Origin: a virus
Direction: 5' to 3' (one strand)
Virus record (IMG/VR): IMGVR_UViG_3300037087_000772
Coordinates: 64,001-110,119 of that record
DNA length: 46,119 nucleotides
The notes under the pieces are model-generated. The model was not told the origin of the DNA, made no database searches, and was given only the letters and a program-made list of their open reading frames with translations. How positions within the stretch are numbered: the stretch's first letter is position 1; each line of letters opens with the position of its first letter. The translations under genes were made by a program, and so were the position numbers. Positions 1-46,119 of the stretch are shown here, in pieces.

Positions 1-441
1 TGCCACTCCCTCAATCATATTATCCAATAATGATTCAAAATAAAGCTCATATTTTTTTAAATTTTTCCTTTTTATTTGCTGAAGTTTATTTTTAAGTACA
101 TTTTCTAAGGCGGATTTAATTTCCGATTTATCTGATGTTTTTATAATATAAGATGATACCCCGGCCCCAAACATTTTATTTTTCCAAATCACTGAATCTT
201 CACAAGTAAAGATAGCAATTGGAATATCTGGATATGCATCTTTTAGGATTTCTGTATTTTCAACTGGATCAGTTTCGTTCAACAACAAATCTAATATAAT
301 AATATCAAATTTTGATGAATCTAAATTTAATGCCCCCTCAAGGGTTAATGATGAAAACACAATTTCAGCAAAATCTTTTGTTAGAGTTTTAATACCAGAG
401 ATCGTAACTGGATGGTCATCTATAACTAATAATCTTATCAT
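1..441 (-). CDS. Response-regulator receiver domain protein, partial (cut by left edge)
   Basis: An open frame starts at the ATG at 441-439 and runs off the left edge (147 residues visible). The N-terminus MIRLLVIDDHPVT is a typical CheY/NarL receiver start. The expected residues are in place: acidic pair D8/D9, phosphoacceptor D51 in IIILDLLL, T79 in AIFTCED and K101 in YIIKTS. After the receiver comes a short coiled linker, then FESLLDNMIEGVA, which looks like the start of a PAS domain, so the full protein may be receiver-PAS with or without an output domain. Receiver identity is firm; the downstream architecture is a guess. A two-component protein is unusual in a phage. Confidence 0.85.
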   Translation of the reverse strand, partial: MIRLLVIDDHPVTISGIKTLTKDFAEIVFSSLTLEGALNLDSSKFDIIILDLLLNETDPVENTEILKDAYPDIPIAIFTCEDSVIWKNKMFGAGVSSYIIKTSDKSEIKSALENVLKNKLQQIKRKNLKKYELYFESLLDNMIEGVA

Positions 442-465
442 TTTTAATATGAACCCACTTTTTCA

Positions 466-476
466 AATATATATAA
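466..476 (+). promoter_or_regulatory. TATATA-type (putative late) promoter
   Basis: AATATATATAA, 21 nt before the ATG of the RuvC-like gene and followed by an A-run. It matches the box recurring before many genes in this window. Confidence 0.5.
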
Positions 477-497
477 AAAAAGCAATCCAATAATTTT

Positions 498-1232
498 ATG
501 AATTTGGTTGGAATAGACATATCGGTTAATAGTACTGGATTATCAATACTTAGAAATGATGAAATAATTTTATTTAATTTCACCACCACCAAAAAGAGTT
601 ATGTGTGGATTAAAAAAACTTTAGAACATATAGATTTCGAGTTTATTAATTACACTCATCCAGATATAAAGAATTATAGTGAGAAAGAAATAATAAAACT
701 GAGAGAATTCGACAAAGTATCTGATATGATTTTCAATAAAGTATATGGTAATATTGATAAGAGTAAAAAGACTTATATATGTATTGAAGGTTATAATTAT
801 GGATTGAAAAATACTAATTCAATCATCGATATTGTTACTTTAACCACAATGATTCGTAAGAAATTATATGATGGAATTCCTAATCTTGAACAAATTCTCA
901 TTTTGGCACCAACTTCTATAAAAAGTAAAACCTGTGAGATGGTATATGGGTCAACAACAGTTGAAAAAGTTAATAAAAAAGGAATTAAAAAAGTAACCAA
1001 AACTATAAATAAAAGTCCTGATAATATAACAGGTGGAAAATTTGAAAAACATGATATGTTGAAAGCCATCATTGATTTCGACATTGATATTAAATTGACC
1101 AGTTTCTTAAAAGAAAATAAAGATGAATTATTATCCCATAAGAACATACCAAAACCGTTTGATGATATAATTGATTCTCTATTTATTTTATTAATATTGA
1201 AAGATATCATCAAACAGAAAACAATTTTGTGA
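498..1232 (+). CDS. RuvC-like Holliday junction resolvase
   Basis: A 244-residue protein with the RNase H/RuvC fold pattern. Strand 1 is NLVGIDISVNSTGLSI with catalytic D7. A second acidic strand is YICIEGYNYG with E97. A RuvC-like PTSIK motif lies at 139-143, and the C-terminal helix carries D222, D223 and D226 (FDDIIDSLFIL). Such enzymes cut four-way junctions during recombination and resolve branched DNA before packaging. The stretch between PTSIK and the final helix is longer than in bacterial RuvC (about 145-210) and lysine-rich. It has its own TATATA promoter. The family call rests on motif order; the exact subfamily is not determined. Confidence 0.75.
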   Translation: MNLVGIDISVNSTGLSILRNDEIILFNFTTTKKSYVWIKKTLEHIDFEFINYTHPDIKNYSEKEIIKLREFDKVSDMIFNKVYGNIDKSKKTYICIEGYNYGLKNTNSIIDIVTLTTMIRKKLYDGIPNLEQILILAPTSIKSKTCEMVYGSTTVEKVNKKGIKKVTKTINKSPDNITGGKFEKHDMLKAIIDFDIDIKLTSFLKENKDELLSHKNIPKPFDDIIDSLFILLILKDIIKQKTIL

Positions 1233-1245
1233 TTTTAATATATAA
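1233..1245 (+). promoter_or_regulatory. TATATA-type (putative late) promoter
   Basis: TTTTAATATATAA, 27 nt before the ATG at 1273. Confidence 0.55.
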
Positions 1246-1272
1246 CCCCATAGAAAAATTATTCACTATTAA

Positions 1273-2235
1273 ATGTTTGATGCTTATGATTCTTATAATA
1301 ACTTAACTGATATTGCTTTCATTCCAAGATACAATTGGAAATTGAATGAAAGTACCAATATAATTACGGAAGCCCAAATGAATAAAGATTTAGTACCGGG
1401 TTTTCCCATCAATAAATTGATGAAATTCACTCCTCAAATGGATAATAAATTAGAACCATTACTTATTAAGGCAATTCAATATGGAATGGCATTAACAATA
1501 AGTTACAGGGGAGATAAGGATAAATGGCGTGGTGGTCGTATTCGTACCATCTATCCAATGGCCCTTGGTGTGAATCATAATACAAAGAATAAATTATTAA
1601 GAACTTTTCATGTCGAGGGATGGTCTGTTCATAAAAGAAAAGAAGTTAATGACGAATGGAGATTAATGAAAACTATGAACATAATGTCAATAATGTTCAC
1701 TGGAAATTTCTATCGAATGGCTCCAGCTGGTTATCGTCTTAATGATAGAGCTATGACAGAACGAATGATTTGTCAGGCTGATTTTTCAACTATTAGAAGA
1801 AATCAACAAACCCTTATTAATGAGAAAAAAATTGAGAAGGTTGTTGAAACCGAACCAAAGAAAGTTCAAATCTCTAATCTAAATAAAACTTTAAATCTCA
1901 AAAAACCATTCGAAGGATTTGATAAAAAGGATCTCGAAAAACTTGAAATCACTATTTTAAAATCCATATTATCCAAACCAGAAAATAATTATGTTGCTAT
2001 TGTAGGGGTCAGAGGAATTAAAGATCATAGAACCAGATTATTCACAAAAGAAAGTGGTGGAACAAGAGAAATGGGTAATTATTTAGTTCTTAGATATTTA
2101 ACAAAATCATCATCAAATAATACTAATTTGATAGAAACTTCTGTTCAAGCTCAAGATCAAGTTGAAAGACCATGTTATAATGTGGATGGAAAAACAGAAT
2201 TTCCATTATTCAAATTTGATGGATTTATAAAATAA
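1273..2235 (+). CDS. WYL-like domain protein, function unknown
   Basis: A 320-residue protein. Residues about 73-145 read like a WYL/Sm-like barrel: a strand with ISYRGD (76-81), R89/R91 before YPMALGV, then LLRTFHVEGWS and a tryptophan-containing strand before MSIMFTGNFY. WYL domains bind nucleic acid or nucleotide ligands in regulators and defence or phage proteins. Residues 180-210 are a charged linker, and the C-terminal half (about 215-320) is not recognised. There is no helix-turn-helix, so it is not a classical WYL transcription factor. It has its own promoter and sits between the resolvase and a small gene. WYL similarity is by pattern only. Confidence 0.4.
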   Translation: MFDAYDSYNNLTDIAFIPRYNWKLNESTNIITEAQMNKDLVPGFPINKLMKFTPQMDNKLEPLLIKAIQYGMALTISYRGDKDKWRGGRIRTIYPMALGVNHNTKNKLLRTFHVEGWSVHKRKEVNDEWRLMKTMNIMSIMFTGNFYRMAPAGYRLNDRAMTERMICQADFSTIRRNQQTLINEKKIEKVVETEPKKVQISNLNKTLNLKKPFEGFDKKDLEKLEITILKSILSKPENNYVAIVGVRGIKDHRTRLFTKESGGTREMGNYLVLRYLTKSSSNNTNLIETSVQAQDQVERPCYNVDGKTEFPLFKFDGFIK

Positions 2236-2251
2236 ACTTCTATTTTTTAAC

Positions 2252-2263
2252 TTAATATATTAA
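2252..2263 (+). promoter_or_regulatory. TATATA-type (putative late) promoter
   Basis: TTAATATATTAA, 14 nt before the ATG at 2278. Confidence 0.45.
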
Positions 2264-2277
2264 AATAAAAACCAATT

Positions 2278-2604
2278 ATGATAAATTTACATTTTTTAAA
2301 CAAAAAGGAATTTTTTGTAGATGAAAATAATGTGCTAATAACAGAAGAAAGAGAGAAAGAATATAAATCAAAAGGGGAAAATCCCCTTGTTAGTCATATC
2401 TTTATGGGTTCATATAAATGTGATACTGTGATAGATCTTCTCAAACTTATACAAAATATTTGTGTAGATGAATTTAAAGATGTTTATATTTACGATCAAT
2501 CTACATTGGAAAATTTCTATTTTGCCACAAGAGATGATCTTTCTGGTTATGAAAATCTTATCAATAAAGAACGATCAAATAGATTAAAAGAAATATTAAA
2601 ATAA
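2278..2604 (+). CDS. Small hypothetical protein
   Basis: A 108-residue protein of mixed alpha/beta character, lysine- and glutamate-rich, with no recognised motif, signal peptide or membrane segment. It is preceded by its own TATATA promoter. Its stop codon abuts the stop of the convergent gene at 2605, leaving no room for an intergenic terminator. Confidence 0.7.
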   Translation: MINLHFLNKKEFFVDENNVLITEEREKEYKSKGENPLVSHIFMGSYKCDTVIDLLKLIQNICVDEFKDVYIYDQSTLENFYFATRDDLSGYENLINKERSNRLKEILK

Positions 2605-2856
2605 TTATTTTATACGGGTAATTTTATAAGTTCTTTGGATATATTCATCTCCAATCTCAGCAAATTCTCCCCAATCAGTAATAGTTTCATCCCATTTATC
2701 ATCCAGAACGGTTTCATCTTTCAATTTTTCTTCTAATTCGGGTAATTCTTCCAAAGAATATTCATCGGTATATCCACGACCAGTTAAATCTTTTAAGAGA
2801 AATAATTTTTCTCCATCAATATCTTCATTTATAAAATCTTTATATCTCTTAATCAT
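2605..2856 (-). CDS. Small tagged protein, putative capsid cargo
   Basis: An 83-residue acidic protein starting MIKRYKDFINED, one of the clearest copies of the shared N-terminal tag (compare T4 IPIII MKTYQEFIAEA). The hydrophobic-x-E site INE at 9-11 would release a 72-residue acidic domain containing paired EEL/EEK segments. Last gene of a three-gene minus-strand run (4574 to 2605) with gaps of 4 and 16 nt. The payload is unrecognised; packaging into the prohead is inferred from the tag only. Confidence 0.75.
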   Translation of the reverse strand: MIKRYKDFINEDIDGEKLFLLKDLTGRGYTDEYSLEELPELEEKLKDETVLDDKWDETITDWGEFAEIGDEYIQRTYKITRIK

Positions 2857-2872
2857 TTTAATTATGTTATTT

Positions 2873-3559
2873 TTACAAATTTACACTGAGATAGCCATGT
2901 CCATATCCAACCTTTTTATTCCAATTTTCAATAGCTTTTCTGGCCTGTTCTTTAATTTTTGAATTTGTTAATAAATTCCTTCCCTCGTTTGTTATTGATC
3001 TGTTTTTTGCTAATAATCCTTTTTTAATTAATCTATCATAAAATTCATCTTGTAATTTTGGTCGTGCAAATGATTTCAAACTTTTTGAGGCGATTAAGAT
3101 TATCAATTCTTCATCAGTTATATCCTCAGATTTCGATGTATCTGGTAGCATCAATTCGGATTTTGGTCCAGTATGAATTATAACTCTTTGTGGATAAGAA
3201 CCATAAACAACAAGTATCATTCCCTCTGGAATTTCAAGAGTTCCACTTTTTTTCTGACCTTCAATATAACCTTGTGGTGAATCAGATTCCCATCCACTTC
3301 TTGTGACAATATTTCCAACGGGAACTGCATTATTATTGGTAAGTCTAAAAAATTGATAAGTTTCACGATCAGCATCATGCCACGGCATACCAATTGTTAC
3401 AGGCTTTCCAGATTGATCCAATCTATATTGTTGAATGTTCTTACCTGATATTTCTTTAGCCCAGTCACGAATTCCGTCTGGAATATTTTTTACCGATAAA
3501 AAAATATCACTTGAATAACTTTCCTTAATAAATTCGATAAAAGATTTTAAATTTTTCAT
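2873..3559 (-). CDS. Tagged protein, putative capsid cargo
   Basis: A 228-residue protein. A start 9 codons further upstream is open but overlaps the preceding gene. The ATG at 3559 gives MKNLKSFIEFIKES, nearly the same tag as the gene at 8515 (MKNLKTFIEFINEA), so I use it. Likely cut after IKE. The payload has a beta-rich middle (about 50-140, with GMILVVYGSYPQRVIIHTGP) and a helical C-terminal part (about 150-220) resembling a winged-helix arrangement (DEFYDRLIKKGLL, then SITNEGRNLL). Function unknown. Co-transcribed with the genes at 3564-4574 and 2605-2856. Confidence 0.7.
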   Translation of the reverse strand: MKNLKSFIEFIKESYSSDIFLSVKNIPDGIRDWAKEISGKNIQQYRLDQSGKPVTIGMPWHDADRETYQFFRLTNNNAVPVGNIVTRSGWESDSPQGYIEGQKKSGTLEIPEGMILVVYGSYPQRVIIHTGPKSELMLPDTSKSEDITDEELIILIASKSLKSFARPKLQDEFYDRLIKKGLLAKNRSITNEGRNLLTNSKIKEQARKAIENWNKKVGYGHGYLSVNL

Positions 3560-3563
3560 TTTT

Positions 3564-4574
3564 TCATTCCTCTTTTTTCTTTTCATTTGCTGGTTTGAAT
3601 CTCCATTTAAACCAATAATAATTGTTTTTCTCGATGTAATAGGTTTTATCTTTTATTTTTAACACAATGAAAGGATCATTATTTTGATCTTCGTTGTGTC
3701 CTAAGACTTCAACTATTTTCCCTTCTTTTAAAAAGAATTGTCTACCCATTTCATCTCGAACAGGATTATTGTCCTTCAAATTTATATAAAGAGCTGATTC
3801 TGGTTTAAACCATTTAACCAATTTTTTATACAAATAATTGTTCAATTTTAAAAAATACTCTCTATCAATATAAGGATAACGAGATTCATTCAATAATTCA
3901 GGACAGGTTAAGGCTGGTGGTTTATTCAAACCATTAAAATTTTTAAAAGCTCCGAAAAATTCTTCTTCATTAAATTCAAAAGACAGATAAACATCAAGTT
4001 TTAAAGATTCATTCTGAACCATCCTTAATATCTTCATATTTTTATAATTAACACTATCTTCAAGGAATATATCACTTCTTTTATTGAACCTCGGATCATT
4101 GAATAAATCTTTGGCCATTTTCTGAGACATCTGCATTAATTTATTAGAAGTTCCGGCTGAACGAGCATATTGATCAACATACGGTCTATTATCATCACTA
4201 TAAATAGATAAACTTGGATCTTGAGCAAATCCATAACCCGGACCAAATGGTGTTTGAACTTCTCCACCCATTAAGTATTGATTGAACTCAGATGATTCTA
4301 CTATAATAAAATCCATAAAATCTTCAAATTTTGTAATCATTTGTTCATCTATTTTTTCGAATTGAATCTGTTGATCTTTTAATTTTCCAAGTTGTGTAAG
4401 ATTAACGGTCTCAATATCACCAATTTTCTCCGCACTTCTCATATAACACAATCTTTTTAAAATAATAGACAATTGTTTCTTCTTAGCTTCTTCTGATTGT
4501 GGTGAACCAATACCACCACCATCCCATCCATTAGGATATCCTGTAATCTTTATTTTAAATGTTGTCTTACCCAT
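3564..4574 (-). CDS. Hypothetical protein with an internal tag-like segment
   Basis: A 336-residue protein. The frame is open to a GTG at 4607, but the ATG at 4574 (MGKTTFKIKITG) is preferred because a TATATA box lies between the two. No domain is recognised. It contains a glycine-rich early segment (GWDGGGIGS) and MITKFEDFMDFIIVES, which resembles the N-terminal tag but sits about 80 residues in. The C-terminal 70 residues (VLKIKDKTYYIEKNNYYWFKW) look like a small beta-domain. First gene of the minus-strand run leading into two tagged proteins and divergent from the tagged gene at 4644, so a virion-related role is plausible. Confidence 0.65.
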   Translation of the reverse strand: MGKTTFKIKITGYPNGWDGGGIGSPQSEEAKKKQLSIILKRLCYMRSAEKIGDIETVNLTQLGKLKDQQIQFEKIDEQMITKFEDFMDFIIVESSEFNQYLMGGEVQTPFGPGYGFAQDPSLSIYSDDNRPYVDQYARSAGTSNKLMQMSQKMAKDLFNDPRFNKRSDIFLEDSVNYKNMKILRMVQNESLKLDVYLSFEFNEEEFFGAFKNFNGLNKPPALTCPELLNESRYPYIDREYFLKLNNYLYKKLVKWFKPESALYINLKDNNPVRDEMGRQFFLKEGKIVEVLGHNEDQNNDPFIVLKIKDKTYYIEKNNYYWFKWRFKPANEKKKEE

Positions 4575-4581
4575 AATTTTC

Positions 4582-4622
4582 TTTATATATAAATTTTGTA
4601 TTTTCACTTTTTAATATATACT
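4582..4622. promoter_or_regulatory. Divergent TATATA promoter region
   Basis: The plus-strand box TTTTTAATATATACT (4608-4622) lies 21 nt before the ATG at 4644. On the minus strand TTTATATATAAAG (4582-4594) lies 7 nt before the ATG at 4574, and the near-palindromic plus box could also serve the minus gene at 36 nt. These boxes set the start choice for both flanking genes. Confidence 0.5.
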
Positions 4623-4643
4623 AAAAATAAAACAAGTCAACAA

Positions 4644-6533
4644 ATGATACAACTCAATAATTTAACACCATTTGAAGAATTCAAAAAAATGTATGAGGCT
4701 GTTAATCTTGGAACTGAGTTCAGTAATACAACAGGTCTAAAAGAATCTCTCCTTGGTAGAGGTATATTTGGTTTATTCAGAATGATTAAAAAAGGAATAA
4801 ACGCCGTAAGATTAGAATATTTTAAAAGAAGATTAGAAAATGAATATTTGGCCGGATTATTGAGATATTGTAAAACCAACAATATAGATTTAAAAAATCC
4901 ACAAGCACTGAGTGACGAGGGAAAGAATGTTGCTAAACAATCATCGGAAGTAGAACAACAGAGAGATCAGGAAATGAAAGAACTTTTAAATGATATTTTA
5001 TCTATCAAATTCGACACTCCAGATTATAAAAAGATTTTAACCGAAACAAAAAATGAAATTAACAAAAATATCACTGAAATTACATCATCTGGATATAAAT
5101 TAGATCAAAGTGATCAAGATTTAATTGAACAATTTAAAAAAGTAAATGAATTAATAGATAGTATTACAATTATTTGTGATAATTTTATATCCTTAAAAAC
5201 AGAATATAAAGAAGAACATATTACAAATATTATCAATTCAGTAAAGAAAATGAAAGTAGATGGATTGAATTACACGGCTTCTGGAAGTGAAAAAGCCCTA
5301 TTAGACACTCACAAAGCAGAACAAGCTGTTCAGAATTTATTGTCTGAATTAAATGCTGTTACTAAAACAACTGAAAGTATTCTTAATGAAAAAGTAGGGA
5401 ATAGTCCAGTTGGTATTGATTTTATTCTTGGTGATGAATTATCAACAGAGGGTGTTGGGGAATTTTTAAACAAACAAGGTGTTAATAATGTTAATGATAT
5501 AAATTTTGTACAGTTATCTAAAGTTTTTAATGATAAAATGAAAGAAAATGCCACTAAGCATGTGAATCAAAACGCCATTATGAGAGTTCAACATGGTGTT
5601 TCAGCTATAATATATCATAAAACTACAACCCCAGATGATAGAGGTATGAATCCGGGAACAGGTGGTGGGATAGATACAGCTCAACCAACTGCACTTTATA
5701 AACCATGGCAAATAAAAGTTCAAAAAATATTGGGAGAATTTAGTCCATTTTTAAATGTTACAGCGATTGATCCATTCAAATTAAATATGTCAAATTATAA
5801 TTTAAGTGAAGATCCCGGAAGTAAGAAACTTAAATCTGAAGATGAAAAGACAAAAGAGATGGATAGATTGTTCAAAATTTCAAAACTTGGACCAACAGTT
5901 GGTATTACCGAAGATTTGAAAAAATTCGGAATGATAAGATTATTTAGATCTGGTAAATTTTATGGACCTGTTTTTAAATTAGAAGAAACAAAAGGTCAAA
6001 GAGTTTACGAATATGTGGGGAGTGTGAACATAGATAATATTAATAAGGATTTAGAAACACTTAAAAAATTAGATGATCCTAATACACAAAAATATGAAAC
6101 TCCATTTGGATCTAAAACAAAAAACGGTCTTGTTCCTGAATTTTTATCAAAAATAATACATGAAAAACAGACAATGAACTCGAAAGATTTAGTCGGGGTT
6201 TATTTTATTTTTGAAAACATTATTTCTTCACCATCAAGTGGTGAACATAGAACAAATAAAGCTCGAATTTTCTTCCTTTATTTCAAACATGGTGCCGGAA
6301 AAACATTTACCAGTACAAATATTCCAGAATTTGAAATATATGGTTTAAATAAAGATGGAAGTAATATGATAAAAATTGATTTGACAAAATTAAATTCAAT
6401 TGAGCCATTTGAGGTCGGTGTGGGTCAAACTTTTGAATTTTCCGATGAATGTCCACTTAAAAAAGATTTCTCAACACAAATAAATAATGTTGGTGTAAAA
6501 TTCCTTGACTTATCAGGAGTTAGTTATAAATAA
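4644..6533 (+). CDS. Large tagged protein, putative internal virion protein
   Basis: A 629-residue protein starting at the ATG at 4644; the longer frame from 4596 overlaps the promoter. The N-terminus MIQLNNLTPFEEFKKMYEAV is a variant of the shared tag. The N-terminal 260 residues are strongly helical and coiled-coil-like, with a basic patch after GRGIFGLFRMIKKG. The C-terminal half is mixed alpha/beta with a glycine-rich loop (MNPGTGGGID). No enzymatic motif is seen. It is the largest tagged protein in the window and heads a plus-strand run with the genes at 6537 and 7025. A head-interior or ejection protein is possible but unproven. Confidence 0.7.
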   Translation: MIQLNNLTPFEEFKKMYEAVNLGTEFSNTTGLKESLLGRGIFGLFRMIKKGINAVRLEYFKRRLENEYLAGLLRYCKTNNIDLKNPQALSDEGKNVAKQSSEVEQQRDQEMKELLNDILSIKFDTPDYKKILTETKNEINKNITEITSSGYKLDQSDQDLIEQFKKVNELIDSITIICDNFISLKTEYKEEHITNIINSVKKMKVDGLNYTASGSEKALLDTHKAEQAVQNLLSELNAVTKTTESILNEKVGNSPVGIDFILGDELSTEGVGEFLNKQGVNNVNDINFVQLSKVFNDKMKENATKHVNQNAIMRVQHGVSAIIYHKTTTPDDRGMNPGTGGGIDTAQPTALYKPWQIKVQKILGEFSPFLNVTAIDPFKLNMSNYNLSEDPGSKKLKSEDEKTKEMDRLFKISKLGPTVGITEDLKKFGMIRLFRSGKFYGPVFKLEETKGQRVYEYVGSVNIDNINKDLETLKKLDDPNTQKYETPFGSKTKNGLVPEFLSKIIHEKQTMNSKDLVGVYFIFENIISSPSSGEHRTNKARIFFLYFKHGAGKTFTSTNIPEFEIYGLNKDGSNMIKIDLTKLNSIEPFEVGVGQTFEFSDECPLKKDFSTQINNVGVKFLDLSGVSYK

Positions 6534-6536
6534 ATA

Positions 6537-7028
6537 ATGATAAATATGATATTAGATTATGACAATTTTTTAAACGAGATAAACACTAATCAACAACCAG
6601 TAGCAGCTAAACCAGCACCAGTTGCCAAACCAGCCACACCAGTTGTTGCTAAACCTGTGTCGACTACTAAACCAGTTGTTGCTAAACCTGTTTCTAAATC
6701 CGTAGAACAACCTAAACCCGTAGAACAACCTAAACCCGTAGAACAACCTAAACCCGTAGAACAACCTAAACCAGTTTCGAAACCTGTAAATCAACCTAAA
6801 CCTGTCACATCCAATCAACAACCGAAACCGACTATAAATAATACAGCTGACGTAGAAAAAAAGATTTTAACACATATAACGAACTTATTCGATACCATTA
6901 AAAAGAAAATATCTGGGAAAAAAGAACCCACAACTCCTGAACAAACTAAGGAACAACCAAAAGAGCAACCGACTGAACAAACTAAACAACAACCAACTGA
7001 ACAAAAACAAGAAACACCAATATTATGA
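6537..7028 (+). CDS. Tagged proline-rich repeat protein
   Basis: A 163-residue protein. The N-terminus MINMILDYDNFLNE carries the tag, and an alternative ATG at 6546 would give MILDYDNFLNE. Residues 15-105 are low-complexity Ala/Pro/Lys/Gln, including four perfect VEQPKP units. A short helix follows (KKILTHITNLFDTIKKKISG), then a second low-complexity tail of EQTKEQP-type units. This looks like an extended, disordered spacer around one amphipathic helix. It starts 3 nt after the previous stop and its stop overlaps the next start (ATGA). A disordered, highly charged packaged protein would suit a head-interior role. Confidence 0.75.
   Translation: MINMILDYDNFLNEINTNQQPVAAKPAPVAKPATPVVAKPVSTTKPVVAKPVSKSVEQPKPVEQPKPVEQPKPVEQPKPVSKPVNQPKPVTSNQQPKPTINNTADVEKKILTHITNLFDTIKKKISGKKEPTTPEQTKEQPKEQPTEQTKQQPTEQKQETPIL
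6702..6773 (+). repeat. 18-bp tandem repeat, 4 copies, in coding sequence
   Basis: Four head-to-tail copies of GTAGAACAACCTAAACCC (the last ends in A), encoding VEQPKP four times. The copies are almost identical at DNA level, suggesting recent slippage expansion. Confidence 0.9.
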
Positions 7029-7408
7029 TAACGAAATTTCAAGATTTTCTCAATGAGGATAATGATATTCAAAAAAGAATATTGGATAGAATAAATAGGG
7101 AATTTGATAAGATAAGGTCAAAAATGCCACCAAGAGAAGAACAATCAAGTCCACCAGAAAAGATAGAACCTGAGAAAAATAAAGAGGGGAAAAAGGTCTC
7201 AAAAGCAAAAGAACCAAAACTCAAACCAGAAGAATCAAGATTTGATGATAAAAGATTAGATGATGCCTTTATTGCCCTGAAAGCTATGGGATATACCGAA
7301 AAGGCAATTATTGAATTTTTGAATAGGATAGAATTAGAAACGACTGATACAGCCGATAGTATTGTTGAGTATGGTGTTAGTAACGCTAAAAAGGTTCATT
7401 TATTCTAA
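7025..7408 (+). CDS. Tagged protein with RuvA-C/UBA-like C-terminal helices
   Basis: A 127-residue protein starting MITKFQDFLNEDND (tag, LNE cleavage-like site). Residues 35-75 form a lysine/glutamate/proline-rich linker. The C-terminal about 45 residues (RLDDAFIALKAMGYTEKAI, then helices to the end) have the spacing of a three-helix UBA-like or RuvA domain III module, in which a GY-containing loop follows the first helix. The start overlaps the previous stop, so the two are probably translationally coupled. The tag is clear; the domain call is tentative. Confidence 0.7.
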   Translation: MITKFQDFLNEDNDIQKRILDRINREFDKIRSKMPPREEQSSPPEKIEPEKNKEGKKVSKAKEPKLKPEESRFDDKRLDDAFIALKAMGYTEKAIIEFLNRIELETTDTADSIVEYGVSNAKKVHLF

Positions 7409-7416
7409 AAATTTTT

Positions 7417-7443
7417 TTATTTCAATAAACTTTCGTACCTTTG
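7417..7443 (+). promoter_or_regulatory. Host-type (Bacteroidetes) promoter
   Basis: TTATTTC, 12 nt, then TACCTTTG, matching the Bacteroidetes -7 box TAnnTTTG. The same 7+12+8 spacing occurs at four other sites in this window. It places transcription start after the ATG at 7445, favouring the ATG at 7466 for the gene downstream. Confidence 0.7.
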
Positions 7444-7465
7444 TATGATATTTTTTCATAATATA

Positions 7466-7720
7466 ATGAACTCAGAATTAAAAAGAAGGTTTTTCCTTCA
7501 GAAAATTGAAGATTTCAAATCAGATAATTGTCAACCATATCCGACAGTTATTTGTGAAATGGAGCGATCTAATATTATTGAAATAATAAGAAAAAATGTT
7601 CTTTTTTCAACTATAATGAAACCGTGTACTTCATCTAATTTTAATCCAGAAGTAAAAGAAGTATTAGGAAAAGCATCAAATGACTTTGGTGATTTATATA
7701 TTTTAGTATATCCGAATTAA
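7466..7720 (+). CDS. Small hypothetical protein, likely early gene
   Basis: An 84-residue protein. A longer frame begins at 7445, but that ATG touches the -7 box, so the ATG at 7466 (MNSELKRRFFLQKIEDF) is preferred. No domain is recognised. It is one of few plus-strand genes here with a host-type rather than TATATA promoter, suggesting expression soon after infection. Its 3' end overlaps the end of the convergent gene by 4 nt. Confidence 0.6.
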   Translation: MNSELKRRFFLQKIEDFKSDNCQPYPTVICEMERSNIIEIIRKNVLFSTIMKPCTSSNFNPEVKEVLGKASNDFGDLYILVYPN

Positions 7721-8454
7721 TCCTCAAATTTTTCGATCCCAATTACATTGTATTTTCCATCCTCTTTCAGAGTAATTTCATTTTCATCTGGAAAATATAA
7801 GTTATTTATAATAGTTTCATTTACATCTATTTGATCTTTTGTTGTTTCTATTTCAACAATGAATCCGTTGTGATCTTCATTCGCCATTATTGAATTCAGA
7901 AAATCATGATCTATATCTCCTTTTCTTGTAACATAATGTACACCCAATTGATGCTGTTTAATTTTACTTTCATCTTCCACATCAAGATATCTGAATAAGT
8001 GTAACTGACTTGGAATATTCTTGAATCCTATTGGATAATTTAATTCTGTTTTATCCAAACAATTCTGAATACTTTGTTCGGCTGTCCAACCCACTTGACT
8101 ACTATCGGTTAAAGTTGCCATTATTTTTTCCAAATCCAGTTTGGTTATATTACCGAAAGATTTTACAGTATGTTTTTTTGGTTCTTTTAACAATATAGGA
8201 ACATCACTTTTTTTGATTATGAAATCATATTCAAAATAATCGAATTTTCTATATTTTATCTTATTCAGTTTGAATTTGGTTCTCAATATTCCGGCATTTT
8301 CCCTACCATTTGTGAATATCAAAACTTCATCATTCTTTAATCTATTTAAATATTTTCCCCAATTCTTTTTTACATCACTATAAGAATAAATAGTAAATCC
8401 ATCTTTCTCTTTTGCTTCATTAATAAAATTTTCAAATAGTAATAAATATTTCAT
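7717..8454 (-). CDS. Tagged ADP-ribosyltransferase-like protein (Alt-like candidate)
   Basis: A 245-residue protein starting MKYLLLFENFINEAKEKD, with the tag and an INE site. The C-terminal 100 residues fit the R-S-E class of mono-ADP-ribosyltransferases: R155 in a strand (LHLFRYLDV), a GVHYVT segment (171-176) at the usual S-T-S position, NGFIVEIETT, then E224-N-E226 followed by ITLKEDGKYNVIGI, like the E-x-E strand and its partner. The central S is replaced by V/T. In T4, Alt is a tagged, packaged ADP-ribosyltransferase that modifies host RNA polymerase, so this would be a functional analogue. The family assignment is from residue pattern only. Residues 20-140 are unrecognised. Confidence 0.5.
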   Translation of the reverse strand: MKYLLLFENFINEAKEKDGFTIYSYSDVKKNWGKYLNRLKNDEVLIFTNGRENAGILRTKFKLNKIKYRKFDYFEYDFIIKKSDVPILLKEPKKHTVKSFGNITKLDLEKIMATLTDSSQVGWTAEQSIQNCLDKTELNYPIGFKNIPSQLHLFRYLDVEDESKIKQHQLGVHYVTRKGDIDHDFLNSIMANEDHNGFIVEIETTKDQIDVNETIINNLYFPDENEITLKEDGKYNVIGIEKFED

Positions 8455-8457
8455 GAT

Positions 8458-8495
8458 GATATATATTAAAAGTGGTTTGTGAAATTAATATATAA
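8458..8495. promoter_or_regulatory. Divergent TATATA promoter region
   Basis: The plus box TTAATATATAA at 8485-8495 lies 19 nt before the ATG at 8515. On the minus strand TTTTAATATATATC (8458-8471) lies 3 nt before the ATG at 8454; the palindromic plus box could also act leftwards at 30 nt. Confidence 0.5.
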
Positions 8496-8514
8496 CGAAA
8501 AACAATTCTTTCTC

Positions 8515-8937
8515 ATGAAAAATCTAAAAACATTCATTGAATTTATAAATGAAGCTGATGCGAAAACTGCTTTAAATGTAATAGGTAGTAAAGAACAGCA
8601 GAAAACAGATGTCAATCAAGATAGAAAAACTCCTGAGGGTGAGAAAGAACAAAAATTTCAACAGAAAACTAAAAATCAGGCACTCACCAGAACAGATGAA
8701 TTAGAAAAAGCAGCTAAAGACATTGATACCAGACAACAGACAGCCAACAAAAGAATGGATGATATAACATTAAAACAAGATTTATTACCAGATGATCCAA
8801 ATAAAAGGAAAGAGTTTTTAGATTCCACAAAGAATGATCTAAAAGATGTTGAGGGAGAACTTAATAACGCGGAACAACAAAGAAAATCACTTCAAAAACA
8901 AAAAGATAGGATCAAAAATAACTTTTTAAAGAAGTAA
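8515..8937 (+). CDS. Tagged coiled-coil protein, putative capsid cargo or core protein
   Basis: A 140-residue protein. The frame is open from 8479 but the promoter lies inside that extension, so the ATG at 8515 (MKNLKTFIEFINEAD) is chosen. The tag nearly duplicates that of the gene at 2873-3559. After the INE site the protein is highly charged, Gln/Lys/Glu-rich and predicted helical, with a long coiled coil (about 60-140). This composition resembles scaffold-core or internal head proteins. No enzymatic motif is seen. It is followed by its own promoter-led neighbour at 8983. Confidence 0.75.
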   Translation: MKNLKTFIEFINEADAKTALNVIGSKEQQKTDVNQDRKTPEGEKEQKFQQKTKNQALTRTDELEKAAKDIDTRQQTANKRMDDITLKQDLLPDDPNKRKEFLDSTKNDLKDVEGELNNAEQQRKSLQKQKDRIKNNFLKK

Positions 8938-8948
8938 GTTCTACTACA

Positions 8949-8960
8949 TTTAATATATAA
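8949..8960 (+). promoter_or_regulatory. TATATA-type (putative late) promoter
   Basis: TTTAATATATAA, 22 nt before the ATG at 8983. Confidence 0.55.
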
Positions 8961-8982
8961 CTAAAAACACCCCATCTAATTA

Positions 8983-11900
8983 ATGGCTAAAATAGACGAA
9001 AAATATGTAGAATCCCTAAACAATTATAGCAAGTCGTTGGAACAAGTGGTCGAACTTTTGCAACAACAGGTTAAGAATAAGGATACAGATATTGTTGAAA
9101 CCATGCTAAAAAATATGGATGGTGATAAATTAAAAAAGATAGTTGATGACCTTAAAGAAATAAACGAAACCTCAAAGAAAATTGAATCTAAACAAGATAA
9201 GATTTTACAAGAGATAAAAGACATAAAGAAACAAAAGGAATCTGGAATGTTTGGTCAGGTTTCAGATCCGAAAAATAAAAATAAAATAGTAGATGGAATT
9301 AAAGTCATCGGTTTGATAGCCGGTGGAGTTTTAGCAATCGGGTTAGCTTTTAAAATTATTGGTCGTGTGGATGTTCTTTCTGTTATCGCTTTAGGTTTAT
9401 CTATCTCGGTTATGGTGGCCACATTTGCTTATGTCAATGAGAAAATAAAAGAACCCGACATTAAGAAAACATCTCTTATAGGTGGAATGATGATTATTGT
9501 CGCTTCCGCTATAACTGTTTCCAGTTGGATATTAAGATCAGCTGCCCCAATAAGTTTGAGAACGGCCCTATCAATAACATTCACATCATTGGCTGTTGGA
9601 AGTTCAATATTCATGATGTCTAAATTAATGGAAAAAACAAAAATAACTCCAAGAGTAGTATTTGGATTCTTATTATTACCATTCTTAGCTCCAATTGTTT
9701 CGATGGCCATAGTTACATCAAGTCATATATTATCAATGACTAAACCATTAGACATGAAGATTGTTGGGAGTGTTCTATTCACTTCATTAGCCCTTGGTAT
9801 CGCTCTTTATGGAATGACCAAGGCATTATCTCAATTAACATGGAAAGGGGCCTTAATCGCTATGTTAGGAAAGGGGGCTATATTAACTATTTTAATTGGT
9901 GCCGTCGCTGGTGGAATTGTTCTCGCTTCTTGGTTATTTAGTAAAATATCTCCAATATCATTAATGCAAGGGGTTACGGCTATTTTCGTAGCGGTAACAT
10001 TAGGTATTACTCTATTCTTAATGAGTAAGGTTATGAAATATGTACAACACATGACCCCAGATAAAGCTGTAACAGTCGGATTAGTGATGTTGGCAATAGC
10101 TGGTGTTATACCAGTTGCCAGTTGGTTATTGAGTAAAACAGAAGTATTCTCATATTCCTTTGCACTTAAATTGGCTGTTACAGGGTTGGCTATTGGAATT
10201 GCTATATTAGCTATATCACCATCTTTCTACATCTTAAAGAAGGCTGGTATAAAATACGAAGATATTTTAAAACTTGGATTGACCGCCATCGCGATAGCCG
10301 CTGTAATTGTGGCTATAAGTCATATATTACCTCTCGGAAATTATACAGGACCATATCCGGGATGGGAATGGTCTTTGGAAGTTGGATTATCATTGGCTGT
10401 TTTCGGTGGAGCAATGTATTTGATTAGTAAATTTTCTGACCCTGTAAAAATGGCACTTGGTGGTCTTGGAGTTTTAATGATATCTGCTACAATTATGTTA
10501 TCAAGTTGGGTTCTTTCAGCTGGTAATTATGATAAATATCCAAAATTAGAATGGTCAGAAGGAGTGGGATTGTCATTAGTGGCTTTTGGTGGTAGTATGG
10601 CTTTATTAGGATGGATGTTTATGAGTGGAGTTGGAATCGCGGCTTTTGCACTTGGCGGACTTGGTGTTTTAATGGTATCAGCAGCAATTATGTTATCAAG
10701 TTGGATTCTTTCTGTTGGTAAATATGGAACATATCCAGATTTAGAATGGTCTAAGGGAGTTGGTCTTTCATTAGTAACATTTGGGGTAAGTATGTCCTTA
10801 TTAGGATGGATGATTCTTGGATCATTTGGATTAGGAATGGGTGCTTTGGCTCTTGGTACTATCGGTACACTCATGGTAGCCAATACCATTGTTGAAGTTT
10901 CTAAAATAATATCAAGAGGAAATTATACAAGAGGTCCTGATGCTAAATGGGCAGCTGGTACTGGTTTATTCATTACAACTGTTGGTACATCTATGATGTT
11001 ATTAGGTGGATTAGTAATGGGAACATTGGGAATGGGAATGATCGCTTTATTAATCGGTAGAGAAGCCACATACATGATAGCTAATACAATTGTTGATATA
11101 TCTAAGGCTTTAGCTGGTGGTTCATACGGTTCGATTATCCCTTTAGATTGGGTGATATCTACTGGAATGTTGATAACAACGGTGGGAGCATCAATGTTAT
11201 TAATGGGTTCTATGATAATGGGGACATTGGGTCTTGGTTGGTTAGCACTTAAAATCGGATCAGCTGGAACATATTTGATAGCAGATACAATTGTCAGAGT
11301 ATCTAAAAAATTATCAGAGGGTGTCTATAAAGGTGGTCCAACAGTAGAATGGGCCAAAGGAGTACAAGCTACTATTTTTGCATTCACTGGAACTATGACA
11401 GGATTAGATAGAATAAGTGATAAAGATTTTAGTTTATTGTCGAAATTAGGGGATTCAATAGTTGATTTTCTACAAAAAATAGATAGATATACTGGAAAAA
11501 GTAATATTCCTGAAATATCAACTAATATTGGTATGTTGGTTAAAAATTTACCATCAAGAGGGGTTGGATCTGAATTGGAATCAGTCGCTAATTCTATAAT
11601 GAAAATATCAAATGCGGGATTAACAACGGCAAATGCCATTGATAGTTTATCGAGATCATTAAAACATTTGGATGACACTTTGAGGGGTACAGATATGGAA
11701 AGTTTCCAGAAGTTGGCAAAATTCTCAAGTACATTCACTACTATTTCATTAATAGATGATATGAAATTACAAAAAGCCATTGATACGATTAAAAATAGAA
11801 GTCTTGATATAACAACCGTTATAGATGATAATTCTTCAAGATTTACTAATGTAACAGTTCCATATGCACCGGGAACAGTTCCTACTATCAACTCTCCGTT

Positions 11901-12063
11901 CTTAGATACAGATAAATTGTATGATCCATTGAGTGATTTAGTTTCATATAATAAAAATATAGATAAAAATATTCAAGAATTATTGAAAATACAGAAAGAT
12001 TCTGTTGATAATTCTGGAGATTATACTGTGAGTTCAGCTTCAAGAATAGGTAATCGTTCCTAA
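8983..12063 (+). CDS. Giant repeat membrane protein (tape-measure-like candidate)
   Basis: A 1026-residue protein. Residues 1-95 are a charged coiled coil. From about 105 to 790 it is almost entirely hydrophobic, built of about ten units with a period near 66 residues. Each unit has a signature like SSWILSxG followed by two membrane-length helices; later units add a loop of the form GxYxxxPxxEWxxGVG. Unit signatures start near residues 176, 240, 309, 374, 440, 503, 568, 635, 702 and 769. The last about 230 residues are soluble and helical. Long hydrophobic, repetitive phage proteins are often tape-measure or ejection-pore proteins, but no tail genes flank it and I cannot assign it. The gene has a TATATA promoter. 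Confidence 0.8.
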   Translation: MAKIDEKYVESLNNYSKSLEQVVELLQQQVKNKDTDIVETMLKNMDGDKLKKIVDDLKEINETSKKIESKQDKILQEIKDIKKQKESGMFGQVSDPKNKNKIVDGIKVIGLIAGGVLAIGLAFKIIGRVDVLSVIALGLSISVMVATFAYVNEKIKEPDIKKTSLIGGMMIIVASAITVSSWILRSAAPISLRTALSITFTSLAVGSSIFMMSKLMEKTKITPRVVFGFLLLPFLAPIVSMAIVTSSHILSMTKPLDMKIVGSVLFTSLALGIALYGMTKALSQLTWKGALIAMLGKGAILTILIGAVAGGIVLASWLFSKISPISLMQGVTAIFVAVTLGITLFLMSKVMKYVQHMTPDKAVTVGLVMLAIAGVIPVASWLLSKTEVFSYSFALKLAVTGLAIGIAILAISPSFYILKKAGIKYEDILKLGLTAIAIAAVIVAISHILPLGNYTGPYPGWEWSLEVGLSLAVFGGAMYLISKFSDPVKMALGGLGVLMISATIMLSSWVLSAGNYDKYPKLEWSEGVGLSLVAFGGSMALLGWMFMSGVGIAAFALGGLGVLMVSAAIMLSSWILSVGKYGTYPDLEWSKGVGLSLVTFGVSMSLLGWMILGSFGLGMGALALGTIGTLMVANTIVEVSKIISRGNYTRGPDAKWAAGTGLFITTVGTSMMLLGGLVMGTLGMGMIALLIGREATYMIANTIVDISKALAGGSYGSIIPLDWVISTGMLITTVGASMLLMGSMIMGTLGLGWLALKIGSAGTYLIADTIVRVSKKLSEGVYKGGPTVEWAKGVQATIFAFTGTMTGLDRISDKDFSLLSKLGDSIVDFLQKIDRYTGKSNIPEISTNIGMLVKNLPSRGVGSELESVANSIMKISNAGLTTANAIDSLSRSLKHLDDTLRGTDMESFQKLAKFSSTFTTISLIDDMKLQKAIDTIKNRSLDITTVIDDNSSRFTNVTVPYAPGTVPTINSPFLDTDKLYDPLSDLVSYNKNIDKNIQELLKIQKDSVDNSGDYTVSSASRIGNRS

Positions 12064-12085
12064 TATTTTATAAACAAACCTCGGA

Positions 12086-12101
12086 TTTTTGATATATAAT
12101 T
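12086..12101 (+). promoter_or_regulatory. TATATA-type (putative late) promoter
   Basis: TTTTTGATATATAATT, 19 nt before the ATG at 12121. Confidence 0.5.
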
Positions 12102-12120
12102 CAAAAAAGATTTTCTATAT

Positions 12121-12549
12121 ATGTTTAGAAAAATAAAAAATTATTATACCTATCGTAAAATTATCAAACAGAATCTACCAACATTAACATCGAGATATAA
12201 TTTGAAGTTTGATCCCGTTTATGGAAGATTATGGACTGTTTTTAATTTACCATTAGAAAATCATGAAACTGTTCGTAAATATGGTTATCGTTATCTGGAT
12301 GATCAGGTAAAAAAGTATATCAGTTCATTACAAATATATTTCTGGGATATTGGTCTTGGTGAATTAATATCAATAAGAAAAACAGATATGATTGATACGG
12401 TCAATGTCTTAATTGTTTTTCGATATAAATATCACGGATCTCAAACACTCTTATATACAGCTATAATTTTAGCTTCTATCATAGGTGGAAGCATATTAAT
12501 CGGTGGATTAGTAAAATTGATGATCTTTTTGTTCGGATTGATTTTTTAA
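12121..12549 (+). CDS. Hypothetical membrane-anchored protein
   Basis: A 142-residue protein. A basic, tyrosine-rich soluble N-terminal part (1-100) is followed by one or two C-terminal membrane segments with a glycine break (LLYTAIILASIIGGSILIGG and the following LMIFLFGLIF). There is no signal peptide, so it looks like a tail-anchored inner-membrane or virion protein. Starts after its own promoter; the next gene begins 2 nt after its stop. Function unknown. Confidence 0.7.
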   Translation: MFRKIKNYYTYRKIIKQNLPTLTSRYNLKFDPVYGRLWTVFNLPLENHETVRKYGYRYLDDQVKKYISSLQIYFWDIGLGELISIRKTDMIDTVNVLIVFRYKYHGSQTLLYTAIILASIIGGSILIGGLVKLMIFLFGLIF

Positions 12550-12551
12550 TA

Positions 12552-12785
12552 ATGGAATACACAGAGGAAAATATTTTTGATTGGTATAATTTACAACCAA
12601 TTGATAACCCTTTATCAGAATGTTTCGGATGTGAAGCTAATATGTGTGATTATGGTTCAAGAATACCATATTGTACTATGGATCAATACGATTATAAAGC
12701 TGGAAATTGGAAACCCAATTTTGAAGATTCTGTGAATAGATGGAGAGAAATGAAACTTAATGAAATTTTAAACGAAGAATCTTAA
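12552..12785 (+). CDS. Small Cys-containing protein
   Basis: A 77-residue acidic protein with four cysteines in the first half (CFGCEANMC, then PYCTMDQYDY), arranged so they could bind zinc. No family is recognised. Tightly follows the membrane-anchored gene, suggesting co-expression. Confidence 0.65.
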   Translation: MEYTEENIFDWYNLQPIDNPLSECFGCEANMCDYGSRIPYCTMDQYDYKAGNWKPNFEDSVNRWREMKLNEILNEES

Positions 12786-12831
12786 ACTTTTAATTTTAGT
12801 AGGAATATAAATTTAAAAATAATTTTCAATT

Positions 12832-13296
12832 ATGGCAGAATTACAAAAAACAAGTGAAGATGTTATTCAATATTTTGAAAACATAGAAAAAAATTTAGCA
12901 CATGCTTTTGATGTGAAGTATGTCTTTGTGACAAATGACAAATCAAAGAAGTTAATTAAGGTAAGTAAATTATCAGATCCGTTTTTATTTTTATTGAACG
13001 CTCATATTTTAGTTACTTTCAATGAAAAATTCTTTGAAAATTTCGATGACCAAGAAAAAGAAATTCTTATAAGTCAGGAATTGGATAAAATTGAATGTGA
13101 TGCTGAAAAAGGTCAAGTAAAAATAAATTCCAATCCGTTAATTTCGACTTCAAGTGGAATCATTGAAAAATTCACCTTGGAACTTGTCAAAAACGCTAAT
13201 AAATTAGAACGAGAATATTTGGCACAATTAAAAGAAAAGGAAAAAGAAGAAAAGGCCGCTAAAGGTGGTGGGAAAAAAGGTAGAAAAAGATTCTAA
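12832..13296 (+). CDS. Degenerate phage metallopeptidase-like protein
   Basis: A 154-residue protein resembling the putative phage metallopeptidase family (PF18894 type): a strand ILVTFNEKFFENF, then DDQEKEILISQELDKIECD where active members have HELxH, then KINSNPLIS. Both metal-binding histidines are missing (QELDK), so it is probably catalytically dead and structural. The C-terminus is a lysine/glycine-rich basic tail (KGGGKKGRKRF) that could bind nucleic acid. It heads a compact run with the genes at 13318 and 13670. Confidence 0.45.
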   Translation: MAELQKTSEDVIQYFENIEKNLAHAFDVKYVFVTNDKSKKLIKVSKLSDPFLFLLNAHILVTFNEKFFENFDDQEKEILISQELDKIECDAEKGQVKINSNPLISTSSGIIEKFTLELVKNANKLEREYLAQLKEKEKEEKAAKGGGKKGRKRF

Positions 13297-13317
13297 AATA
13301 AAATAAATAAGGAAATT

Positions 13318-13662
13318 ATGGAATACGAAATCGAATGGGAAGATGTCATGGAATATTTAGAAAAACATTCAATATCTTTGTCTGAAAAAGATAGTGTATT
13401 AGATGCTATTAATTACGACATAGATGATATTATTGAATATCTCGAAAATCATGATATATCGGATTCAGATACAAATGAAATATTAGAAGCCGTAGATCAC
13501 ACTTGTAAAGAGATTGTCGAAGAAGAACCATATGGTCTAAAATTACCAACTGAAAATTTAAATGATGAATGTAGATTCGATATCGTAAGAAATTTATACA
13601 ACAATTTAACCTTAGAAGAACTACAAGATATTGAAAATAAAATCAAGATAAGAATTATCTAA
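13318..13662 (+). CDS. Small acidic hypothetical protein
   Basis: A 114-residue, very acidic protein with two related segments: WEDVMEYLEKHSISLSEKD and IDDIIEYLENHDISDSDTN. This indicates an internal duplication of a helix-turn unit of about 36 residues. No family is recognised. Starts 21 nt after the metallopeptidase-like gene and ends 7 nt before the next. Confidence 0.65.
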   Translation: MEYEIEWEDVMEYLEKHSISLSEKDSVLDAINYDIDDIIEYLENHDISDSDTNEILEAVDHTCKEIVEEEPYGLKLPTENLNDECRFDIVRNLYNNLTLEELQDIENKIKIRII

Positions 13663-13669
13663 AAAATAA

Positions 13670-14578
13670 ATGAATAAGAAAATGGAAGAGAAAGAATTAA
13701 AGGACTTCGCATTAACAGAAGGGGAATACAACAAATACAAAGACGCTGAAATTAAAACATCCTTAGAAGATCTTGAAAAATTTGATTTTTCGAGTGATGC
13801 TCAACTTAATTTAGATGAATATGCTGAAATGGTTCATCTTTTAGAATTAACTCAAAACCCAACCGAAGAAAAAAGAGAAGCTCTTAAAGCACAAGATGCT
13901 GAGAATGTTATCTTGAAAGAAGGAGAAAAATTTGTAGGGAAAGAAGTTGTCGAACAATTTGAAAAAGAAAGACAAAGACTAAAAGATTTTCTTCGTAAAT
14001 ACGAAGTAAATACCGAATTAGTCAAGAATATGAGTGAACCAGAAAAAAATAAACTTTATGAAATAGCCAATTTCTTATTCAGTAATTTTCAAAAGCTACA
14101 TAATAATTTGAACATTATATTTCCACTATCCATTGAAGAATTTAAATTTGTCAATGAGGTTATCACAAAGAAATTAGATTATGACAGGGATGGTTGTTTT
14201 CAAGTAAAAGAACTTAAAGAAACATATCTGAATCATTATCCAAAATTCATTAAGAGTGATGTTAATGTTACCGATATGGGAACTATAATCAACATCAATA
14301 CTCTTATGATTTTATATCACCACATAACCAGATATAAAGTTAAAGGAGCTCAAACTGAATTTGATTTATTCATCAGTATGGTTACAAAGATGGAAGAAAG
14401 ACTTATGTTATACAACGCTTATAAAATTTTAACAGAGAGATTGAGTCAAGAATTCGTGGTATGGGGTGGTGCAATTTCAGTAGATGAAGAATCTGTTGTT
14501 GGTAATACTGGTCAACCACAAACTGAAGTTAAAGATGAATTAAAAGTAGTTGATGAAGTAACAGGAAAAGAAAAATAA
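13670..14578 (+). CDS. Hypothetical helical protein
   Basis: A 302-residue, strongly helical and charged protein with a Met-rich start (MNKKMEEKE; the ATG at 13682 is an alternative). The C-terminal about 35 residues are acidic and disordered. No catalytic motif, membrane segment or known domain. It closes the 12832-14578 run and is followed by a terminator at 14597. Confidence 0.65.
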   Translation: MNKKMEEKELKDFALTEGEYNKYKDAEIKTSLEDLEKFDFSSDAQLNLDEYAEMVHLLELTQNPTEEKREALKAQDAENVILKEGEKFVGKEVVEQFEKERQRLKDFLRKYEVNTELVKNMSEPEKNKLYEIANFLFSNFQKLHNNLNIIFPLSIEEFKFVNEVITKKLDYDRDGCFQVKELKETYLNHYPKFIKSDVNVTDMGTIININTLMILYHHITRYKVKGAQTEFDLFISMVTKMEERLMLYNAYKILTERLSQEFVVWGGAISVDEESVVGNTGQPQTEVKDELKVVDEVTGKEK

Positions 14579-14596
14579 AATGACCGACACACTTTA

Positions 14597-14647
14597 ACAC
14601 AATCAATTAAAGCTTTGACCCATATGGATTGAAGCTTTTTTTGTGTA
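14597..14647 (+). terminator. Intrinsic terminator
   Basis: Arms AAAGCTT and AAGCTTT with an outer ACACAA/TTGTGT pairing and an intervening run of T, placed between the 13670 gene and dut. Confidence 0.6.
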
Positions 14648-14663
14648 AAACAAAATGAATTAG

Positions 14664-15122
14664 ATGAAAATAAAAGTAGTAAATAAATCAAACAATGAAT
14701 TACCATCATATCAAACCAGTGGATCGGCAGGAATGGATGTGAGGGCTTGGATAGAAAGTCCAATGGGAGAAGTCCCAATGATCATAAGATTAAAACCAAT
14801 GGAAAGAAAGATGATTCAAACAGGACTTTACTTTGAAATTCCAGAGGGTTACGAATTACAAATTAGACCTCGTAGTGGTTTAGCTATCAAAAACGGGATT
14901 ACTATTATCAATACACCCGGTACATTAGATTCTGATTATCGTGGAGAATTATGTATTTTATTAGTGAATTTATCAAATGAAATTTTCGAAATTAATAATG
15001 GAGATAGAATAGCCCAAATTCTTATTAAACAGTATGAGATTGCTGAATGGGAACAAGTAGAAACTCTTTCAAATAATACAGAAAGAGGTAAGGGAGGTTT
15101 CAATTCAACTGGAATTAAATAA
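14664..15122 (+). CDS. dut: dUTP diphosphatase (dUTPase)
   Basis: A 152-residue trimeric-type dUTPase with all five motifs: AGMDVRA (22-28), RPRSG (68-72), motif 3 spanning GITIINTPGTLDSDYRGEL (78-96), GDRIAQ (113-118) and the C-terminal P-loop-like RGKGGFNSTG (141-150). It hydrolyses dUTP to dUMP and pyrophosphate in the cytoplasm, keeping uracil out of phage DNA and feeding dTMP synthesis. Length and motifs are normal, so it should be active. It follows a terminator and has no obvious TATATA box of its own. Confidence 0.97.
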   Translation: MKIKVVNKSNNELPSYQTSGSAGMDVRAWIESPMGEVPMIIRLKPMERKMIQTGLYFEIPEGYELQIRPRSGLAIKNGITIINTPGTLDSDYRGELCILLVNLSNEIFEINNGDRIAQILIKQYEIAEWEQVETLSNNTERGKGGFNSTGIK

Positions 15123-15130
15123 TATATAAA
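15120..15130 (+). promoter_or_regulatory. TATATA-type (putative late) promoter
   Basis: TAATATATAAA, overlapping the dut stop codon, 17 nt before the ATG at 15148. Confidence 0.45.
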
Positions 15131-15147
15131 TAAAAAACATAGATATG

Positions 15148-15543
15148 ATGAAAAAATTATTAATGTATATCGGAATCGTTCTTCTAATGATATTATCTTG
15201 TAGTAGTTGTAGTAAGGATACTGATGATAATGTAATTAGATCTTTACCACTTCAGAGTGGAATAATTACAGATTCAACAATCTGTGTTGATCTTACAAGT
15301 CTCTCAAATGTAACGGGAGTTAAAGTTATACTTCATTTATTACCATCCAAAGTGGATACTTTTACCTCAGTATTACTTTTTGGACAATTTAAAACTGGAA
15401 TTACTGGATGTGATACAACAGCAACTTCTGATTGTTCAGTATTTGAATTTTCTTTGAATATGAAAGAAATGAAAACAAAAGCATTATTTAGAGTAAAACC
15501 ATCGGATAATTATCAATCATATCGAGCAGAAGTCAACTATTAA
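15148..15543 (+). CDS. Putative lipoprotein
   Basis: A 131-residue protein from the second of two adjacent ATGs (15145, 15148). A hydrophobic signal ends in the lipobox-like LMILSCSSC, after which the mature part begins SKDTDD. The acidic residues after the cysteine fit a Bacteroidetes lipoprotein export signal for the outer membrane. The mature domain is beta-rich with a cysteine pair (GCDTTATSDC). Phage lipoproteins often act in superinfection exclusion or lysis control, but nothing here specifies the role. Confidence 0.7.
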   Translation: MKKLLMYIGIVLLMILSCSSCSKDTDDNVIRSLPLQSGIITDSTICVDLTSLSNVTGVKVILHLLPSKVDTFTSVLLFGQFKTGITGCDTTATSDCSVFEFSLNMKEMKTKALFRVKPSDNYQSYRAEVNY

Positions 15544-15563
15544 AACTTTAACCCATTTTTTCC

Positions 15564-15575
15564 ATATAATATAAA
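15564..15575 (+). promoter_or_regulatory. Possible weak TATATA-type promoter
   Basis: ATATAATATAAA, 14 nt before the ATG at 15590; a poorer match than the other boxes. Confidence 0.3.
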
Positions 15576-15589
15576 AGAGAATTGATTAT

Positions 15590-16144
15590 ATGGAACATTG
15601 TAATTTTAGTGGTGGTGCAATTGGAAGTGATCTCCTTTTTGAAACTGAGGGTGAAAAATATGGAGTTAAAACAAGAGCATATTCTTTTTATGGTCATGAT
15701 ACTTCGTCAAAAAATAGATGGGTTCTCACATCTAAACAATTAGAAGAAGGATTTGACCATGTTAAAATAGCCAATAAATCCTTGAAAAGAAATATTACCA
15801 CAATATCATCTTATATTAAAAATTTATTAAGTAGAAATTGGTATCAGGTAAAAAATTCAATAGCTATTTATGCCATTGGAACTATTCAAGAAAATATGAA
15901 AATAGTTAATGGTGGAACTGGTTGGGCTTGTCAAATGGCTATAGATAATCATAAACCAGTTTATGTTTTTGATCAAAATAAAAATAGTTGGTTTATGTTT
16001 GATCTTAATAAATGGGAATTCGATAAAATGAATACAATTCCAGTATTAACAGAAAATTTTGCTGGTATTGGAACTCGTGATATAAATGAAGATGGAAAAA
16101 GGGCCATTCAGGAATTATATAAATCAAATTTAAAAATTAAATAA
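15590..16144 (+). CDS. SLOG-superfamily nucleotide-binding protein
   Basis: A 184-residue protein with a Rossmann-like SLOG pattern: FSGGAIGSD at the N-terminus (6-14), a middle strand SIAIYAIGT followed by VNGGTGWACQMAIDNHKPVYVFD (about 106-128), and a C-terminal FAGIGTRDINEDG like the GIGSR motif of phage SLOG proteins. SLOG domains bind nucleotide-derived ligands or NAD-type metabolites and occur in DprA, LOG enzymes and defence or counter-defence proteins. No catalytic residue could be assigned. It starts a run of small genes extending to about 20.4 kb. Confidence 0.65.
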   Translation: MEHCNFSGGAIGSDLLFETEGEKYGVKTRAYSFYGHDTSSKNRWVLTSKQLEEGFDHVKIANKSLKRNITTISSYIKNLLSRNWYQVKNSIAIYAIGTIQENMKIVNGGTGWACQMAIDNHKPVYVFDQNKNSWFMFDLNKWEFDKMNTIPVLTENFAGIGTRDINEDGKRAIQELYKSNLKIK

Positions 16145-16148
16145 CAAA

Positions 16149-16232
16149 ATGGGTTATTTATTAGGTTTTTTAATAGGAATAATTATTATTTTTTTGTTTT
16201 TGCTTTTAATGGAACATTTAGATGATAAATAA
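16149..16232 (+). CDS. 27-residue single-pass membrane peptide
   Basis: A short frame, MGYLLGFLIGIIIIFLFLLL then MEHLDDK, consisting of one membrane helix and an acidic tail. It fits between its neighbours (4 nt after the previous stop, 3 nt before the next start), which supports it being real. Its size and composition recall small lysis or membrane-modulating peptides; function unknown. Confidence 0.5.
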   Translation: MGYLLGFLIGIIIIFLFLLLMEHLDDK

Positions 16233-16235
16233 TAA

Positions 16236-16637
16236 ATGAAATTTAGAACACACATACAAGCTAAATTATATTTAAAATGGATTAACTTTTGGTATCCTAT
16301 AAAATTTAAGTGGAAAGGTCAACATTTAAAAGGGAATCATTCTCGTATAATAAAAGAAGGTGAGATAAATGGTATAATGGATGATAATAAATATACCGTT
16401 TTTAAAGAATTTTGGACTCAGGAAATGATTGATGACCTAAAAAACATGAAAAGTATGGATGAAGTACTTGAAATGGAAACTGAAATAAATCATAATGAAG
16501 AAAGAAAACAAAAATTAGATTGGATGTTAGATGATAAGAAAATTGAACCAACTGAACCCACTCCTTTTGAATTATCAATAAGTAAAAAAATAAAAGAGAA
16601 TGCAGAGAAATATAGAAATGACAATTTAAAATTATAA
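16236..16637 (+). CDS. Hypothetical protein
   Basis: A 133-residue protein: an aromatic, basic N-terminal 40 residues, then a long charged helical part. No known domain. Its stop overlaps the next ATG by one base (TAATG), indicating translational coupling. Confidence 0.6.
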   Translation: MKFRTHIQAKLYLKWINFWYPIKFKWKGQHLKGNHSRIIKEGEINGIMDDNKYTVFKEFWTQEMIDDLKNMKSMDEVLEMETEINHNEERKQKLDWMLDDKKIEPTEPTPFELSISKKIKENAEKYRNDNLKL

Positions 16638-16924
16638 TGGAAGAAGAAAATGAAGAAATCAGAATAGCGAATTTCAAATTCCCTATTCTTTTGTATGAAT
16701 GGGATAGTAGGATATGGATGAATGATCCCGAAGATGATTATATCATAAAGAGAACATATGTTGATATTGATGGAGATTCTGGTGAAAAAGAAATATTTTC
16801 ATATAGGGAGGTTGAATGTGGTGATACAATAGAATTCGAAGGGGAGATATATCGTTTTCCATTACCGAAAACATCAAATCATATAAATATATTAATTGAT
16901 ATATTAAAAGAAGAATTTGAATAA
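16637..16924 (+). CDS. Hypothetical acidic protein
   Basis: A 95-residue acidic, beta-rich protein, coupled to the preceding gene by a one-base overlap. No recognised motif. Confidence 0.6.
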   Translation: MEEENEEIRIANFKFPILLYEWDSRIWMNDPEDDYIIKRTYVDIDGDSGEKEIFSYREVECGDTIEFEGEIYRFPLPKTSNHINILIDILKEEFE

Positions 16925-16954
16925 AAATAAGAACAATTTAAAGATTAGATTCAA

Positions 16955-17464
16955 ATGATAAACAAACGAGTTAAAATTGTTAGAGACACAGTATCACATA
17001 GAATCCCAATTGGAAATATTGTAAGAATTAAAAGTGAATACGATAAAACCATCAAAGGGAAAAAATGTTGGAATATTTTAGATTTAAACTGCTATGTATC
17101 AGAAGATGATATTGAAGTTTTATCTGAAGAAGAAGAAGAATTAAAAACACCCGTATTAATAAATGAGATCTTTGATAAGAACGAAAATAAAGATTTGAAA
17201 AAAGCCGATGATACATGGTTCGATTCTTACTCTGATACAATATTAAAAAGTGAAACTAAATCAACCAAAGAGAATAAATTTAAAAAAGGAGATAAAGTTT
17301 ATGCTCGAAATGTGACGGCACTGACACCCAATGGTACTCAAAATAAGGCCAAAGACGGTGTTTATTTCTTTTATGAAATTGCCAATAATAGAATTTGGTT
17401 AAGACGAAATGATAAAACTGACTTAAATGAATATTTTTGTCTTGAGAAAGATGTAAAAAAATAA
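16955..17464 (+). CDS. Protein with SH3/KOW-like beta segments
   Basis: A 169-residue protein. Two short beta modules flank an acidic linker. The N-terminal one (KRVKIVRDTV, then IPIGNIVRIKSEYDKT and ISSEDDIEVL-like spacing) looks like a small SH3-like barrel. The C-terminal one (FKKGDKVYARNVTALTPNGT, then YFFYEIANNRIWLRR) resembles another. Such modules bind proteins or nucleic acid. No specific family. Confidence 0.55.
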   Translation: MINKRVKIVRDTVSHRIPIGNIVRIKSEYDKTIKGKKCWNILDLNCYVSEDDIEVLSEEEEELKTPVLINEIFDKNENKDLKKADDTWFDSYSDTILKSETKSTKENKFKKGDKVYARNVTALTPNGTQNKAKDGVYFFYEIANNRIWLRRNDKTDLNEYFCLEKDVKK

Positions 17465-17466
17465 AC

Positions 17467-17619
17467 ATGAAATTATCAAATAACAAAAAGGATCTGGATC
17501 AAGAATGGAAATGCTTACTTTCTGTTTATTCTAATTTAAATTGGGACGGAAGAAATATTGCAAAGAAAAGAATAAAGACAATCAGACTTAAATTAAAAAA
17601 AATTAATAAGAATGGATAG
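17467..17619 (+). CDS. 50-residue basic protein
   Basis: A short frame beginning MKLSNNKKDLDQEWKCLL, lysine/arginine-rich at the C-terminus. It starts 2 nt after the previous stop and overlaps the next start by 8 nt, as expected of a real gene in this compact run. Function unknown. Confidence 0.5.
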   Translation: MKLSNNKKDLDQEWKCLLSVYSNLNWDGRNIAKKRIKTIRLKLKKINKNG

Positions 17620-18058
17620 TAAATTAGAAACAACAAGACATATTCTCAGGGTGAAAGATCTCCTGATGGAGTTTAGAGAAAAACTTCAACAAAGAGGTAT
17701 AGACCATGATGAATCAAAACTTCAAGAACCAGAAAAAACTGGATTTGATGAAATGACATATAAATTAAGTAGTATTACTTATGGAAGTGACGAATATAAA
17801 CAGATGTTAAAGGATTTAAAGCCAATCCTCGACCACCATTATGAAAATAATTCTCACCACCCAGAACATTATGAAAATGGTGTGGATGGAATGGACTTAT
17901 TGGATATTGTTGAAATGTTAATGGATTGGAGAGCATCAACAGAAAGACATTCTGATGGTGATATTCATAAATCTCTCGAAATAAATAAAGAAAGATTTCA
18001 TATGTCAAATCAATTATATAATATTTTAAAAAATACAATAAAGAACTTTAATTGGTAA
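17612..18058 (+). CDS. DUF5662 family protein
   Basis: A 148-residue protein matching phage DUF5662 proteins: an early RGIDHDESKL motif, a DHHYENNSHHPEHYENGVDG segment (from about residue 74), then MDLLDIVEMLMDWRASTERH and a C-terminal INKERFHMS. The conserved His/Asp residues suggest an HD-domain-like metal site, so a phosphohydrolase role is possible but not established for the family. Common in large phages as a single small gene. Confidence 0.8.
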   Translation: MDSKLETTRHILRVKDLLMEFREKLQQRGIDHDESKLQEPEKTGFDEMTYKLSSITYGSDEYKQMLKDLKPILDHHYENNSHHPEHYENGVDGMDLLDIVEMLMDWRASTERHSDGDIHKSLEINKERFHMSNQLYNILKNTIKNFNW

Positions 18059-18080
18059 AATACAAAGATTAATCTATTAA

Positions 18081-18275
18081 ATGACACAAGAAGAATGTTA
18101 TTTCTATTTAGACATGGAAAGGATTTTTATACGACTTCATACAATTTTTGAACTCGGTGGTGATGGAAGTTTTATTGCCAAACAAAAATTATATATGTAC
18201 CAACAGTTATTTAAACCCGTATATTCAAATGGTGATGTGTATATTGATTTTTCTGGGTGTATTTGTTTTAATTAG
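18081..18275 (+). CDS. Small hypothetical protein
   Basis: A 64-residue protein with no recognised domain; aromatic-rich (MTQEECYFYLDMERIF). Confidence 0.5.
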   Translation: MTQEECYFYLDMERIFIRLHTIFELGGDGSFIAKQKLYMYQQLFKPVYSNGDVYIDFSGCICFN

Positions 18276-18297
18276 TGTAATTAATAAAATTTAAGAA

Positions 18298-18546
18298 ATG
18301 ATAAAGATAACAGAAGAACAATACAATGAGGCAGTAAAAACAATTAAAAAATATCATCAACAAAAGAAAGAATTAGTTGCTGATAAATGTTCTCACAGGG
18401 GAGCTTGGATGATAGCAAATAAAGAACATCCCAATTCATTATCAAATAATTTTTATTGTCCAGATTGTAAATTGGCATTTACTACGACAAGATGTGAAAT
18501 TTGTAATGGAACTGGTGAATTTTATATCAAATTAAAAACAAGATAA
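18298..18546 (+). CDS. Small zinc-ribbon protein
   Basis: An 82-residue protein. A helical N-terminal 30 residues are followed by KCSHRGAW, CPDC and CEICNGTGEF. The last two CxxC knuckles and the CxxCxGxG element resemble DnaJ-type or zinc-ribbon motifs. Probable structural zinc binding; function unknown. Confidence 0.65.
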   Translation: MIKITEEQYNEAVKTIKKYHQQKKELVADKCSHRGAWMIANKEHPNSLSNNFYCPDCKLAFTTTRCEICNGTGEFYIKLKTR

Positions 18547-18547
18547 T

Positions 18548-18847
18548 ATGTCTGAAAAAATTATTGATGTTATAAAAGATGTTTATGACAGACCAGATCA
18601 AATTGAAGTACCAGTGTGGTATGATAGAGGTGGTGGATTAATAGTCCGTAGAGATGCTTTATCTCCAGATAATCCAGAACATACTTATAATTACATGAAA
18701 AATGTAATGAATGTTTGTCCAGAAGATTATGGTGTATTACATCCTGATACAGAAAAGTATAAAGATTATACCAAAGAACAATTAATGTCCCGTATAATCG
18801 AACTCGAAAAAGAAAACAGATATTTATCAAATAATATCTATCCATGA
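18548..18847 (+). CDS. Hypothetical protein
   Basis: A 99-residue protein with a short C-terminal coiled coil (LMSRIIELEKENRYL). Its stop overlaps the next ATG (ATGA). No family recognised. Confidence 0.6.
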   Translation: MSEKIIDVIKDVYDRPDQIEVPVWYDRGGGLIVRRDALSPDNPEHTYNYMKNVMNVCPEDYGVLHPDTEKYKDYTKEQLMSRIIELEKENRYLSNNIYP

Positions 18848-19224
18848 TAAAATACGAAGATTTAAATATAGGGGATATAATTCTTATCCCAAAAGGAACA
18901 GCAATTTGGAGTATCAAATTACAACAAACAATTGTGTTGTATAATGATATTATGACTAAAATAACACATACAACATATGATAATGGATCTATTTTTGTTA
19001 TGCCACAAATAAAAATAGCTCCAATAATGTATATAGATTTTAGTTACGACAAGTCAAAAGAATTGACTCCATCTCCCATAACTCCCGAATATGTAGATGA
19101 CGAAACATTTGGTGAACTTCACTATGGATATGATCCAGAAATATATACGAACAATAATAGAAATTTAAATTTGAAAAATATTTTAAATGAACTTGGTACA
19201 GAACAAGATACATTAAATATATAA
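18844..19224 (+). CDS. Hypothetical beta-rich protein
   Basis: A 126-residue protein. Its N-terminal half is beta-rich (YEDLNIGDIILIPKGTAIWS), like the start of an SH3-like fold. Translationally coupled to the gene before it. Function unknown. Confidence 0.6.
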   Translation: MIKYEDLNIGDIILIPKGTAIWSIKLQQTIVLYNDIMTKITHTTYDNGSIFVMPQIKIAPIMYIDFSYDKSKELTPSPITPEYVDDETFGELHYGYDPEIYTNNNRNLNLKNILNELGTEQDTLNI

Positions 19225-19236
19225 GAATAAAATGTT

Positions 19237-19608
19237 ATGACAGAAAACAAAAAAAACCTTATTAGACAATTAATGTATCTAAATGGTTCTATTAATTCAC
19301 AGCATGAATTCATTCAGAATGTAATAGAAACGATTAAGGGGGCTGTTCCCGAAATTGAACACATTTCCTTGGCTGACATCGCAGAAGATGTCCTGAACGA
19401 GATAATACCCCTCTATGACAAATATTTCACTGAAGAACAATTACAGGAATTATATGATTTCTTTTCAATAAGAGCATTTTATTTCAAGAATGTTCTTCAA
19501 ATAAATCAAGAAAGTTTTAATATCGGAGAAAAAATAGGAGAAATAGTATCACAGAGAATTAATGAATATAAACAACAACAATTAAAAAAAGAAGAAAATG
19601 GAAAATAA
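19237..19608 (+). CDS. DUF2059-like helical protein
   Basis: A 123-residue protein. The middle and C-terminal part (IIPLYDKYFTEEQLQELYDF) follows the DUF2059 signature, where a tyrosine/phenylalanine helix precedes a TxEEL turn. DUF2059 proteins are usually secreted and of unknown function; this copy has no signal peptide. It overlaps the next gene by 11 nt. Confidence 0.55.
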   Translation: MTENKKNLIRQLMYLNGSINSQHEFIQNVIETIKGAVPEIEHISLADIAEDVLNEIIPLYDKYFTEEQLQELYDFFSIRAFYFKNVLQINQESFNIGEKIGEIVSQRINEYKQQQLKKEENGK

Positions 19609-19981
19609 ATTTATTAAACTACCAATATCTGGTAGAAGAATTAAGAAGTCCGAAATCGTCTATTACAATAAAGATGGAATAAGATTGTACTATCGTTTAA
19701 AACACAGAGCCGATAGTATTTATATTAATTATTCAACAGAAGAAGATATACAAGCTGATCTTAAAAAATTCGATGAGATATATTTCGATTCGGAAAGAAA
19801 AGGACTTGATGAACCTATAAGAAAGATTCTTAGTCAATTTTTCATTGATATTTATTCGGATGTGAGAAATGATGGTAAATTATTAGGAACAGACGATATA
19901 CTTGAAAAATTAAATAAGTCCGAAAAAGTGAACGATAATGTTCAAAAAATAAAAGAATTATTTTATGGGAAAACTGATTGA
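19598..19981 (+). CDS. Hypothetical protein
   Basis: A 127-residue protein, basic at the N-terminus and helical at the C-terminus, unrecognised. It overlaps its neighbours at both ends (11 and 17 nt), so the 19237-20423 genes are probably one transcription unit. Confidence 0.6.
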   Translation: MENKFIKLPISGRRIKKSEIVYYNKDGIRLYYRLKHRADSIYINYSTEEDIQADLKKFDEIYFDSERKGLDEPIRKILSQFFIDIYSDVRNDGKLLGTDDILEKLNKSEKVNDNVQKIKELFYGKTD

Positions 19982-20423
19982 TAAATTTATTGATGAAGAA
20001 TTCTTTCTAAGTAATTTTTATATTAGTCCAATAATTTATAAAGGAAAAGAATATAAAACCGTTGAACATGCTTTCCAAGCATCAAAAGCTGATAACGAAT
20101 CGGAACATGAATGGATTCGTAATATGGATACTCCCGGAAAAGCAAAAAGAAATGGTTCAGATCCACATAAAGTTCACCTGAGAAAAGATTGGGAAGAAAT
20201 AAAAGAGGATTTGATGTTGGAATTACTTCGAATCAAATTTTCAGATCCAGAATTATCAAAAAAATTAATTGATACAAAAAATTATATACTGGTTGAGGGG
20301 AATTATTGGCATGATAATTTTTGGGGCAATTGTACCTGTTCAAATTGTAGAAATATTGAGGGTCAAAATAAATTAGGTGAATTACTAATGAAAGTTCGAC
20401 AAGAAATTATTGATTTGTTGTAA
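19965..20423 (+). CDS. NADAR-domain N-glycosidase (YbiA-like)
   Basis: A 152-residue NADAR/YbiA-fold protein. Landmarks are FFLSNFYISP (13-22), YKTVEHAFQASK (30-41) with catalytic-type E34, PGKAKRNG, DWEEIKEDLMLELLRIKF and the closing LVEGNYWHDNFWG. A small Cys-rich insertion (CTCSNC) follows. NADAR enzymes cleave N-glycosidic bonds; known activities are on riboflavin intermediates and removal of ADP-ribose from guanine. With candidate ADP-ribosyltransferases in the same phage, a role in reversing ADP-ribosylation is attractive but inferred. Confidence 0.88.
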   Translation: MGKLIDKFIDEEFFLSNFYISPIIYKGKEYKTVEHAFQASKADNESEHEWIRNMDTPGKAKRNGSDPHKVHLRKDWEEIKEDLMLELLRIKFSDPELSKKLIDTKNYILVEGNYWHDNFWGNCTCSNCRNIEGQNKLGELLMKVRQEIIDLL

Positions 20424-20430
20424 ATTTCTT

Positions 20431-20886
20431 TTACCATATAATTTCATTTAAATATTTTCTTCTAATAGATTCAAAAAATAACCACCTTCTATCACTCATT
20501 TGAACTAATTTACTAAAAGGATCAACATAGATATATTGTTCATAAACATTGTTCAATTCATCTTCATATATCATTTTAAGGCTCATCCTTTCTCGAACCA
20601 AAAGGGAACTGATGTTTATTTCTTCTATTTCATTAATATTCATTGAGGTCTGCTTAATATAACATTTCTTTCCATTTATTGTGAATAATGAAAGATCTCC
20701 ATTTATATTTAATTTATATAAATTTGATTTTATTTTTTTAATGTCAAAATCCAAAGACATTTCTGTTTTAGACATAACCCTGTTATTATTATCTTTACTA
20801 ATTATGAATTCTCCTGATTTTTTATCTAATAGAAATAATCTAACTGATGTTATGATTGATAAAATTAAAGCTATTATACTTATCAT
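20431..20886 (-). CDS. Membrane-anchored protein coupled to an RHH regulator
   Basis: A 151-residue protein with one N-terminal membrane helix (MISIIALILSIITSVRLFLL) and a soluble, beta-rich remainder. The start overlaps the stop of the RHH gene upstream (20883-21038). A parallel pair (RHH plus N-terminally anchored membrane protein) lies at 44258-45131; the membrane proteins are not clearly homologous beyond the anchor. Function unknown. Confidence 0.65.
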   Translation of the reverse strand: MISIIALILSIITSVRLFLLDKKSGEFIISKDNNNRVMSKTEMSLDFDIKKIKSNLYKLNINGDLSLFTINGKKCYIKQTSMNINEIEEINISSLLVRERMSLKMIYEDELNNVYEQYIYVDPFSKLVQMSDRRWLFFESIRRKYLNEIIW

Positions 20887-21038
20887 AATTTTTTAATTTC
20901 TTTTTTAATCAAGTATTCGATATACTTTGATTTATTCACTTTCTTCTCTTCGCAAATCTTATTCAATATTTCATCCAATTCAATATTAACTGATATTGAT
21001 AAGCTTTTTTTCTTGTTTGTTATTTTTGGTCTACCCAT
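20883..21038 (-). CDS. Ribbon-helix-helix regulator, pair A copy 1
   Basis: A 51-residue protein starting MGRPKITNKKKSLSISVNIE: a ribbon strand, then helix DEILNKICEEKKV, then NKSKYIEYLIKKEI. This is an Arc/CopG-type DNA-binding protein. The first 72 coding bases and about 48 upstream bases are nearly identical to the copy at 44258. It overlaps the membrane-protein gene by 4 nt. It probably autoregulates through the conserved upstream segment. Confidence 0.75.
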   Translation of the reverse strand: MGRPKITNKKKSLSISVNIELDEILNKICEEKKVNKSKYIEYLIKKEIKKL

Positions 21039-21053
21039 CGGATTAGGTTTTTT

Positions 21054-21066
21054 CTTATATATCTTG
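21054..21066 (-). promoter_or_regulatory. TATATA-type promoter of RHH pair A copy 1
   Basis: CAAGATATATAAG on the minus strand, 15 nt before the ATG, inside the segment conserved with the 44231 region; the likely site of autoregulation. Confidence 0.5.
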
Positions 21067-21082
21067 AAAATGGAGTTTGGTT

Positions 21083-21122
21083 TAAAAAAGAAATCCCCTC
21101 AGTATGAAATTGAGAGGATTTC
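21083..21122 (-). terminator. Intrinsic terminator of the 21152 gene
   Basis: On the minus strand the stem GAAATCCTCTCA / TGAGGGGATTTC (one mismatch) is followed directly by TTTTTT. Confidence 0.8.
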
Positions 21123-21151
21123 TAATAAATTGTAATAGTGTTTTTACTATT

Positions 21152-21727
21152 TTACCAACTATCTTTCTTTTCTGATTTTACTTTATTCATTGAAAGTTTT
21201 AGACTTTCTATTGTGGAATAAATTTGAATTTTGGCATCGTTTTTGATTTTATCCCATTGTTTTTGAGGTATATTCATTCCCTGTCCTGATTTTTCTTGTT
21301 GTAGGGGAATTTTACCTGATGTATTGTATTGATTTTCAAAATATAAATTATTAATTGTATATTTATATTTTCCATTTTTACACTGAACATTGATTGTGAA
21401 ATATCCATAACCTATCATATACAGCCCCCCTATAAAAACATTTGGATGTTGATTTACAGGAACACAACCATTTCCTACAATTTTCCCCAAATCTTTGTCT
21501 GAAATTTGAATAACAGATTTGGCTGAATTGAATGTGTTAGCTATCCAATCCTGTAATTGAGAATATAATTGGTCTTTTGTAATTGAGGAATCTACAATTA
21601 TGATATTTGTGATTTCTCCTATTATCCATTGTTTTTCAAAAGATTCATCATTTGAATTAAAAACATCTTGTGCATTTATACTGACTGTACAAATCAATAT
21701 TGAAAATAAAACAAATAGTTTTTTCAT
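21152..21727 (-). CDS. Secreted DUF4468-like protein
   Basis: A 191-residue protein. Its signal peptide MKKLFVLFSILICTVSINAQ ends at a typical Bacteroidetes NAQ cleavage site. The mature part follows the DUF4468 pattern: KDQLYSQLQDWIANTF, ISDKDLGKIVGNG, then a periplasmic beta-hairpin (YGYFTINVQCKNGKYKYTI) and a C-terminal helix. This family is common in Bacteroidetes chromosomes and rare in phages, so host acquisition is likely. Ends at a strong terminator. Probably periplasmic or surface; role unknown. Confidence 0.7.
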   Translation of the reverse strand: MKKLFVLFSILICTVSINAQDVFNSNDESFEKQWIIGEITNIIIVDSSITKDQLYSQLQDWIANTFNSAKSVIQISDKDLGKIVGNGCVPVNQHPNVFIGGLYMIGYGYFTINVQCKNGKYKYTINNLYFENQYNTSGKIPLQQEKSGQGMNIPQKQWDKIKNDAKIQIYSTIESLKLSMNKVKSEKKDSW

Positions 21728-21766
21728 AATTTTGTTGTTTTAATTGTTATTTTATAATGATATTTT

Positions 21767-22195
21767 TTAAAAATTAAATTTAAGACCGTTTCCATCTGTT
21801 ACTAAACTATATTTTTTATTCTTACTTTGTTGAATAATAATACCAGCCTGATTTATTTGATGAGAACCAATAAAAAAACATACTATGCTCGATATAAAAA
21901 ATCCACCAGATACACCAATTAATAATTTTCTATATGTATCATTTTGAACTATTTGACTATGTGTTTTCCCATCAAAAGTAAAAGCTATGCTAATTCCACT
22001 CAAAATAGAAAGTGAAAAACAAACACCAGCTCCTGTGAAATTCTGGCCAGCCTTGTGTAGATAATATCCTTCATCCTTTAATTGTAAATTATTTGGATTA
22101 ATTTTATTATCCTTAAAATATCTTTGTAAAGGAGTTTGTGCGTTTAAACTGACTGCACAAATCAATAGTGTGATAATTAATACAATTTTTTTCAT
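21767..22195 (-). CDS. Secreted/membrane protein with host-type promoter
   Basis: A 142-residue protein. Its signal peptide MKKIVLIITLLICAVSLNAQ is closely related to that of the gene at 21152-21727, suggesting signal duplication. The mature part has two membrane helices (about 57-73 and 92-112) and short flanks. Transcribed from the TAAATTTG promoter at 22212-22238 and divergent from RHH pair B copy 1. Function unknown. Confidence 0.65.
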   Translation of the reverse strand: MKKIVLIITLLICAVSLNAQTPLQRYFKDNKINPNNLQLKDEGYYLHKAGQNFTGAGVCFSLSILSGISIAFTFDGKTHSQIVQNDTYRKLLIGVSGGFFISSIVCFFIGSHQINQAGIIIQQSKNKKYSLVTDGNGLKFNF

Positions 22196-22211
22196 AATTT
22201 TGATGTTTTTA

Positions 22212-22238
22212 CAAATTTAATCAATTTTCTTGAATAAA
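22212..22238 (-). promoter_or_regulatory. Host-type promoter
   Basis: On the minus strand TTTATTC, 12 nt, TAAATTTG. The segment is almost the same as 43858-43884, where the other RHH pair B copy is also divergent. Confidence 0.65.
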
Positions 22239-22303
22239 AAAATTAAAATATGTGAAAATGGAAAAATATAAAAAAATTAAAATATGTGAAAATGGAAAAA
22301 TAT
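22236..22303 (+). repeat. 34-bp perfect tandem repeat, 2 copies
   Basis: 22236-22269 and 22270-22303 are identical (each ends GGAAAAATAT). They lie between the host-type promoter and the TATATA box of the RHH gene. A single, slightly diverged copy lies upstream of the paralogous RHH gene at 43619-43780. Candidate operator for the RHH protein. Confidence 0.9.
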
Positions 22304-22315
22304 GACTTTTCAACA

Positions 22316-22326
22316 TTAATATATAC
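22316..22326 (+). promoter_or_regulatory. TATATA-type promoter of RHH pair B copy 1
   Basis: TTAATATATAC, 18 nt before the ATG at 22345, directly after the 34-bp repeats. Confidence 0.55.
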
Positions 22327-22344
22327 TACTAAAAAGACACACAT

Positions 22345-22506
22345 ATGAAAAAACCGATAACAAAAAGAAAAATATCACTCAGATTAGACACTGAGATTTG
22401 TGAATTCTTAGAAGATAATTTTGAAAACAAATCCAGATATATTGAGTATTTAATATATAATGACATTAAAGATTGTGGTTTGTTAGAAAAAGAAATCATC
22501 CTGTGA
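22345..22506 (+). CDS. Ribbon-helix-helix regulator, pair B copy 1
   Basis: A 53-residue protein: MKKPITKRKISLRLD ribbon, a helix around ICEFLEDNFE, then NKSRYIEYLIYNDIKD and an LLEKEIIL tail. Arc/CopG type. The copy at 43619-43780 has the same length and shares most residues, including the whole LEDNFENKSRYIEYLIY segment. Its stop is 1 nt before the GIY-YIG gene, so it probably regulates or is co-expressed with the endonuclease. Confidence 0.75.
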   Translation: MKKPITKRKISLRLDTEICEFLEDNFENKSRYIEYLIYNDIKDCGLLEKEIIL

Positions 22507-22507
22507 A

Positions 22508-23390
22508 ATGAAACTTAAATGTGTATATGTTTTTTTAGATCATAGAAAGCCGGGAAATTATGTTTATGATAATTTGACATTCGATTACGAACCAATATAT
22601 GTTGGAAAGGGGTGTTTGAATAGACCACAAAGACATAAAGTACGATACAAAAAAGAAGTCAATAGATTCTATTCTAAATTAAAATCCATTGTCAAAGAAA
22701 CAAATGAGTTTCCAAATTATGTCATTATTCGAAAAGATATATCTGAATTAATAGCCAACAATCTGGAAATAGAATACATCAAAAAGATAGGAAGAATTGA
22801 AAATGGTGGAACTTTAACTAATATGAGTGATGGTGGTGAAGGTCAATCTGGATTTGTATTTTCAGAAGAAACCAAGAAAAAAAATGTCTCTTAAAAGAAA
22901 AGGAAAAAAATTAGGGCCCATGTCAGAGGAAGTTAAAAAAAAGTTATCTGAATCAAAAAAAGGTAAATATTGTGGGATAAACTCTGGAATGTATGGTAAA
23001 AAAATGTCTAAAGAATCAAAAGAAAAAATAAGTTTGTCGAGAAAAGGAAAATATTTTGGTATAAACAACCCCAACTATGGTAAGAAAATGTCAGAAAAAT
23101 CAAAAAAGGTTATTTCAGAAAAGAATAAAGGGAAATTATCTGGTGATAAACATCCAAATTACAAAAATCTGAATCATATAAATGTTGTAGTGAAGGACAC
23201 TTGGGAATTAACAGATATAAATGGTAAAACAATAATAATACAAAGTTTAAGTAGATTTTGTAATGAAAATAATTTAAATGCTTGTTGCATGAGAGATATT
23301 TTTTATGGTAAACAAAAATCGCCACATAGAGGATGGACAAAAGTAATCAAATTAACAAATAATGTAAAAAATAAAAAAGATCAGAAATAA
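22508..23390 (+). pseudogene. GIY-YIG homing endonuclease, frameshifted at A8
   Basis: The N-terminal frame (22508-22894) encodes a GIY-YIG-type nuclease domain (KCVYVFLDHRKPGNYVY, YVGKGCLNRPQRH). It stops shortly after an A8 tract (22877-22884). The continuation lies one base out of frame to 23390 and carries at least three NUMOD3-type units (GxNxPNYGKKMSEKSKK-like) and a C-terminal NUMOD1-like segment. Removing one A joins them as SEETKKKMSLKRKG, giving about 293 residues. Causes could be a real inactivating indel, a sequencing error, or transcriptional slippage. The ATG at 22884 could also start the DNA-binding half separately. Confidence 0.8.
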
Positions 23391-23404
23391 TCTGACCTTT
23401 TTTA
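23373..23404. terminator. Bidirectional intrinsic terminator
   Basis: AGATCAGA / TCTGACCT stem flanked by an A-run on the left and a T-run on the right, between the convergent homing endonuclease and dnaK. Confidence 0.75.
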
Positions 23405-23411
23405 TTTAAAA

Positions 23412-25319
23412 TTATTTTACTTCAGTGAATTCTACATCCTGAACATCCTCTGGTGGTTGTTTTGGTCCTTTTTGAGTTTCACCAGATGTATTCTGTTGTT
23501 GAGTTGTTTCACCACCCTGACTCTGTTGGTACATTTTCGTAGAAATAGAATTCCACTTTTCATTCAGTTCGTTTGTAAGACTATCAACTGTTGGAATGTC
23601 CTTTATGGAATGTGCCTGTCTGAGTTTATCAAGAGTTTCCTTTAATGTAGTTCTATCACTTTCAGTTAATTTCTCTCCAAAATCTTTGATGTTTTTTTCA
23701 CTCTGGAAAATTGAGGCATCTGCTTTATTAAGTTTATCAATATCATCCTTTTCTTTCTTGTCCTTTTCTTCATTTTCCTGAGCTTCCCTTTTCATCCTTT
23801 CAATTTCATCCTTGGATAAATTTGAAGAACCTTCAATACGGATATTCTGTTTCTTCTGAGTTGCTTTGTCAACAGCCAAGACTTCGATGATACCGTTCGC
23901 GTTGATATCCAACGAAACACTGATTTGCGGCACGCCTCGTGGTGCTGGTGGTAATCCATCCAATATAAATTTTCCTAAGGATTTATTATCCTTAGCCATT
24001 GGACGCTCCCCTTGAAGAACATGAATCTCTACGGATGGTTGATTATCAGCGGCCGTTGAAAAAACTTCAGTTTTTGATACTGGAATTGTAGTATTAGCTT
24101 CAACCAATTTTGTGAATACCCCACCGAATGTTTCAATTCCAAGTGAAAGAGGGGTAACATCAAGTAATAAAATATCCTTTACTTCACCACCAATAATACC
24201 AGCTTGGATGGCTGCTCCAACGGCAACGGCTTCATCAGGATTAACTGATCGGTTTGGTTCTTTTCCGAAAATACTTTTAACAAGTGTCTGAACGGCTGGA
24301 ATTCTTGTTGAACCACCGACCAAAACGATTTCATCCAGTTCTTCTTTTTTCAAACCACTATCCTCAAGGGCTTTTCTTGAAATAGGAATCAATCTCTGGA
24401 AAATAGGATCACAAATTTGATCGAATTTGGCTCTGTTAAGTTTTACAACCATGTGTTTAGGAACACCATCAATCGGCATTATATAAGGTAGGTTGATTTC
24501 TGTTTCAACAGAAGAAGAAAGTTCAATCTTAGCTTTCTCGGCTGCATCTTTTAATCTTTGGAGTGCCATCGGATCTTTCTTTAAATCCACACCACCATTT
24601 TCTTTTCTGAATCCCTCATTCAACCAATCTACAATAGCATCATCAATATCATTACCTCCAAGGTGGACATCACCATAAGTTGATTTCACCTCAAAAACAC
24701 CTTCACCTGATTCAAGAACAGACACATCGAATGTACCACCACCAAAGTCGAACACAACAATCTTCATATCCTTGTTCTGTTTGTCCAATCCGTAAGCGAG
24801 AGCTGCGGCCGTTGGTTCATTTACTATCCTTTCAACTTTGAAACCAGCGATTTCACCAGCCTCTTTAGTCGCCTGTCTTTGTTCATTATTAAACCAAGCC
24901 GGAACAGTAATAACTGCTCTGTCTACGGTTTGACCAAGATAATCCTCGGCTGTTTTCTTCATTTTTTGAAGAATCATTGCACTGATTTCCTGAGGGGTGA
25001 AATCTTTACCATCAATACTGACAACAGGATTACCATTACTTGCCCTTTTAACAGGAAATGATACCCTTTTGATTTCATCGGTCAATTTTTCGTATTTCTC
25101 ACCCATGAATCTTTTAATGGATGATATTGTTCTTGGACTGTTAGTTACCTGTTGACGGCGAGCTGGTGCTCCTACTTTTCTTTCACTATCAATGAAAGCT
25201 ACAATACTCGGTGTGGTTCTTTGTCCTTCACTGTTTGCGATAATAACGGGAACTCCGCCTTCCATTACAGCAACGGCACTAAAAGTAGTTCCTAAGTCGA
25301 TTCCTACAATTTTACTCAT
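23412..25319 (-). CDS. dnaK: Chaperone DnaK (Hsp70)
   Basis: A 635-residue full-length Hsp70. The nucleotide-binding domain starts [20 protein letters not shown] (TTF-S where most bacteria have TTN-S). Phosphate-2 [13 protein letters not shown] and [11 protein letters not shown] are intact. The substrate-binding domain begins at [14 protein letters not shown], followed by a helical lid and the C-terminal [11 protein letters not shown] for cofactor interaction. No DnaJ or GrpE is adjacent. Its base composition is clearly less AT-rich than surrounding genes, pointing to acquisition from a bacterium or selection for expression. It probably aids folding or assembly of phage proteins, or substitutes for host DnaK. 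Confidence 0.98.
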
Positions 25320-25382
25320 AAATAATATTCCTTTCTTATTTTATATGTTTTTGATTTAAGATTGTTTCAATTATTATACCAT

Positions 25383-25406
25383 TGACAGATGTATGTCATT
25401 CTGTCA
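25383..25406. promoter_or_regulatory. Inverted repeat upstream of dnaK
   Basis: TGACAGA (25383-25389), 10 nt, TCTGTCA (25400-25406), about 65 nt before the dnaK start and overlapping the stop of the upstream gene. No T-run follows, so an operator or RNA hairpin is more likely than a terminator. It is not the CIRCE sequence. Confidence 0.35.
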
Positions 25407-25628
25407 GATTAGTTCTCTTTCCACTTCTTTTTCTATCTTCTCGACTTCTTCTTTTGACAGTCCAAGAACTTTCTCTACCAGTTTCAATCCATAATTTCTC
25501 TGGAGTACTTCCTGATAATCGGGTTCATCCCATGCCATAACGGACAAATCCCCATATTGGCTTTTCATTTTCTTTATCCAAATTTGATAAAGCCTAATTT
25601 CTTCTTTGTAACTTTCTATTGGTGTCAT
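25404..25628 (-). CDS. Small helical hypothetical protein
   Basis: A 74-residue protein, two helices with a coiled-coil C-terminus (LSKEEVEKIEKEVE). Lies between the winged-helix/zinc protein and dnaK on the same strand. No recognised family. Confidence 0.6.
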   Translation of the reverse strand: MTPIESYKEEIRLYQIWIKKMKSQYGDLSVMAWDEPDYQEVLQRNYGLKLVEKVLGLSKEEVEKIEKEVERELI

Positions 25629-25655
25629 ATTTTTTGTTATTTGAATTTCATTTTA

Positions 25656-25991
25656 TCATTCATTATTTATCCATTCATGTCCACAGACTAAACAAGTTAC
25701 TAATCTACCCCAACTACTGGTTTTAGGATGTTCACAAGTTTCGTTTTTTGAATTTTCAAAACCTTTTGTTATTTGAACTTCAGTTCCTTTCGGAAAGTAC
25801 ATACTTTTTACACAATAATTCATTTGAGGCAAAGTATATTCCACTTCAATTATATCTCCATTCTTCACAAGTTCATCAAGAACATCGGTAATATTCTGAT
25901 CTGGTTCATTATTGGTCATGAATCTTACGACAATTTCAGTTGCTTTAATCGGGCCAAACTCGTTTACTATTTCAATTATTTTTTCTCTCAT
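25656..25991 (-). CDS. Winged-helix plus zinc-ribbon protein
   Basis: A 111-residue protein. The N-terminal 75 residues look like a winged helix: MREKIIEIVNEFGPIKATEI, then ITDVLDELVKNGDIIEVEY as recognition helix and wing. The C-terminus has a zinc-ribbon pattern (ETCEHPKT, then CLVCGHEW). A DNA-binding regulator is plausible. Located upstream of dnaK on the same strand. Confidence 0.55.
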   Translation of the reverse strand: MREKIIEIVNEFGPIKATEIVVRFMTNNEPDQNITDVLDELVKNGDIIEVEYTLPQMNYCVKSMYFPKGTEVQITKGFENSKNETCEHPKTSSWGRLVTCLVCGHEWINNE

Positions 25992-26053
25992 ACTTCACTT
26001 TTTCTTAATATAATAAAAAAATCAATAAAAAAAAAAGAAAATGAGTTTTTTAC

Positions 26054-26065
26054 TTTAATATATAA
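26054..26065 (+). promoter_or_regulatory. TATATA-type (putative late) promoter
   Basis: TTTAATATATAA, 22 nt before the ATG at 26088; it rules out the long upstream extension of this frame. Confidence 0.6.
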
Positions 26066-26087
26066 TAGAAAAAATAAAAAACGACAT

Positions 26088-27203
26088 ATGGAAATTACCA
26101 CGAGAGACATCAGAATAGCTTTCTACGAATTAGGAAGAATCTTAGAAAAATTAAACAACACTGTTTTATTAATCAATGAAAAATATGGTGAAAATCAGGG
26201 GAAACTTTTTGAAGCTGGTTTCTGGGATAGATTGAAAACTGGTGCTGGAAAAGTGGGATCAGCAATTGGTGGAGCAGCAGGATCAGTAAAGAATATAGGT
26301 ACAACCGCCGTAGACAGAACAAAACAAGCCGTATCAACAGCTATAGATAAAACAAAACAAGTCGCCACTTCAGCTTATGATAAAGGAAAACAATTAGGTC
26401 AACAAGCAGTTACAGCAATTGGTGAAATCGCTAATAAAGTCGCTGGATATTTTTCTCAAGCTTTTCAATGGATCTCAGAACAACCTGAAGCTTTCTGGAA
26501 CAAAGTAAAAGAGGGATGGGATAATGTAGCTGATCAAATAGCTAAAATGAAAGAAACAGCAGGTGATAAATTCCAATTAAATGTCGGTTTAATTCTCGAA
26601 GATATAAACAAGAAATTATGTAAGAAATTAAGAGAACTAACAAATGATAAACAAATGGGTGCTTATGCAATCGCAAGAAAAAGACCATCAGATTTTAAAG
26701 GTAAATACGCTAAATTCAAAGGAACATTTCAAGCAGTAGGTCAAGAATTGGTAAAGAGTAAATACGCCGCTGCTAAGGAATTCGGTCAAAAATTATTGGA
26801 TTCACTTGAACAAGGAGCAGAAGATGTATTCTATTTCACATTAGGATTGATTTTAGTACCTTTTTACGCTGTTGGTTGGGTAGCAAAGAAATTAATGGTT
26901 TTGGGTATTGATTTTGGTCATGTTGTAGAAGAATTCATTAAAACAGCCAAGGTAGAATTACCTGAGGTTTGGAGTGAGTTTAAAGGTGGAGTTAAAACTG
27001 GTTATCAAGAAAAAACAGAACCAGCTACAGTTCCAACAACTGAACCAGCAGCTCCTGTTACACCAGCCCCAGCTACTGAAAGAACAATTTTAAGATTTGC
27101 TGATTTTGTTAATGAAAAAAAGAAATTGAAAAAGAAAGACAGAGAAAAAGGAAAAATATGTGATGATTGTAAAAAATTTCCATGTGAATGTCCAACTGAA
27201 TAA
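26088..27203 (+). CDS. Helical protein with a C-terminal tag-like motif and Cys tail
   Basis: A 371-residue protein. The frame is open far upstream, but the TATATA box sets the start at 26088 (MEITTRDIRIAFYELG). A Gly/Ala-rich amphipathic stretch (about 45-115) with TAVDRTKQAVSTAIDKTKQ-type repeats resembles membrane-active or LEA-like helices. A hydrophobic helix follows at about 255-275. A Pro/Thr/Ala linker then leads to ILRFADFVNEKKK, very like the shared N-terminal tag but near the C-terminus, and a Cys tail (CDDCKKFPCECP). Ends at a strong terminator. Possibly a virion or ejection protein. Confidence 0.65.
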   Translation: MEITTRDIRIAFYELGRILEKLNNTVLLINEKYGENQGKLFEAGFWDRLKTGAGKVGSAIGGAAGSVKNIGTTAVDRTKQAVSTAIDKTKQVATSAYDKGKQLGQQAVTAIGEIANKVAGYFSQAFQWISEQPEAFWNKVKEGWDNVADQIAKMKETAGDKFQLNVGLILEDINKKLCKKLRELTNDKQMGAYAIARKRPSDFKGKYAKFKGTFQAVGQELVKSKYAAAKEFGQKLLDSLEQGAEDVFYFTLGLILVPFYAVGWVAKKLMVLGIDFGHVVEEFIKTAKVELPEVWSEFKGGVKTGYQEKTEPATVPTTEPAAPVTPAPATERTILRFADFVNEKKKLKKKDREKGKICDDCKKFPCECPTE

Positions 27204-27206
27204 AAC

Positions 27207-27235
27207 AAAAAAAACCCGAAACTTCGGGTTTTTTC
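27207..27235 (+). terminator. Strong intrinsic terminator
   Basis: Stem ACCCGAA / TTCGGGT with a 2-nt loop, flanked by A- and T-runs (TTTTTT), immediately after the stop at 27203. Confidence 0.9.
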
Positions 27236-27265
27236 TTGCGTCAAACTAAAAACAAAAAATGAAAA

Positions 27266-27529
27266 TCACGATAGAAAAAATTCTTTATTTCTTTTAATGG
27301 CTCTTACCAATCCGATGATTAATCCTATAACCAGACTGAAATAGACCCATTGTAACATTATAAATCCAAGATATTGATACCATTTGTACCAGATAGAAAT
27401 CAATTGGAAATAATTTATACCGAATAATTTTGTCGTGATAAACCAGTTGAAATATGTCAGTAAAAACAGAAGTGGTAAATAAGTTATTAGAATCTTAAAT
27501 ATAACCACAAATTTCTTATTGAGTTCCAT
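27266..27529 (-). CDS. Small membrane protein
   Basis: An 87-residue protein from the ATG at 27529 (MELNKKFVVIFKILI), which overlaps the end of rpmE by 14 nt. Two membrane helices (about 8-30 and 50-75) and a basic C-terminus. Co-transcribed with the bL31 gene. No family recognised. Confidence 0.6.
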   Translation of the reverse strand: MELNKKFVVIFKILITYLPLLFLLTYFNWFITTKLFGINYFQLISIWYKWYQYLGFIMLQWVYFSLVIGLIIGLVRAIKRNKEFFLS

Positions 27530-27794
27530 TGTTTCCTTCTTTCTTAATGAATTTCTGATACTTCGTTTTGTACTTATCAACTCTACCAGCAGTATCAATA
27601 AGTTTCATTTTACCCGTAAAGAAAGGATGTGATGTATTACTTATCTCCAACTTAATCAAAGGATATTCCACTCCATCTTCCCATAAGATAGTATCTTTGG
27701 TTTGAGCGGTAGATTTGGATAAAAAAGAATATCCATTCGACATATCTTTAAAAACGACAACCCTGTATTCTTTTGGGTGAATTCCTTTTTTCAT
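27516..27794 (-). CDS. rpmE2: Ribosomal protein bL31, type B (zinc-independent)
   Basis: A 92-residue protein from the ATG at 27794 (MKKGIHPKEYRVVVFKDMSN). Diagnostic segments are STAQTKDTILWEDGVEYPLI, SNTSHPFFTGKMKL and DTAGRVDKYKTKY. The CxxC zinc ligands of type A bL31 are absent, so this is the type B form used under zinc limitation. In cells bL31 bridges the large and small ribosomal subunits. Virus-encoded ribosomal proteins are known, but a bL31 paralogue is notable; it could replace the host copy on ribosomes during infection. Confidence 0.95.
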   Translation of the reverse strand: MKKGIHPKEYRVVVFKDMSNGYSFLSKSTAQTKDTILWEDGVEYPLIKLEISNTSHPFFTGKMKLIDTAGRVDKYKTKYQKFIKKEGNNGTQ

Positions 27795-27811
27795 TTCAAT
27801 AACTATTAATA

Positions 27812-28024
27812 TTAACCATAAAACTGTACTAAACGCATCACTTCTTCCTGACAATCGGGATCTTCCATTGCTCTCCTCATTCTTTCATCAAAATAATCAT
27901 GAAACATAAACTGATCATTTTCTGATGATGGGGGATACACTTCGTTTAAACCATTATTGATTCTCTGAATTGCTTCAGATGTCGGTTTCGAAATGGGTTT
28001 CTGGTTTTTGGTTGATTTTTTCAT
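27812..28024 (-). CDS. Small hypothetical protein
   Basis: A 70-residue protein from the ATG at 28024 (MKKSTKNQKPISKPTSEAI); the longer frame needs a TTG at 28051 that lies on the promoter edge. Basic N-terminus, acidic C-terminus. First gene after the host-type promoter at 28054 and leader of the bL31 transcript. No recognised motif. Confidence 0.6.
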   Translation of the reverse strand: MKKSTKNQKPISKPTSEAIQRINNGLNEVYPPSSENDQFMFHDYFDERMRRAMEDPDCQEEVMRLVQFYG

Positions 28025-28053
28025 TTGTATGTTCCTTTTTAAGTTTGACAATA

Positions 28054-28080
28054 CAAAGGTACGATTGATTTCTGAGATAA
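28054..28080 (-). promoter_or_regulatory. Host-type promoter of the bL31 operon
   Basis: On the minus strand TTATCTC, 12 nt, TACCTTTG, with ATCG before the -7 box exactly as in the cca promoter at 30134-30160. Confidence 0.75.
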
Positions 28081-28096
28081 AAAAATTAATGTCTTA

Positions 28097-28471
28097 TTAT
28101 TGAAAATATTTATTATCTTTAATACACCATTCAATTGCAAGAGCAAGGATTGAAGTATCTGGACCGTGGTCTCTACCCTTATACCAGTTAATAAGTTTGT
28201 CGAACTCTTCTTTGGTAAATTTTAGTTCATCAATACACCTTTTAACAGCATCGTATGTTTGTGGAATAGATACAATGTTTCCGTATTGTTCCATTCCTTT
28301 GAAACGGTACATTCCTGTTTCCCCTAATTTGTCGTGTTCTTCTTTAAGGATAATTTCAAAAATTTCCATCATTCCAAAGAATGAATCACGACCACCGAGC
28401 CTATCAACTGTCATAATTTGACGGCTCATATTTAAGATTTTGAGTAAAGGATTTTCTTTTGTTTCGTTCAT
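28097..28471 (-). CDS. Hypothetical protein
   Basis: A 124-residue helical protein with an HGPDTSILALAIEWCI segment near the C-terminus; unrecognised. Its ATG overlaps the stop of the zinc-knuckle gene upstream, and it lies at the end of the cca transcript. Confidence 0.6.
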   Translation of the reverse strand: MNETKENPLLKILNMSRQIMTVDRLGGRDSFFGMMEIFEIILKEEHDKLGETGMYRFKGMEQYGNIVSIPQTYDAVKRCIDELKFTKEEFDKLINWYKGRDHGPDTSILALAIEWCIKDNKYFQ

Positions 28472-28611
28472 TTTCTTTCTTTCTGATAATTACCATATAT
28501 TTTCTTGGCCATTGAACATCCTATCGTGTGATGTAGCATCCAAATATAACCATTTCCGCATGATTCCTTACACATTGGACATTTTTCTGTTTTCTCTTTC
28601 TTTGTGTTCAT
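28468..28611 (-). CDS. 47-residue zinc-knuckle-like protein
   Basis: A short frame starting MNTKKEKTEKCPMCKESCGN, with CPMC and a further C18 and C32. It overlaps the downstream start by 4 nt and lies 30 nt after the cca stop, supporting a real gene in this operon. Function unknown. Confidence 0.5.
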   Translation of the reverse strand: MNTKKEKTEKCPMCKESCGNGYIWMLHHTIGCSMAKKIYGNYQKERK

Positions 28612-28641
28612 CTTTTTTATATTAAAAGAGTAGAGTGGGGA

Positions 28642-30108
28642 TTACCACCTACGAAGTTTTCCCCACACTACCATTAACTTAGTTTTGATACTTGGGTTCA
28701 ATTCACGATTTAACCACAGTTTAGCACCCTTTAAAGTGGTAAATTCGAGGTTATCCTGAGCTTCATCTGCCTTCTTCAAGATTTCACCGAACTTCAATCC
28801 CGGCTTCATCCCGATTTCAATCAGATGGCGACCCATCAGAATGGACTTCCTCTGTTCAGTTGTAACATGGAGTGTCTTTGCGAGATTCCATACTTCCTCG
28901 ATTTCAGTCCTAACTTTAAGAATCCTTTCTTCATCGACATTATCCCTACCCAGAGCATCAGCCTCAATAACAAAGAGTAAATCCTTGATAGTAGACGGAT
29001 GAATGTTCTTAGAAAGTCTCAGAAGAGCTTTCTTCCTACTACTCAGTCCGTTGATTGAAAAGATGTTGACATGAGCCAAATGGAACTTAATCAGTTTTAC
29101 AATCTGTTCGACCAACACTGGTTTAATTCCAATCCTGTTAAGGATTTCTTCAGCCATCACAGCACCTAATCCCTCATGACCCTTACTTGTAACACAAATT
29201 CTACCACCCTTTTCTTCATGTTCGGTAGTTTGTGGTTTTGCGATATCATGAAGTAACATGGTAAACATGAACTTGGCTCTTTCATCCTCGACAATTCCCT
29301 CTCTTTCACAAATACTCAACATCCTTTTCATGGTCAGTTGGGTATGCTTTTCAACATCACCCTCTGGGTGCCAAATCGGGTCTTGTTCAGTATCTTTCAG
29401 AAGTCCAAGTTCAGGAATAACGACCATAGAACCACTTTCACGAAGAAAATCAAAAATCAGTTCAGGGTGTTTTCCCTTAATTGCCCATTTCATGAATTCT
29501 TCGGATAACCTTTCTTTCGGAAGATGTTTCAGTTCTTCAGACATTTCCCTCATGACCTCAAAAGTTTCAGGTGCCACAGTAAATCCAAAACGGGATTGAA
29601 ACTGTAAACCCCTCAGAACCCTAAGAGAATCTTCCTTAAACTTATCAGAAGTATGACGAATGATACCATTCTGTAAATCTTCCAGACCGTTAAAGAAGTC
29701 AAAAAGGATATTGTTAATTGGGTCGAAACCCAGAGCGTTCCATGTAAAATCCCTACGGAGAGCGGCTTCTTCTTTGGTCATTGGTTCGAAACTAACTTCG
29801 AAATCCTTATGACCAACACCAAGACGATTTTCCTTACGAGGTACGGAAAAATCACATTCCAAATTATCTTTTTTGAATTTCAAAATACCGAAACTCTTAC
29901 CTACGGAATCAACCTTTCCAAGACGGGAAAGAATCTTATCAAGTTGTTCGACAGTACATCCATGCACTTCAATATCAATATCTTTCGGATCAATTTCCAT
30001 AAATTTATCACGGACACATCCCCCGATCAATACGGGTTCAAATCCATTTTTACGGAGTTCCTGAAGAATCGAAATTAATATGTTATCGGTGAATGTGATG
30101 TTCGTCAT
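28642..30108 (-). CDS. cca: CCA tRNA nucleotidyltransferase with HD domain
   Basis: A 488-residue class II CCA-adding enzyme. The nucleotidyltransferase head has GGCVRD (29-34) and D43-I-D45 for metal binding, followed by the RRDFTWNAL motif and an ADDGID-like NGLEDLQNG segment. The tRNA-binding helices include SLRVLRGLQF. A C-terminal HD phosphohydrolase domain (HPEGDVEKHTQL, HDIAKP, KGHEGLG) makes it a bacterial multifunctional form. It adds or repairs the 3' CCA of tRNAs, perhaps repairing tRNAs damaged during infection. Base composition is richer in GC than its neighbours. Led by a host-type promoter, suggesting early expression. Confidence 0.95.
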   Translation of the reverse strand: MTNITFTDNILISILQELRKNGFEPVLIGGCVRDKFMEIDPKDIDIEVHGCTVEQLDKILSRLGKVDSVGKSFGILKFKKDNLECDFSVPRKENRLGVGHKDFEVSFEPMTKEEAALRRDFTWNALGFDPINNILFDFFNGLEDLQNGIIRHTSDKFKEDSLRVLRGLQFQSRFGFTVAPETFEVMREMSEELKHLPKERLSEEFMKWAIKGKHPELIFDFLRESGSMVVIPELGLLKDTEQDPIWHPEGDVEKHTQLTMKRMLSICEREGIVEDERAKFMFTMLLHDIAKPQTTEHEEKGGRICVTSKGHEGLGAVMAEEILNRIGIKPVLVEQIVKLIKFHLAHVNIFSINGLSSRKKALLRLSKNIHPSTIKDLLFVIEADALGRDNVDEERILKVRTEIEEVWNLAKTLHVTTEQRKSILMGRHLIEIGMKPGLKFGEILKKADEAQDNLEFTTLKGAKLWLNRELNPSIKTKLMVVWGKLRRW

Positions 30109-30133
30109 TTATCTATTTTTAAATTTGACTCTA

Positions 30134-30160
30134 CAAAGATACGATCTTTATGCGAGATAA
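30134..30160 (-). promoter_or_regulatory. Host-type promoter of cca
   Basis: On the minus strand TTATCTC, 12 nt, TATCTTTG, 25 nt before the cca ATG. Confidence 0.75.
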
Positions 30161-30165
30161 AAAAA

Positions 30166-30178
30166 TTTATATATAAAG
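30166..30178 (+). promoter_or_regulatory. TATATA-type (putative late) promoter
   Basis: TTTATATATAAAG, 20 nt before the ATG at 30199. It sits directly beside the divergent host-type cca promoter. Confidence 0.55.
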
Positions 30179-30198
30179 AAAATTGAGTTATTTTCTCT

Positions 30199-31146
30199 AT
30201 GATTATTACTGAATTCAACAAATTTAACAAAAGGAATGTGGTGAGCTTCGATTTTGATGGAGTGCTTCATTTAAGTATGATTCCCGGCACGATCCATCCT
30301 GCTGATTGGATCAATTATAAGACATGGATACCGAGTAAAAAATTACACGGAATTTTAAAAAAAGAACATCAGAATGGTAATAAAATAATCGTAATTAGTG
30401 CTCGTGATAAAAAATTTTATGATTTTAATAAACCAGATTTCAATTGGGACTCCCCACCATTAGACATGAAAAAGATCATGATGAAATTTATGAAATTATA
30501 TCAATTACCAGTGGATGATATAATTTTAACTGACAATGGTCCAAAAAAGCAAATTTTAATTGATATGAAGGCCATAAGACATTATGATGATAATATTGAT
30601 ATGGAACGAGAATTAAAAGATACTAATATTGAATTTGTATATGTTTATAATGATAAAATAGTAAGAAGAATTAAAAATAAAGGTAATAATATTTCTGAGG
30701 AAAAAATTATTGATAGTGAAACGATTGGGGAAATTCAAAAGCATATTGCTGATGGAACGAAAAATGACAAACCAATATTAACACCTGACGGTAAAAATGT
30801 GTATGTGATTCGAGCTGTTCAAAAAGGAGAATTTGATCATGTTATGAATAAAGGTGGGGTATCTGGAACATTCTGGGGAACTGAAATAAGTTATCGTAGT
30901 AATTATTATTTTATTAAACCAGATTCAGGATATGATAAAAGTTGGTCTTTTAGCCTTGACTTCAATCCAACCATTAGTAATTGGCCAGATGAACCTCGTA
31001 TTGAAAAACCAAATCCAAATTATAGACTACCAAACAAATTAATAGATCATTTTCAGGAAGTAGGTAGAAGAAGTGCCGTATCCTTAGAGGATATTTCCTA
31101 TATCTTAGATTCAAAAGGAGAAATTGTATATGATAAAGGAATTTAA
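30199..31146 (+). CDS. HAD-family phosphatase with unknown C-terminal domain, possibly tagged
   Basis: A 315-residue protein. The N-terminal HAD domain has motif I VVSFDFDGVLH (D18, D20), motif II IIVISARD and motif IV-like ILTDNGPKKQILIDMKAIRHYDDN. This suggests a phosphatase of the polynucleotide or nucleotidase kind; no kinase P-loop is present. The first residues MIITEFNKFNKRN resemble a weak version of the packaging tag. The C-terminal 145 residues are a separate, unrecognised beta-rich domain. It overlaps the tagged ADP-ribosyltransferase-like gene after it by 17 nt, so all three genes form one operon. Confidence 0.7.
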   Translation: MIITEFNKFNKRNVVSFDFDGVLHLSMIPGTIHPADWINYKTWIPSKKLHGILKKEHQNGNKIIVISARDKKFYDFNKPDFNWDSPPLDMKKIMMKFMKLYQLPVDDIILTDNGPKKQILIDMKAIRHYDDNIDMERELKDTNIEFVYVYNDKIVRRIKNKGNNISEEKIIDSETIGEIQKHIADGTKNDKPILTPDGKNVYVIRAVQKGEFDHVMNKGGVSGTFWGTEISYRSNYYFIKPDSGYDKSWSFSLDFNPTISNWPDEPRIEKPNPNYRLPNKLIDHFQEVGRRSAVSLEDISYILDSKGEIVYDKGI

Positions 31147-31729
31147 AATATTTGAAAGTAAACAGATTGGTGTGTTATATCATTTCACTACTTTGAGTAG
31201 CCTTTTCGACATGATACTTCGAGCAAGATATGTAACAAGTGAGGAAAACAAAATATTTCTCAAATTCGGATATAAAACAAATATTTCTCTCAGTAGAAAT
31301 TTTAATATGAAATCATCAGAATTAAAAATTGAAAAACAATGTGTAAGAATAGTCATCAATGGAGATAAATTATCAAATCATTATAAAATTGAACCTTTTT
31401 CAGATCCAATATATGATAAAACTCGTTCAGAAAGAGAAGAAAGAATTATGAGAGGTAGAAGAGATGATGTCGCCGATATTACAAATTATATCATTCAAAT
31501 TGATGTTTTAAAAAATCCAGTATTAGCTGATCTTTATCCTTGGAAGCCTATTAATTCATACACTTTTTCAGATCCGAAAAATACTCAATTAAAAATAAGT
31601 GTATCCGAAACAGATGAAATCATTAGATTATATGAAATGTATTTGAAAGAAACCCTAAGATTTTTCGGTTTTTGTAAATTCAACTTTAAAATTAATGTAG
31701 TTGATAAAATGAATCCTGTTCGACTATGA
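31130..31729 (+). CDS. Tagged ADP-ribosyltransferase-like protein, copy 1
   Basis: A 199-residue protein from the ATG at 31130 (MIKEFKIFESKQ). After the tag comes VLYHFTTLSSLFDMIL with H18, then ISLSRN (S53, S55, R56), VRIVINGDKLSNHYKIEPF and EREERIM (E101, E103, E104). The H ... SxSR ... E order and the YHFT start recall DarT/PARP-like ADP-ribosyltransferases and an uncharacterised phage family. The next gene aligns with it at all these points. Inferred as a packaged effector that may modify host macromolecules; activity is not established. Confidence 0.5.
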   Translation: MIKEFKIFESKQIGVLYHFTTLSSLFDMILRARYVTSEENKIFLKFGYKTNISLSRNFNMKSSELKIEKQCVRIVINGDKLSNHYKIEPFSDPIYDKTRSEREERIMRGRRDDVADITNYIIQIDVLKNPVLADLYPWKPINSYTFSDPKNTQLKISVSETDEIIRLYEMYLKETLRFFGFCKFNFKINVVDKMNPVRL

Positions 31730-32673
31730 TAACAGATTTTAAAATATTCGAAAGTAAAAATATACAGAATCTTTATCATATATTGGATACTGAAAAATTA
31801 TACTATGTCTTAAAGAATAACGAAATCACATCTTATAAATTTCACTATATATCAACCACGAGAAATAAAATGATGAATGGGTATACTGGTGATAACTCAA
31901 CTTCAATTTTTAAACTTGAATTGGATGGTCCGAAATTGACAGACAATTATAAAATGAAATCATTTCAAGACAGTGGGTGGGAACTTGGTACAGATAATGA
32001 AAGAACTCATTTTTATCATCAGGAATGGGAAGAACAAATACAAACCAATAAAATTAAAAACGCAAAAAAGTACATTGTCAAAATAATATTACTGAAAAAC
32101 AGGATAGATAGATTGAAAGATAGTTCATGGTTCGAAAATCATTTTAGTGAAAGAGGTAGAAAATCAAAATGGATAAATTTACCTGATATATTGAAAGACA
32201 TCATCGACAAATATAAAATAGAACTCTGGGTTCAGGATGGTTCAGTAATCAAAAAAGACGATGAATATGTAAATAGTATCATCAATTATGATGTCAGAAA
32301 AAAATATCATGGATTTGCTTTATATTGGAGGGGATATATTACCCAGAAAGATAGATTTGGTTATTTGGAAAAAACTTTACCATTGGATAAAAGAAATCCA
32401 AAAATAGAAAAACTGGTAGTCGGATATACATATGATAATCTCTGGGTGAAATCAAAATTAGATATATCAAAGAATCTTATAAAAAACAGACCAAAAATAT
32501 TCAAAGCGGAAGCATCATTAAACATCTTCAATTTCGAATATGATGAAGATGATATTCTCAAAAAAGAGGGTGATTTTATTCTTTTAAAACAAGGTAAATT
32601 AAAAGAAATAGATCCAATTCAGAAATATGATTACGCTTGGGATAGAGAAATGGTACTCGATACAGAATTTTAA
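31726..32673 (+). CDS. Tagged ADP-ribosyltransferase-like protein, copy 2
   Basis: A 315-residue paralogue of the gene before it. The tag MITDFKIFESKN is followed by NLYHILDTEKLYYVL (H18), ISTTRN (S43, R46), LELDGPKLTDNYKMKSF and EWEEQI (E100, E102, E103). The matching positions keep the same order and spacing. It carries an extra C-terminal region of about 150 residues, which is beta-rich and unrecognised. The ATG overlaps the preceding stop (ATGA). Probably a diversified packaged effector. Confidence 0.5.
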   Translation: MITDFKIFESKNIQNLYHILDTEKLYYVLKNNEITSYKFHYISTTRNKMMNGYTGDNSTSIFKLELDGPKLTDNYKMKSFQDSGWELGTDNERTHFYHQEWEEQIQTNKIKNAKKYIVKIILLKNRIDRLKDSSWFENHFSERGRKSKWINLPDILKDIIDKYKIELWVQDGSVIKKDDEYVNSIINYDVRKKYHGFALYWRGYITQKDRFGYLEKTLPLDKRNPKIEKLVVGYTYDNLWVKSKLDISKNLIKNRPKIFKAEASLNIFNFEYDEDDILKKEGDFILLKQGKLKEIDPIQKYDYAWDREMVLDTEF

Positions 32674-32706
32674 TCCCAAAAAGTTTGTTTTTTCATATTT
32701 TTTTCG

Positions 32707-32716
32707 TAATATATAA
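32707..32716 (+). promoter_or_regulatory. TATATA-type promoter upstream of speD-like gene
   Basis: TAATATATAA, 65 nt before the main ATG but 25 nt before the first mini-ORF (32742), so the mini-ORFs lie in the transcript leader. Confidence 0.5.
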
Positions 32717-32741
32717 TACTTTATTTTAAAAAATAAATCCA

Positions 32742-32785
32742 ATGTTTTATGGACTGACAAAATAATGATTAAAAAAGAGAAATGA
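32742..32785 (+). other. Two coupled mini-ORFs in the speD-like leader
   Basis: MFYGLTK (32742-32765) and MIKKEK (32765-32785) follow one another by a TAATG overlap, and the second overlaps the main start by ATGA. This chain could control translation of the decarboxylase, as upstream ORFs do for eukaryotic AdoMet decarboxylase, or be chance. Confidence 0.4.
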
Positions 32786-33159
32786 AAAAAAACGGATTTG
32801 GACCTCATTTGATGTTAGATTTAAATGAGTGTAATGTAGATAAGTTGAACGATTACAAATTCATTTTTGAGTTGTTGAACACCATTCCTGATAGAATTGG
32901 GATGACAAAAATAACACAACCCTATGTGTTTCCATATTCTGGGTTAGTTCCTGAAGATGAAGGAATAACTGGAATAGTAATAATAGCAGAAAGTCATATA
33001 AGTATACATACATTTCCAAAAAAGAAATATGTTTTCATTGACATTTTTTCATGTAAATACTTTGATCTGGAAAATATAAAGCAAGAACTAATCAAGACAT
33101 TTGAATCTAAAAAGTTTCATGTTCATTTCACCGAAAGAGGTAAAGATTTTCCGAGATAA
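32782..33159 (+). CDS. speD: S-adenosylmethionine decarboxylase-like pyruvoyl enzyme
   Basis: A 125-residue protein of bacterial class 1B SpeD size. The self-cleavage and pyruvoyl site is AESHISIHTFP, with E70-S71 as the expected cut and S71 becoming pyruvoyl; H76 and C91 (DIFSCKYFD) match conserved catalytic positions. The canonical activity decarboxylates AdoMet for spermidine synthesis; some SpeD homologues, including phage ones, are reported to decarboxylate ornithine or arginine instead, so substrate is open. Polyamines neutralise packaged DNA. Led by a TATATA promoter and two mini-ORFs. Confidence 0.9.
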   Translation: MKKNGFGPHLMLDLNECNVDKLNDYKFIFELLNTIPDRIGMTKITQPYVFPYSGLVPEDEGITGIVIIAESHISIHTFPKKKYVFIDIFSCKYFDLENIKQELIKTFESKKFHVHFTERGKDFPR

Positions 33160-33519
33160 TTATTTCTTCAATTCATCACCCAAACCATAAAGAAGATAAA
33201 CCTGAGATGTATTATTAAAAAAAGCGTTAGGGTCCATTACATCACTATCACCTTGATTGATGACTGTACCAGAAACATCTACCGTTCTTTTTAATTCATT
33301 TAGTTTATCTTGGGATTCTTTAGTTTGTTTATCCCATTCGTTTGGTCCCTGATTACTATATTTTTCATAATCAGGATAATAATCGTCCTTATTCTGATAT
33401 CCTGATGCATCACGAACCCTGATATCAAACCCATTTACATTTTCAGATTCATTCACATTTTCATATGGTTCTCTGTGAATGTTGAATCCGTTTGGAGAAT
33501 AATTGTAATAATCTTCCAT
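33160..33519 (-). CDS. Hypothetical Tyr/Asn/Asp-rich protein
   Basis: A 119-residue protein from the ATG at 33519 (MEDYYNYSPNGFNIH), 22 nt from its TATATA box; an ATG at 33528 is also possible. Low-complexity, polar and probably disordered in the first 75 residues. Its stop abuts the speD-like stop. No family. Confidence 0.6.
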   Translation of the reverse strand: MEDYYNYSPNGFNIHREPYENVNESENVNGFDIRVRDASGYQNKDDYYPDYEKYSNQGPNEWDKQTKESQDKLNELKRTVDVSGTVINQGDSDVMDPNAFFNNTSQVYLLYGLGDELKK

Positions 33520-33541
33520 AGTATTCACAGTTATTTTCTTT

Positions 33542-33580
33542 CTATATATTATTTCGGAATGATCCTATTTTATATATACA
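33542..33580. promoter_or_regulatory. Divergent TATATA promoters
   Basis: Minus box TAATATATAG (33542-33551) serves the gene at 33519; plus box TTTTATATATACA (33568-33580) lies 19 nt before the ATG at 33600. Confidence 0.55.
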
Positions 33581-33599
33581 AAAAAACATAGATTATTTT

Positions 33600-34280
33600 A
33601 TGAAAAGAATAGATCCAACAAATACAACATTGATTAATGATTATAATAAAGAAGAAAAACTTACCGAATTAGAATTTTTAAGAAATGATGTTAAAGACTT
33701 ATTAGATGAAATGGATGATTTTCCTACTCCACCACCTGATTTATTACCGGGACTAAATTTAGAACGACAAACACACGATTACGAAAGAGATTTGGAATTA
33801 ATAAAAGAAGAAACCAAAGAAACTCTTGATTGTATATCGAGTTTATATCTTGATGACGAAACAATGCAAAAGAAAAACATATCAAATATTATCCGAAATG
33901 ATGCGGAAACAATTTGTACCATAAAATTTTCAATCGAATGTGCCAAACGTGGTTTAGTTTCTTGTATGAAACAATTAGATGCCGGAACAACTAACGCTGA
34001 AATGTATATGGCTGTTAGTGCTTTTCAAAAGGAAATTCGAGATAGTAGTAAAATGAATTATGAACTCGTAACAAAAATGAAAACATTTTATAAAGAATTA
34101 AGAACCGAATTAAAACAAGATAATTTGAATATATCTGGGGATTCACTTTCTGATCATCCACAACCTAAGATTGGTTCAAAAGAAAACGAGGGTTTATTTG
34201 TGTTCGATCCAAAATTAATAGATGATATTTTGGAAGAACGCAAAAAAAATCCCACCCTTTTAGATGGTGGGACTTTTTAA
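33600..34280 (+). CDS. Helical hypothetical protein
   Basis: A 226-residue protein. A central all-helical block (about 60-165) with regular charged heptads follows a proline-rich loop (FPTPPPDLLPG). Size and helix content would be compatible with a small terminase or a scaffold-type protein, but no specific motif supports either. The last codons lie inside the intrinsic terminator at 34250-34278. Confidence 0.65.
   Translation: MKRIDPTNTTLINDYNKEEKLTELEFLRNDVKDLLDEMDDFPTPPPDLLPGLNLERQTHDYERDLELIKEETKETLDCISSLYLDDETMQKKNISNIIRNDAETICTIKFSIECAKRGLVSCMKQLDAGTTNAEMYMAVSAFQKEIRDSSKMNYELVTKMKTFYKELRTELKQDNLNISGDSLSDHPQPKIGSKENEGLFVFDPKLIDDILEERKKNPTLLDGGTF
34243..34278 (+). terminator. Terminator overlapping the end of a gene
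   Basis: TCCCACC / GGTGGGA stem with an upstream A-run and downstream CTTTTT. The stem encodes the final residues of the 33600 gene, and the T-run leads into its stop codon. Confidence 0.85.
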
Positions 34281-34286
34281 AGAATT

Positions 34287-35105
34287 TTAATCATTATCAA
34301 GATTAGAATTACCATGACTATCAACACTTGGTTGTACTCTTTCATCATCTTTTATACCATATCTATTTGGTCTCCCTTCTGATTTTATTGATGAATATTT
34401 ATCAGGATATAAATATTTAACAAAATCTTCATCTTTAAGGGTATCTACTGGTATTTTAGGATATTCATATCCATATGTATCATTTGCGAAATATTTCTTC
34501 TCCTTATGATTAATATCAATAACACACAAACCTAAGTCGTTATACTTATAATTAAATAGCATTAATTTTTCTTTTTTGCCTCTTATATAGAAAGTTATGG
34601 TTATACCATTTACTCCCTCATTCCTGACGAGCGGAGATACTTCCGATGAACCGACAATATTTTTTAATCTTTGTCCTAATTCCTGAGCATATGTAATAAT
34701 TTCACTATCTTTCATTTCTACAAATTTCTCAAATGTTTTTGATTCATATCCTCTATCCACTACATTGATTAATGTATCTGGACTTCCAGCCTTACCAGAT
34801 GGATCAAATATTTCTGGTTCTACATCATATTCAGAACCAAGATATAAAGTCATAAAAATTCTGAATCCCGTTATATGTTCGATTAATTCATCAACAACTT
34901 CTTCTGGGGTATCTGTTACATTACTCATAAGATATTCTTTCAATTCTTCATTGGTAGAATCCTCGTCATTATTAACAATCTCCATCAACATATCCCAATC
35001 AGCTAAATTAGAATATTTCTTTTTAAATTCAGTAACCCATTGTAAAAATTCCTCTTTTTTTGGAATATCACTTCTTTCATTGATGAAATCTTTAAATCTT
35101 TTCAT
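34287..35105 (-). CDS. Tagged protein, putative capsid cargo
   Basis: A 272-residue protein starting MKRFKDFINERSD, among the clearest tag copies (INE site). The payload has a helical acidic part (about 20-85), a segment with GSEYDVEPEIFDPSGKAGSP, and a beta-rich C-terminal domain (ITITFYIRGKKEKLMLFNYK). No known family. Last of four consecutive tagged genes on the minus strand (36223 to 34287) with gaps of 26, 3 and 9 nt. Confidence 0.75.
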   Translation of the reverse strand: MKRFKDFINERSDIPKKEEFLQWVTEFKKKYSNLADWDMLMEIVNNDEDSTNEELKEYLMSNVTDTPEEVVDELIEHITGFRIFMTLYLGSEYDVEPEIFDPSGKAGSPDTLINVVDRGYESKTFEKFVEMKDSEIITYAQELGQRLKNIVGSSEVSPLVRNEGVNGITITFYIRGKKEKLMLFNYKYNDLGLCVIDINHKEKKYFANDTYGYEYPKIPVDTLKDEDFVKYLYPDKYSSIKSEGRPNRYGIKDDERVQPSVDSHGNSNLDND

Positions 35106-35114
35106 TCTTATTAA

Positions 35115-35435
35115 TTATTTTTTTGGTCCATTCAATACAAAATCAGAAAACTTGGTAAAAACTTTTGGCTTATTATTTTTATTACCTTTTTTACTTTTCT
35201 TACTTTTTTTTCTATCTAATTTATCAAAACGATCACCCATATCATAAGCTGCTCTATCCCCACTTCCGACAGTACCAGATCCACCTTGCCAAACTGAACC
35301 CGGAAGTGAACCGACTTGAGCTGTTGTTATATTACCCATTCCATTGATATTGGCTGTAGCAAAAGCTGTACCACCTCCACCGTCTCCATCTTCATTTAAC
35401 TTTATGTATTCACTATATTTTATAATTTTTTCCAT
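35115..35435 (-). CDS. Small protein with tag-like ends and NGMGN motif
   Basis: A 106-residue protein. N-terminus MEKIIKYSEYIKLNEDGDG is a tag variant. A Gly/Ala/Thr-rich middle contains GTAFATANINGMGNITTAQ, then GSVWQGGSGTVGSGD. A lysine-rich run (KKSKKSKKGNK) precedes a second tag-like C-terminus FTKFSDFVLNG. The GTA ... NGMGNI motif recurs in the protein at 37699. It may be a processed head peptide. Function unknown. Confidence 0.65.
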   Translation of the reverse strand: MEKIIKYSEYIKLNEDGDGGGGTAFATANINGMGNITTAQVGSLPGSVWQGGSGTVGSGDRAAYDMGDRFDKLDRKKSKKSKKGNKNNKPKVFTKFSDFVLNGPKK

Positions 35436-35438
35436 GTT

Positions 35439-35666
35439 TTACTTTTTAATTTCTTCAACACTGAAATCGTGTAAATAATTTGTTCTTTTAAATTCACTTG
35501 CCTCTCCTCTTGTTTTAAATTGTTTTGCATCTTTCTTAGACTTTGAAGTAATAATATGATCTTTCATCATAATTTCTTGAAAATATGTATTATCTTTATC
35601 TTGCAAAACAAAAACTAATTTATCTTTCTTTTCTGTGAATTCTTCGAATAATTTGATGTATTTCAT
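35439..35666 (-). CDS. Small tagged protein
   Basis: A 75-residue protein from the ATG at 35666 (MKYIKLFEEFTEKKD), preferred because it restores the tag and avoids overlap with the upstream gene. The rest is a compact beta-alpha unit (KLVFVLQDKDNTYFQEIMMK) ending in a short helix. Unrecognised. Confidence 0.65.
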   Translation of the reverse strand: MKYIKLFEEFTEKKDKLVFVLQDKDNTYFQEIMMKDHIITSKSKKDAKQFKTRGEASEFKRTNYLHDFSVEEIKK

Positions 35667-35692
35667 AATATTTTGTTTATTTTTAGATGTCA

Positions 35693-36223
35693 TTATCTCC
35701 ATGTTGTTTGATTTTCCCAATATTTTTTATTTAATTTGGTTATTGATTTTTTTTCTTCACCAGATTTACCAAAATTTATTACTTTCACTTTATCACCTTC
35801 TCTTGCTAAAACACGATATTTATGTTTACCTTTTCCCTCATATTTCTTCGGATGATTAAACCCCGGAAAAGTTTCATTCCTATATTTTAAACCATGAGCC
35901 AAACGCTCAACATCTACACTCTCTCCCTCTGTTAATAGAGATTCTTCCATTTCTTCACCACCTTCCATATATTCATGTCCATCTAATTCGAAACCATGTT
36001 TTTTTGCGTATATATCCGCGTGATAATAAACATGATCAATCCCACTACCGTTTCCTATTAATTCTTCTACGCTGTCATATTCTGGTAGTTGACCATTTTC
36101 TTTACACCATAAATCATAATGATATAACCAATGTTCCAAGATGTTATCAGGTATTAGACCATAATCTACCTCGTAGTAATCACTCTCATTAATAAATTCT
36201 TCATATTTCTTAATTCTTTTCAT
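35693..36223 (-). CDS. Tagged protein with DUF5754-like C-terminus
   Basis: A 176-residue protein starting MKRIKKYEEFINESDYYE, with tag and INE site. The middle is acidic (EEMEESLLTEGESVD), and contains further E-containing sites that a prohead protease could cut. The C-terminal 60 residues (GFNHPKKYEGKGKHKYRVL, then VKVINFGKSGEE and KYWENQTTW) resemble the small DUF5754-type domain of phages and giant viruses (IrFG and YW elements). First gene of the four-gene tagged run. Confidence 0.7.
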   Translation of the reverse strand: MKRIKKYEEFINESDYYEVDYGLIPDNILEHWLYHYDLWCKENGQLPEYDSVEELIGNGSGIDHVYYHADIYAKKHGFELDGHEYMEGGEEMEESLLTEGESVDVERLAHGLKYRNETFPGFNHPKKYEGKGKHKYRVLAREGDKVKVINFGKSGEEKKSITKLNKKYWENQTTWR

Positions 36224-36244
36224 GGTATGTGAAATAATTTTCTG

Positions 36245-36283
36245 TTATATATTAATTTCTAACAGTGATTTTTTATATATACC
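36245..36283. promoter_or_regulatory. Divergent TATATA promoters
   Basis: Minus box TTAATATATAA (36245-36255), 21 nt before the ATG at 36223; plus box TTTTTTATATATACC (36269-36283), 19 nt before the ATG at 36303. Both flanking genes are tagged. Confidence 0.6.
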
Positions 36284-36302
36284 TAAAAATAACTGACACT
36301 AA

Positions 36303-36878
36303 ATGAAAAAAGGATATGTTAAACTTTTCGAGGAATTTATTGATGCCGACTATGATATGCAGAGAATTATAAAAGAATTGGAAAAAAGAGCCAATCATTG
36401 GTTCGAAAAAGGTGAACTATCAAAAGATGCCCAATTGGTTGATATTAAACAAACAGAAACGGCAATCTCCACAAGAAAAAGTTTAGTGGTCGAATTCAAT
36501 GATAATGAATTTTATTATCAAGTGATTATAAGGGTAAATATAGAACACATGGATAAATGTGAATTAATAATTAAAAAATACAATCCAAATGCAAAAGATG
36601 GTGATACTTTAAAATTAGAAGATCAATTAACATTAACTGGTGAAGATAGTATTGATGTGAATGATATAAAAGGAAAATTCATACTTGATAAGATATCGGA
36701 ATTAAATGGAAAAAGTAAAAATCCAGATGAAAATGATATAGATATTCCAAAAGAACCAGAACCACCAGAACAACCAGCTCCAGAAACACCACCTGAAGGT
36801 GAAACACCACCTCAATCACAAGCACCACCACAAACTCAGGGGGGTCCACCTGCACAAGAGGCCCCACCATCATTATAA
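36303..36878 (+). CDS. Tagged protein with Pro/Gln-rich tail
   Basis: A 191-residue protein starting MKKGYVKLFEEFIDAD (tag variant). An alpha/beta domain (about 20-135) is followed by a Pro/Glu/Gln-rich low-complexity tail (EPPEQPAPETPPEGETPPQ). The combination of tag and disordered tail matches the gene at 6537. No known domain. Confidence 0.65.
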   Translation: MKKGYVKLFEEFIDADYDMQRIIKELEKRANHWFEKGELSKDAQLVDIKQTETAISTRKSLVVEFNDNEFYYQVIIRVNIEHMDKCELIIKKYNPNAKDGDTLKLEDQLTLTGEDSIDVNDIKGKFILDKISELNGKSKNPDENDIDIPKEPEPPEQPAPETPPEGETPPQSQAPPQTQGGPPAQEAPPSL

Positions 36879-36893
36879 AAATAAAAACTTAAC

Positions 36894-37382
36894 ATGAATA
36901 TAGTTTGTTCATCCTTAGTTGCAAGAAACTTTGAAAAAGTAAAAGAATTTAAAAGAGATTTAGGATTTACTCTAAGTCAAGATGTAAAAAATGGAAATGG
37001 TCCTATGAGAACAATATTCAAAATAAGAGATCCCTTTGTTAGACATTATTTTGAAATTTATGGGTTTTATCCTAATAAAAATGGGACTATTGGTAAAATA
37101 GGAATTTATATAGATCCGAAGGTCTTGAATGATAAATTAAAATTGTTCGATGATGATAAAGAATTTGTTTTCGAATTTGATTCGAATATTGAGAATGTAA
37201 GGGCCTATCTTTCAAAAGTTATCGGAGATATTGAATCTGGTACAGTAAAAGCTAAAGATATTGAAGTTAATACCGATGGTAGTATTGAATTCTATGTTGA
37301 TCCTAATTTACCACCAGAACAATATATGGAAGAATTCCTGAAACAGAAAAAGAGAATGGAAGAATTAAATTTATTAAAGTAA
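36894..37382 (+). CDS. Hypothetical protein
   Basis: A 162-residue mixed alpha/beta protein with no recognised motif. Its stop overlaps the start of the frameshifted nucleotidyltransferase gene (TAATG), so translation is probably coupled. Confidence 0.65.
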   Translation: MNIVCSSLVARNFEKVKEFKRDLGFTLSQDVKNGNGPMRTIFKIRDPFVRHYFEIYGFYPNKNGTIGKIGIYIDPKVLNDKLKLFDDDKEFVFEFDSNIENVRAYLSKVIGDIESGTVKAKDIEVNTDGSIEFYVDPNLPPEQYMEEFLKQKKRMEELNLLK

Positions 37383-37682
37383 TGGAAACCAAAAAATTAC
37401 ATACCAAAAAAGATGCTGATTCTGTATTGGAACTTATACAAGAAAACATCTCAAAAGAATCAACATTAATTGGTGGTTTTGGTAAAGGTAAAAAAAACAT
37501 CTCACCATGATATTGATATACTTATCCCAAATAAAAAATTCAATTCGACATTAAAAAACAAATTAAAAAAATTATTGAACACTAAATCGGTTGAAAATAC
37601 AGATTGGGGTGGATGGTATTTTAACGACACAGATTTTGGTGATATTGATATATTTCACACAACAAAAGATTTTGAATATTAA
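37382..37682 (+). pseudogene. Small nucleotidyltransferase, frameshifted at A8
   Basis: The first frame starts at 37382 (METKKLHTKKDADSV) and stops at 37510. The rest is one base out of frame to 37682. Removing one A from the A8 tract at 37490-37497 gives LIGGFGKGKKTSHHDIDILI, a nucleotidyltransferase motif (GG ... D-I-D), followed by DFGDIDIF as third acid, about 99 residues in total. Either inactivated, a sequencing error, or expressed by slippage. It shares the same A8 type of break as the GIY-YIG gene at 22877. Confidence 0.75.
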
Positions 37683-37698
37683 AAAATAATTAAAATGT

Positions 37699-37899
37699 AT
37701 GGATAATATAAATTATAAAGATAATGTAGAAGAAGTAATAAAAGAAATGGAAGATAATGCAAAAAACATCGAAAGTTTCAAAGTAATTACAGAAATTATT
37801 TCAGTCCAAACACCAAAAGTAGAAAATTCTGAGAATGGAACTGCTTATGTTGATAATAATTTAAATGGTATGGGTAACATCGTGAGTCCTCAACCTTAA
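37699..37899 (+). CDS. Small protein with NGMGN motif
   Basis: A 66-residue acidic protein. Its C-terminus GTAYVDNNLNGMGNIVSPQ matches GTAFATANINGMGNITTAQ in the tagged protein at 35115-35435. The N-terminal part is helical. No known family. Probably part of the same structural set. Confidence 0.6.
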   Translation: MDNINYKDNVEEVIKEMEDNAKNIESFKVITEIISVQTPKVENSENGTAYVDNNLNGMGNIVSPQP

Positions 37900-37927
37900 T
37901 TAAGAATATTTTTTGGTTTTTAGAATC

Positions 37928-37939
37928 AATATATATAAG
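37928..37939 (+). promoter_or_regulatory. TATATA-type (putative late) promoter
   Basis: AATATATATAAG, 14 nt before the endolysin ATG at 37954. Its presence before a lysis gene supports late timing for this promoter class. Confidence 0.6.
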
Positions 37940-37953
37940 AAAAAACACATCTT

Positions 37954-38667
37954 ATGTCAGTAGAGCAATTAGACCTTTCAACATTAGTACAAGCTAATTT
38001 TCCAGAAAGCGAATATTACAAAATAGAAACTCCTAAAAATCAGATACTTATACATCATACAGTATCAGGGCCAAACGCCAATGGTGTTATAAATTGGTGG
38101 ATTCAAGATCCCGGTAGAGTAGCTACCCATTTTATAGTAGATGGAAATGGTACTATCTATCAATTATATAGTAGTAAATATTGGGCACATCACTTAGGAA
38201 TTAAAAGCACTTTTTTACAGCAACAGGGATTCTCTGATTATGGAACAAGAAATGTTTTATTAAATCAAAGTTCCGTGGCCATAGAAACTTGTCGTTGGGG
38301 TGGATTAATAAAAGACGCTAATGGTTTTCATCCTTCATTATGGGATGCAAACTCAGGTAAAGAAATCGGAAATCCGAAAATAGTGATACCACCAGAAAAT
38401 GTAGTTACATTCAATTCACCATTTAGAAGTTATCAATATTTTGAAAAATACACAGACCAACAGATAACATCTCTTATGAAATTGGTTAATTATCTTTGTG
38501 ATAAATTTGACATTCCAAAAGATTACAACCCCGGAATGTGGGATATATCAAAAGATGCATTAGGTGGTAAGCCGGGAATTTGGACTCATGTTAGTTATCG
38601 TCCAGATAAAAGCGATATGTGTCCACAACCTGAATTGATAAGTGCATTACAATCACTATCCATGTAA
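37954..38667 (+). CDS. N-acetylmuramoyl-L-alanine amidase (endolysin)
   Basis: A 237-residue amidase_2/PGRP-fold protein. Zinc-ligand candidates are H34 in ILIHHTVSG, H212 in GIWTHVSYRPDKSDMCP and C223. ATHFIVDGNGTIYQL, the HHLG segment and SVAIETCRWG fill the usual order. It cleaves the bond between MurNAc and L-alanine in peptidoglycan. No signal peptide, transmembrane segment or wall-binding domain, so it is a cytoplasmic endolysin needing a holin; none is obvious next to it. Preceded by a TATATA promoter. Confidence 0.93.
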   Translation: MSVEQLDLSTLVQANFPESEYYKIETPKNQILIHHTVSGPNANGVINWWIQDPGRVATHFIVDGNGTIYQLYSSKYWAHHLGIKSTFLQQQGFSDYGTRNVLLNQSSVAIETCRWGGLIKDANGFHPSLWDANSGKEIGNPKIVIPPENVVTFNSPFRSYQYFEKYTDQQITSLMKLVNYLCDKFDIPKDYNPGMWDISKDALGGKPGIWTHVSYRPDKSDMCPQPELISALQSLSM

Positions 38668-38723
38668 ATTTTAAAACTATAATCATTTGGATAAATATAA
38701 TTTCCAAAAATAATTATTTTCTT

Positions 38724-39029
38724 ATGAAGAAAGATAATTTTTGGCCTTATAATTTTGATATTCTACAAAAGACAAAACCAGTAGAACACTTGGTCGAATG
38801 TGGAAATCTGGAAAAATCTGGTAATGGATTCGAAAAAAATTCTTTTGTGACCCTATCTGAACAAATTAAAATGTTGAATAAAAATGCAGAAGAAATATTA
38901 TCAACATTAAATAAAAATGTACAAGAAATGACATCAACAAACGAAATAGAGTGGAGGAAAAAGGATATAAATGATAAAAAAGATTATGAATATTTAAAAA
39001 ATTACTCCAATATATTAGACATACTATGA
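38724..39029 (+). CDS. Hypothetical protein
   Basis: A 101-residue protein with a coiled-coil middle (LSEQIKMLNKNAEEILSTL). Its stop overlaps the start of the GNAT gene (ATGA). No recognised family. Confidence 0.6.
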   Translation: MKKDNFWPYNFDILQKTKPVEHLVECGNLEKSGNGFEKNSFVTLSEQIKMLNKNAEEILSTLNKNVQEMTSTNEIEWRKKDINDKKDYEYLKNYSNILDIL

Positions 39030-39433
39030 GATGTAGAAGATTGAAACAAAATAATTTTGAAGATTGTAAAATAATCTTTGATGAAATATTTGATACTAAT
39101 GACTTCGAAGCGGAATGGACTTTGATGATGAAATATGGAAGAATATATGGATTGTATGATAAGAATATATTAATTGGTTTTTGCAGTTGGGTTCATTTTT
39201 CTGAAGATGACTATATAACTTTATGTAATTTAACTATTAAAAAAGATCTCTGGAGAAAAGGTTTCGGAACAAAAATAATTAAATATGTCATGAGTAAGAA
39301 AAAAGGAAAATCATTGCTCGTACAAACAAATGCCAAAGAATTTTTTGAAAAACTCAACTTTAAAATAACTACCGATTTCGAAGATGATGAAACTCAGCCA
39401 TACAGATATATTATGAAATATTTGGAAAAGTAA
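39026..39433 (+). CDS. GNAT-family N-acetyltransferase
   Basis: A 135-residue protein with the GNAT acetyl-CoA site: strand ITLCNLTIKKDLWRKGFGTK, with R77-K-G-F-G-T82 as the pyrophosphate loop, and a C-terminal strand/helix (LLVQTNAKEFFEKLNF). It transfers acetyl groups from acetyl-CoA to an amine; substrate unknown. Coupled to the gene before it by a start/stop overlap. Confidence 0.85.
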   Translation: MRCRRLKQNNFEDCKIIFDEIFDTNDFEAEWTLMMKYGRIYGLYDKNILIGFCSWVHFSEDDYITLCNLTIKKDLWRKGFGTKIIKYVMSKKKGKSLLVQTNAKEFFEKLNFKITTDFEDDETQPYRYIMKYLEK

Positions 39434-39444
39434 AATATTTTTCG

Positions 39445-39454
39445 TAATATATAC
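39445..39454 (+). promoter_or_regulatory. TATATA-type (putative late) promoter
   Basis: TAATATATAC, 16 nt before the ATG at 39471. Confidence 0.5.
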
Positions 39455-39470
39455 AAAAAACAGAAAATAC

Positions 39471-39935
39471 ATGGATACGACTTGTGGAATTTATCTAATA
39501 AATAAAAACAATCAAATACTTTTGGTACACCCAATTAATGCTCCTAAATTTATATGGTCTATACCAAAAGGTTTAATGGATAAGGGTGAAACTTATTTAG
39601 AAACAGCTTTGAGAGAAACCTTTGAGGAAACCAATATTAAAATTGATATGCATTCTTCAACCATTAAAAGAATTATGGAGTTTGAAATGGTCAAGTATAG
39701 AAAAACCAAAAAACAGCTCAAGTCATATGCCTTAATAGTCAACGATGATTTCTCTGGTATTACCTTAAAGTGTACAAGTACATTTAAGAACAGGGATGGT
39801 ATAAATGTACCAGAAAATGATTTAGTTCAATGGTATCCATTAGAATTTAAATCAGATCCACAATATTCACATATTCAGCTTCATGAATCTCAGGAAACCA
39901 TTTTAGAACTTTTAGTCAAAAAGTTAACAGATTAA
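39471..39935 (+). CDS. Nudix hydrolase
   Basis: A 154-residue protein with a complete Nudix box: GLMDKGETYLETALRETFEE (34-53), matching GX5EX7REUXEE. The metal-binding glutamates include E49, E52 and E53. Preceded by WSIPKG. Nudix enzymes hydrolyse nucleoside diphosphates linked to another moiety, such as NAD(H), ADP-ribose or capped RNA; specificity is not readable here. Given the ADP-ribose-related genes nearby, ADP-ribose is one candidate substrate. Confidence 0.93.
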   Translation: MDTTCGIYLINKNNQILLVHPINAPKFIWSIPKGLMDKGETYLETALRETFEETNIKIDMHSSTIKRIMEFEMVKYRKTKKQLKSYALIVNDDFSGITLKCTSTFKNRDGINVPENDLVQWYPLEFKSDPQYSHIQLHESQETILELLVKKLTD

Positions 39936-39984
39936 TTTTTTTATTTCAATATTTTTCGTTATATTCATTTTAAATTAAAAAATC

Positions 39985-40524
39985 ATGATGATATCACTAA
40001 TGAAATCGAAGCTTCACAACATTCCAGTTACAGAAGCCAATCCAAATTATATGGGGTCTGTTACCATAGATGAAGATTACATGGATGATGTTAATCTCAT
40101 TGAAAACGAACAAGTACAAGTCCTGAATAAGAATAACGGTGAGAGAATATGGACCTATGTAATCAAAGGTGAAAGAGGAAGTAAAACCATTGGAATAAAT
40201 GGTCCAGCTGCACAGAGATTCACTGTCGGTGATAAAATTATCATTATATCATATGCTATAATGGATTATGAAACAGCTAAGAATTTTAAACCTTTAATTA
40301 AAATGTTCGAATCTCCTGATGATTTGATAAATTTAAGACTTAATGAGGAAAACTTGACTAAACCATATAAAGAACATTTAGAATCTGAAAACTTGACTAA
40401 GCCATATAAAGAATATATAGAATCTTTTAAAAAATTCGAGAAAGATGTCACTTCAACAAAAGAAAAAGCTATCGAATTTTTACAATCAATTGGTTATTTA
40501 CCATATGAAACAACAGAAAAATGA
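39985..40524 (+). CDS. panD: Aspartate 1-decarboxylase-like enzyme with C-terminal extension
   Basis: A 179-residue protein. Residues 1-115 match PanD without gaps: SKLHNIPVTEANPNYMGSV with the self-cleavage pair G24-S25, K9, and R54, T57, Y58 at the same numbers as in E. coli; then GERGSKTIGINGPAA and GDKIIIISYA. S25 should become the pyruvoyl cofactor. PanD converts aspartate to beta-alanine for pantothenate and CoA. Residues 120-179 are an extra tail with two 13-residue repeats (ENLTKPYKE-type) not found in standard PanD. All catalytic residues are kept, so it is probably active. Overlaps the next gene (ATGA). Confidence 0.92.
   Translation: MMISLMKSKLHNIPVTEANPNYMGSVTIDEDYMDDVNLIENEQVQVLNKNNGERIWTYVIKGERGSKTIGINGPAAQRFTVGDKIIIISYAIMDYETAKNFKPLIKMFESPDDLINLRLNEENLTKPYKEHLESENLTKPYKEYIESFKKFEKDVTSTKEKAIEFLQSIGYLPYETTEK
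40348..40425 (+). repeat. 39-bp tandem repeat, 2 copies, in panD extension
   Basis: 40348-40386 and 40387-40425 are near-identical and encode ENLTKPYKEHLES and ENLTKPYKEYIES. Confidence 0.85.
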
Positions 40525-40883
40525 GTGTTCGAATGATTAAAACTGAGATTGATATTCTATTTAGTGGGGACAAGTTATCAATTAAAGACCTCAAAAAGAA
40601 ATTAAAAGTTCCGATTAAAACATTAGTCGAATATGATGAGATTGCCAAACTTGGTCGTTATAAAAACAAACCATCTCCATACGGTTTAGGTGTGTTAACA
40701 GTTGATAATACTAAACTTGGAAAAATTTTGAGTGTTCTGGTAAATAACTTCAAAGTTTTACAAGAAAGTGGAGTTGATAGAATTTTTCTTTCGGTAAAAT
40801 TGGGTAACAAAAATTTCTTCTTATCGTTTGATGATTTAATAAAACTAACTATGTTAAATGCCGATATTGAAGTTTGGAAATAA
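40521..40883 (+). CDS. Hypothetical protein coupled to panD
   Basis: A 120-residue mixed alpha/beta, lysine-rich protein with no family recognised. The start overlaps the panD stop, so the two are co-translated and may be functionally linked. Confidence 0.6.
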   Translation: MSVRMIKTEIDILFSGDKLSIKDLKKKLKVPIKTLVEYDEIAKLGRYKNKPSPYGLGVLTVDNTKLGKILSVLVNNFKVLQESGVDRIFLSVKLGNKNFFLSFDDLIKLTMLNADIEVWK

Positions 40884-40891
40884 CAAAAAAA

Positions 40892-41146
40892 ATGAGTATA
40901 ACAAGAAAAATATTATTGATTATAATAAGTTCACCTCTTTTTATTTTGGGAATATTATGGGGTTTAATGACAGCTTGCCTATTACCAGTAGTTTTACCTT
41001 TTTTATTTTTAGTAACAATAATACTGGTAATCAAGAAAGATGAGGATGCTTATTCTGATTTTTGGGGATTTCTATGTATGTGGTGTGGATTAGGTTTTTA
41101 TATTTATTTTGATATGGTTTGGGATTATGAACTTTTTGATTTTTGA
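40892..41146 (+). CDS. Small membrane protein
   Basis: An 84-residue protein from the ATG at 40892 (MSITRKILLIIISSPLFILG). It has two or three membrane helices, the last with tryptophans and cysteine (WGFLCMWCGLGFYIYFDM). Located before a bidirectional terminator. It could be a holin-sized protein, but it does not adjoin the endolysin. Function unknown. Confidence 0.6.
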   Translation: MSITRKILLIIISSPLFILGILWGLMTACLLPVVLPFLFLVTIILVIKKDEDAYSDFWGFLCMWCGLGFYIYFDMVWDYELFDF

Positions 41147-41166
41147 TTTGGTTTGATTTTGGTTCG

Positions 41167-41198
41167 AAAATGGGGGTGTTTGTCATCCCCATTTTTGT
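41167..41198. terminator. Bidirectional intrinsic terminator
   Basis: AAAATGGGG / CCCCATTTT stem between the convergent membrane-protein and helicase genes, with A/T runs on both sides. Confidence 0.8.
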
Positions 41199-41199
41199 T

Positions 41200-42816
41200 T
41201 TATTTCAGAATCTTTATTGCATCAGTAAACCACCTTGGAAAATAATTTGTCTTTTTTAATACATCAGAAAAACAACTATCTAAAATAAAGGTATGACCCC
41301 AATCTGTATCAGATCTAACCACACGTCCATAAGCTTGCATAATTTCTATACAAGTTGTGTAATCGTACCATTTTTTATTACTTCTCTGTCTGGCTTTAAT
41401 TTTATTACTACTTATATTCGGATATGGCACCTTTAATAAAATTTGAAAGCGCGATAATTCATCGTCTAAACTTATTCCAGTGGTCATGGAAGGAGAGACT
41501 ATTACTTTATTGTCATTATTATTTATAAATCCTTTATAGATTTTTTCTCTATCTTCTGTCTCGTGAAATATCAATCTATCACTTTTAATCGAATTTTTTA
41601 TCCAATTCGCCAATTCATAATTTGTTGTATGAATTATTCCATTATTTTTTTCATATTTTTTTAATATATTTTCTATAACGGGTATTTGATTTTGAAATGT
41701 CAATTCTTTAAGATTATAAGTCATTTTACCGATATTCTTCGTATAATACAAAGGTCTATTTTCTAATGGAAATGTAGAATCTAAAGAATAAAAATCTGTT
41801 AGTTCAAGTGGTAATCCATTTATATAACAAAACATTTCTCGATCTAAGATTGTACCACTCATGAATATGACATGATCATAATTACACCATATATATTCAT
41901 TCAAATAATCATAACCCCAAATTGGTTCGATAAGAAGTTCTAAATTTTTTTCTTTATTATAAACTCTATCCAAAGACCAGTTTTCCGGATCTTTCTCATA
42001 TTTTTCTAATATAGTTTCAAACTTTTTTAACTGACTTGATGTATAAGTGTAATATTTAGTATATTCTTTTACAGCTTCGTCTGAACCATCTGATATAGCA
42101 GTTTCAAATTTACTATTTAAAGCCTTGACTTTTGGAAGAAAATCATCAGCTAAAAAAGTCATAAATTGTTTTATCGATGTAATTTTTATGAATTTTTGTT
42201 TATAAAATTCAATCTCAACCAGTTCCATTCCATATTTTTTAAGTAACTTGGCACTTAGTTTAGTGGATAAAAAGTCACAAAACACAGATTCAAAGGTTGT
42301 TGCTTCATCGCAAATTAATACATTACTACCTCTTTGTTTAATTATTGTGGGTTGATACATTGAAAGACTATTGAACATATGAAAATTCGTAATACCCATT
42401 TCTGAACCAATCCACACTTTTTTAGCAAAATCATAAGGACAGGAAGTACATTTTGTTTCCAAAATATTATTAAGTTCTTTCCCCTCTTGACAGTTACAAC
42501 TATGTTGTTCACATCTGTAATTTGATTGTCCTTTTAAAACTTGTATAAAATCGAAACTTTCTTTATATTGTTCTTGGAGAAGCTTACTATTTGTAATGAT
42601 GTCAAATTTAGCATTTTCATCTACATTATTGCGATACCAATTAGCAAACATTGTAGTGAAATACGATTTTCCACTTCCTGTGGGCATTCCAAGTAAAAAA
42701 AATTTATGACCGGAATTTATACCCTTTTTAAGTTTTTGTAAAATTTCAATTTGTTGTGATCTTGGTTTCATCTCCATTGGGAAATGAATATCTATCTTAC
42801 CATCTATATTTATCAT
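41200..42816 (-). CDS. DinG/XPD-like Fe-S superfamily 2 helicase
   Basis: A 538-residue helicase. Walker A GMPTGSGKS (43-51). A cysteine cluster follows (C102, C107, C109, C123, C126) in the position of the XPD/DinG 4Fe-4S domain. Motif II is CDEATTFE (DEAT instead of DEAH). C-terminal motifs are MSGTILDREMF, IIHTTNYELANW, SPSMTTGISLDDE and QAYGRVVRSDTDWG (motif VI). It unwinds DNA 5' to 3' in known relatives and could act in phage replication, recombination or R-loop removal. A convergent terminator lies at its 3' end. Confidence 0.9.
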   Translation of the reverse strand: MINIDGKIDIHFPMEMKPRSQQIEILQKLKKGINSGHKFFLLGMPTGSGKSYFTTMFANWYRNNVDENAKFDIITNSKLLQEQYKESFDFIQVLKGQSNYRCEQHSCNCQEGKELNNILETKCTSCPYDFAKKVWIGSEMGITNFHMFNSLSMYQPTIIKQRGSNVLICDEATTFESVFCDFLSTKLSAKLLKKYGMELVEIEFYKQKFIKITSIKQFMTFLADDFLPKVKALNSKFETAISDGSDEAVKEYTKYYTYTSSQLKKFETILEKYEKDPENWSLDRVYNKEKNLELLIEPIWGYDYLNEYIWCNYDHVIFMSGTILDREMFCYINGLPLELTDFYSLDSTFPLENRPLYYTKNIGKMTYNLKELTFQNQIPVIENILKKYEKNNGIIHTTNYELANWIKNSIKSDRLIFHETEDREKIYKGFINNNDNKVIVSPSMTTGISLDDELSRFQILLKVPYPNISSNKIKARQRSNKKWYDYTTCIEIMQAYGRVVRSDTDWGHTFILDSCFSDVLKKTNYFPRWFTDAIKILK

Positions 42817-42836
42817 TCATATTTTAGAAAAAAAAT

Positions 42837-43619
42837 CTATTTTAGTTTATAAAATTTTCTAATTTTTCTTCTTATTGGTGAACCAATTCCACCCGTTTTG
42901 TTCTTATTTAATATATTCCATCCATTATTTATATATTTTTGAACATATTCTTCCTCTTTGATTTTTGATTTTTCTACATCAATATAGTCAGTTAATTGTA
43001 TTCTATTTGGTTGAGAATTTGTTTCTTTAATATGCTTATAAACAGGTCCACTTTTCATATGATAAGAATGTCTCACATTTAAATTAAAAGTCAATCCGAC
43101 ATAAACAAAATTGTCTGTAAATTCATAGGAATATATACATCTATTGAATAAATCTCCTTGAATTAAATGAGTACATAAGATTAACCAATTATTTTGTAAA
43201 CATAATTGATATGCCCTCGATGAATAAATACTAAATCCTATCCTACTTTCATACTTTAATGATTCATTTATACATTTTTCTTTTGTCCAATAATTTCTCA
43301 ATTTTTTAGGTTTCATGTGAGAACAAACATCATCCAACCATTTTTCTTTTTGACATCTACTATAAACTCCCGGATTTTCATTAAAAAAATCAATTCTTCT
43401 ATTATATTTCAATGCTTCTTCTTTACATTTTTCTTTTGTCCATTTTAAATTATATGGGGTTGGTCTATTCATATGTGAACAGACATCATTTAACCAACCA
43501 TTAACATAAGCACTATTATAAGATGACCCGGAATTTTTCTGATATTCGAATCTACTCCCATATTTTAATGCTTCATCTTTACATTTCTCTTTCGTCCATT
43601 TGAAATTGTGTGGTTTCAT
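42837..43619 (-). CDS. GIY-YIG homing endonuclease with WTKEKC repeats
   Basis: A 260-residue protein. The N-terminal part has three related units starting WTKEKCKDEALKYGSR and ending near WLNDVCSHM (about 45-50 residues each), a DNA-binding module seen in phage GIY-YIG proteins. The C-terminal nuclease domain has CIYSYEFTDNFVYVGLTFNL and R72-type NVRHSYH elements, and ends NKTGGIGSP. It appears intact, unlike the copy at 22508. It follows RHH pair B copy 2 with a one-base overlap. Confidence 0.85.
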   Translation of the reverse strand: MKPHNFKWTKEKCKDEALKYGSRFEYQKNSGSSYNSAYVNGWLNDVCSHMNRPTPYNLKWTKEKCKEEALKYNRRIDFFNENPGVYSRCQKEKWLDDVCSHMKPKKLRNYWTKEKCINESLKYESRIGFSIYSSRAYQLCLQNNWLILCTHLIQGDLFNRCIYSYEFTDNFVYVGLTFNLNVRHSYHMKSGPVYKHIKETNSQPNRIQLTDYIDVEKSKIKEEEYVQKYINNGWNILNKNKTGGIGSPIRRKIRKFYKLK

Positions 43620-43780
43620 TACAAGATGATTTCTTTTTCTAATAGTCCACTTTCTTTGATATCTTTATATATTAAATATTCGATATATCTGGATTTGTTT
43701 TCAAAATTATCTTCTAAAAACTGATAAACCTTTATATCTAAGGTCATTGATATTTTCCTTTTTGTTGTTGGTTTTTTCAT
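43619..43780 (-). CDS. Ribbon-helix-helix regulator, pair B copy 2
   Basis: A 53-residue protein, same length as the copy at 22345: MKKPTTKRKISMTLD ribbon, VYQFLEDNFENKSRYIEYLI and an LLEKEIIL tail. The stop TAA shares its last base with the ATG of the endonuclease gene. The upstream segment is homologous to that of copy 1. Probably a repressor of its cassette. Confidence 0.75.
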   Translation of the reverse strand: MKKPTTKRKISMTLDIKVYQFLEDNFENKSRYIEYLIYKDIKESGLLEKEIIL

Positions 43781-43800
43781 AATAATCGAAGTGTTTTTAT

Positions 43801-43860
43801 AGTATATATAAAGTTTTTAAAATCATATTTTTTCTATTTTCCATATATTTTAATTTTTTT
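43801..43860 (-). promoter_or_regulatory. TATATA promoter and single operator-like repeat of RHH pair B copy 2
   Basis: On the minus strand TTTATATATACT (43801-43812) is 20 nt before the ATG. Upstream lies one diverged copy of the 34-bp unit seen twice at 22236-22303 (shared AAAAAAATTAAAATAT start). Confidence 0.55.
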
Positions 43861-43884
43861 ATTCAAGAAAAATGATTATATTTG
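43858..43884 (+). promoter_or_regulatory. Host-type promoter
   Basis: TTTATTC, 12 nt, TATATTTG, 12 nt before the ATG at 43897. Nearly the same sequence as the promoter at 22212-22238. Confidence 0.65.
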
Positions 43885-43896
43885 CCAAAAATTATT

Positions 43897-44178
43897 ATGA
43901 AAAAGATTGTAATGTTATTCGTTACTACGATTCTAATCAGTGTCAGTTTAATTACATTATTCGTATCATGTAGTCAAAGTGCTTCTGAAAAAGAGATGTT
44001 AAATAGTTTAGAATTGAAGAAAAGTTATCTCAGGTTAGAAAATTTGATGAATGAATCTAAAAGTGAGTTGTTCTTCTCACGAGGAGAAAGAGACTCAGCT
44101 CAATTCTATGAGATAAAATCTCTTAAAATAAACATGGAATTAAATAAAATAGAACAGGTAATTAAAAAATATAAATAA
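43897..44178 (+). CDS. Putative lipoprotein with host-type promoter
   Basis: A 93-residue protein from the ATG at 43897 (MKKIVMLFVTTILISVSLI); the longer frame needs a TTG inside the -7 box. A signal sequence ends in the lipobox-like LFVSC, then a charged, helical 65-residue mature part. Divergent from RHH pair B copy 2. It occupies the same relative position as the secreted gene at 21767-22195, though not homologous in its mature part. Confidence 0.65.
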   Translation: MKKIVMLFVTTILISVSLITLFVSCSQSASEKEMLNSLELKKSYLRLENLMNESKSELFFSRGERDSAQFYEIKSLKINMELNKIEQVIKKYK

Positions 44179-44230
44179 ATGATAACTCGTGAGTAAAATG
44201 TCTTTCTTTTAAAAACCAAACTCCATTTCC

Positions 44231-44242
44231 AAGATATATAAG
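44231..44242 (+). promoter_or_regulatory. TATATA-type promoter of RHH pair A copy 2
   Basis: AAGATATATAAG, 15 nt before the ATG at 44258, inside the segment conserved with 21039-21085. Confidence 0.5.
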
Positions 44243-44257
44243 AAAAAACCTAATCCG

Positions 44258-44410
44258 ATGGGTAGACCAAAAATAACAAACAAGAAAAAAAGCTTATCAA
44301 TATCAGTTAATATTGAATTGGATGAAATCTTAGATAAGATTTGTAAAGAGAAGAATGTGAATAAATCAAAGTACATCGAATACTTGATTAAAAAAGAAAT
44401 GAACAAATAA
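44258..44410 (+). CDS. Ribbon-helix-helix regulator, pair A copy 2
   Basis: A 50-residue protein, MGRPKITNKKKSLSISVNIE then DEILDKICKEKNVNKSKYIE, near-identical to the protein at 20883-21038; the C-terminus differs. Its stop is 1 nt before the membrane-protein gene. The DNA identity covers promoter and ribbon/operator-contact coding region, and falls off towards the 3' end. Confidence 0.75.
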   Translation: MGRPKITNKKKSLSISVNIELDEILDKICKEKNVNKSKYIEYLIKKEMNK

Positions 44411-44411
44411 C

Positions 44412-45131
44412 ATGACATTAACTATCATCTCTATCATATTATCGATTGTTTTATTTTTTATTAGCTTATCAATATCAATTCTATTATTTATTATTCGTCC
44501 TATTTTTGATGAATTAACAAAAATTTCCAGAAGTTATAATAATTTTTTTGAAGATGAATTTCATCATCCTCTTTCCTTCGATTATAAAAATGGAGGAAAA
44601 ATAACAAATATTTATCAAAAAATAACAATAACCAACCACAATTTTGATAGACCTTTAGAAAAAATAGAATACATAGATAAATTGAAATTGGGTTTATTTT
44701 ACAGTGAAGAAGAAAGAAAAAGTAGTAAAATAATTGAAGATTTGAATACCATAAGAAGAAGATTAGAATTAGAAATAGTGTGGCTTAAATATGATGAAGA
44801 ATCTAATGAAATTTTAAAAAGATATAAAAGTATTGATTTTGAAATTAAAAAACTCCAATATACTGCATCTAAAAAAGATAGAAATTTAGCTTATAATGAA
44901 ATAGATGAAATTTACAATAAAAAAAAAGAAGATGAATTTTTCATTTTGAATAATGATTGTAGATTTACTGGACTCATTTCTGATTGTGAAGGAAATATAA
45001 AACATTCTGAAAGAAAATTCGAATTCGAATTTAAAAGATTAACAAGAATTGATGTCTTATTTGATAAGTATCCCAAACTTAAATTATTTTGGCTTTTTAT
45101 GGTATATCCAAATTCGAAATATTTTGACTAA
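44412..45131 (+). CDS. Membrane-anchored coiled-coil protein coupled to an RHH regulator
   Basis: A 239-residue protein with a long N-terminal membrane helix (MTLTIISIILSIVLFFISLS and onward), then a soluble part with helical, charged coiled coil (about 100-175). Paired with an RHH gene as at 20431-21038. Function unknown; membrane proteins under small repressors are often exclusion or immunity factors. Confidence 0.65.
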   Translation: MTLTIISIILSIVLFFISLSISILLFIIRPIFDELTKISRSYNNFFEDEFHHPLSFDYKNGGKITNIYQKITITNHNFDRPLEKIEYIDKLKLGLFYSEEERKSSKIIEDLNTIRRRLELEIVWLKYDEESNEILKRYKSIDFEIKKLQYTASKKDRNLAYNEIDEIYNKKKEDEFFILNNDCRFTGLISDCEGNIKHSERKFEFEFKRLTRIDVLFDKYPKLKLFWLFMVYPNSKYFD

Positions 45132-45142
45132 AATAACTATTT

Positions 45143-45805
45143 TTATTCTTCTTCAAAAGATTCTAAAGCATTTAATTTTGTTGAAAGTTCATCATATTCA
45201 CCAGAAAGTTTGGTCGCTTCATCTGTATCCTTATCCATATGACGTAATAATTCGTCAATTTCTAAAAGTCTATTCCAAATTTCTTCCTTGGTTTCGGGAT
45301 TCAATTTATCTTCATTCAATTTTGTAAATTCATTGAATGACATTATTTTTCTTTTTTCTGTTATTTTTTCACCCTGAGGAACACTTTCATCTTTTGAGGG
45401 GGTTTCCTTTTTAGGTTTTTCCTCTCTTTTCACATCTTTATCTATTTTCACATTGTAAAATTCCCCCCCGAATATTTTCCCACTTTCAATTCGGCCATGA
45501 TGAAATTTTCCATCATAAATATGTCCTGCTTTGAATATACCATTGTACCAAGTACCATTATACCAAACTCCATCTTCCCAAGTTCCGTATTTCCAAACCC
45601 CATCACGAAAAACACCATATTTCCATGTTCCATTAAAAAATGTACCTGAATTGAAAATAAAATGTCGTTGAGTTATTTCGATCCTAACTTCTTCTACCTC
45701 ACAATCTAAAAACCATTGGAATCCTTCTTTAATAAGAATTTCATCAATCTTATATTGTTCAGTATAAGTTTTTTTATTATATTTTAGTTCTTTGTATCTT
45801 TTCAT
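45143..45805 (-). CDS. GX[FWI]XX pentapeptide solenoid protein with internal tag
   Basis: A 220-residue protein. Residues 54-118 are 13 uninterrupted pentapeptides, each starting with G and having an aromatic or aliphatic third residue (GTWKY, GVFRD, GVWKY, GTWED, GVWYN and so on). They should form a small beta-solenoid distinct from the standard A(D/N)Lxx pentapeptide class and related to MORN-like repeats. After a charged linker, M155 starts IMSFNEFTKLNEDKLN, a tag-like segment, followed by a coiled coil. M155 could be an internal start for a tagged 66-residue product. It overlaps the next tagged gene upstream by 1 nt. Confidence 0.75.
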   Translation of the reverse strand: MKRYKELKYNKKTYTEQYKIDEILIKEGFQWFLDCEVEEVRIEITQRHFIFNSGTFFNGTWKYGVFRDGVWKYGTWEDGVWYNGTWYNGIFKAGHIYDGKFHHGRIESGKIFGGEFYNVKIDKDVKREEKPKKETPSKDESVPQGEKITEKRKIMSFNEFTKLNEDKLNPETKEEIWNRLLEIDELLRHMDKDTDEATKLSGEYDELSTKLNALESFEEE

Positions 45806-46119
45806 TATATTCCAAAATAATGTTCTATTTGATCTTTTATATCTTCGATATCACCTTCTATTCCATGTTTATCATCATTTGGAAAACTAAGTACATCACC
45901 AGTTGGGAAATCAAAAATTTTATATTCCCAATCCCCTATATTATCATTTACATCGAATTGATATTCTGTTTCATCGATAGATATTACACCGATCCATCCA
46001 CCTAATCCAGCATTTTGTAAGTTCACAATTTTTACACCGTGTATCTTTTCTAACTCCTGAATTTCATCTTTTGGACTATATCCAGATTGCTCATTTACAA
46101 ATTCTTTGAAAGTTTTCAT
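45805..46119 (-). CDS. Tagged small protein at right edge
   Basis: A 104-residue protein whose ATG is the last codon of the window. N-terminus MKTFKEFVNEQSG is the closest match here to T4 IPIII MKTYQEFIAEA. The payload is acidic with a beta-hairpin (GVISIDETEYQFDV) and a C-terminal helix. No recognised family. Its stop overlaps the start of the solenoid gene. Confidence 0.8.
   Translation of the reverse strand: MKTFKEFVNEQSGYSPKDEIQELEKIHGVKIVNLQNAGLGGWIGVISIDETEYQFDVNDNIGDWEYKIFDFPTGDVLSFPNDDKHGIEGDIEDIKDQIEHYFGI

Follow-up and report, generated by a model that had tools for sequence, protein, structure and literature searches.

Why do unrelated proteins encoded in one stretch of phage DNA begin with the same short signature? 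The window, the whole stretch of 46,119 nucleotides analyzed here, is the end of a 110-kb contig that, judged by nearest relatives and gene order, is probably a Mahaphage (megaphage) fragment. This clade (634-735 kb genomes, predicted Bacteroidetes hosts) holds the contig's nearest relatives by protease-scaffold, portal and the gene order of LR756501. The latter, at 735 kb the largest complete related phage genome, is the contig's nearest complete relative, at 54% in the protease-scaffold and 73% in the portal, and the contig matches both ends of its record with order mostly kept. The terms 'internal protein' and 'virion' are absent from the main text of the paper describing Mahaphages (PMC7162821), and a literature search covering few subscription journals or preprints found no paper on capsid targeting in these phages.

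A sequence-only reading had proposed that about 15 proteins of the window share one T4-like capsid-targeting tag, in clusters at 2.6-9, 30-32.7, 34.3-36.9 and 45-46 kb. By eye, 16-18 ORFs of the 46-kb window carry a tag, and the clusters lie where it placed them. All 12 signatures that it quoted stand at ORF starts, in five cases at an ATG that lies within the longest ORF (2873-3559, 6546-7028, 8515-8937, 31130-31729 and 35439-35666). The weaker variants that it mentioned are found at 3564-4340, 4644-6533, 30199-31146, 35115-35435 and 36303-36878, and possibly at 45143-45343. The genes are as follows, with a slash at the predicted cut and the two regex classes as defined below.

2605..2856, minus strand: tagged protein of 83 aa, MIKRYKDFINE/D; class 1
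2873..3559, minus strand: tagged protein of 228 aa, MKNLKSFIEFIKE/S; class 1
3564..4340, minus strand: tagged protein, MITKFEDFMDFIIVES, read from within a longer ORF; LR756501 homologue at 30031-30846, 54% identity
4644..6533, plus strand: variant tag MIQLNNLTPFEEFKKMYEA; LR756501 homologue start MDLKNITPFEEFKKILEA; no regex match
6546..7028, plus strand: tagged protein, MILDYDNFLNE/I, then P/K/Q-rich repeats; class 1
7025..7408, plus strand: tagged protein, MITKFQDFLNE/D; class 1
7717..8454, minus strand: tagged protein of 245 aa, MKYLLLFENFINE/A; class 1; no relatives in the collections searched
8515..8937, plus strand: tagged protein, MKNLKTFIEFINE/A, charged body; class 1
30199..31146, plus strand: weak tag-like start MIITEFNKFNKRN, then a weakly phage-polynucleotide-kinase-like stretch (phrog_505, E 0.005)
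31130..31729, plus strand: class-2 tag MIKEFKIFE/SK; paralogue of 31726..32673 (pair E 5e-12)
31726..32673, plus strand: class-2 tag MITDFKIFE/SK; LR756504 homologue start MKYIKIFENFN
34287..35105, minus strand: tagged protein of 272 aa, MKRFKDFINE/R; class 1
35115..35435, minus strand: tag MEKIIKYSEYIKLNE, then a capsid-arm-like stretch; top N-terminal match of the scaffold-repeat PWM
35439..35666, minus strand: variant tag MKYIKLFEEFTEK; no class-1 regex match
35693..36223, minus strand: tagged protein, MKRIKKYEEFINE/S, C-terminal domain phrog_7595/9979; class 1
36303..36878, plus strand: variant tag MKKGYVKLFEEFIDADY; LR756501 homologue start MKMFEEFMQADY; no class-1 regex match
45143..45343, minus strand: possible tagged protein MSFNEFTKLNED with an internal start; alternatively, extra C-terminal sequence of 45143-45805
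45805..46119, minus strand: tagged protein, MKTFKEFVNE/Q; class 1; start codon at the contig end

The internal start at 3564-4340 is supported by its LR756501 homologue, which starts MITKFNNYLKES. In the product of 35115-35435, the stretch after the tag resembles the arm of the major capsid protein after its predicted cut (NGMGNI..GSVWQGGSGTVGSGD) and matches the LR756501 capsid protein at 39% over 61 aa (E 4.7e-7). The LR756501 homologue of 45143-45805 is without the C-terminal extension, and the tag of 45805-46119 has the same first 7 residues as T4 IPI. Relatives of 7717-8454, 31726-32673 and 34287-35105 were sought in viral contigs and none was confirmed; INPHARED gave one weak match for 31130, 31726 and 7717, and the PDB no convincing match for 31726 and 7717. 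A guess from short motifs that 7717, 31130 and 31726 have an ART-like fold found no support, and AlphaFold models (mean pLDDT 29 and 40) were too poor for use.

We described class 1 as [FY]xx[FY][ILVTM]xE within the first 25 residues of an ORF, and class 2, a second tag class that is common here, as [FY]x[ILVMTS][FY]E, replacing a looser expression that gave many false positives. Class 1 matched 9 of 75 called ORFs of the window versus 1 of 469 internal 25-residue windows and 0 of 38 overlapped ORFs; because the regex was drawn from these very tags, the unbiased tests are those in other genomes. Both classes together marked 11 of 75 ORFs (14.7%) versus 3 of 469 internal windows (p 4.5e-8). In LR756501, class 1 matched 61 of 983 ORFs, including two matches that appear false by eye (66516-66752 and 563220-563525), versus 50 of 7754 internal windows (0.6%; p 1e-29) and 1 of 581 overlapped ORFs. 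Outside the window, the contig itself holds seven further tag-like starts. In 38 of the 61 LR756501 tags, the first aromatic lies 3-4 residues past the nearest upstream Met. Homologues of 66516-66752 retain a similar start. With class 2 added, the LR756501 count rose to 86 of 983 (8.7%, internal windows 1.0%), although the class-2 regex was shaped after viewing the LR756501 and LR745206 lists and is therefore not independent in those two.

Class 1 also matched 8 of 293 ORFs in LR745206 (200 kb; internal 13/2058, p 2.5e-3) and 3 of 205 in T4 (140 kb), IPII and IPIII among them. It was absent from 50-kb samples of phiKZ (0/64 ORFs) and of the Bacteroides phage crAss001 (0/48). Six relatives together gave 3/136, no excess over their scaffold-rich internal rate, and two-class tags were sparse near head genes (LR756502 4/57, LR756504 1/49, LR756500 0/38). 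Counts of the DNA pattern, forward plus reverse versus control, were 18/0 in our contig, 48/3 in LR756501, 34/17 in LR756502, 30/8 in LR745206, 28/14 in LR756504, 34/5 in LR756500 and 6/1 in T4; unfiltered for frame and confined to ATGA starts, they serve in a support role only.

Judged by sequence, the tags end in a processing site, [ILVTM]xE by definition in class 1 and [ILVMTS]-[FY]-E in class 2. Class 2 was first taken to be targeted without being cut, a view dropped because most class-2 tags keep the hydrophobic-x-E triplet two places earlier. The claim that the tag sits on unrelated proteins held up: with 20 residues removed, 25 proteins of the contig, picked by eye, fell into 25 BLAST families, save that direct comparison shows 31130 and 31726 to be paralogues despite their separate families. 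Likewise, 59 of the 61 class-1 proteins of LR756501 fell into 47 families.

Outside the window, the contig encodes a T4-type portal (Portal_T4), a Gp23 capsid protein and a gp21-like, S77-like protease (phrog_207, E 8e-25; the Pfam S77 match lies slightly under the cut-off). Protease and scaffold form one fused polypeptide, with the protease first. Its scaffold part repeats a 14-residue unit ~9-14 times, and the unit includes the tag pattern in the form Y-x-E-Y-[IV]-A-E. This repeat is found in eight IMG/VR loci (two identical to ours, six at 71-79%) and in LR756501, LR756502, LR745206 and LR756504; no comparable repeat was seen by eye in T4 gp22. Internal class-1 matches cluster in the scaffold, with 14 of 65 there in LR756501 and 9 of 15 in our contig. 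A hybrid protein in LR745206 (L041:10435-10686) starts MNYEDYIAE, continues with three more scaffold units and matches scaffolds by blastp with E down to about 1e-14; further small tag-scaffold hybrids lie at 716346-716576 and 619760-620383 of LR756501.

Tags and scaffold units also differ in detail. The second aromatic of tags is F oftener than Y, N rather than A precedes the E, and two places upstream K stands where scaffold units have I. A scaffold-unit PWM was only weakly enriched at N-termini (8/173 versus 19/828 at score 4), and the top 30 internal sites of a tag PWM included 6 scaffold units in LR756501 and 3, near the bottom, in our contig. As detectors of tags and of scaffold, respectively, both matrices were weak, which counts against the reading that we prefer. 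The predicted cut site of the capsid protein is HINE/N in our contig and MNE in LR756501, in whose tags the commonest residues before the cut are I, N and E.

The best explanation, to which we assign a probability of roughly 0.72, is that the tag acts as a capsid targeting sequence (CTS) of the T4 type and, in this Mahaphage-like lineage, amounts to one detached scaffold unit. A tagged protein would display aromatic-xx-aromatic-[ILV]-x-E as scaffold units do, and would enter the scaffold core at prohead assembly. The protease would cut after the glutamate of the tag, as it would in the scaffold and, probably, in the capsid protein (HINE/N). Cargo freed in this way would remain beside the DNA inside the head and enter the next host. 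The motif, its enrichment, the unrelated cargo, the head genes, the scaffold repeat, the hybrids and the tagged and untagged homologues can be read from the DNA; scaffold binding, cleavage, packaging and injection of the tagged proteins are what we infer.

The T4-like reading of the tags passed most sequence tests and is supported by them. Mutation of the T4 IPIII CTS, in the available part of that study, assigned positions 4 and 7 to targeting and 8 and 10 to processing (PMC9026906), and the constrained spacing of our tags is that of these four positions. T4 IPII and IPIII both start MKTYQEFIAEA, likewise a short N-terminal signal with aromatics 3 apart followed by [IL]xE. As among the T4 internal proteins (IPI, IPII, IPIII and Alt), cargo is unrelated and the same genome encodes a T4-type portal, capsid protein and protease. 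There are differences: T4 Alt and IPI do not fit the class-1 pattern, and here one polypeptide joins protease and scaffold, the tag pattern recurs in that scaffold, and a second tag class is common. T4 has three internal proteins plus Alt, and at least 10 internal proteins are counted over related phages in the accessible portions of two papers (PMC12373910, PMC9026906), whereas inspection by eye gives 16-18 for the 46 kb here and the regexes mark 61-86 in the 735-kb relative; the tag set is large for a T4-type system. The inner-body and ejection proteins of phiKZ and SPN3US offer a likeness in giant heads and many internal proteins, several cut by the prohead protease. Their propeptides, however, are mostly longer than 100 residues (111-254 in SPN3US, except two of 20-24, in the sections available of PMC10052503), unlike tags of about 10-16 residues, and the phiKZ sample gave 0/64. 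Polyvalent proteins and head-packaged ARTs of large phages similarly have ART domains suspected of injection, but the short ART protein here has its own tag rather than a head-protein fusion (compare the available text of PMC9503650).

The tag could instead be an ordinary T4-type CTS that resembles the scaffold only through a shared protease substrate site ([IL]-x-E), with no scaffold mimicry in binding. We consider this unlikely, though deserving of weight: the I, N and E of the tags are nearer the capsid sites HINE and MNE than the scaffold IAE, and the PWM tests between scaffold and tags were weak. However, the pattern also has two aromatics three residues from each other and upstream of the cleavage triplet, and these the accessible T4 work links to targeting rather than processing; in the hybrids, a tag-like beginning leads into scaffold units that keep the 14-residue spacing.

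Putative cargo on our contig includes ADP-ribosyltransferase-like, SprT-like and J-domain proteins; two tagged proteins have ART-PolyVal matches, of which one exceeds the curated cut-off. In relatives, cargo includes RNA ligase, poly(A)/CCA polymerase, PPK2 and methyltransferase. Homologous enzymes exist with and without the tag (RNA ligase, PolyA_pol, DnaJ), and in RNA ligase the tag is a 14-residue prefix relative to the untagged homologue. Proteins that look membrane-spanning number 3 of 61 tagged versus 102 of 922 untagged in LR756501. That some tagged proteins are RNA repair or metabolism enzymes or have membrane spans would suit a tag that sorts not to the head but to a replication compartment, membrane or chaperone. 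We hold such a destination improbable, given residue spacing equal to that of the T4 capsid signal (as far as the available T4 account goes), the match to scaffold repeat and protease site, and the absence of class 1 from the phiKZ and crAss001 samples. DeoC or PPK2 as cargo are not obvious early weapons. This counts against the best explanation, as do the three tagged proteins of LR756501 that look membrane-spanning, the scarcity of tags near head genes in other relatives, the T4 gp22 without such a repeat and the misfit of T4 Alt and IPI to class 1.

Tagged genes cluster (25 adjacent pairs versus 7.4 expected in LR756501, 5 versus 1.5 in our contig) and one 10-member paralogue family is tagged, as might be expected had tags spread recently by duplication of a 5' DNA segment, without present function. 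Yet codon identity at equal residues among the 61 tags is at codon-usage level (0.581 versus 0.585 expected), which disfavors recent duplication, and tags are retained in diverged homologues; we regard this origin as very improbable. Chance or composition, with tag-like sequence arising often in low-GC phages from an abundance of K, F, Y, I, N and E in their proteins, has in its favor a two-class internal rate of ~1% per 25 residues in LR756501. N-terminal rates, however, are 8.7% there and 14.7% in the window, and the counts for internal windows, for overlapped ORFs (1/581 in LR756501) and for other phages (crAss001 0/48) rule it out.

The capsid-targeting reading might be taken further, with cargo read as scaffold, the CTS being a free-standing scaffold unit by origin and function. 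The largest phages would then carry a portable proteome of ~60-90 different proteins per genome that is delivered on infection, and a second short motif, DPYGEE.W, would be a further sorting signal in the 735-kb phage, where DPYGEE occurs in 88 of 983 proteins and is over-represented among tagged ones. We offer this extension tentatively and think it possible but doubtful.

On recognition of the T4 CTS, the accounts available go no further than an interaction with the core, and a scaffold made of the tag pattern offers a direct, testable answer to how a CTS is recognized. If the tags work, much of what uncultured megaphages pack into their virions could be listed from the N-terminus alone, which would also point to those of their many unassigned genes that act in the first minutes of infection. 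The payload would then far exceed that of T4 and rank with the largest of any phage, and laboratory phage work would gain many new packaging signals. The match of the tag to both the T4 head-packing signal and the phage's own scaffold repeat suggests that such giant phages bring a large, ready-made protein kit to the bacteria that they infect.

The IMG/VR virus record from which the window is taken (110,119 bases; the window, at 64001-110119, is AT-rich) has its nearest phages, by protein, among the Mahaphage-clade megaphages. No tRNA or Rfam match was found in the window, and megablast of two overlapping queries covering it (22001-46119 and 1-25000) found no match among 50,697 phage records. 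At the protein level, 54 of the 174 called ORFs of our contig matched LR756501 (735,411 bases) at E 1e-5, mostly in conserved order and at both ends of that genome; the gp20 portal was 73% identical over residues 1-511. Genomes of Mahaphage sizes are the largest complete phages, with Bacteroidetes as predicted hosts, according to the available text of PMC7162821. Given these protein matches, the shared gene order and the published genome sizes, our contig most probably represents part of a megaphage genome.

The N-termini quoted in the sequence-only reading, which proposed a shared T4-like capsid-targeting tag, were found at ORF starts in the window. We searched for such tags across the contig and other phages using a class-1 pattern, [FY]xx[FY][ILVTM]xE within the first 25 residues, and a class-2 pattern, [FY]x[ILVMTS][FY]E, which was added after tags shaped like MIKKFKIFES and MKHLKTYKIFES, the form of many tags, had been seen. 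The N-terminal rate exceeded the internal rate in the window, in LR756501 and in LR745206.

Tag matches in ORF N-termini and in internal windows. ORFs are the longest little-overlapping frames of at least 60 codons, called stretch by stretch, so denominators are approximate and a few matches look false; one megaphage was covered whole and the others in part.
Sample; class 1, N-terminal vs internal; both classes, N-terminal vs internal
Window; 9/75 vs 1/469; 11/75 vs 3/469
Whole contig; 14/176 vs 9/1125; 17/176 vs 13/1125
LR756501; 61/983 vs 50/7754; 86/983 vs 81/7754
LR745206; 8/293 vs 13/2058 (200 kb); 21/338 vs 36/2512 (241 kb)
Loci of six relatives; 3/136 vs 50/1305 (internal count filled by scaffold); -
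T4; 3/205 (140 kb); 5/205 (not significant)
LR756502 (42 kb); -; 4/57 (not significant)
LR756504; -; 1/49 (not significant)
LR756500; -; 0/38 (not significant)
phiKZ; 0/64 (50 kb); 0/64
crAss001; 0/48 (50 kb); 0/48

Among ORFs of LR756501 that are overlapped by others, class 1 matched 1 of 581. Codon identity among the 61 LR756501 tags (0.581) equaled the expectation from codon usage (0.585), and the likeness of the tags is therefore kept at the protein level.

The start MKTYQEFIAEA, given in the sequence-only reading for T4 internal proteins, is that of IPII and IPIII, which with one match in gene 51 make up the class-1 matches in T4; IPI begins MKTFKEF, and neither it nor Alt fits class 1. 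The available part of a review of Black's work (PMC9026906) states that the first 10 residues of IPIII suffice for packaging, with targeting mostly through residues 4 and 7 and processing through residues 8 and 10. In T4 numbering, the class-1 pattern constrains residues 4, 7, 8 and 10, the same spacing. At the end of the window, the final protein starts MKTFKEFVNEQ, its first seven residues being those of IPI.

The tags were said to sit on unrelated proteins, and this held in the main: with 20 residues removed, 25 proteins of our contig fell into 25 BLAST families, although two of them, those starting at 31130 and 31726 in the window, are paralogues. For 59 of the 61 class-1 proteins of LR756501, the same treatment gave 47 families, the largest with ten members (nine of these, not cut at a record end, are 333-504 residues long, for example in L019:12965-16169 and L028:2191-5043 of that genome). 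Pfam matches among tagged proteins included two ART-PolyVal domains (one above cut-off, 3e-15), SprT-like (4e-8) and DnaJ (8e-20) in our contig, and PPK2 (1e-76), a methyltransferase (6e-19), DeoC (1.5e-17) and others in LR756501. The contig that encodes the tagged J-domain protein also has, at window 23412-25319, what is presumably a DnaK-like protein, 70% identical in LR756501.

A given domain occurs both with and without a tag. LR745206 has RNA_lig_T4_1 behind a tag prefix of 14 residues, and LR756501 has it untagged; for PolyA_pol, the LR756501 protein has a class-2 tag, the LR745206 protein a start that is more loosely tag-like, and the protein at window 28642-30108 no tag; DnaJ, tagged in our contig, is untagged in both relatives. 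Across phages, 983 homologous pairs scored with a slightly looser pattern comprised 32 with both members tagged, 65 with one and 886 with none, a tally of pairs rather than events, many being within one paralogue family. A membrane-spanning appearance was found in 3 of 61 tagged LR756501 proteins versus 102 of 922 untagged ones; packaging alone would not explain these three, and anchoring of the core on the membrane during assembly is a possibility.

Three head genes of our contig lie outside the window: those for a capsid protein of the Gp23 family (Pfam 1.4e-27) and the gp20 portal (1.5e-64), and the following ORF:

Record bases 43698-46154 (L006:2698-5154): protease-scaffold ORF, 818 residues, with the prohead protease as its first part (phrog_207, 8e-25; Pfam S77 slightly below cut-off)

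Protease and scaffold are likewise fused as a single ORF in six relatives and five megaphage records. The protein is 54% identical to that of LR756501 over its full length, and 41-52% identical in matched parts to those of LR756502, LR745206 and LR756504. Ten units start within residues 332-458, each exactly 14 residues from the next; IKYSEYIAEN and IRYGEYVAEQ are examples. Nine were found by regex, and the tenth, IRYSEMLAEN, was added later. Judged by sequence, the pattern of the repeat unit is that of the tag. Eight IMG/VR loci contain the repeat, six of them at 71-79% identity to ours and the other two identical; it is also present in LR756501, LR756502, LR745206 and LR756504, and by eye in degenerate form in LR756500. 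T4 gp22 has many [ILV]xE sites and no repeat of this type by eye. The scaffold protein ranked first by number of matches among 983 proteins in LR756501 and 174 in our contig, and held 14 of 65 and 9 of 15 internal class-1 matches, respectively, which are copies of one unit and so were counted as one event per scaffold. Also in the head block, and conserved in LR756501, are L003:13425-14531, which from its HLIEH motif we take to be an M16-like peptidase, and L003:14944-15468, presumably an IF3-like protein.

In some small proteins, tag and scaffold are combined. In blastp, a frame in LR745206 able to start MNYEDYIAESLEKNISYSEYISENLNLQSAYCDYLCENLNKNIRYSDYLKD matched the scaffolds with E values as low as about 1e-14. 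A 76-residue protein of LR756501 (716346-716576; L033:16346-16576), which has two units resembling those of the scaffold, reads MSAYDEYLREEMNKTRAYSEYVAS and then has a membrane span at its C-terminus; it could serve as a membrane anchor for the scaffold core. A third, also in LR756501, holds three scaffold units internally. The window protein at 35115-35435, whose start MEKIIKYSEYIKLNE scored best of all N-termini under a position weight matrix built from scaffold units alone, continues after its tag with ...NINGMGNITTAQVGSLPGSVWQGGSGTVGSGD, like the capsid protein stretch just past the probable cut HINE/N, and is 39% identical to the LR756501 capsid protein over 61 residues (E 4.7e-7). The motif NGMGN, which lies in the capsid protein arm just past the predicted cut, is common to this protein, window 37699-37899 and L006:764-2593.

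Capsid targeting through the scaffold core is the reading we favor, at a probability of about 0.72. It draws on features legible in the genomes themselves: the tag, its enrichment and modular spread, head genes of T4 type, the repeat in the scaffold and the hybrid proteins. Acting as a spare unit, the tag would bind the core of the scaffold; the protease would cut it off, and the cargo would be packed and injected. An alternative, which we consider unlikely, is that the tags do target the capsid and resemble the scaffold solely through shared recognition by the protease. Several observations speak against the favored reading. Tags and scaffold units differ in their preferred residues at the second aromatic (F versus Y), before the glutamate (N versus A) and two residues upstream (K versus I). 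The absence by eye of such a repeat from T4 gp22, the misfit of Alt and IPI with class 1, and the three tagged proteins that look membrane-spanning also weigh against it. The scaffold-unit matrix at score 4 separated N-termini weakly from internal windows (8/173 versus 19/828), and among the top 30 internal sites under a tag matrix, scaffold units numbered 6 in LR756501 and 3 in our contig, the latter low in the list. Structure predictions were poor.

Other features were noted as well. LR756501 has another short motif, DPYGEE with x-W after it, in 103 copies over six frames with 46 different 18-base spellings. DPYGEE is present in 88 of 983 called ORFs, and in 36 of 102 cases the motif lies no more than 14 residues from the C-terminus; its carriers comprise 15 of 61 class-1, 11 of 19 class-2-like and 62 of 903 other proteins (class 1 versus other, Fisher 3e-5). 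It was not found in our contig or in the samples of LR745206, LR756502, LR756504, T4, phiKZ and crAss001, and the one literature match to its letters, as far as the source's available text goes, concerned yeast peptides. Window 1-441 and L008:180-2441 form a 753-residue protein, by its motifs presumably a sensor kinase of the hybrid type that has receiver domains, whose kinase part is 53% identical in LR756501. WYNGTWYNG repeats, which we take to be MORN-like, occur in window 45143-45805 and L003:8961-10724.

Internal proteins of the T4 type are well known, as is the sequence that targets them, and the accessible portion of PMC12373910 describes at least 10 Ip genes found earlier in T-even relatives by the targeting signal. 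Relative to the literature searched, what is new is the scale, a single Mahaphage genome having tens of ORFs with a tag, together with a fusion of protease and scaffold in which the repeat shows the pattern of the tag, a second tag class, and tagged and untagged pairs of one enzyme.

What the first reader, a model, noticed from the sequence alone, without database searches (positions are those of the whole stretch)
7717..8454. Tagged R-S-E ADP-ribosyltransferase candidate, an Alt analogue
A tag followed by R155, a GVHYVT segment and E224-N-E226 in the order of R-S-E transferases. T4 Alt is also a packaged ADP-ribosyltransferase. If correct, the same infection strategy is used in a Bacteroidetes phage by a very divergent protein.
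Basis: partly seen in the sequence, partly recalled or inferred. Interest (0 to 1): 0.7.

Follow-up and report, generated by a model that had tools for sequence, protein, structure and literature searches.

The report
Tagged phage cargo protein, ART unproven
A very large bacterial virus carries a gene whose protein begins with a 'pack me into the virus head' tag like that of phage T4, so it is probably injected into the host with the viral DNA; whether its tail end really is the proposed ADP-ribosylating enzyme could not be shown.

Summary
The ORF (7717-8454, minus, 245 aa) and the named residues are real. The contig is a 110-kb fragment of a Mahaphage-type huge phage, with a T4-type portal, gp23-like capsid protein and gp21-like (S77) prohead protease.

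The tag is the solid part. MKYLLLFENFINE|A matches the T4 IPII/IPIII capsid-targeting sequence MKTYQEFIAE|A in the spacing that matters in T4 (targeting residues 4/7, cleavage residues 8/10). The pattern occurs in 13 of 168 N-termini here (shuffled mean 0.44, maximum 4 in 1000 trials) and 42 of 507 in the 735-kb relative. Tagged genes include two Pfam ART-PolyVal proteins, so 'tagged ARTs in this phage' holds for other genes.

For this protein ART is plausible but unproven. A loose R...S/T...ExE pattern occurs at chance rate (115 real, 126 shuffled). The C-terminal domain is homologous to small tagged proteins of other huge phages; R155 and GxxYVxxKGDID are kept but E224-x-E226 is not. Structure predictions failed (pLDDT 40 and 45), and no fold or profile match to an ART appeared.

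Best reading: an accessory, capsid-targeted, injected cargo protein with a divergent, possibly ART-like C-terminal domain. It is an Alt analogue by delivery, not demonstrably by chemistry.

The parts
7717..8454 (-). The candidate cargo ORF, 245 aa (P0001)
   Evidence: single copy in the contig
8416..8454 (-). N-terminal tag MKYLLLFENFINE (residues 1-13), capsid-targeting-sequence-like, with predicted prohead-protease cut after E13 (INE|A)
   Evidence: Same spacing as T4 IPII/IPIII MKTYQEFIAE|A; enrichment at N-termini; T4 CTS rules from PMC9026906
8287..8394 (-). Residues 21-56, weak Phd/YefM-like segment (beta-helix-helix-beta-beta)
   Evidence: Pfam PF02604 E=0.0017, 18.5 bits against a cut-off of 29.8; not confirmed by NCBIfam or PDB searches
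7720..8004 (-). Residues 151-245, C-terminal domain shared with small tagged proteins of other huge phages; ART-like by motif only
7990..7992 (-). R155 codon (LFR), aligned with R32 (LYR) of the relatives
7927..7944 (-). GVHYVT (171-176), followed by RKGDID; the G, Y, V and KGDID positions are conserved in relatives
7777..7785 (-). E224-N-E226; aligned with N-D-S in the relatives (not conserved)
8460..8468 (-). TAATATATA promoter-like element just upstream of the start codon; the same element lies about 25-35 nt upstream of other genes, including the capsid gene

Best explanation
It is an accessory gene for an internal (capsid-targeted) protein of a Mahaphage-type huge phage. The N-terminal 13 residues work like the T4 capsid-targeting sequence: they bring the protein into the prohead core and are cut off after INE by the phage's gp21-family protease, and the rest is injected with the DNA. 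Inside the host the protein acts early on a host target. The most likely single activity for the C-terminal 95 residues is that of a small, very divergent ART-superfamily domain (R155, the HYVT strand, E226) using NAD. The tag and its similarity to the T4 sequence are shown. Packaging, cleavage and injection are inferred. The ART activity is a hypothesis.
For: Tag identity and enrichment. T4-type portal, gp23 and S77 protease in the same contig. I-N-E motif near the capsid protein N-terminus in this phage, with [I/M/L]NE-like motifs in relatives. Every relative of the C-terminal domain also carries an N-terminal tag-like segment directly before it. The gene sits on the opposite strand inside a block that is conserved in the 735-kb phage, where the gene is absent, so it behaves as an accessory insert. 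Tagged ART-PolyVal proteins occur in the same contig. The spacing R155-21-T176-50-E226 and the C-terminal run ENEITLKEDGKYNVI look like an ART (sequence). Relatives sit next to NadR/PnuC NAD-salvage genes. A NADAR gene is in the window.
Against: The R-S-E order is expected by chance. ExE is lost in all detectable relatives. No ART profile, fold or PDB match. The residue after R155 is Y (L in P0002) rather than the RG seen in ModA/ModB. No virion proteomics exists for this phage. The tag also sits on metabolic enzymes (PPK2, DeoC, methyltransferase), so tag-means-effector is not automatic.
Confidence: 0.42

Rival explanations
1. It is a capsid-targeted, injected cargo protein, but the C-terminal domain is not an ART. 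It works like T4 IPI or IPII by binding and blocking a host defence protein or DNA, possibly through the Phd/YefM-like N-terminal segment, with no NAD chemistry.
For: T4-type internal proteins with a known role are small inhibitors of restriction enzymes (PMC12373910; PMC9026906). The catalytic glutamates are not conserved. A Phd/YefM-like segment has E=0.0017. No ART profile or fold match.
Against: R155 is kept in the relatives together with the YV..KGDID strand. The C-terminal sequence pattern resembles ARTs in order, spacing and the strand after ExE. Other tagged proteins in the phage are ARTs.
Confidence: 0.38
2. It is a degenerate or altered ART-family domain: the ART fold is present, but the family as a whole no longer does R-S-E mono-ADP-ribosylation and instead binds NAD/ADP-ribose or does another reaction on NAD, as the RES family does with Y and N in place of S and E.
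For: Relatives keep R and Y in the first two motifs and have N-D-S where P0001 has E-N-E. The RES precedent with Y and N is described in PMC9503650. The P0002 branch lies beside NadR/PnuC genes.
Against: P0001 itself has an intact ExE. The fold is unproven. No match to any RES model appeared in the family searches.
Confidence: 0.12
3. The tag is not a packaging signal but some other sorting or interaction peptide of huge phages, and this is a non-virion protein.
For: Tagged proteins include PPK2, DeoC, a methyltransferase and a DnaJ-domain protein. No virion proteome exists.
Against: Position-for-position match to the T4 sequence, presence of the matching S77 protease, and an I-N-E motif near the capsid protein N-terminus.
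Confidence: 0.08

Closest known systems
T4 internal proteins IPI/IPII/IPIII and their capsid-targeting sequence
   Same: N-terminal [FY]xx[FY][IL]xE| signal of about 10 residues directly before diverse mature proteins; gp21-family protease and T4-type head genes in the same contig
   Different: Tagged genes number at least 13 in 110 kb here and 42 in about 490 kb of the 735-kb relative, and they carry enzymes; T4 carries three IPs
T4 Alt (packaged ADP-ribosyltransferase)
   Same: Inferred: packaged in the head by a T4-type core, cleaved by the prohead protease, injected at infection
   Different: No ART-family profile or fold match was obtained; Alt itself was not compared directly (its homologues ModA/ModB were). 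Chemistry unproven. 245 aa versus 682 aa for Alt (Alt length from memory)
ART-PolyVal (Pfam PF18760), ARTs in polyvalent proteins
   Same: Two tagged members in the same contig and seven more in kin contigs, all starting with a tag-like segment
   Different: P0001 does not match this family and has an R...HYVT...ExE rather than YHGT-type motif
P0002 family: 120-127 aa tagged proteins in LR745206 and three IMG/VR contigs, with an interrupted copy in LR756502
   Same: Homologous C-terminal domain (blastp E=1e-6 for the pair; shuffle P about 8e-6) with conserved R, GxxYVxxKGDID; tag in front
   Different: P0002 lacks the roughly 135-residue middle region and the ExE pair

Membership tests
R-S-E clade ADP-ribosyltransferase (Alt/Mod type) | ART fold (split beta-sheet NAD cleft) | tested here: inconclusive
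   AlphaFold2 pLDDT 40 and 45, Foldseek no significant sensible match
R-S-E clade ADP-ribosyltransferase (Alt/Mod type) | Arginine at the end of strand 1, conserved in the family | tested here: met
   R155 aligns with R32 of P0002 and relatives; not followed by G
R-S-E clade ADP-ribosyltransferase (Alt/Mod type) | S-T-S type motif in strand 2 | tested here: inconclusive
   GVHYVT in P0001, GEYYVC in relatives; no S-T-S
R-S-E clade ADP-ribosyltransferase (Alt/Mod type) | Catalytic [E/Q]xE conserved in the family | tested here: not met
   Present in P0001 (ENE) but N-D-S or absent in all detectable relatives
R-S-E clade ADP-ribosyltransferase (Alt/Mod type) | Significant profile similarity to a known ART family | tested here: not met
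   Pfam, PHROGs, NCBIfam and hhalign to ModA/ModB and ART-PolyVal: none; the hhalign test has little power, since ART-PolyVal versus ModA/ModB also failed
R-S-E clade ADP-ribosyltransferase (Alt/Mod type) | NAD-dependent transferase activity | not testable with these tools
   Needs biochemistry
T4-type capsid-targeted internal protein | N-terminal CTS with aromatic residues at the 4/7 spacing and [IL]xE cut site | tested here: met
   LLLFENFINE|A vs KTYQEFIAE|A
T4-type capsid-targeted internal protein | T4-type head with gp21-family protease in the same phage | tested here: met
   Portal_T4 E=1e-64, Gp23 E=1e-27, Peptidase_S77 E=3e-5 (the S77 score of 23.9 is just below Pfam's cut-off of 27; PHROG head maturation protease E=8e-25)
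T4-type capsid-targeted internal protein | Presence in the virion, processed N-terminus | not testable with these tools
   No proteome for this uncultured phage
Phd/YefM antitoxin-like domain (residues 21-56) | Profile match above the curated cut-off | tested here: not met
   18.5 bits against 29.8

The most novel reading that the evidence does not exclude
Mahaphage-type huge phages use a portable T4-type capsid-targeting tag on dozens of unrelated cargo genes (several ART families, a SprT-like protease, a DnaJ-domain protein, a methyltransferase, PPK2, DeoC and small unknowns). The virion would then act as a programmable effector-delivery particle, and this ORF would be one member carrying a new minimal ART family.
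Probability: 0.4. Interest if true: 0.82.

Novelty: new variant of a known kind. Interest (0 to 1): 0.55.

Why it matters
If the tag is a true capsid-targeting sequence, it gives a sequence-only way to list the injected proteome of the largest known phages, for which I found no virion proteome. It would turn dozens of unknown genes into testable candidates for host take-over and anti-defence. It would also show that the T4 internal-protein strategy extends to Bacteroidetes huge phages. Whether this particular domain is an ART decides whether a very reduced ART family exists.

Tried and rejected
tblastn of the protein in 50,697 phage records and pattern scans of viral and genome contigs: no close relative. 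MCP, NadR and profile-guided scans for more relatives: only the P0002 set. A weak hit in Tenacibaculum phage PTm1 to the middle region looks like low-complexity chance. The PDB xylosidase hit (E=0.01-0.08) and the 'Pizza' designed-protein hit to the profile look like short coincidental strand matches. AlphaFold2 on the single sequence (pLDDT 40) and on a four-row alignment (pLDDT 45) failed; Foldseek on both gave nothing usable. hhalign against ModA/ModB, ART-PolyVal and the two other tagged LYH proteins was not significant, but true ART families do not find each other in this test either. A relation between the tag and the TAATATATA element is suggestive only (7/23 tagged vs 19/145 untagged, P=0.056). 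Claiming that all tagged ART-PolyVal proteins have the strict tag was rejected: of nine, three have the strict form, four a FxxFE-type variant, two lack the glutamate, and the variant and FxxF patterns are common by chance.

Full report
What is there. The ORF at 7717-8454 on the minus strand encodes 245 aa. The window is bases 64001-110119 of a 110,119-base IMG/VR virus record, whose remaining 64 kb I read as L002-L005. The gene occurs once.

What phage it is. Outside the window the contig carries a T4-type portal (Portal_T4, E=1e-64), a gp23-type major capsid protein (E=1e-27) and an 818-aa protein with a head maturation protease domain (PHROG E=8e-25; Pfam Peptidase_S77, the T4 gp21 family, E=3e-5 and just below the Pfam cut-off) fused to a scaffold-like region. 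The capsid protein is 68% identical to that of the 735-kb uncultured phage LR756501 and 48-50% to the 634-642-kb phages. These are the Mahaphages of Al-Shayeb et al., predicted to infect Bacteroidetes (PMC7162821).

The tag. The protein begins MKYLLLFENFINEA. T4 IPII and IPIII begin MKTYQEFIAEA (read from the T4 record). In T4 the first ten residues are enough for packaging, positions 4 and 7 matter for targeting, 8 and 10 for processing, and gp21 cuts after L/I-x-E (PMC9026906). The pattern [FY]xx[FY][ILV]xE has exactly this spacing. It occurs near the N-terminus of 13 of 168 called genes of this contig; shuffling the same N-termini gives a mean of 0.44 and never more than 4 in 1000 trials. 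In the held two-thirds of LR756501 a slightly looser pattern is in 42 of 507 N-termini against 45 of 5489 internal windows. The capsid protein of this phage carries HINENVAY near residue 45, and its relatives keep NEN there, so an I-N-E site in a protein expected to be matured matches the INE at the end of the tag; that this is a real cleavage site is inference. T-even phages carry many different internal proteins that share only this N-terminal signal (PMC12373910; PMC3012670), and none of the papers I could search reports the signal in huge phages.

Context. The gene lies on the opposite strand inside a block that is collinear with LR756501. There, homologues of the flanking 645-aa and 1026-aa genes are present, with other tagged proteins between them, but no counterpart of this gene. 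It therefore behaves as an accessory insertion. A TAATATATA-type element, found upstream of the capsid gene and many others, sits just upstream of its start.

Relatives. No close relative was found in phage records, viral contigs or genome contigs. A search of kin genomes found a 120-aa protein in LR745206, with orthologues in three viral contigs and a copy interrupted by a TAA in LR756502. The pairwise similarity is real (BLASTP E=1e-6 for the single comparison; shuffle-derived P about 8e-6). All of these begin with a tag-like segment (MRLKRFNKFKINES, MQITKFTDYVKVNES) followed directly by the shared domain. The domain aligns through R155, then G-x-[HY]-Y-V-x-x-K-G-D-I-D, then the last two strands; E224 and E226 fall on N and S. 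In LR756502 and the viral contigs the gene is beside NadR-like and PnuC-like NAD-salvage genes and a radical SAM gene.

Is it an ART? In favour: order and spacing (R-21-T-50-E), a strand pattern compatible with an ART, and the C-terminal run ENEITLKEDGKYNVI. Against: a loose R...S/T...ExE pattern is found as often in shuffled proteins as in real ones; the glutamates are not a family feature; and no Pfam, PHROG, NCBIfam, PDB, hhalign or Foldseek result points to an ART. AlphaFold2 models are too poor to judge (pLDDT 40 alone, 45 with four rows). The profile comparison has little power, because ART-PolyVal and ModA/ModB did not find each other either. I put the ART reading at about 0.4.

Other tagged ARTs. 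Contig 31707-32216 (minus) is a full ART-PolyVal match (E=2.8e-15) starting MKYLKMFEEYKN, and 12728-13228 (plus) is a second ART-PolyVal protein (E=3.6e-6, below cut-off) starting MIKKFKIFEE. Seven more such proteins in kin contigs also begin with tag-like segments, though only three of the nine have the strict tag. Packaging of ARTs into myovirus heads has been proposed generally (PMC9503650; PMC5512222).

Conclusion. Tagged and probably packaged: yes, by inference from a strong sequence signal. Alt analogue in delivery: likely. Alt analogue in chemistry: open. Membership in the R-S-E ART family is not claimed, because a defining feature (a conserved catalytic ExE) was tested and not met, and the fold could not be tested.

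Noticed in passing
L003:11707-12216 (contig 31707-32216, minus) and L002:12728-13228 (plus), outside the window: Two ART-PolyVal (PF18760) proteins, both starting with tag-like segments (MKYLKMFEEYKN, MIKKFKIFEE); better-supported tagged ARTs than the one in the finding.
   Followed up: partly
window 31130-31729 and 31726-32673 (plus): Two adjacent proteins starting MIKEFKIFESK and MITDFKIFESK, each followed at once by LYH (VLYHFTT..., NLYHIL...); possible H-Y-E type ART-like pair, no family match.
   Followed up: partly
L002:16076-16978 (minus): Tagged protein (MITTFNTFILENN) with IYRG and later YPKRKHALIGT; strong match to phrog_12810 (E=3e-29, unknown function) and to five large-phage records; possible R-S-E ART-like.
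   Followed up: partly
window 19965-20423 (plus): NADAR domain protein (PF08719, E=2e-25), an ADP-ribose/NAD-network enzyme.
   Followed up: no
L002:13612-13962 (minus) and window 23412-25319 (minus): A tagged DnaJ-domain protein (MENLLTFEKFITEMAGKK) and, elsewhere in the same contig, a full HSP70; the pair might suggest a packaged co-chaperone.
   Followed up: no
L081-L089 and L060 (parts of LR756501): About 42 genes with the tag in roughly 490 kb; Pfam-matched proteins in the pooled tagged set include PPK2, DeoC, methyltransferase, radical SAM, SprT-like.
   Followed up: partly
contig-wide, e.g. window about 8487-8496 and upstream of 8983: TTAATATATAAC-type element about 25-35 nt upstream of many starts (26 of 168 genes within 60 nt; 72 copies on both strands of the contig), also before the capsid gene; candidate phage promoter.
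   Followed up: partly
L004 1764-3593 (minus), residues about 40-50: Conserved NEN motif near the N-terminus of the gp23-like protein; candidate maturation site of the prohead protease.
   Followed up: partly
L080:3001-3330 (LR756502): Copy of the P0002-type tagged gene interrupted by a TAA stop; possibly a decaying gene, beside NadR/PnuC.
   Followed up: no
window 3564-4607 and L081 30106-30831: Conserved neighbour (54% identical in LR756501) of unknown function next to the tagged block.
   Followed up: no

Follow-up and report, generated by a model that had tools for sequence, protein, structure and literature searches.

An uninterrupted open reading frame in a window of 46,119 nt (bases 64001-110119 of a 110-kb viral record) encodes a 1026-aa protein of tandem membrane hairpins, which is probably the tape measure protein (TMP) of a giant phage with a contractile tail, its ruler being made of these hairpins. 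Our observations on this protein and its relatives comprise regular units, the gain and loss of whole units, a gradient from hydrophobic to polar units, an all-helical structure prediction, a conserved gene cassette and the position of similar proteins in the tail module of isolated phages. The initial annotation of the window had regarded the protein as a length-defined structure, such as a tape measure or an ejection channel; the ruler part of that suggestion has gained support from the modular lengths of homologs, from the standing of the protein as the best candidate in a 735-kb genome, from the tail modules of isolates and from one reported tail length. Coordinates of the features are collected in Table 1.

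Repeat array of the 1026-aa protein

The initial annotation had proposed ten units of about 66 residues, and ten in-register units were recovered on the basis of a unit HMM, a lag test and shuffled sequences. The HMM found exactly ten copies, each scoring 54-91 bits, whereas 200 shuffled sequences reached no more than 9.6; as the same ten copies had been used to train it, it gives no independent scores for them, and the shuffles and the lag test serve as controls. In the latter, lags 67 and 65 were the peaks of BLOSUM self-similarity (+0.18 and -0.21), the best of 30 shuffles reaching -0.42. Unit cores were located at residues 180, 246, 315, 379, 445, 507, 572, 639, 706 and 773, about 4 residues after the positions first described. 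Irregular spacing had been set beforehand as the finding that would speak against the repeat; the spacing is regular, within 62-69 residues, successive cores being separated by 66, 69, 64, 66, 62, 65, 67, 67 and 67 residues. When every ORF in five related genomes or contigs was searched with the unit HMM, the orthologs were its sole matches. Two unit types can be distinguished, units 1-4 having a short SSWIL-x4-PIS turn and units 5-10 a GNYxxYPxxEW turn.

The general plan of a coiled coil, ten hairpins and a soluble tail has stood, and to it we add a degenerate hairpin that precedes unit 1. The units are hairpins as judged from hydropathy and predicted secondary structure: the protein has at least 17 hydrophobic segments, about 20 being predicted. 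Structure prediction, a check named at the outset, gave with AlphaFold two helices per unit and helices throughout, with no strands, but the tertiary arrangement is of low confidence (pLDDT 51.5, pTM 0.31). In being long and mostly alpha-helical, the protein resembles known tape measures.

Such a polytopic composition, together with the small membrane-segment protein that is nearly always encoded alongside, would also suit a non-virion membrane protein made during infection, acting in superinfection exclusion, as a membrane scaffold or as a lysis accessory. We consider this quite improbable, because the protein starts with a soluble coiled coil and not with a signal, every homolog listed shows the hydrophobic-to-polar gradient with the same spacing, the isolates have their similar proteins at a tail-module location, and the giant phage would then have no visible tape measure.

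Table 1. Features of the hairpin-repeat gene, its downstream cassette and two other genes of the window
Feature	Position	Strand	Description
Hairpin-repeat protein CDS	8983..12063	+	1026 aa, ATG start, uninterrupted ORF; proposed tape measure protein
N-terminal soluble, coiled-coil-like helices	8983..9240	+	residues 1-86; predicted helices 2-31, 36-43, 47-86
Degenerate hairpin 0	9268..9444	+	residues 96-154; family conservation is highest here, LAxGxAFK..G....SV
Ten tandem two-helix units of about 66 aa	9442..11415	+	residues 154-811; unit HMM, predicted helices
Region of units 5-7, tandem DNA duplication	10453..10812	+	period 195 bp (65 aa), 81% matches
Soluble helical C-terminal tail	11416..12060	+	residues 812-1026
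C-terminal motif common to PTm5, PAU, pT24 and MA9V proteins	11614..11784	+	residues 878-934; hhalign
Cassette gene 1	12121..12549	+	142 aa (about 143 across loci); hydrophobic C-terminal segment; 68/73 loci
Cassette gene 2	12832..13296	+	154 aa in the window (143 across loci); PhageMetallopep-like (PF18894), without HExxH
Cassette gene 3	13670..14578	+	302 aa (221-302 across loci), mostly helical; 68/73 loci
HSP70/DnaK	23412-25319	-	Pfam E 1e-239
tRNA nucleotidyltransferase	28642-30108	-	PHROG E 2e-72

Family members and modular length

Searches of Pfam and PHROG with the 1026-aa protein gave no convincing family match and none of the TMP families, a weak match to a PHROG 'tail protein' (E 0.023) covering the coiled coil only, and two orthologs searched against Pfam and PHROGs matched no curated TMP family above threshold; this is why the protein is not filed in the curated TMP families. 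By tblastn, relatives were found in Mahaphage genomes of 735, 642 and 635 kb (LR756501/LR756503, LR756502 and LR745206). Genomes of these sizes are assigned by Al-Shayeb and colleagues to the Mahaphage clade, with predicted Bacteroidetes hosts (PMC7162821); in 2020 the Mahaphage genomes were the largest reported from phages, and we found no tape measure protein named for them in that paper, from which the word 'tape' is absent. A profile search of IMG/VR found 107 relatives, of which 80 were retrieved, and removal of identical sequences left 67 full-length proteins of 804-1691 aa. The hairpin-repeat family is real, conserved and widespread.

The 67 full-length homologs have 8-20 units, and their length is described by 325 + 70 x units (r = 0.85). 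When close relatives (59-91% identity) are compared, gaps of at least 20 aa mostly correspond to one unit or a multiple of it; their sizes are 60 (at 83% identity), 118 (82%), 63+59 (73%), 61, 63, 63, 67, 131, 174 (91%) and 230 aa, with 83, 49 and 34 aa being off the unit size. In a pair at 71% identity, gaps of 61 and 63 aa run in opposite directions, and between loci L102 and L105 one unit has been gained and one lost in compensation. The polar units of the 735-kb phage correspond to tandem DNA repeats of 174 and 183 bp, and such tandem DNA duplications show how the unit arrays grow. Because the gaps are mostly unit-sized and the DNA repeats are in tandem, the proteins of the family lengthen and shorten in evolution by whole units, while their ends are conserved. 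Variation of length by repeat number with conserved ends is common in tape measures, although not exclusive to them. Among the homologs listed, mean hydropathy is about 1.2 in the first units and declines along the array to reach about 0; on the N-terminal side there are 5-12 hydrophobic units, which are followed by 1-10 polar units on the C-terminal side.

Repeat proteins generally gain and lose units, and the unit number of a structural solenoid or scaffold in some other role, for example a component of the neck, head or baseplate, might drift neutrally. The compensating change between L102 and L105 would fit such drift, as would the ability of a shorter coiled coil to fill the same slot in the genome; nevertheless the elongated helical architecture with its conserved ends, together with the single tail length that agrees, makes this explanation very unlikely.

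Neighbouring genes

A three-gene cassette lies directly downstream on the same strand in 68 of the 73 loci. For the PhageMetallopep-like product, HExxH was sought in 68 cassette proteins and found in none (0/68), and the protein therefore resembles a pseudo-enzyme that has been retained for some other function. The 302-aa product has a confident predicted fold (pLDDT 82.8), and comparison of its model with the PDB gave no match to a known fold at E <= 0.001. Near the cassette, mostly on the opposite strand, a protein of about 1900 aa is encoded in 41 of the 73 loci (L005 15052-20784 and its orthologs, cluster 6).

Five loci have a tail sheath gene (phrog_34521, E 5e-81) in the same orientation 0.9-8.5 kb upstream, a tail-tube gene (phrog_45) adjoins the cassette in L004, and baseplate hub genes are found in L118 at a distance of 5-9 kb. 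Sheath, tube or baseplate genes are present within 10 kb in 7 of the 73 giant-phage loci, where gene order is scattered. The sheath synteny of the megaphages, which we had first taken as strong, was downgraded to weak support because five of 73 loci is near the random-position expectation and the scattered gene order alone could give about this number. A search for a sheath gene in the 110-kb fragment of this phage found none. In the 636-kb genome LR756504, a 493-aa coiled coil that has no membrane segments (L154 12445-13926) takes the place of the hairpin protein beside an otherwise intact cassette, so that the hairpins can be dispensed with; we saw no further long protein with multiple hairpins in LR756504.

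Many ORFs of the window, including 2605-2856(-), those at 6537 and 7025, 7717-8454(-) and 8479-8937, begin with a motif (e.g. MKNLKTFIEFINE|A) that we take to be like the T4 capsid-targeting sequence, and the motif is seen also in LR756501. In the latter, a loose core motif occurs in residues 1-16 of 114 of the 1016 ORFs, compared with 22 and 39 at two control positions, and judging from this enrichment dozens of its proteins are possibly packaged in the head. Tags of this kind on neighbouring ORFs would agree with a pilot or ejection protein, carried in the head or the tail of the virion, which forms a membrane channel through which DNA or protein enters and does not measure the tail; the many hydrophobic hairpins of the 1026-aa protein, and the conserved partner gene whose product also has a hydrophobic C-terminal segment, point the same way. 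However, the 1026-aa protein itself carries no capsid-targeting tag, lengths in the family vary by whole units as a ruler predicts, the 735-kb genome yielded no other ruler candidate, and the similar proteins of isolates sit in the tail module, on the basis of which we regard a pilot or ejection protein as unlikely.

Search for other ruler candidates

Contractile tails are known to need a ruler, and because no other candidate emerged in the 735-kb genome, the hairpin protein is the best tape-measure candidate there. It has 23 hydrophobic segments, compared with 7 in the next protein, and the other ORFs longer than 1000 aa are enzyme-like, fibre-like or of low helix propensity. Those of the long ORFs that were scanned against PHROGs matched ribonucleotide reductase, tRNA nucleotidyltransferase or families without a known function, or had no match at all, and none of them matched a tape measure family.

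In the window, ORF 25773-27203 (+), which has weak matches to PHROG tape-measure families, was considered as a rival ruler and rejected; it is short (371 aa from the likely ATG at 26088), and no hit to it was obtained in the related genomes compared. Near its C-terminus this ORF has a capsid-targeting-like motif, FADFVNE.

Similar proteins in isolated jumbo phages

Sheath similarity pointed to the Tenacibaculum phages PTm1, PTm5 and pT24, the Sphingomonas phage PAU, the Chryseobacterium phages MA9V-1 and MA9V-2, the Flavobacterium phage MaF61 and the Lak megaphages. At about 3-10 kb from the sheath gene we found multi-hairpin proteins, namely PAU gp97 (1096 aa), MA9V1_009 and MA9V2_061 (1082 aa), PTm5 ORF-027 (883 aa) and pT24_118 (925 aa), which have been annotated without a tape-measure role; in the stretch of MaF61 examined, no multi-hairpin protein was found. 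The gene is a single 883-aa ORF in PTm5 (L166 9643-12294) and is split into the overlapping ORF-027 and ORF-028 in PTm1 (L155 26635-29285).

Like the window family, the proteins of PAU, MA9V, PTm5 and pT24 consist of a soluble start, hydrophobic hairpins and a soluble end with the C-terminal motif. They differ in that their hydropathy period is 54-60 aa, at total lengths of 883-1096 aa, whereas that of the window protein is 66 aa, and the hairpin region has no secure similarity. An hhalign comparison of the window family with the isolate proteins joined them via the C-terminal motif with probability 97.2, score 103.8 and E 3.1e-11, and among the controls for this motif, none of ten column shuffles scored above 21.4 and the reversed control scored 34.8. 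A HMMER similarity between the family profile and PTm1 ORF-028 (E 9.6e-8) was discarded, since over the whole protein the similarity to PTm1 and PTm5 was no better than shuffles after bias correction. As far as sequence comparison goes, the link of the window family to the PTm1 and PTm5 proteins is secure in the short C-terminal motif only. The conserved three-gene cassette was sought in the isolates and not found. MA9V2_061 matches phrog_4372 over its hydrophobic part with E 9.6e-7, to which composition may contribute; the PHROG tape-measure families (phrog_4372, phrog_58 and others) show no match to the window protein or to the megaphage orthologs.

The contractile tail of MA9V-1 has been reported to be 170.34 nm long (PMC10537231). 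At 0.15 nm per residue, the 1082 residues of its protein would span 162 nm, a single point from a distant relative; if the hairpins stayed folded in the tube, the length expected for MA9V-1 would be clearly shorter than 162 nm. A literature search for the tail lengths of PTm1, PAU and Lak found none. In Lak-A1 (Prevotella megaphage, MK250016), positions 153837-160001 (-) encode a 2054-aa protein when TAG is read as Q, which has 22 hydrophobic segments, a hydropathy period of 64-66 aa and a polar C-terminal half, in resemblance to the window family, but shows no significant sequence similarity to it (hhalign probability 4.3). This protein is a candidate for the Lak tape measure.

Proposed mechanism and significance

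As a tape measure, several copies of the hairpin protein would be extended along the lumen of the tail tube as long helices, the two tail ends being contacted by the coiled coil at the N-terminus and by the conserved domain at the C-terminus. The number of residues would determine how long the tail becomes, each residue adding about 0.15 nm, which gives about 154 nm for 1026 aa and about 10 nm per unit. Upon tail contraction, the protein would be ejected before the DNA; its hydrophobic N-terminal units would then refold as hairpins within the inner membrane of the host and provide a passage for the DNA, and the polar C-terminal units would remain outside this membrane. In this scheme the presence of the protein in the tail, the ruler role, the ejection and the pore formation are what we infer.

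Deletions within the repeats or the hydrophobic region of the TP901-1 TMP give shorter tails, and infection depends on the first of its hydrophobic regions (PMC5099701); the diffocin TMP CD1366 is trimeric, and each chain has five predicted membrane helices (PMC10996793). Both proteins, with six predicted segments in TP901-1 and five in CD1366, combine a long helical ruler with hydrophobic segments that probably enter the membrane, as proposed here, and repeats are present in the TP901-1 protein as in the window protein. However, the repeats of the TP901-1 protein lie apart from its hydrophobic segments, whereas in the window protein the repeat unit is the membrane hairpin, and about 20 predicted segments with a gradient along the protein distinguish it from both. 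In the literature searched, we found no description of a ruler repeat and a membrane segment in one unit.

We tentatively propose, at somewhat less than even chances, that ruler and membrane channel are one repeat in the largest known phages: in an unannotated protein family distributed among megaphages with predicted Bacteroidetes hosts, the 66-aa unit would account for about 10 nm when packed and become a membrane hairpin after ejection, and tail length and pore size would co-evolve by whole units. If the protein is the tape measure, sequences would suffice to predict the tail lengths of uncultured giants, with about 154 nm expected here and 254 nm in the 735-kb phage, and a function would be assigned to an unannotated family of more than 100 members, which would provide a regular, countable system for how a tail ruler turns into a membrane passage.
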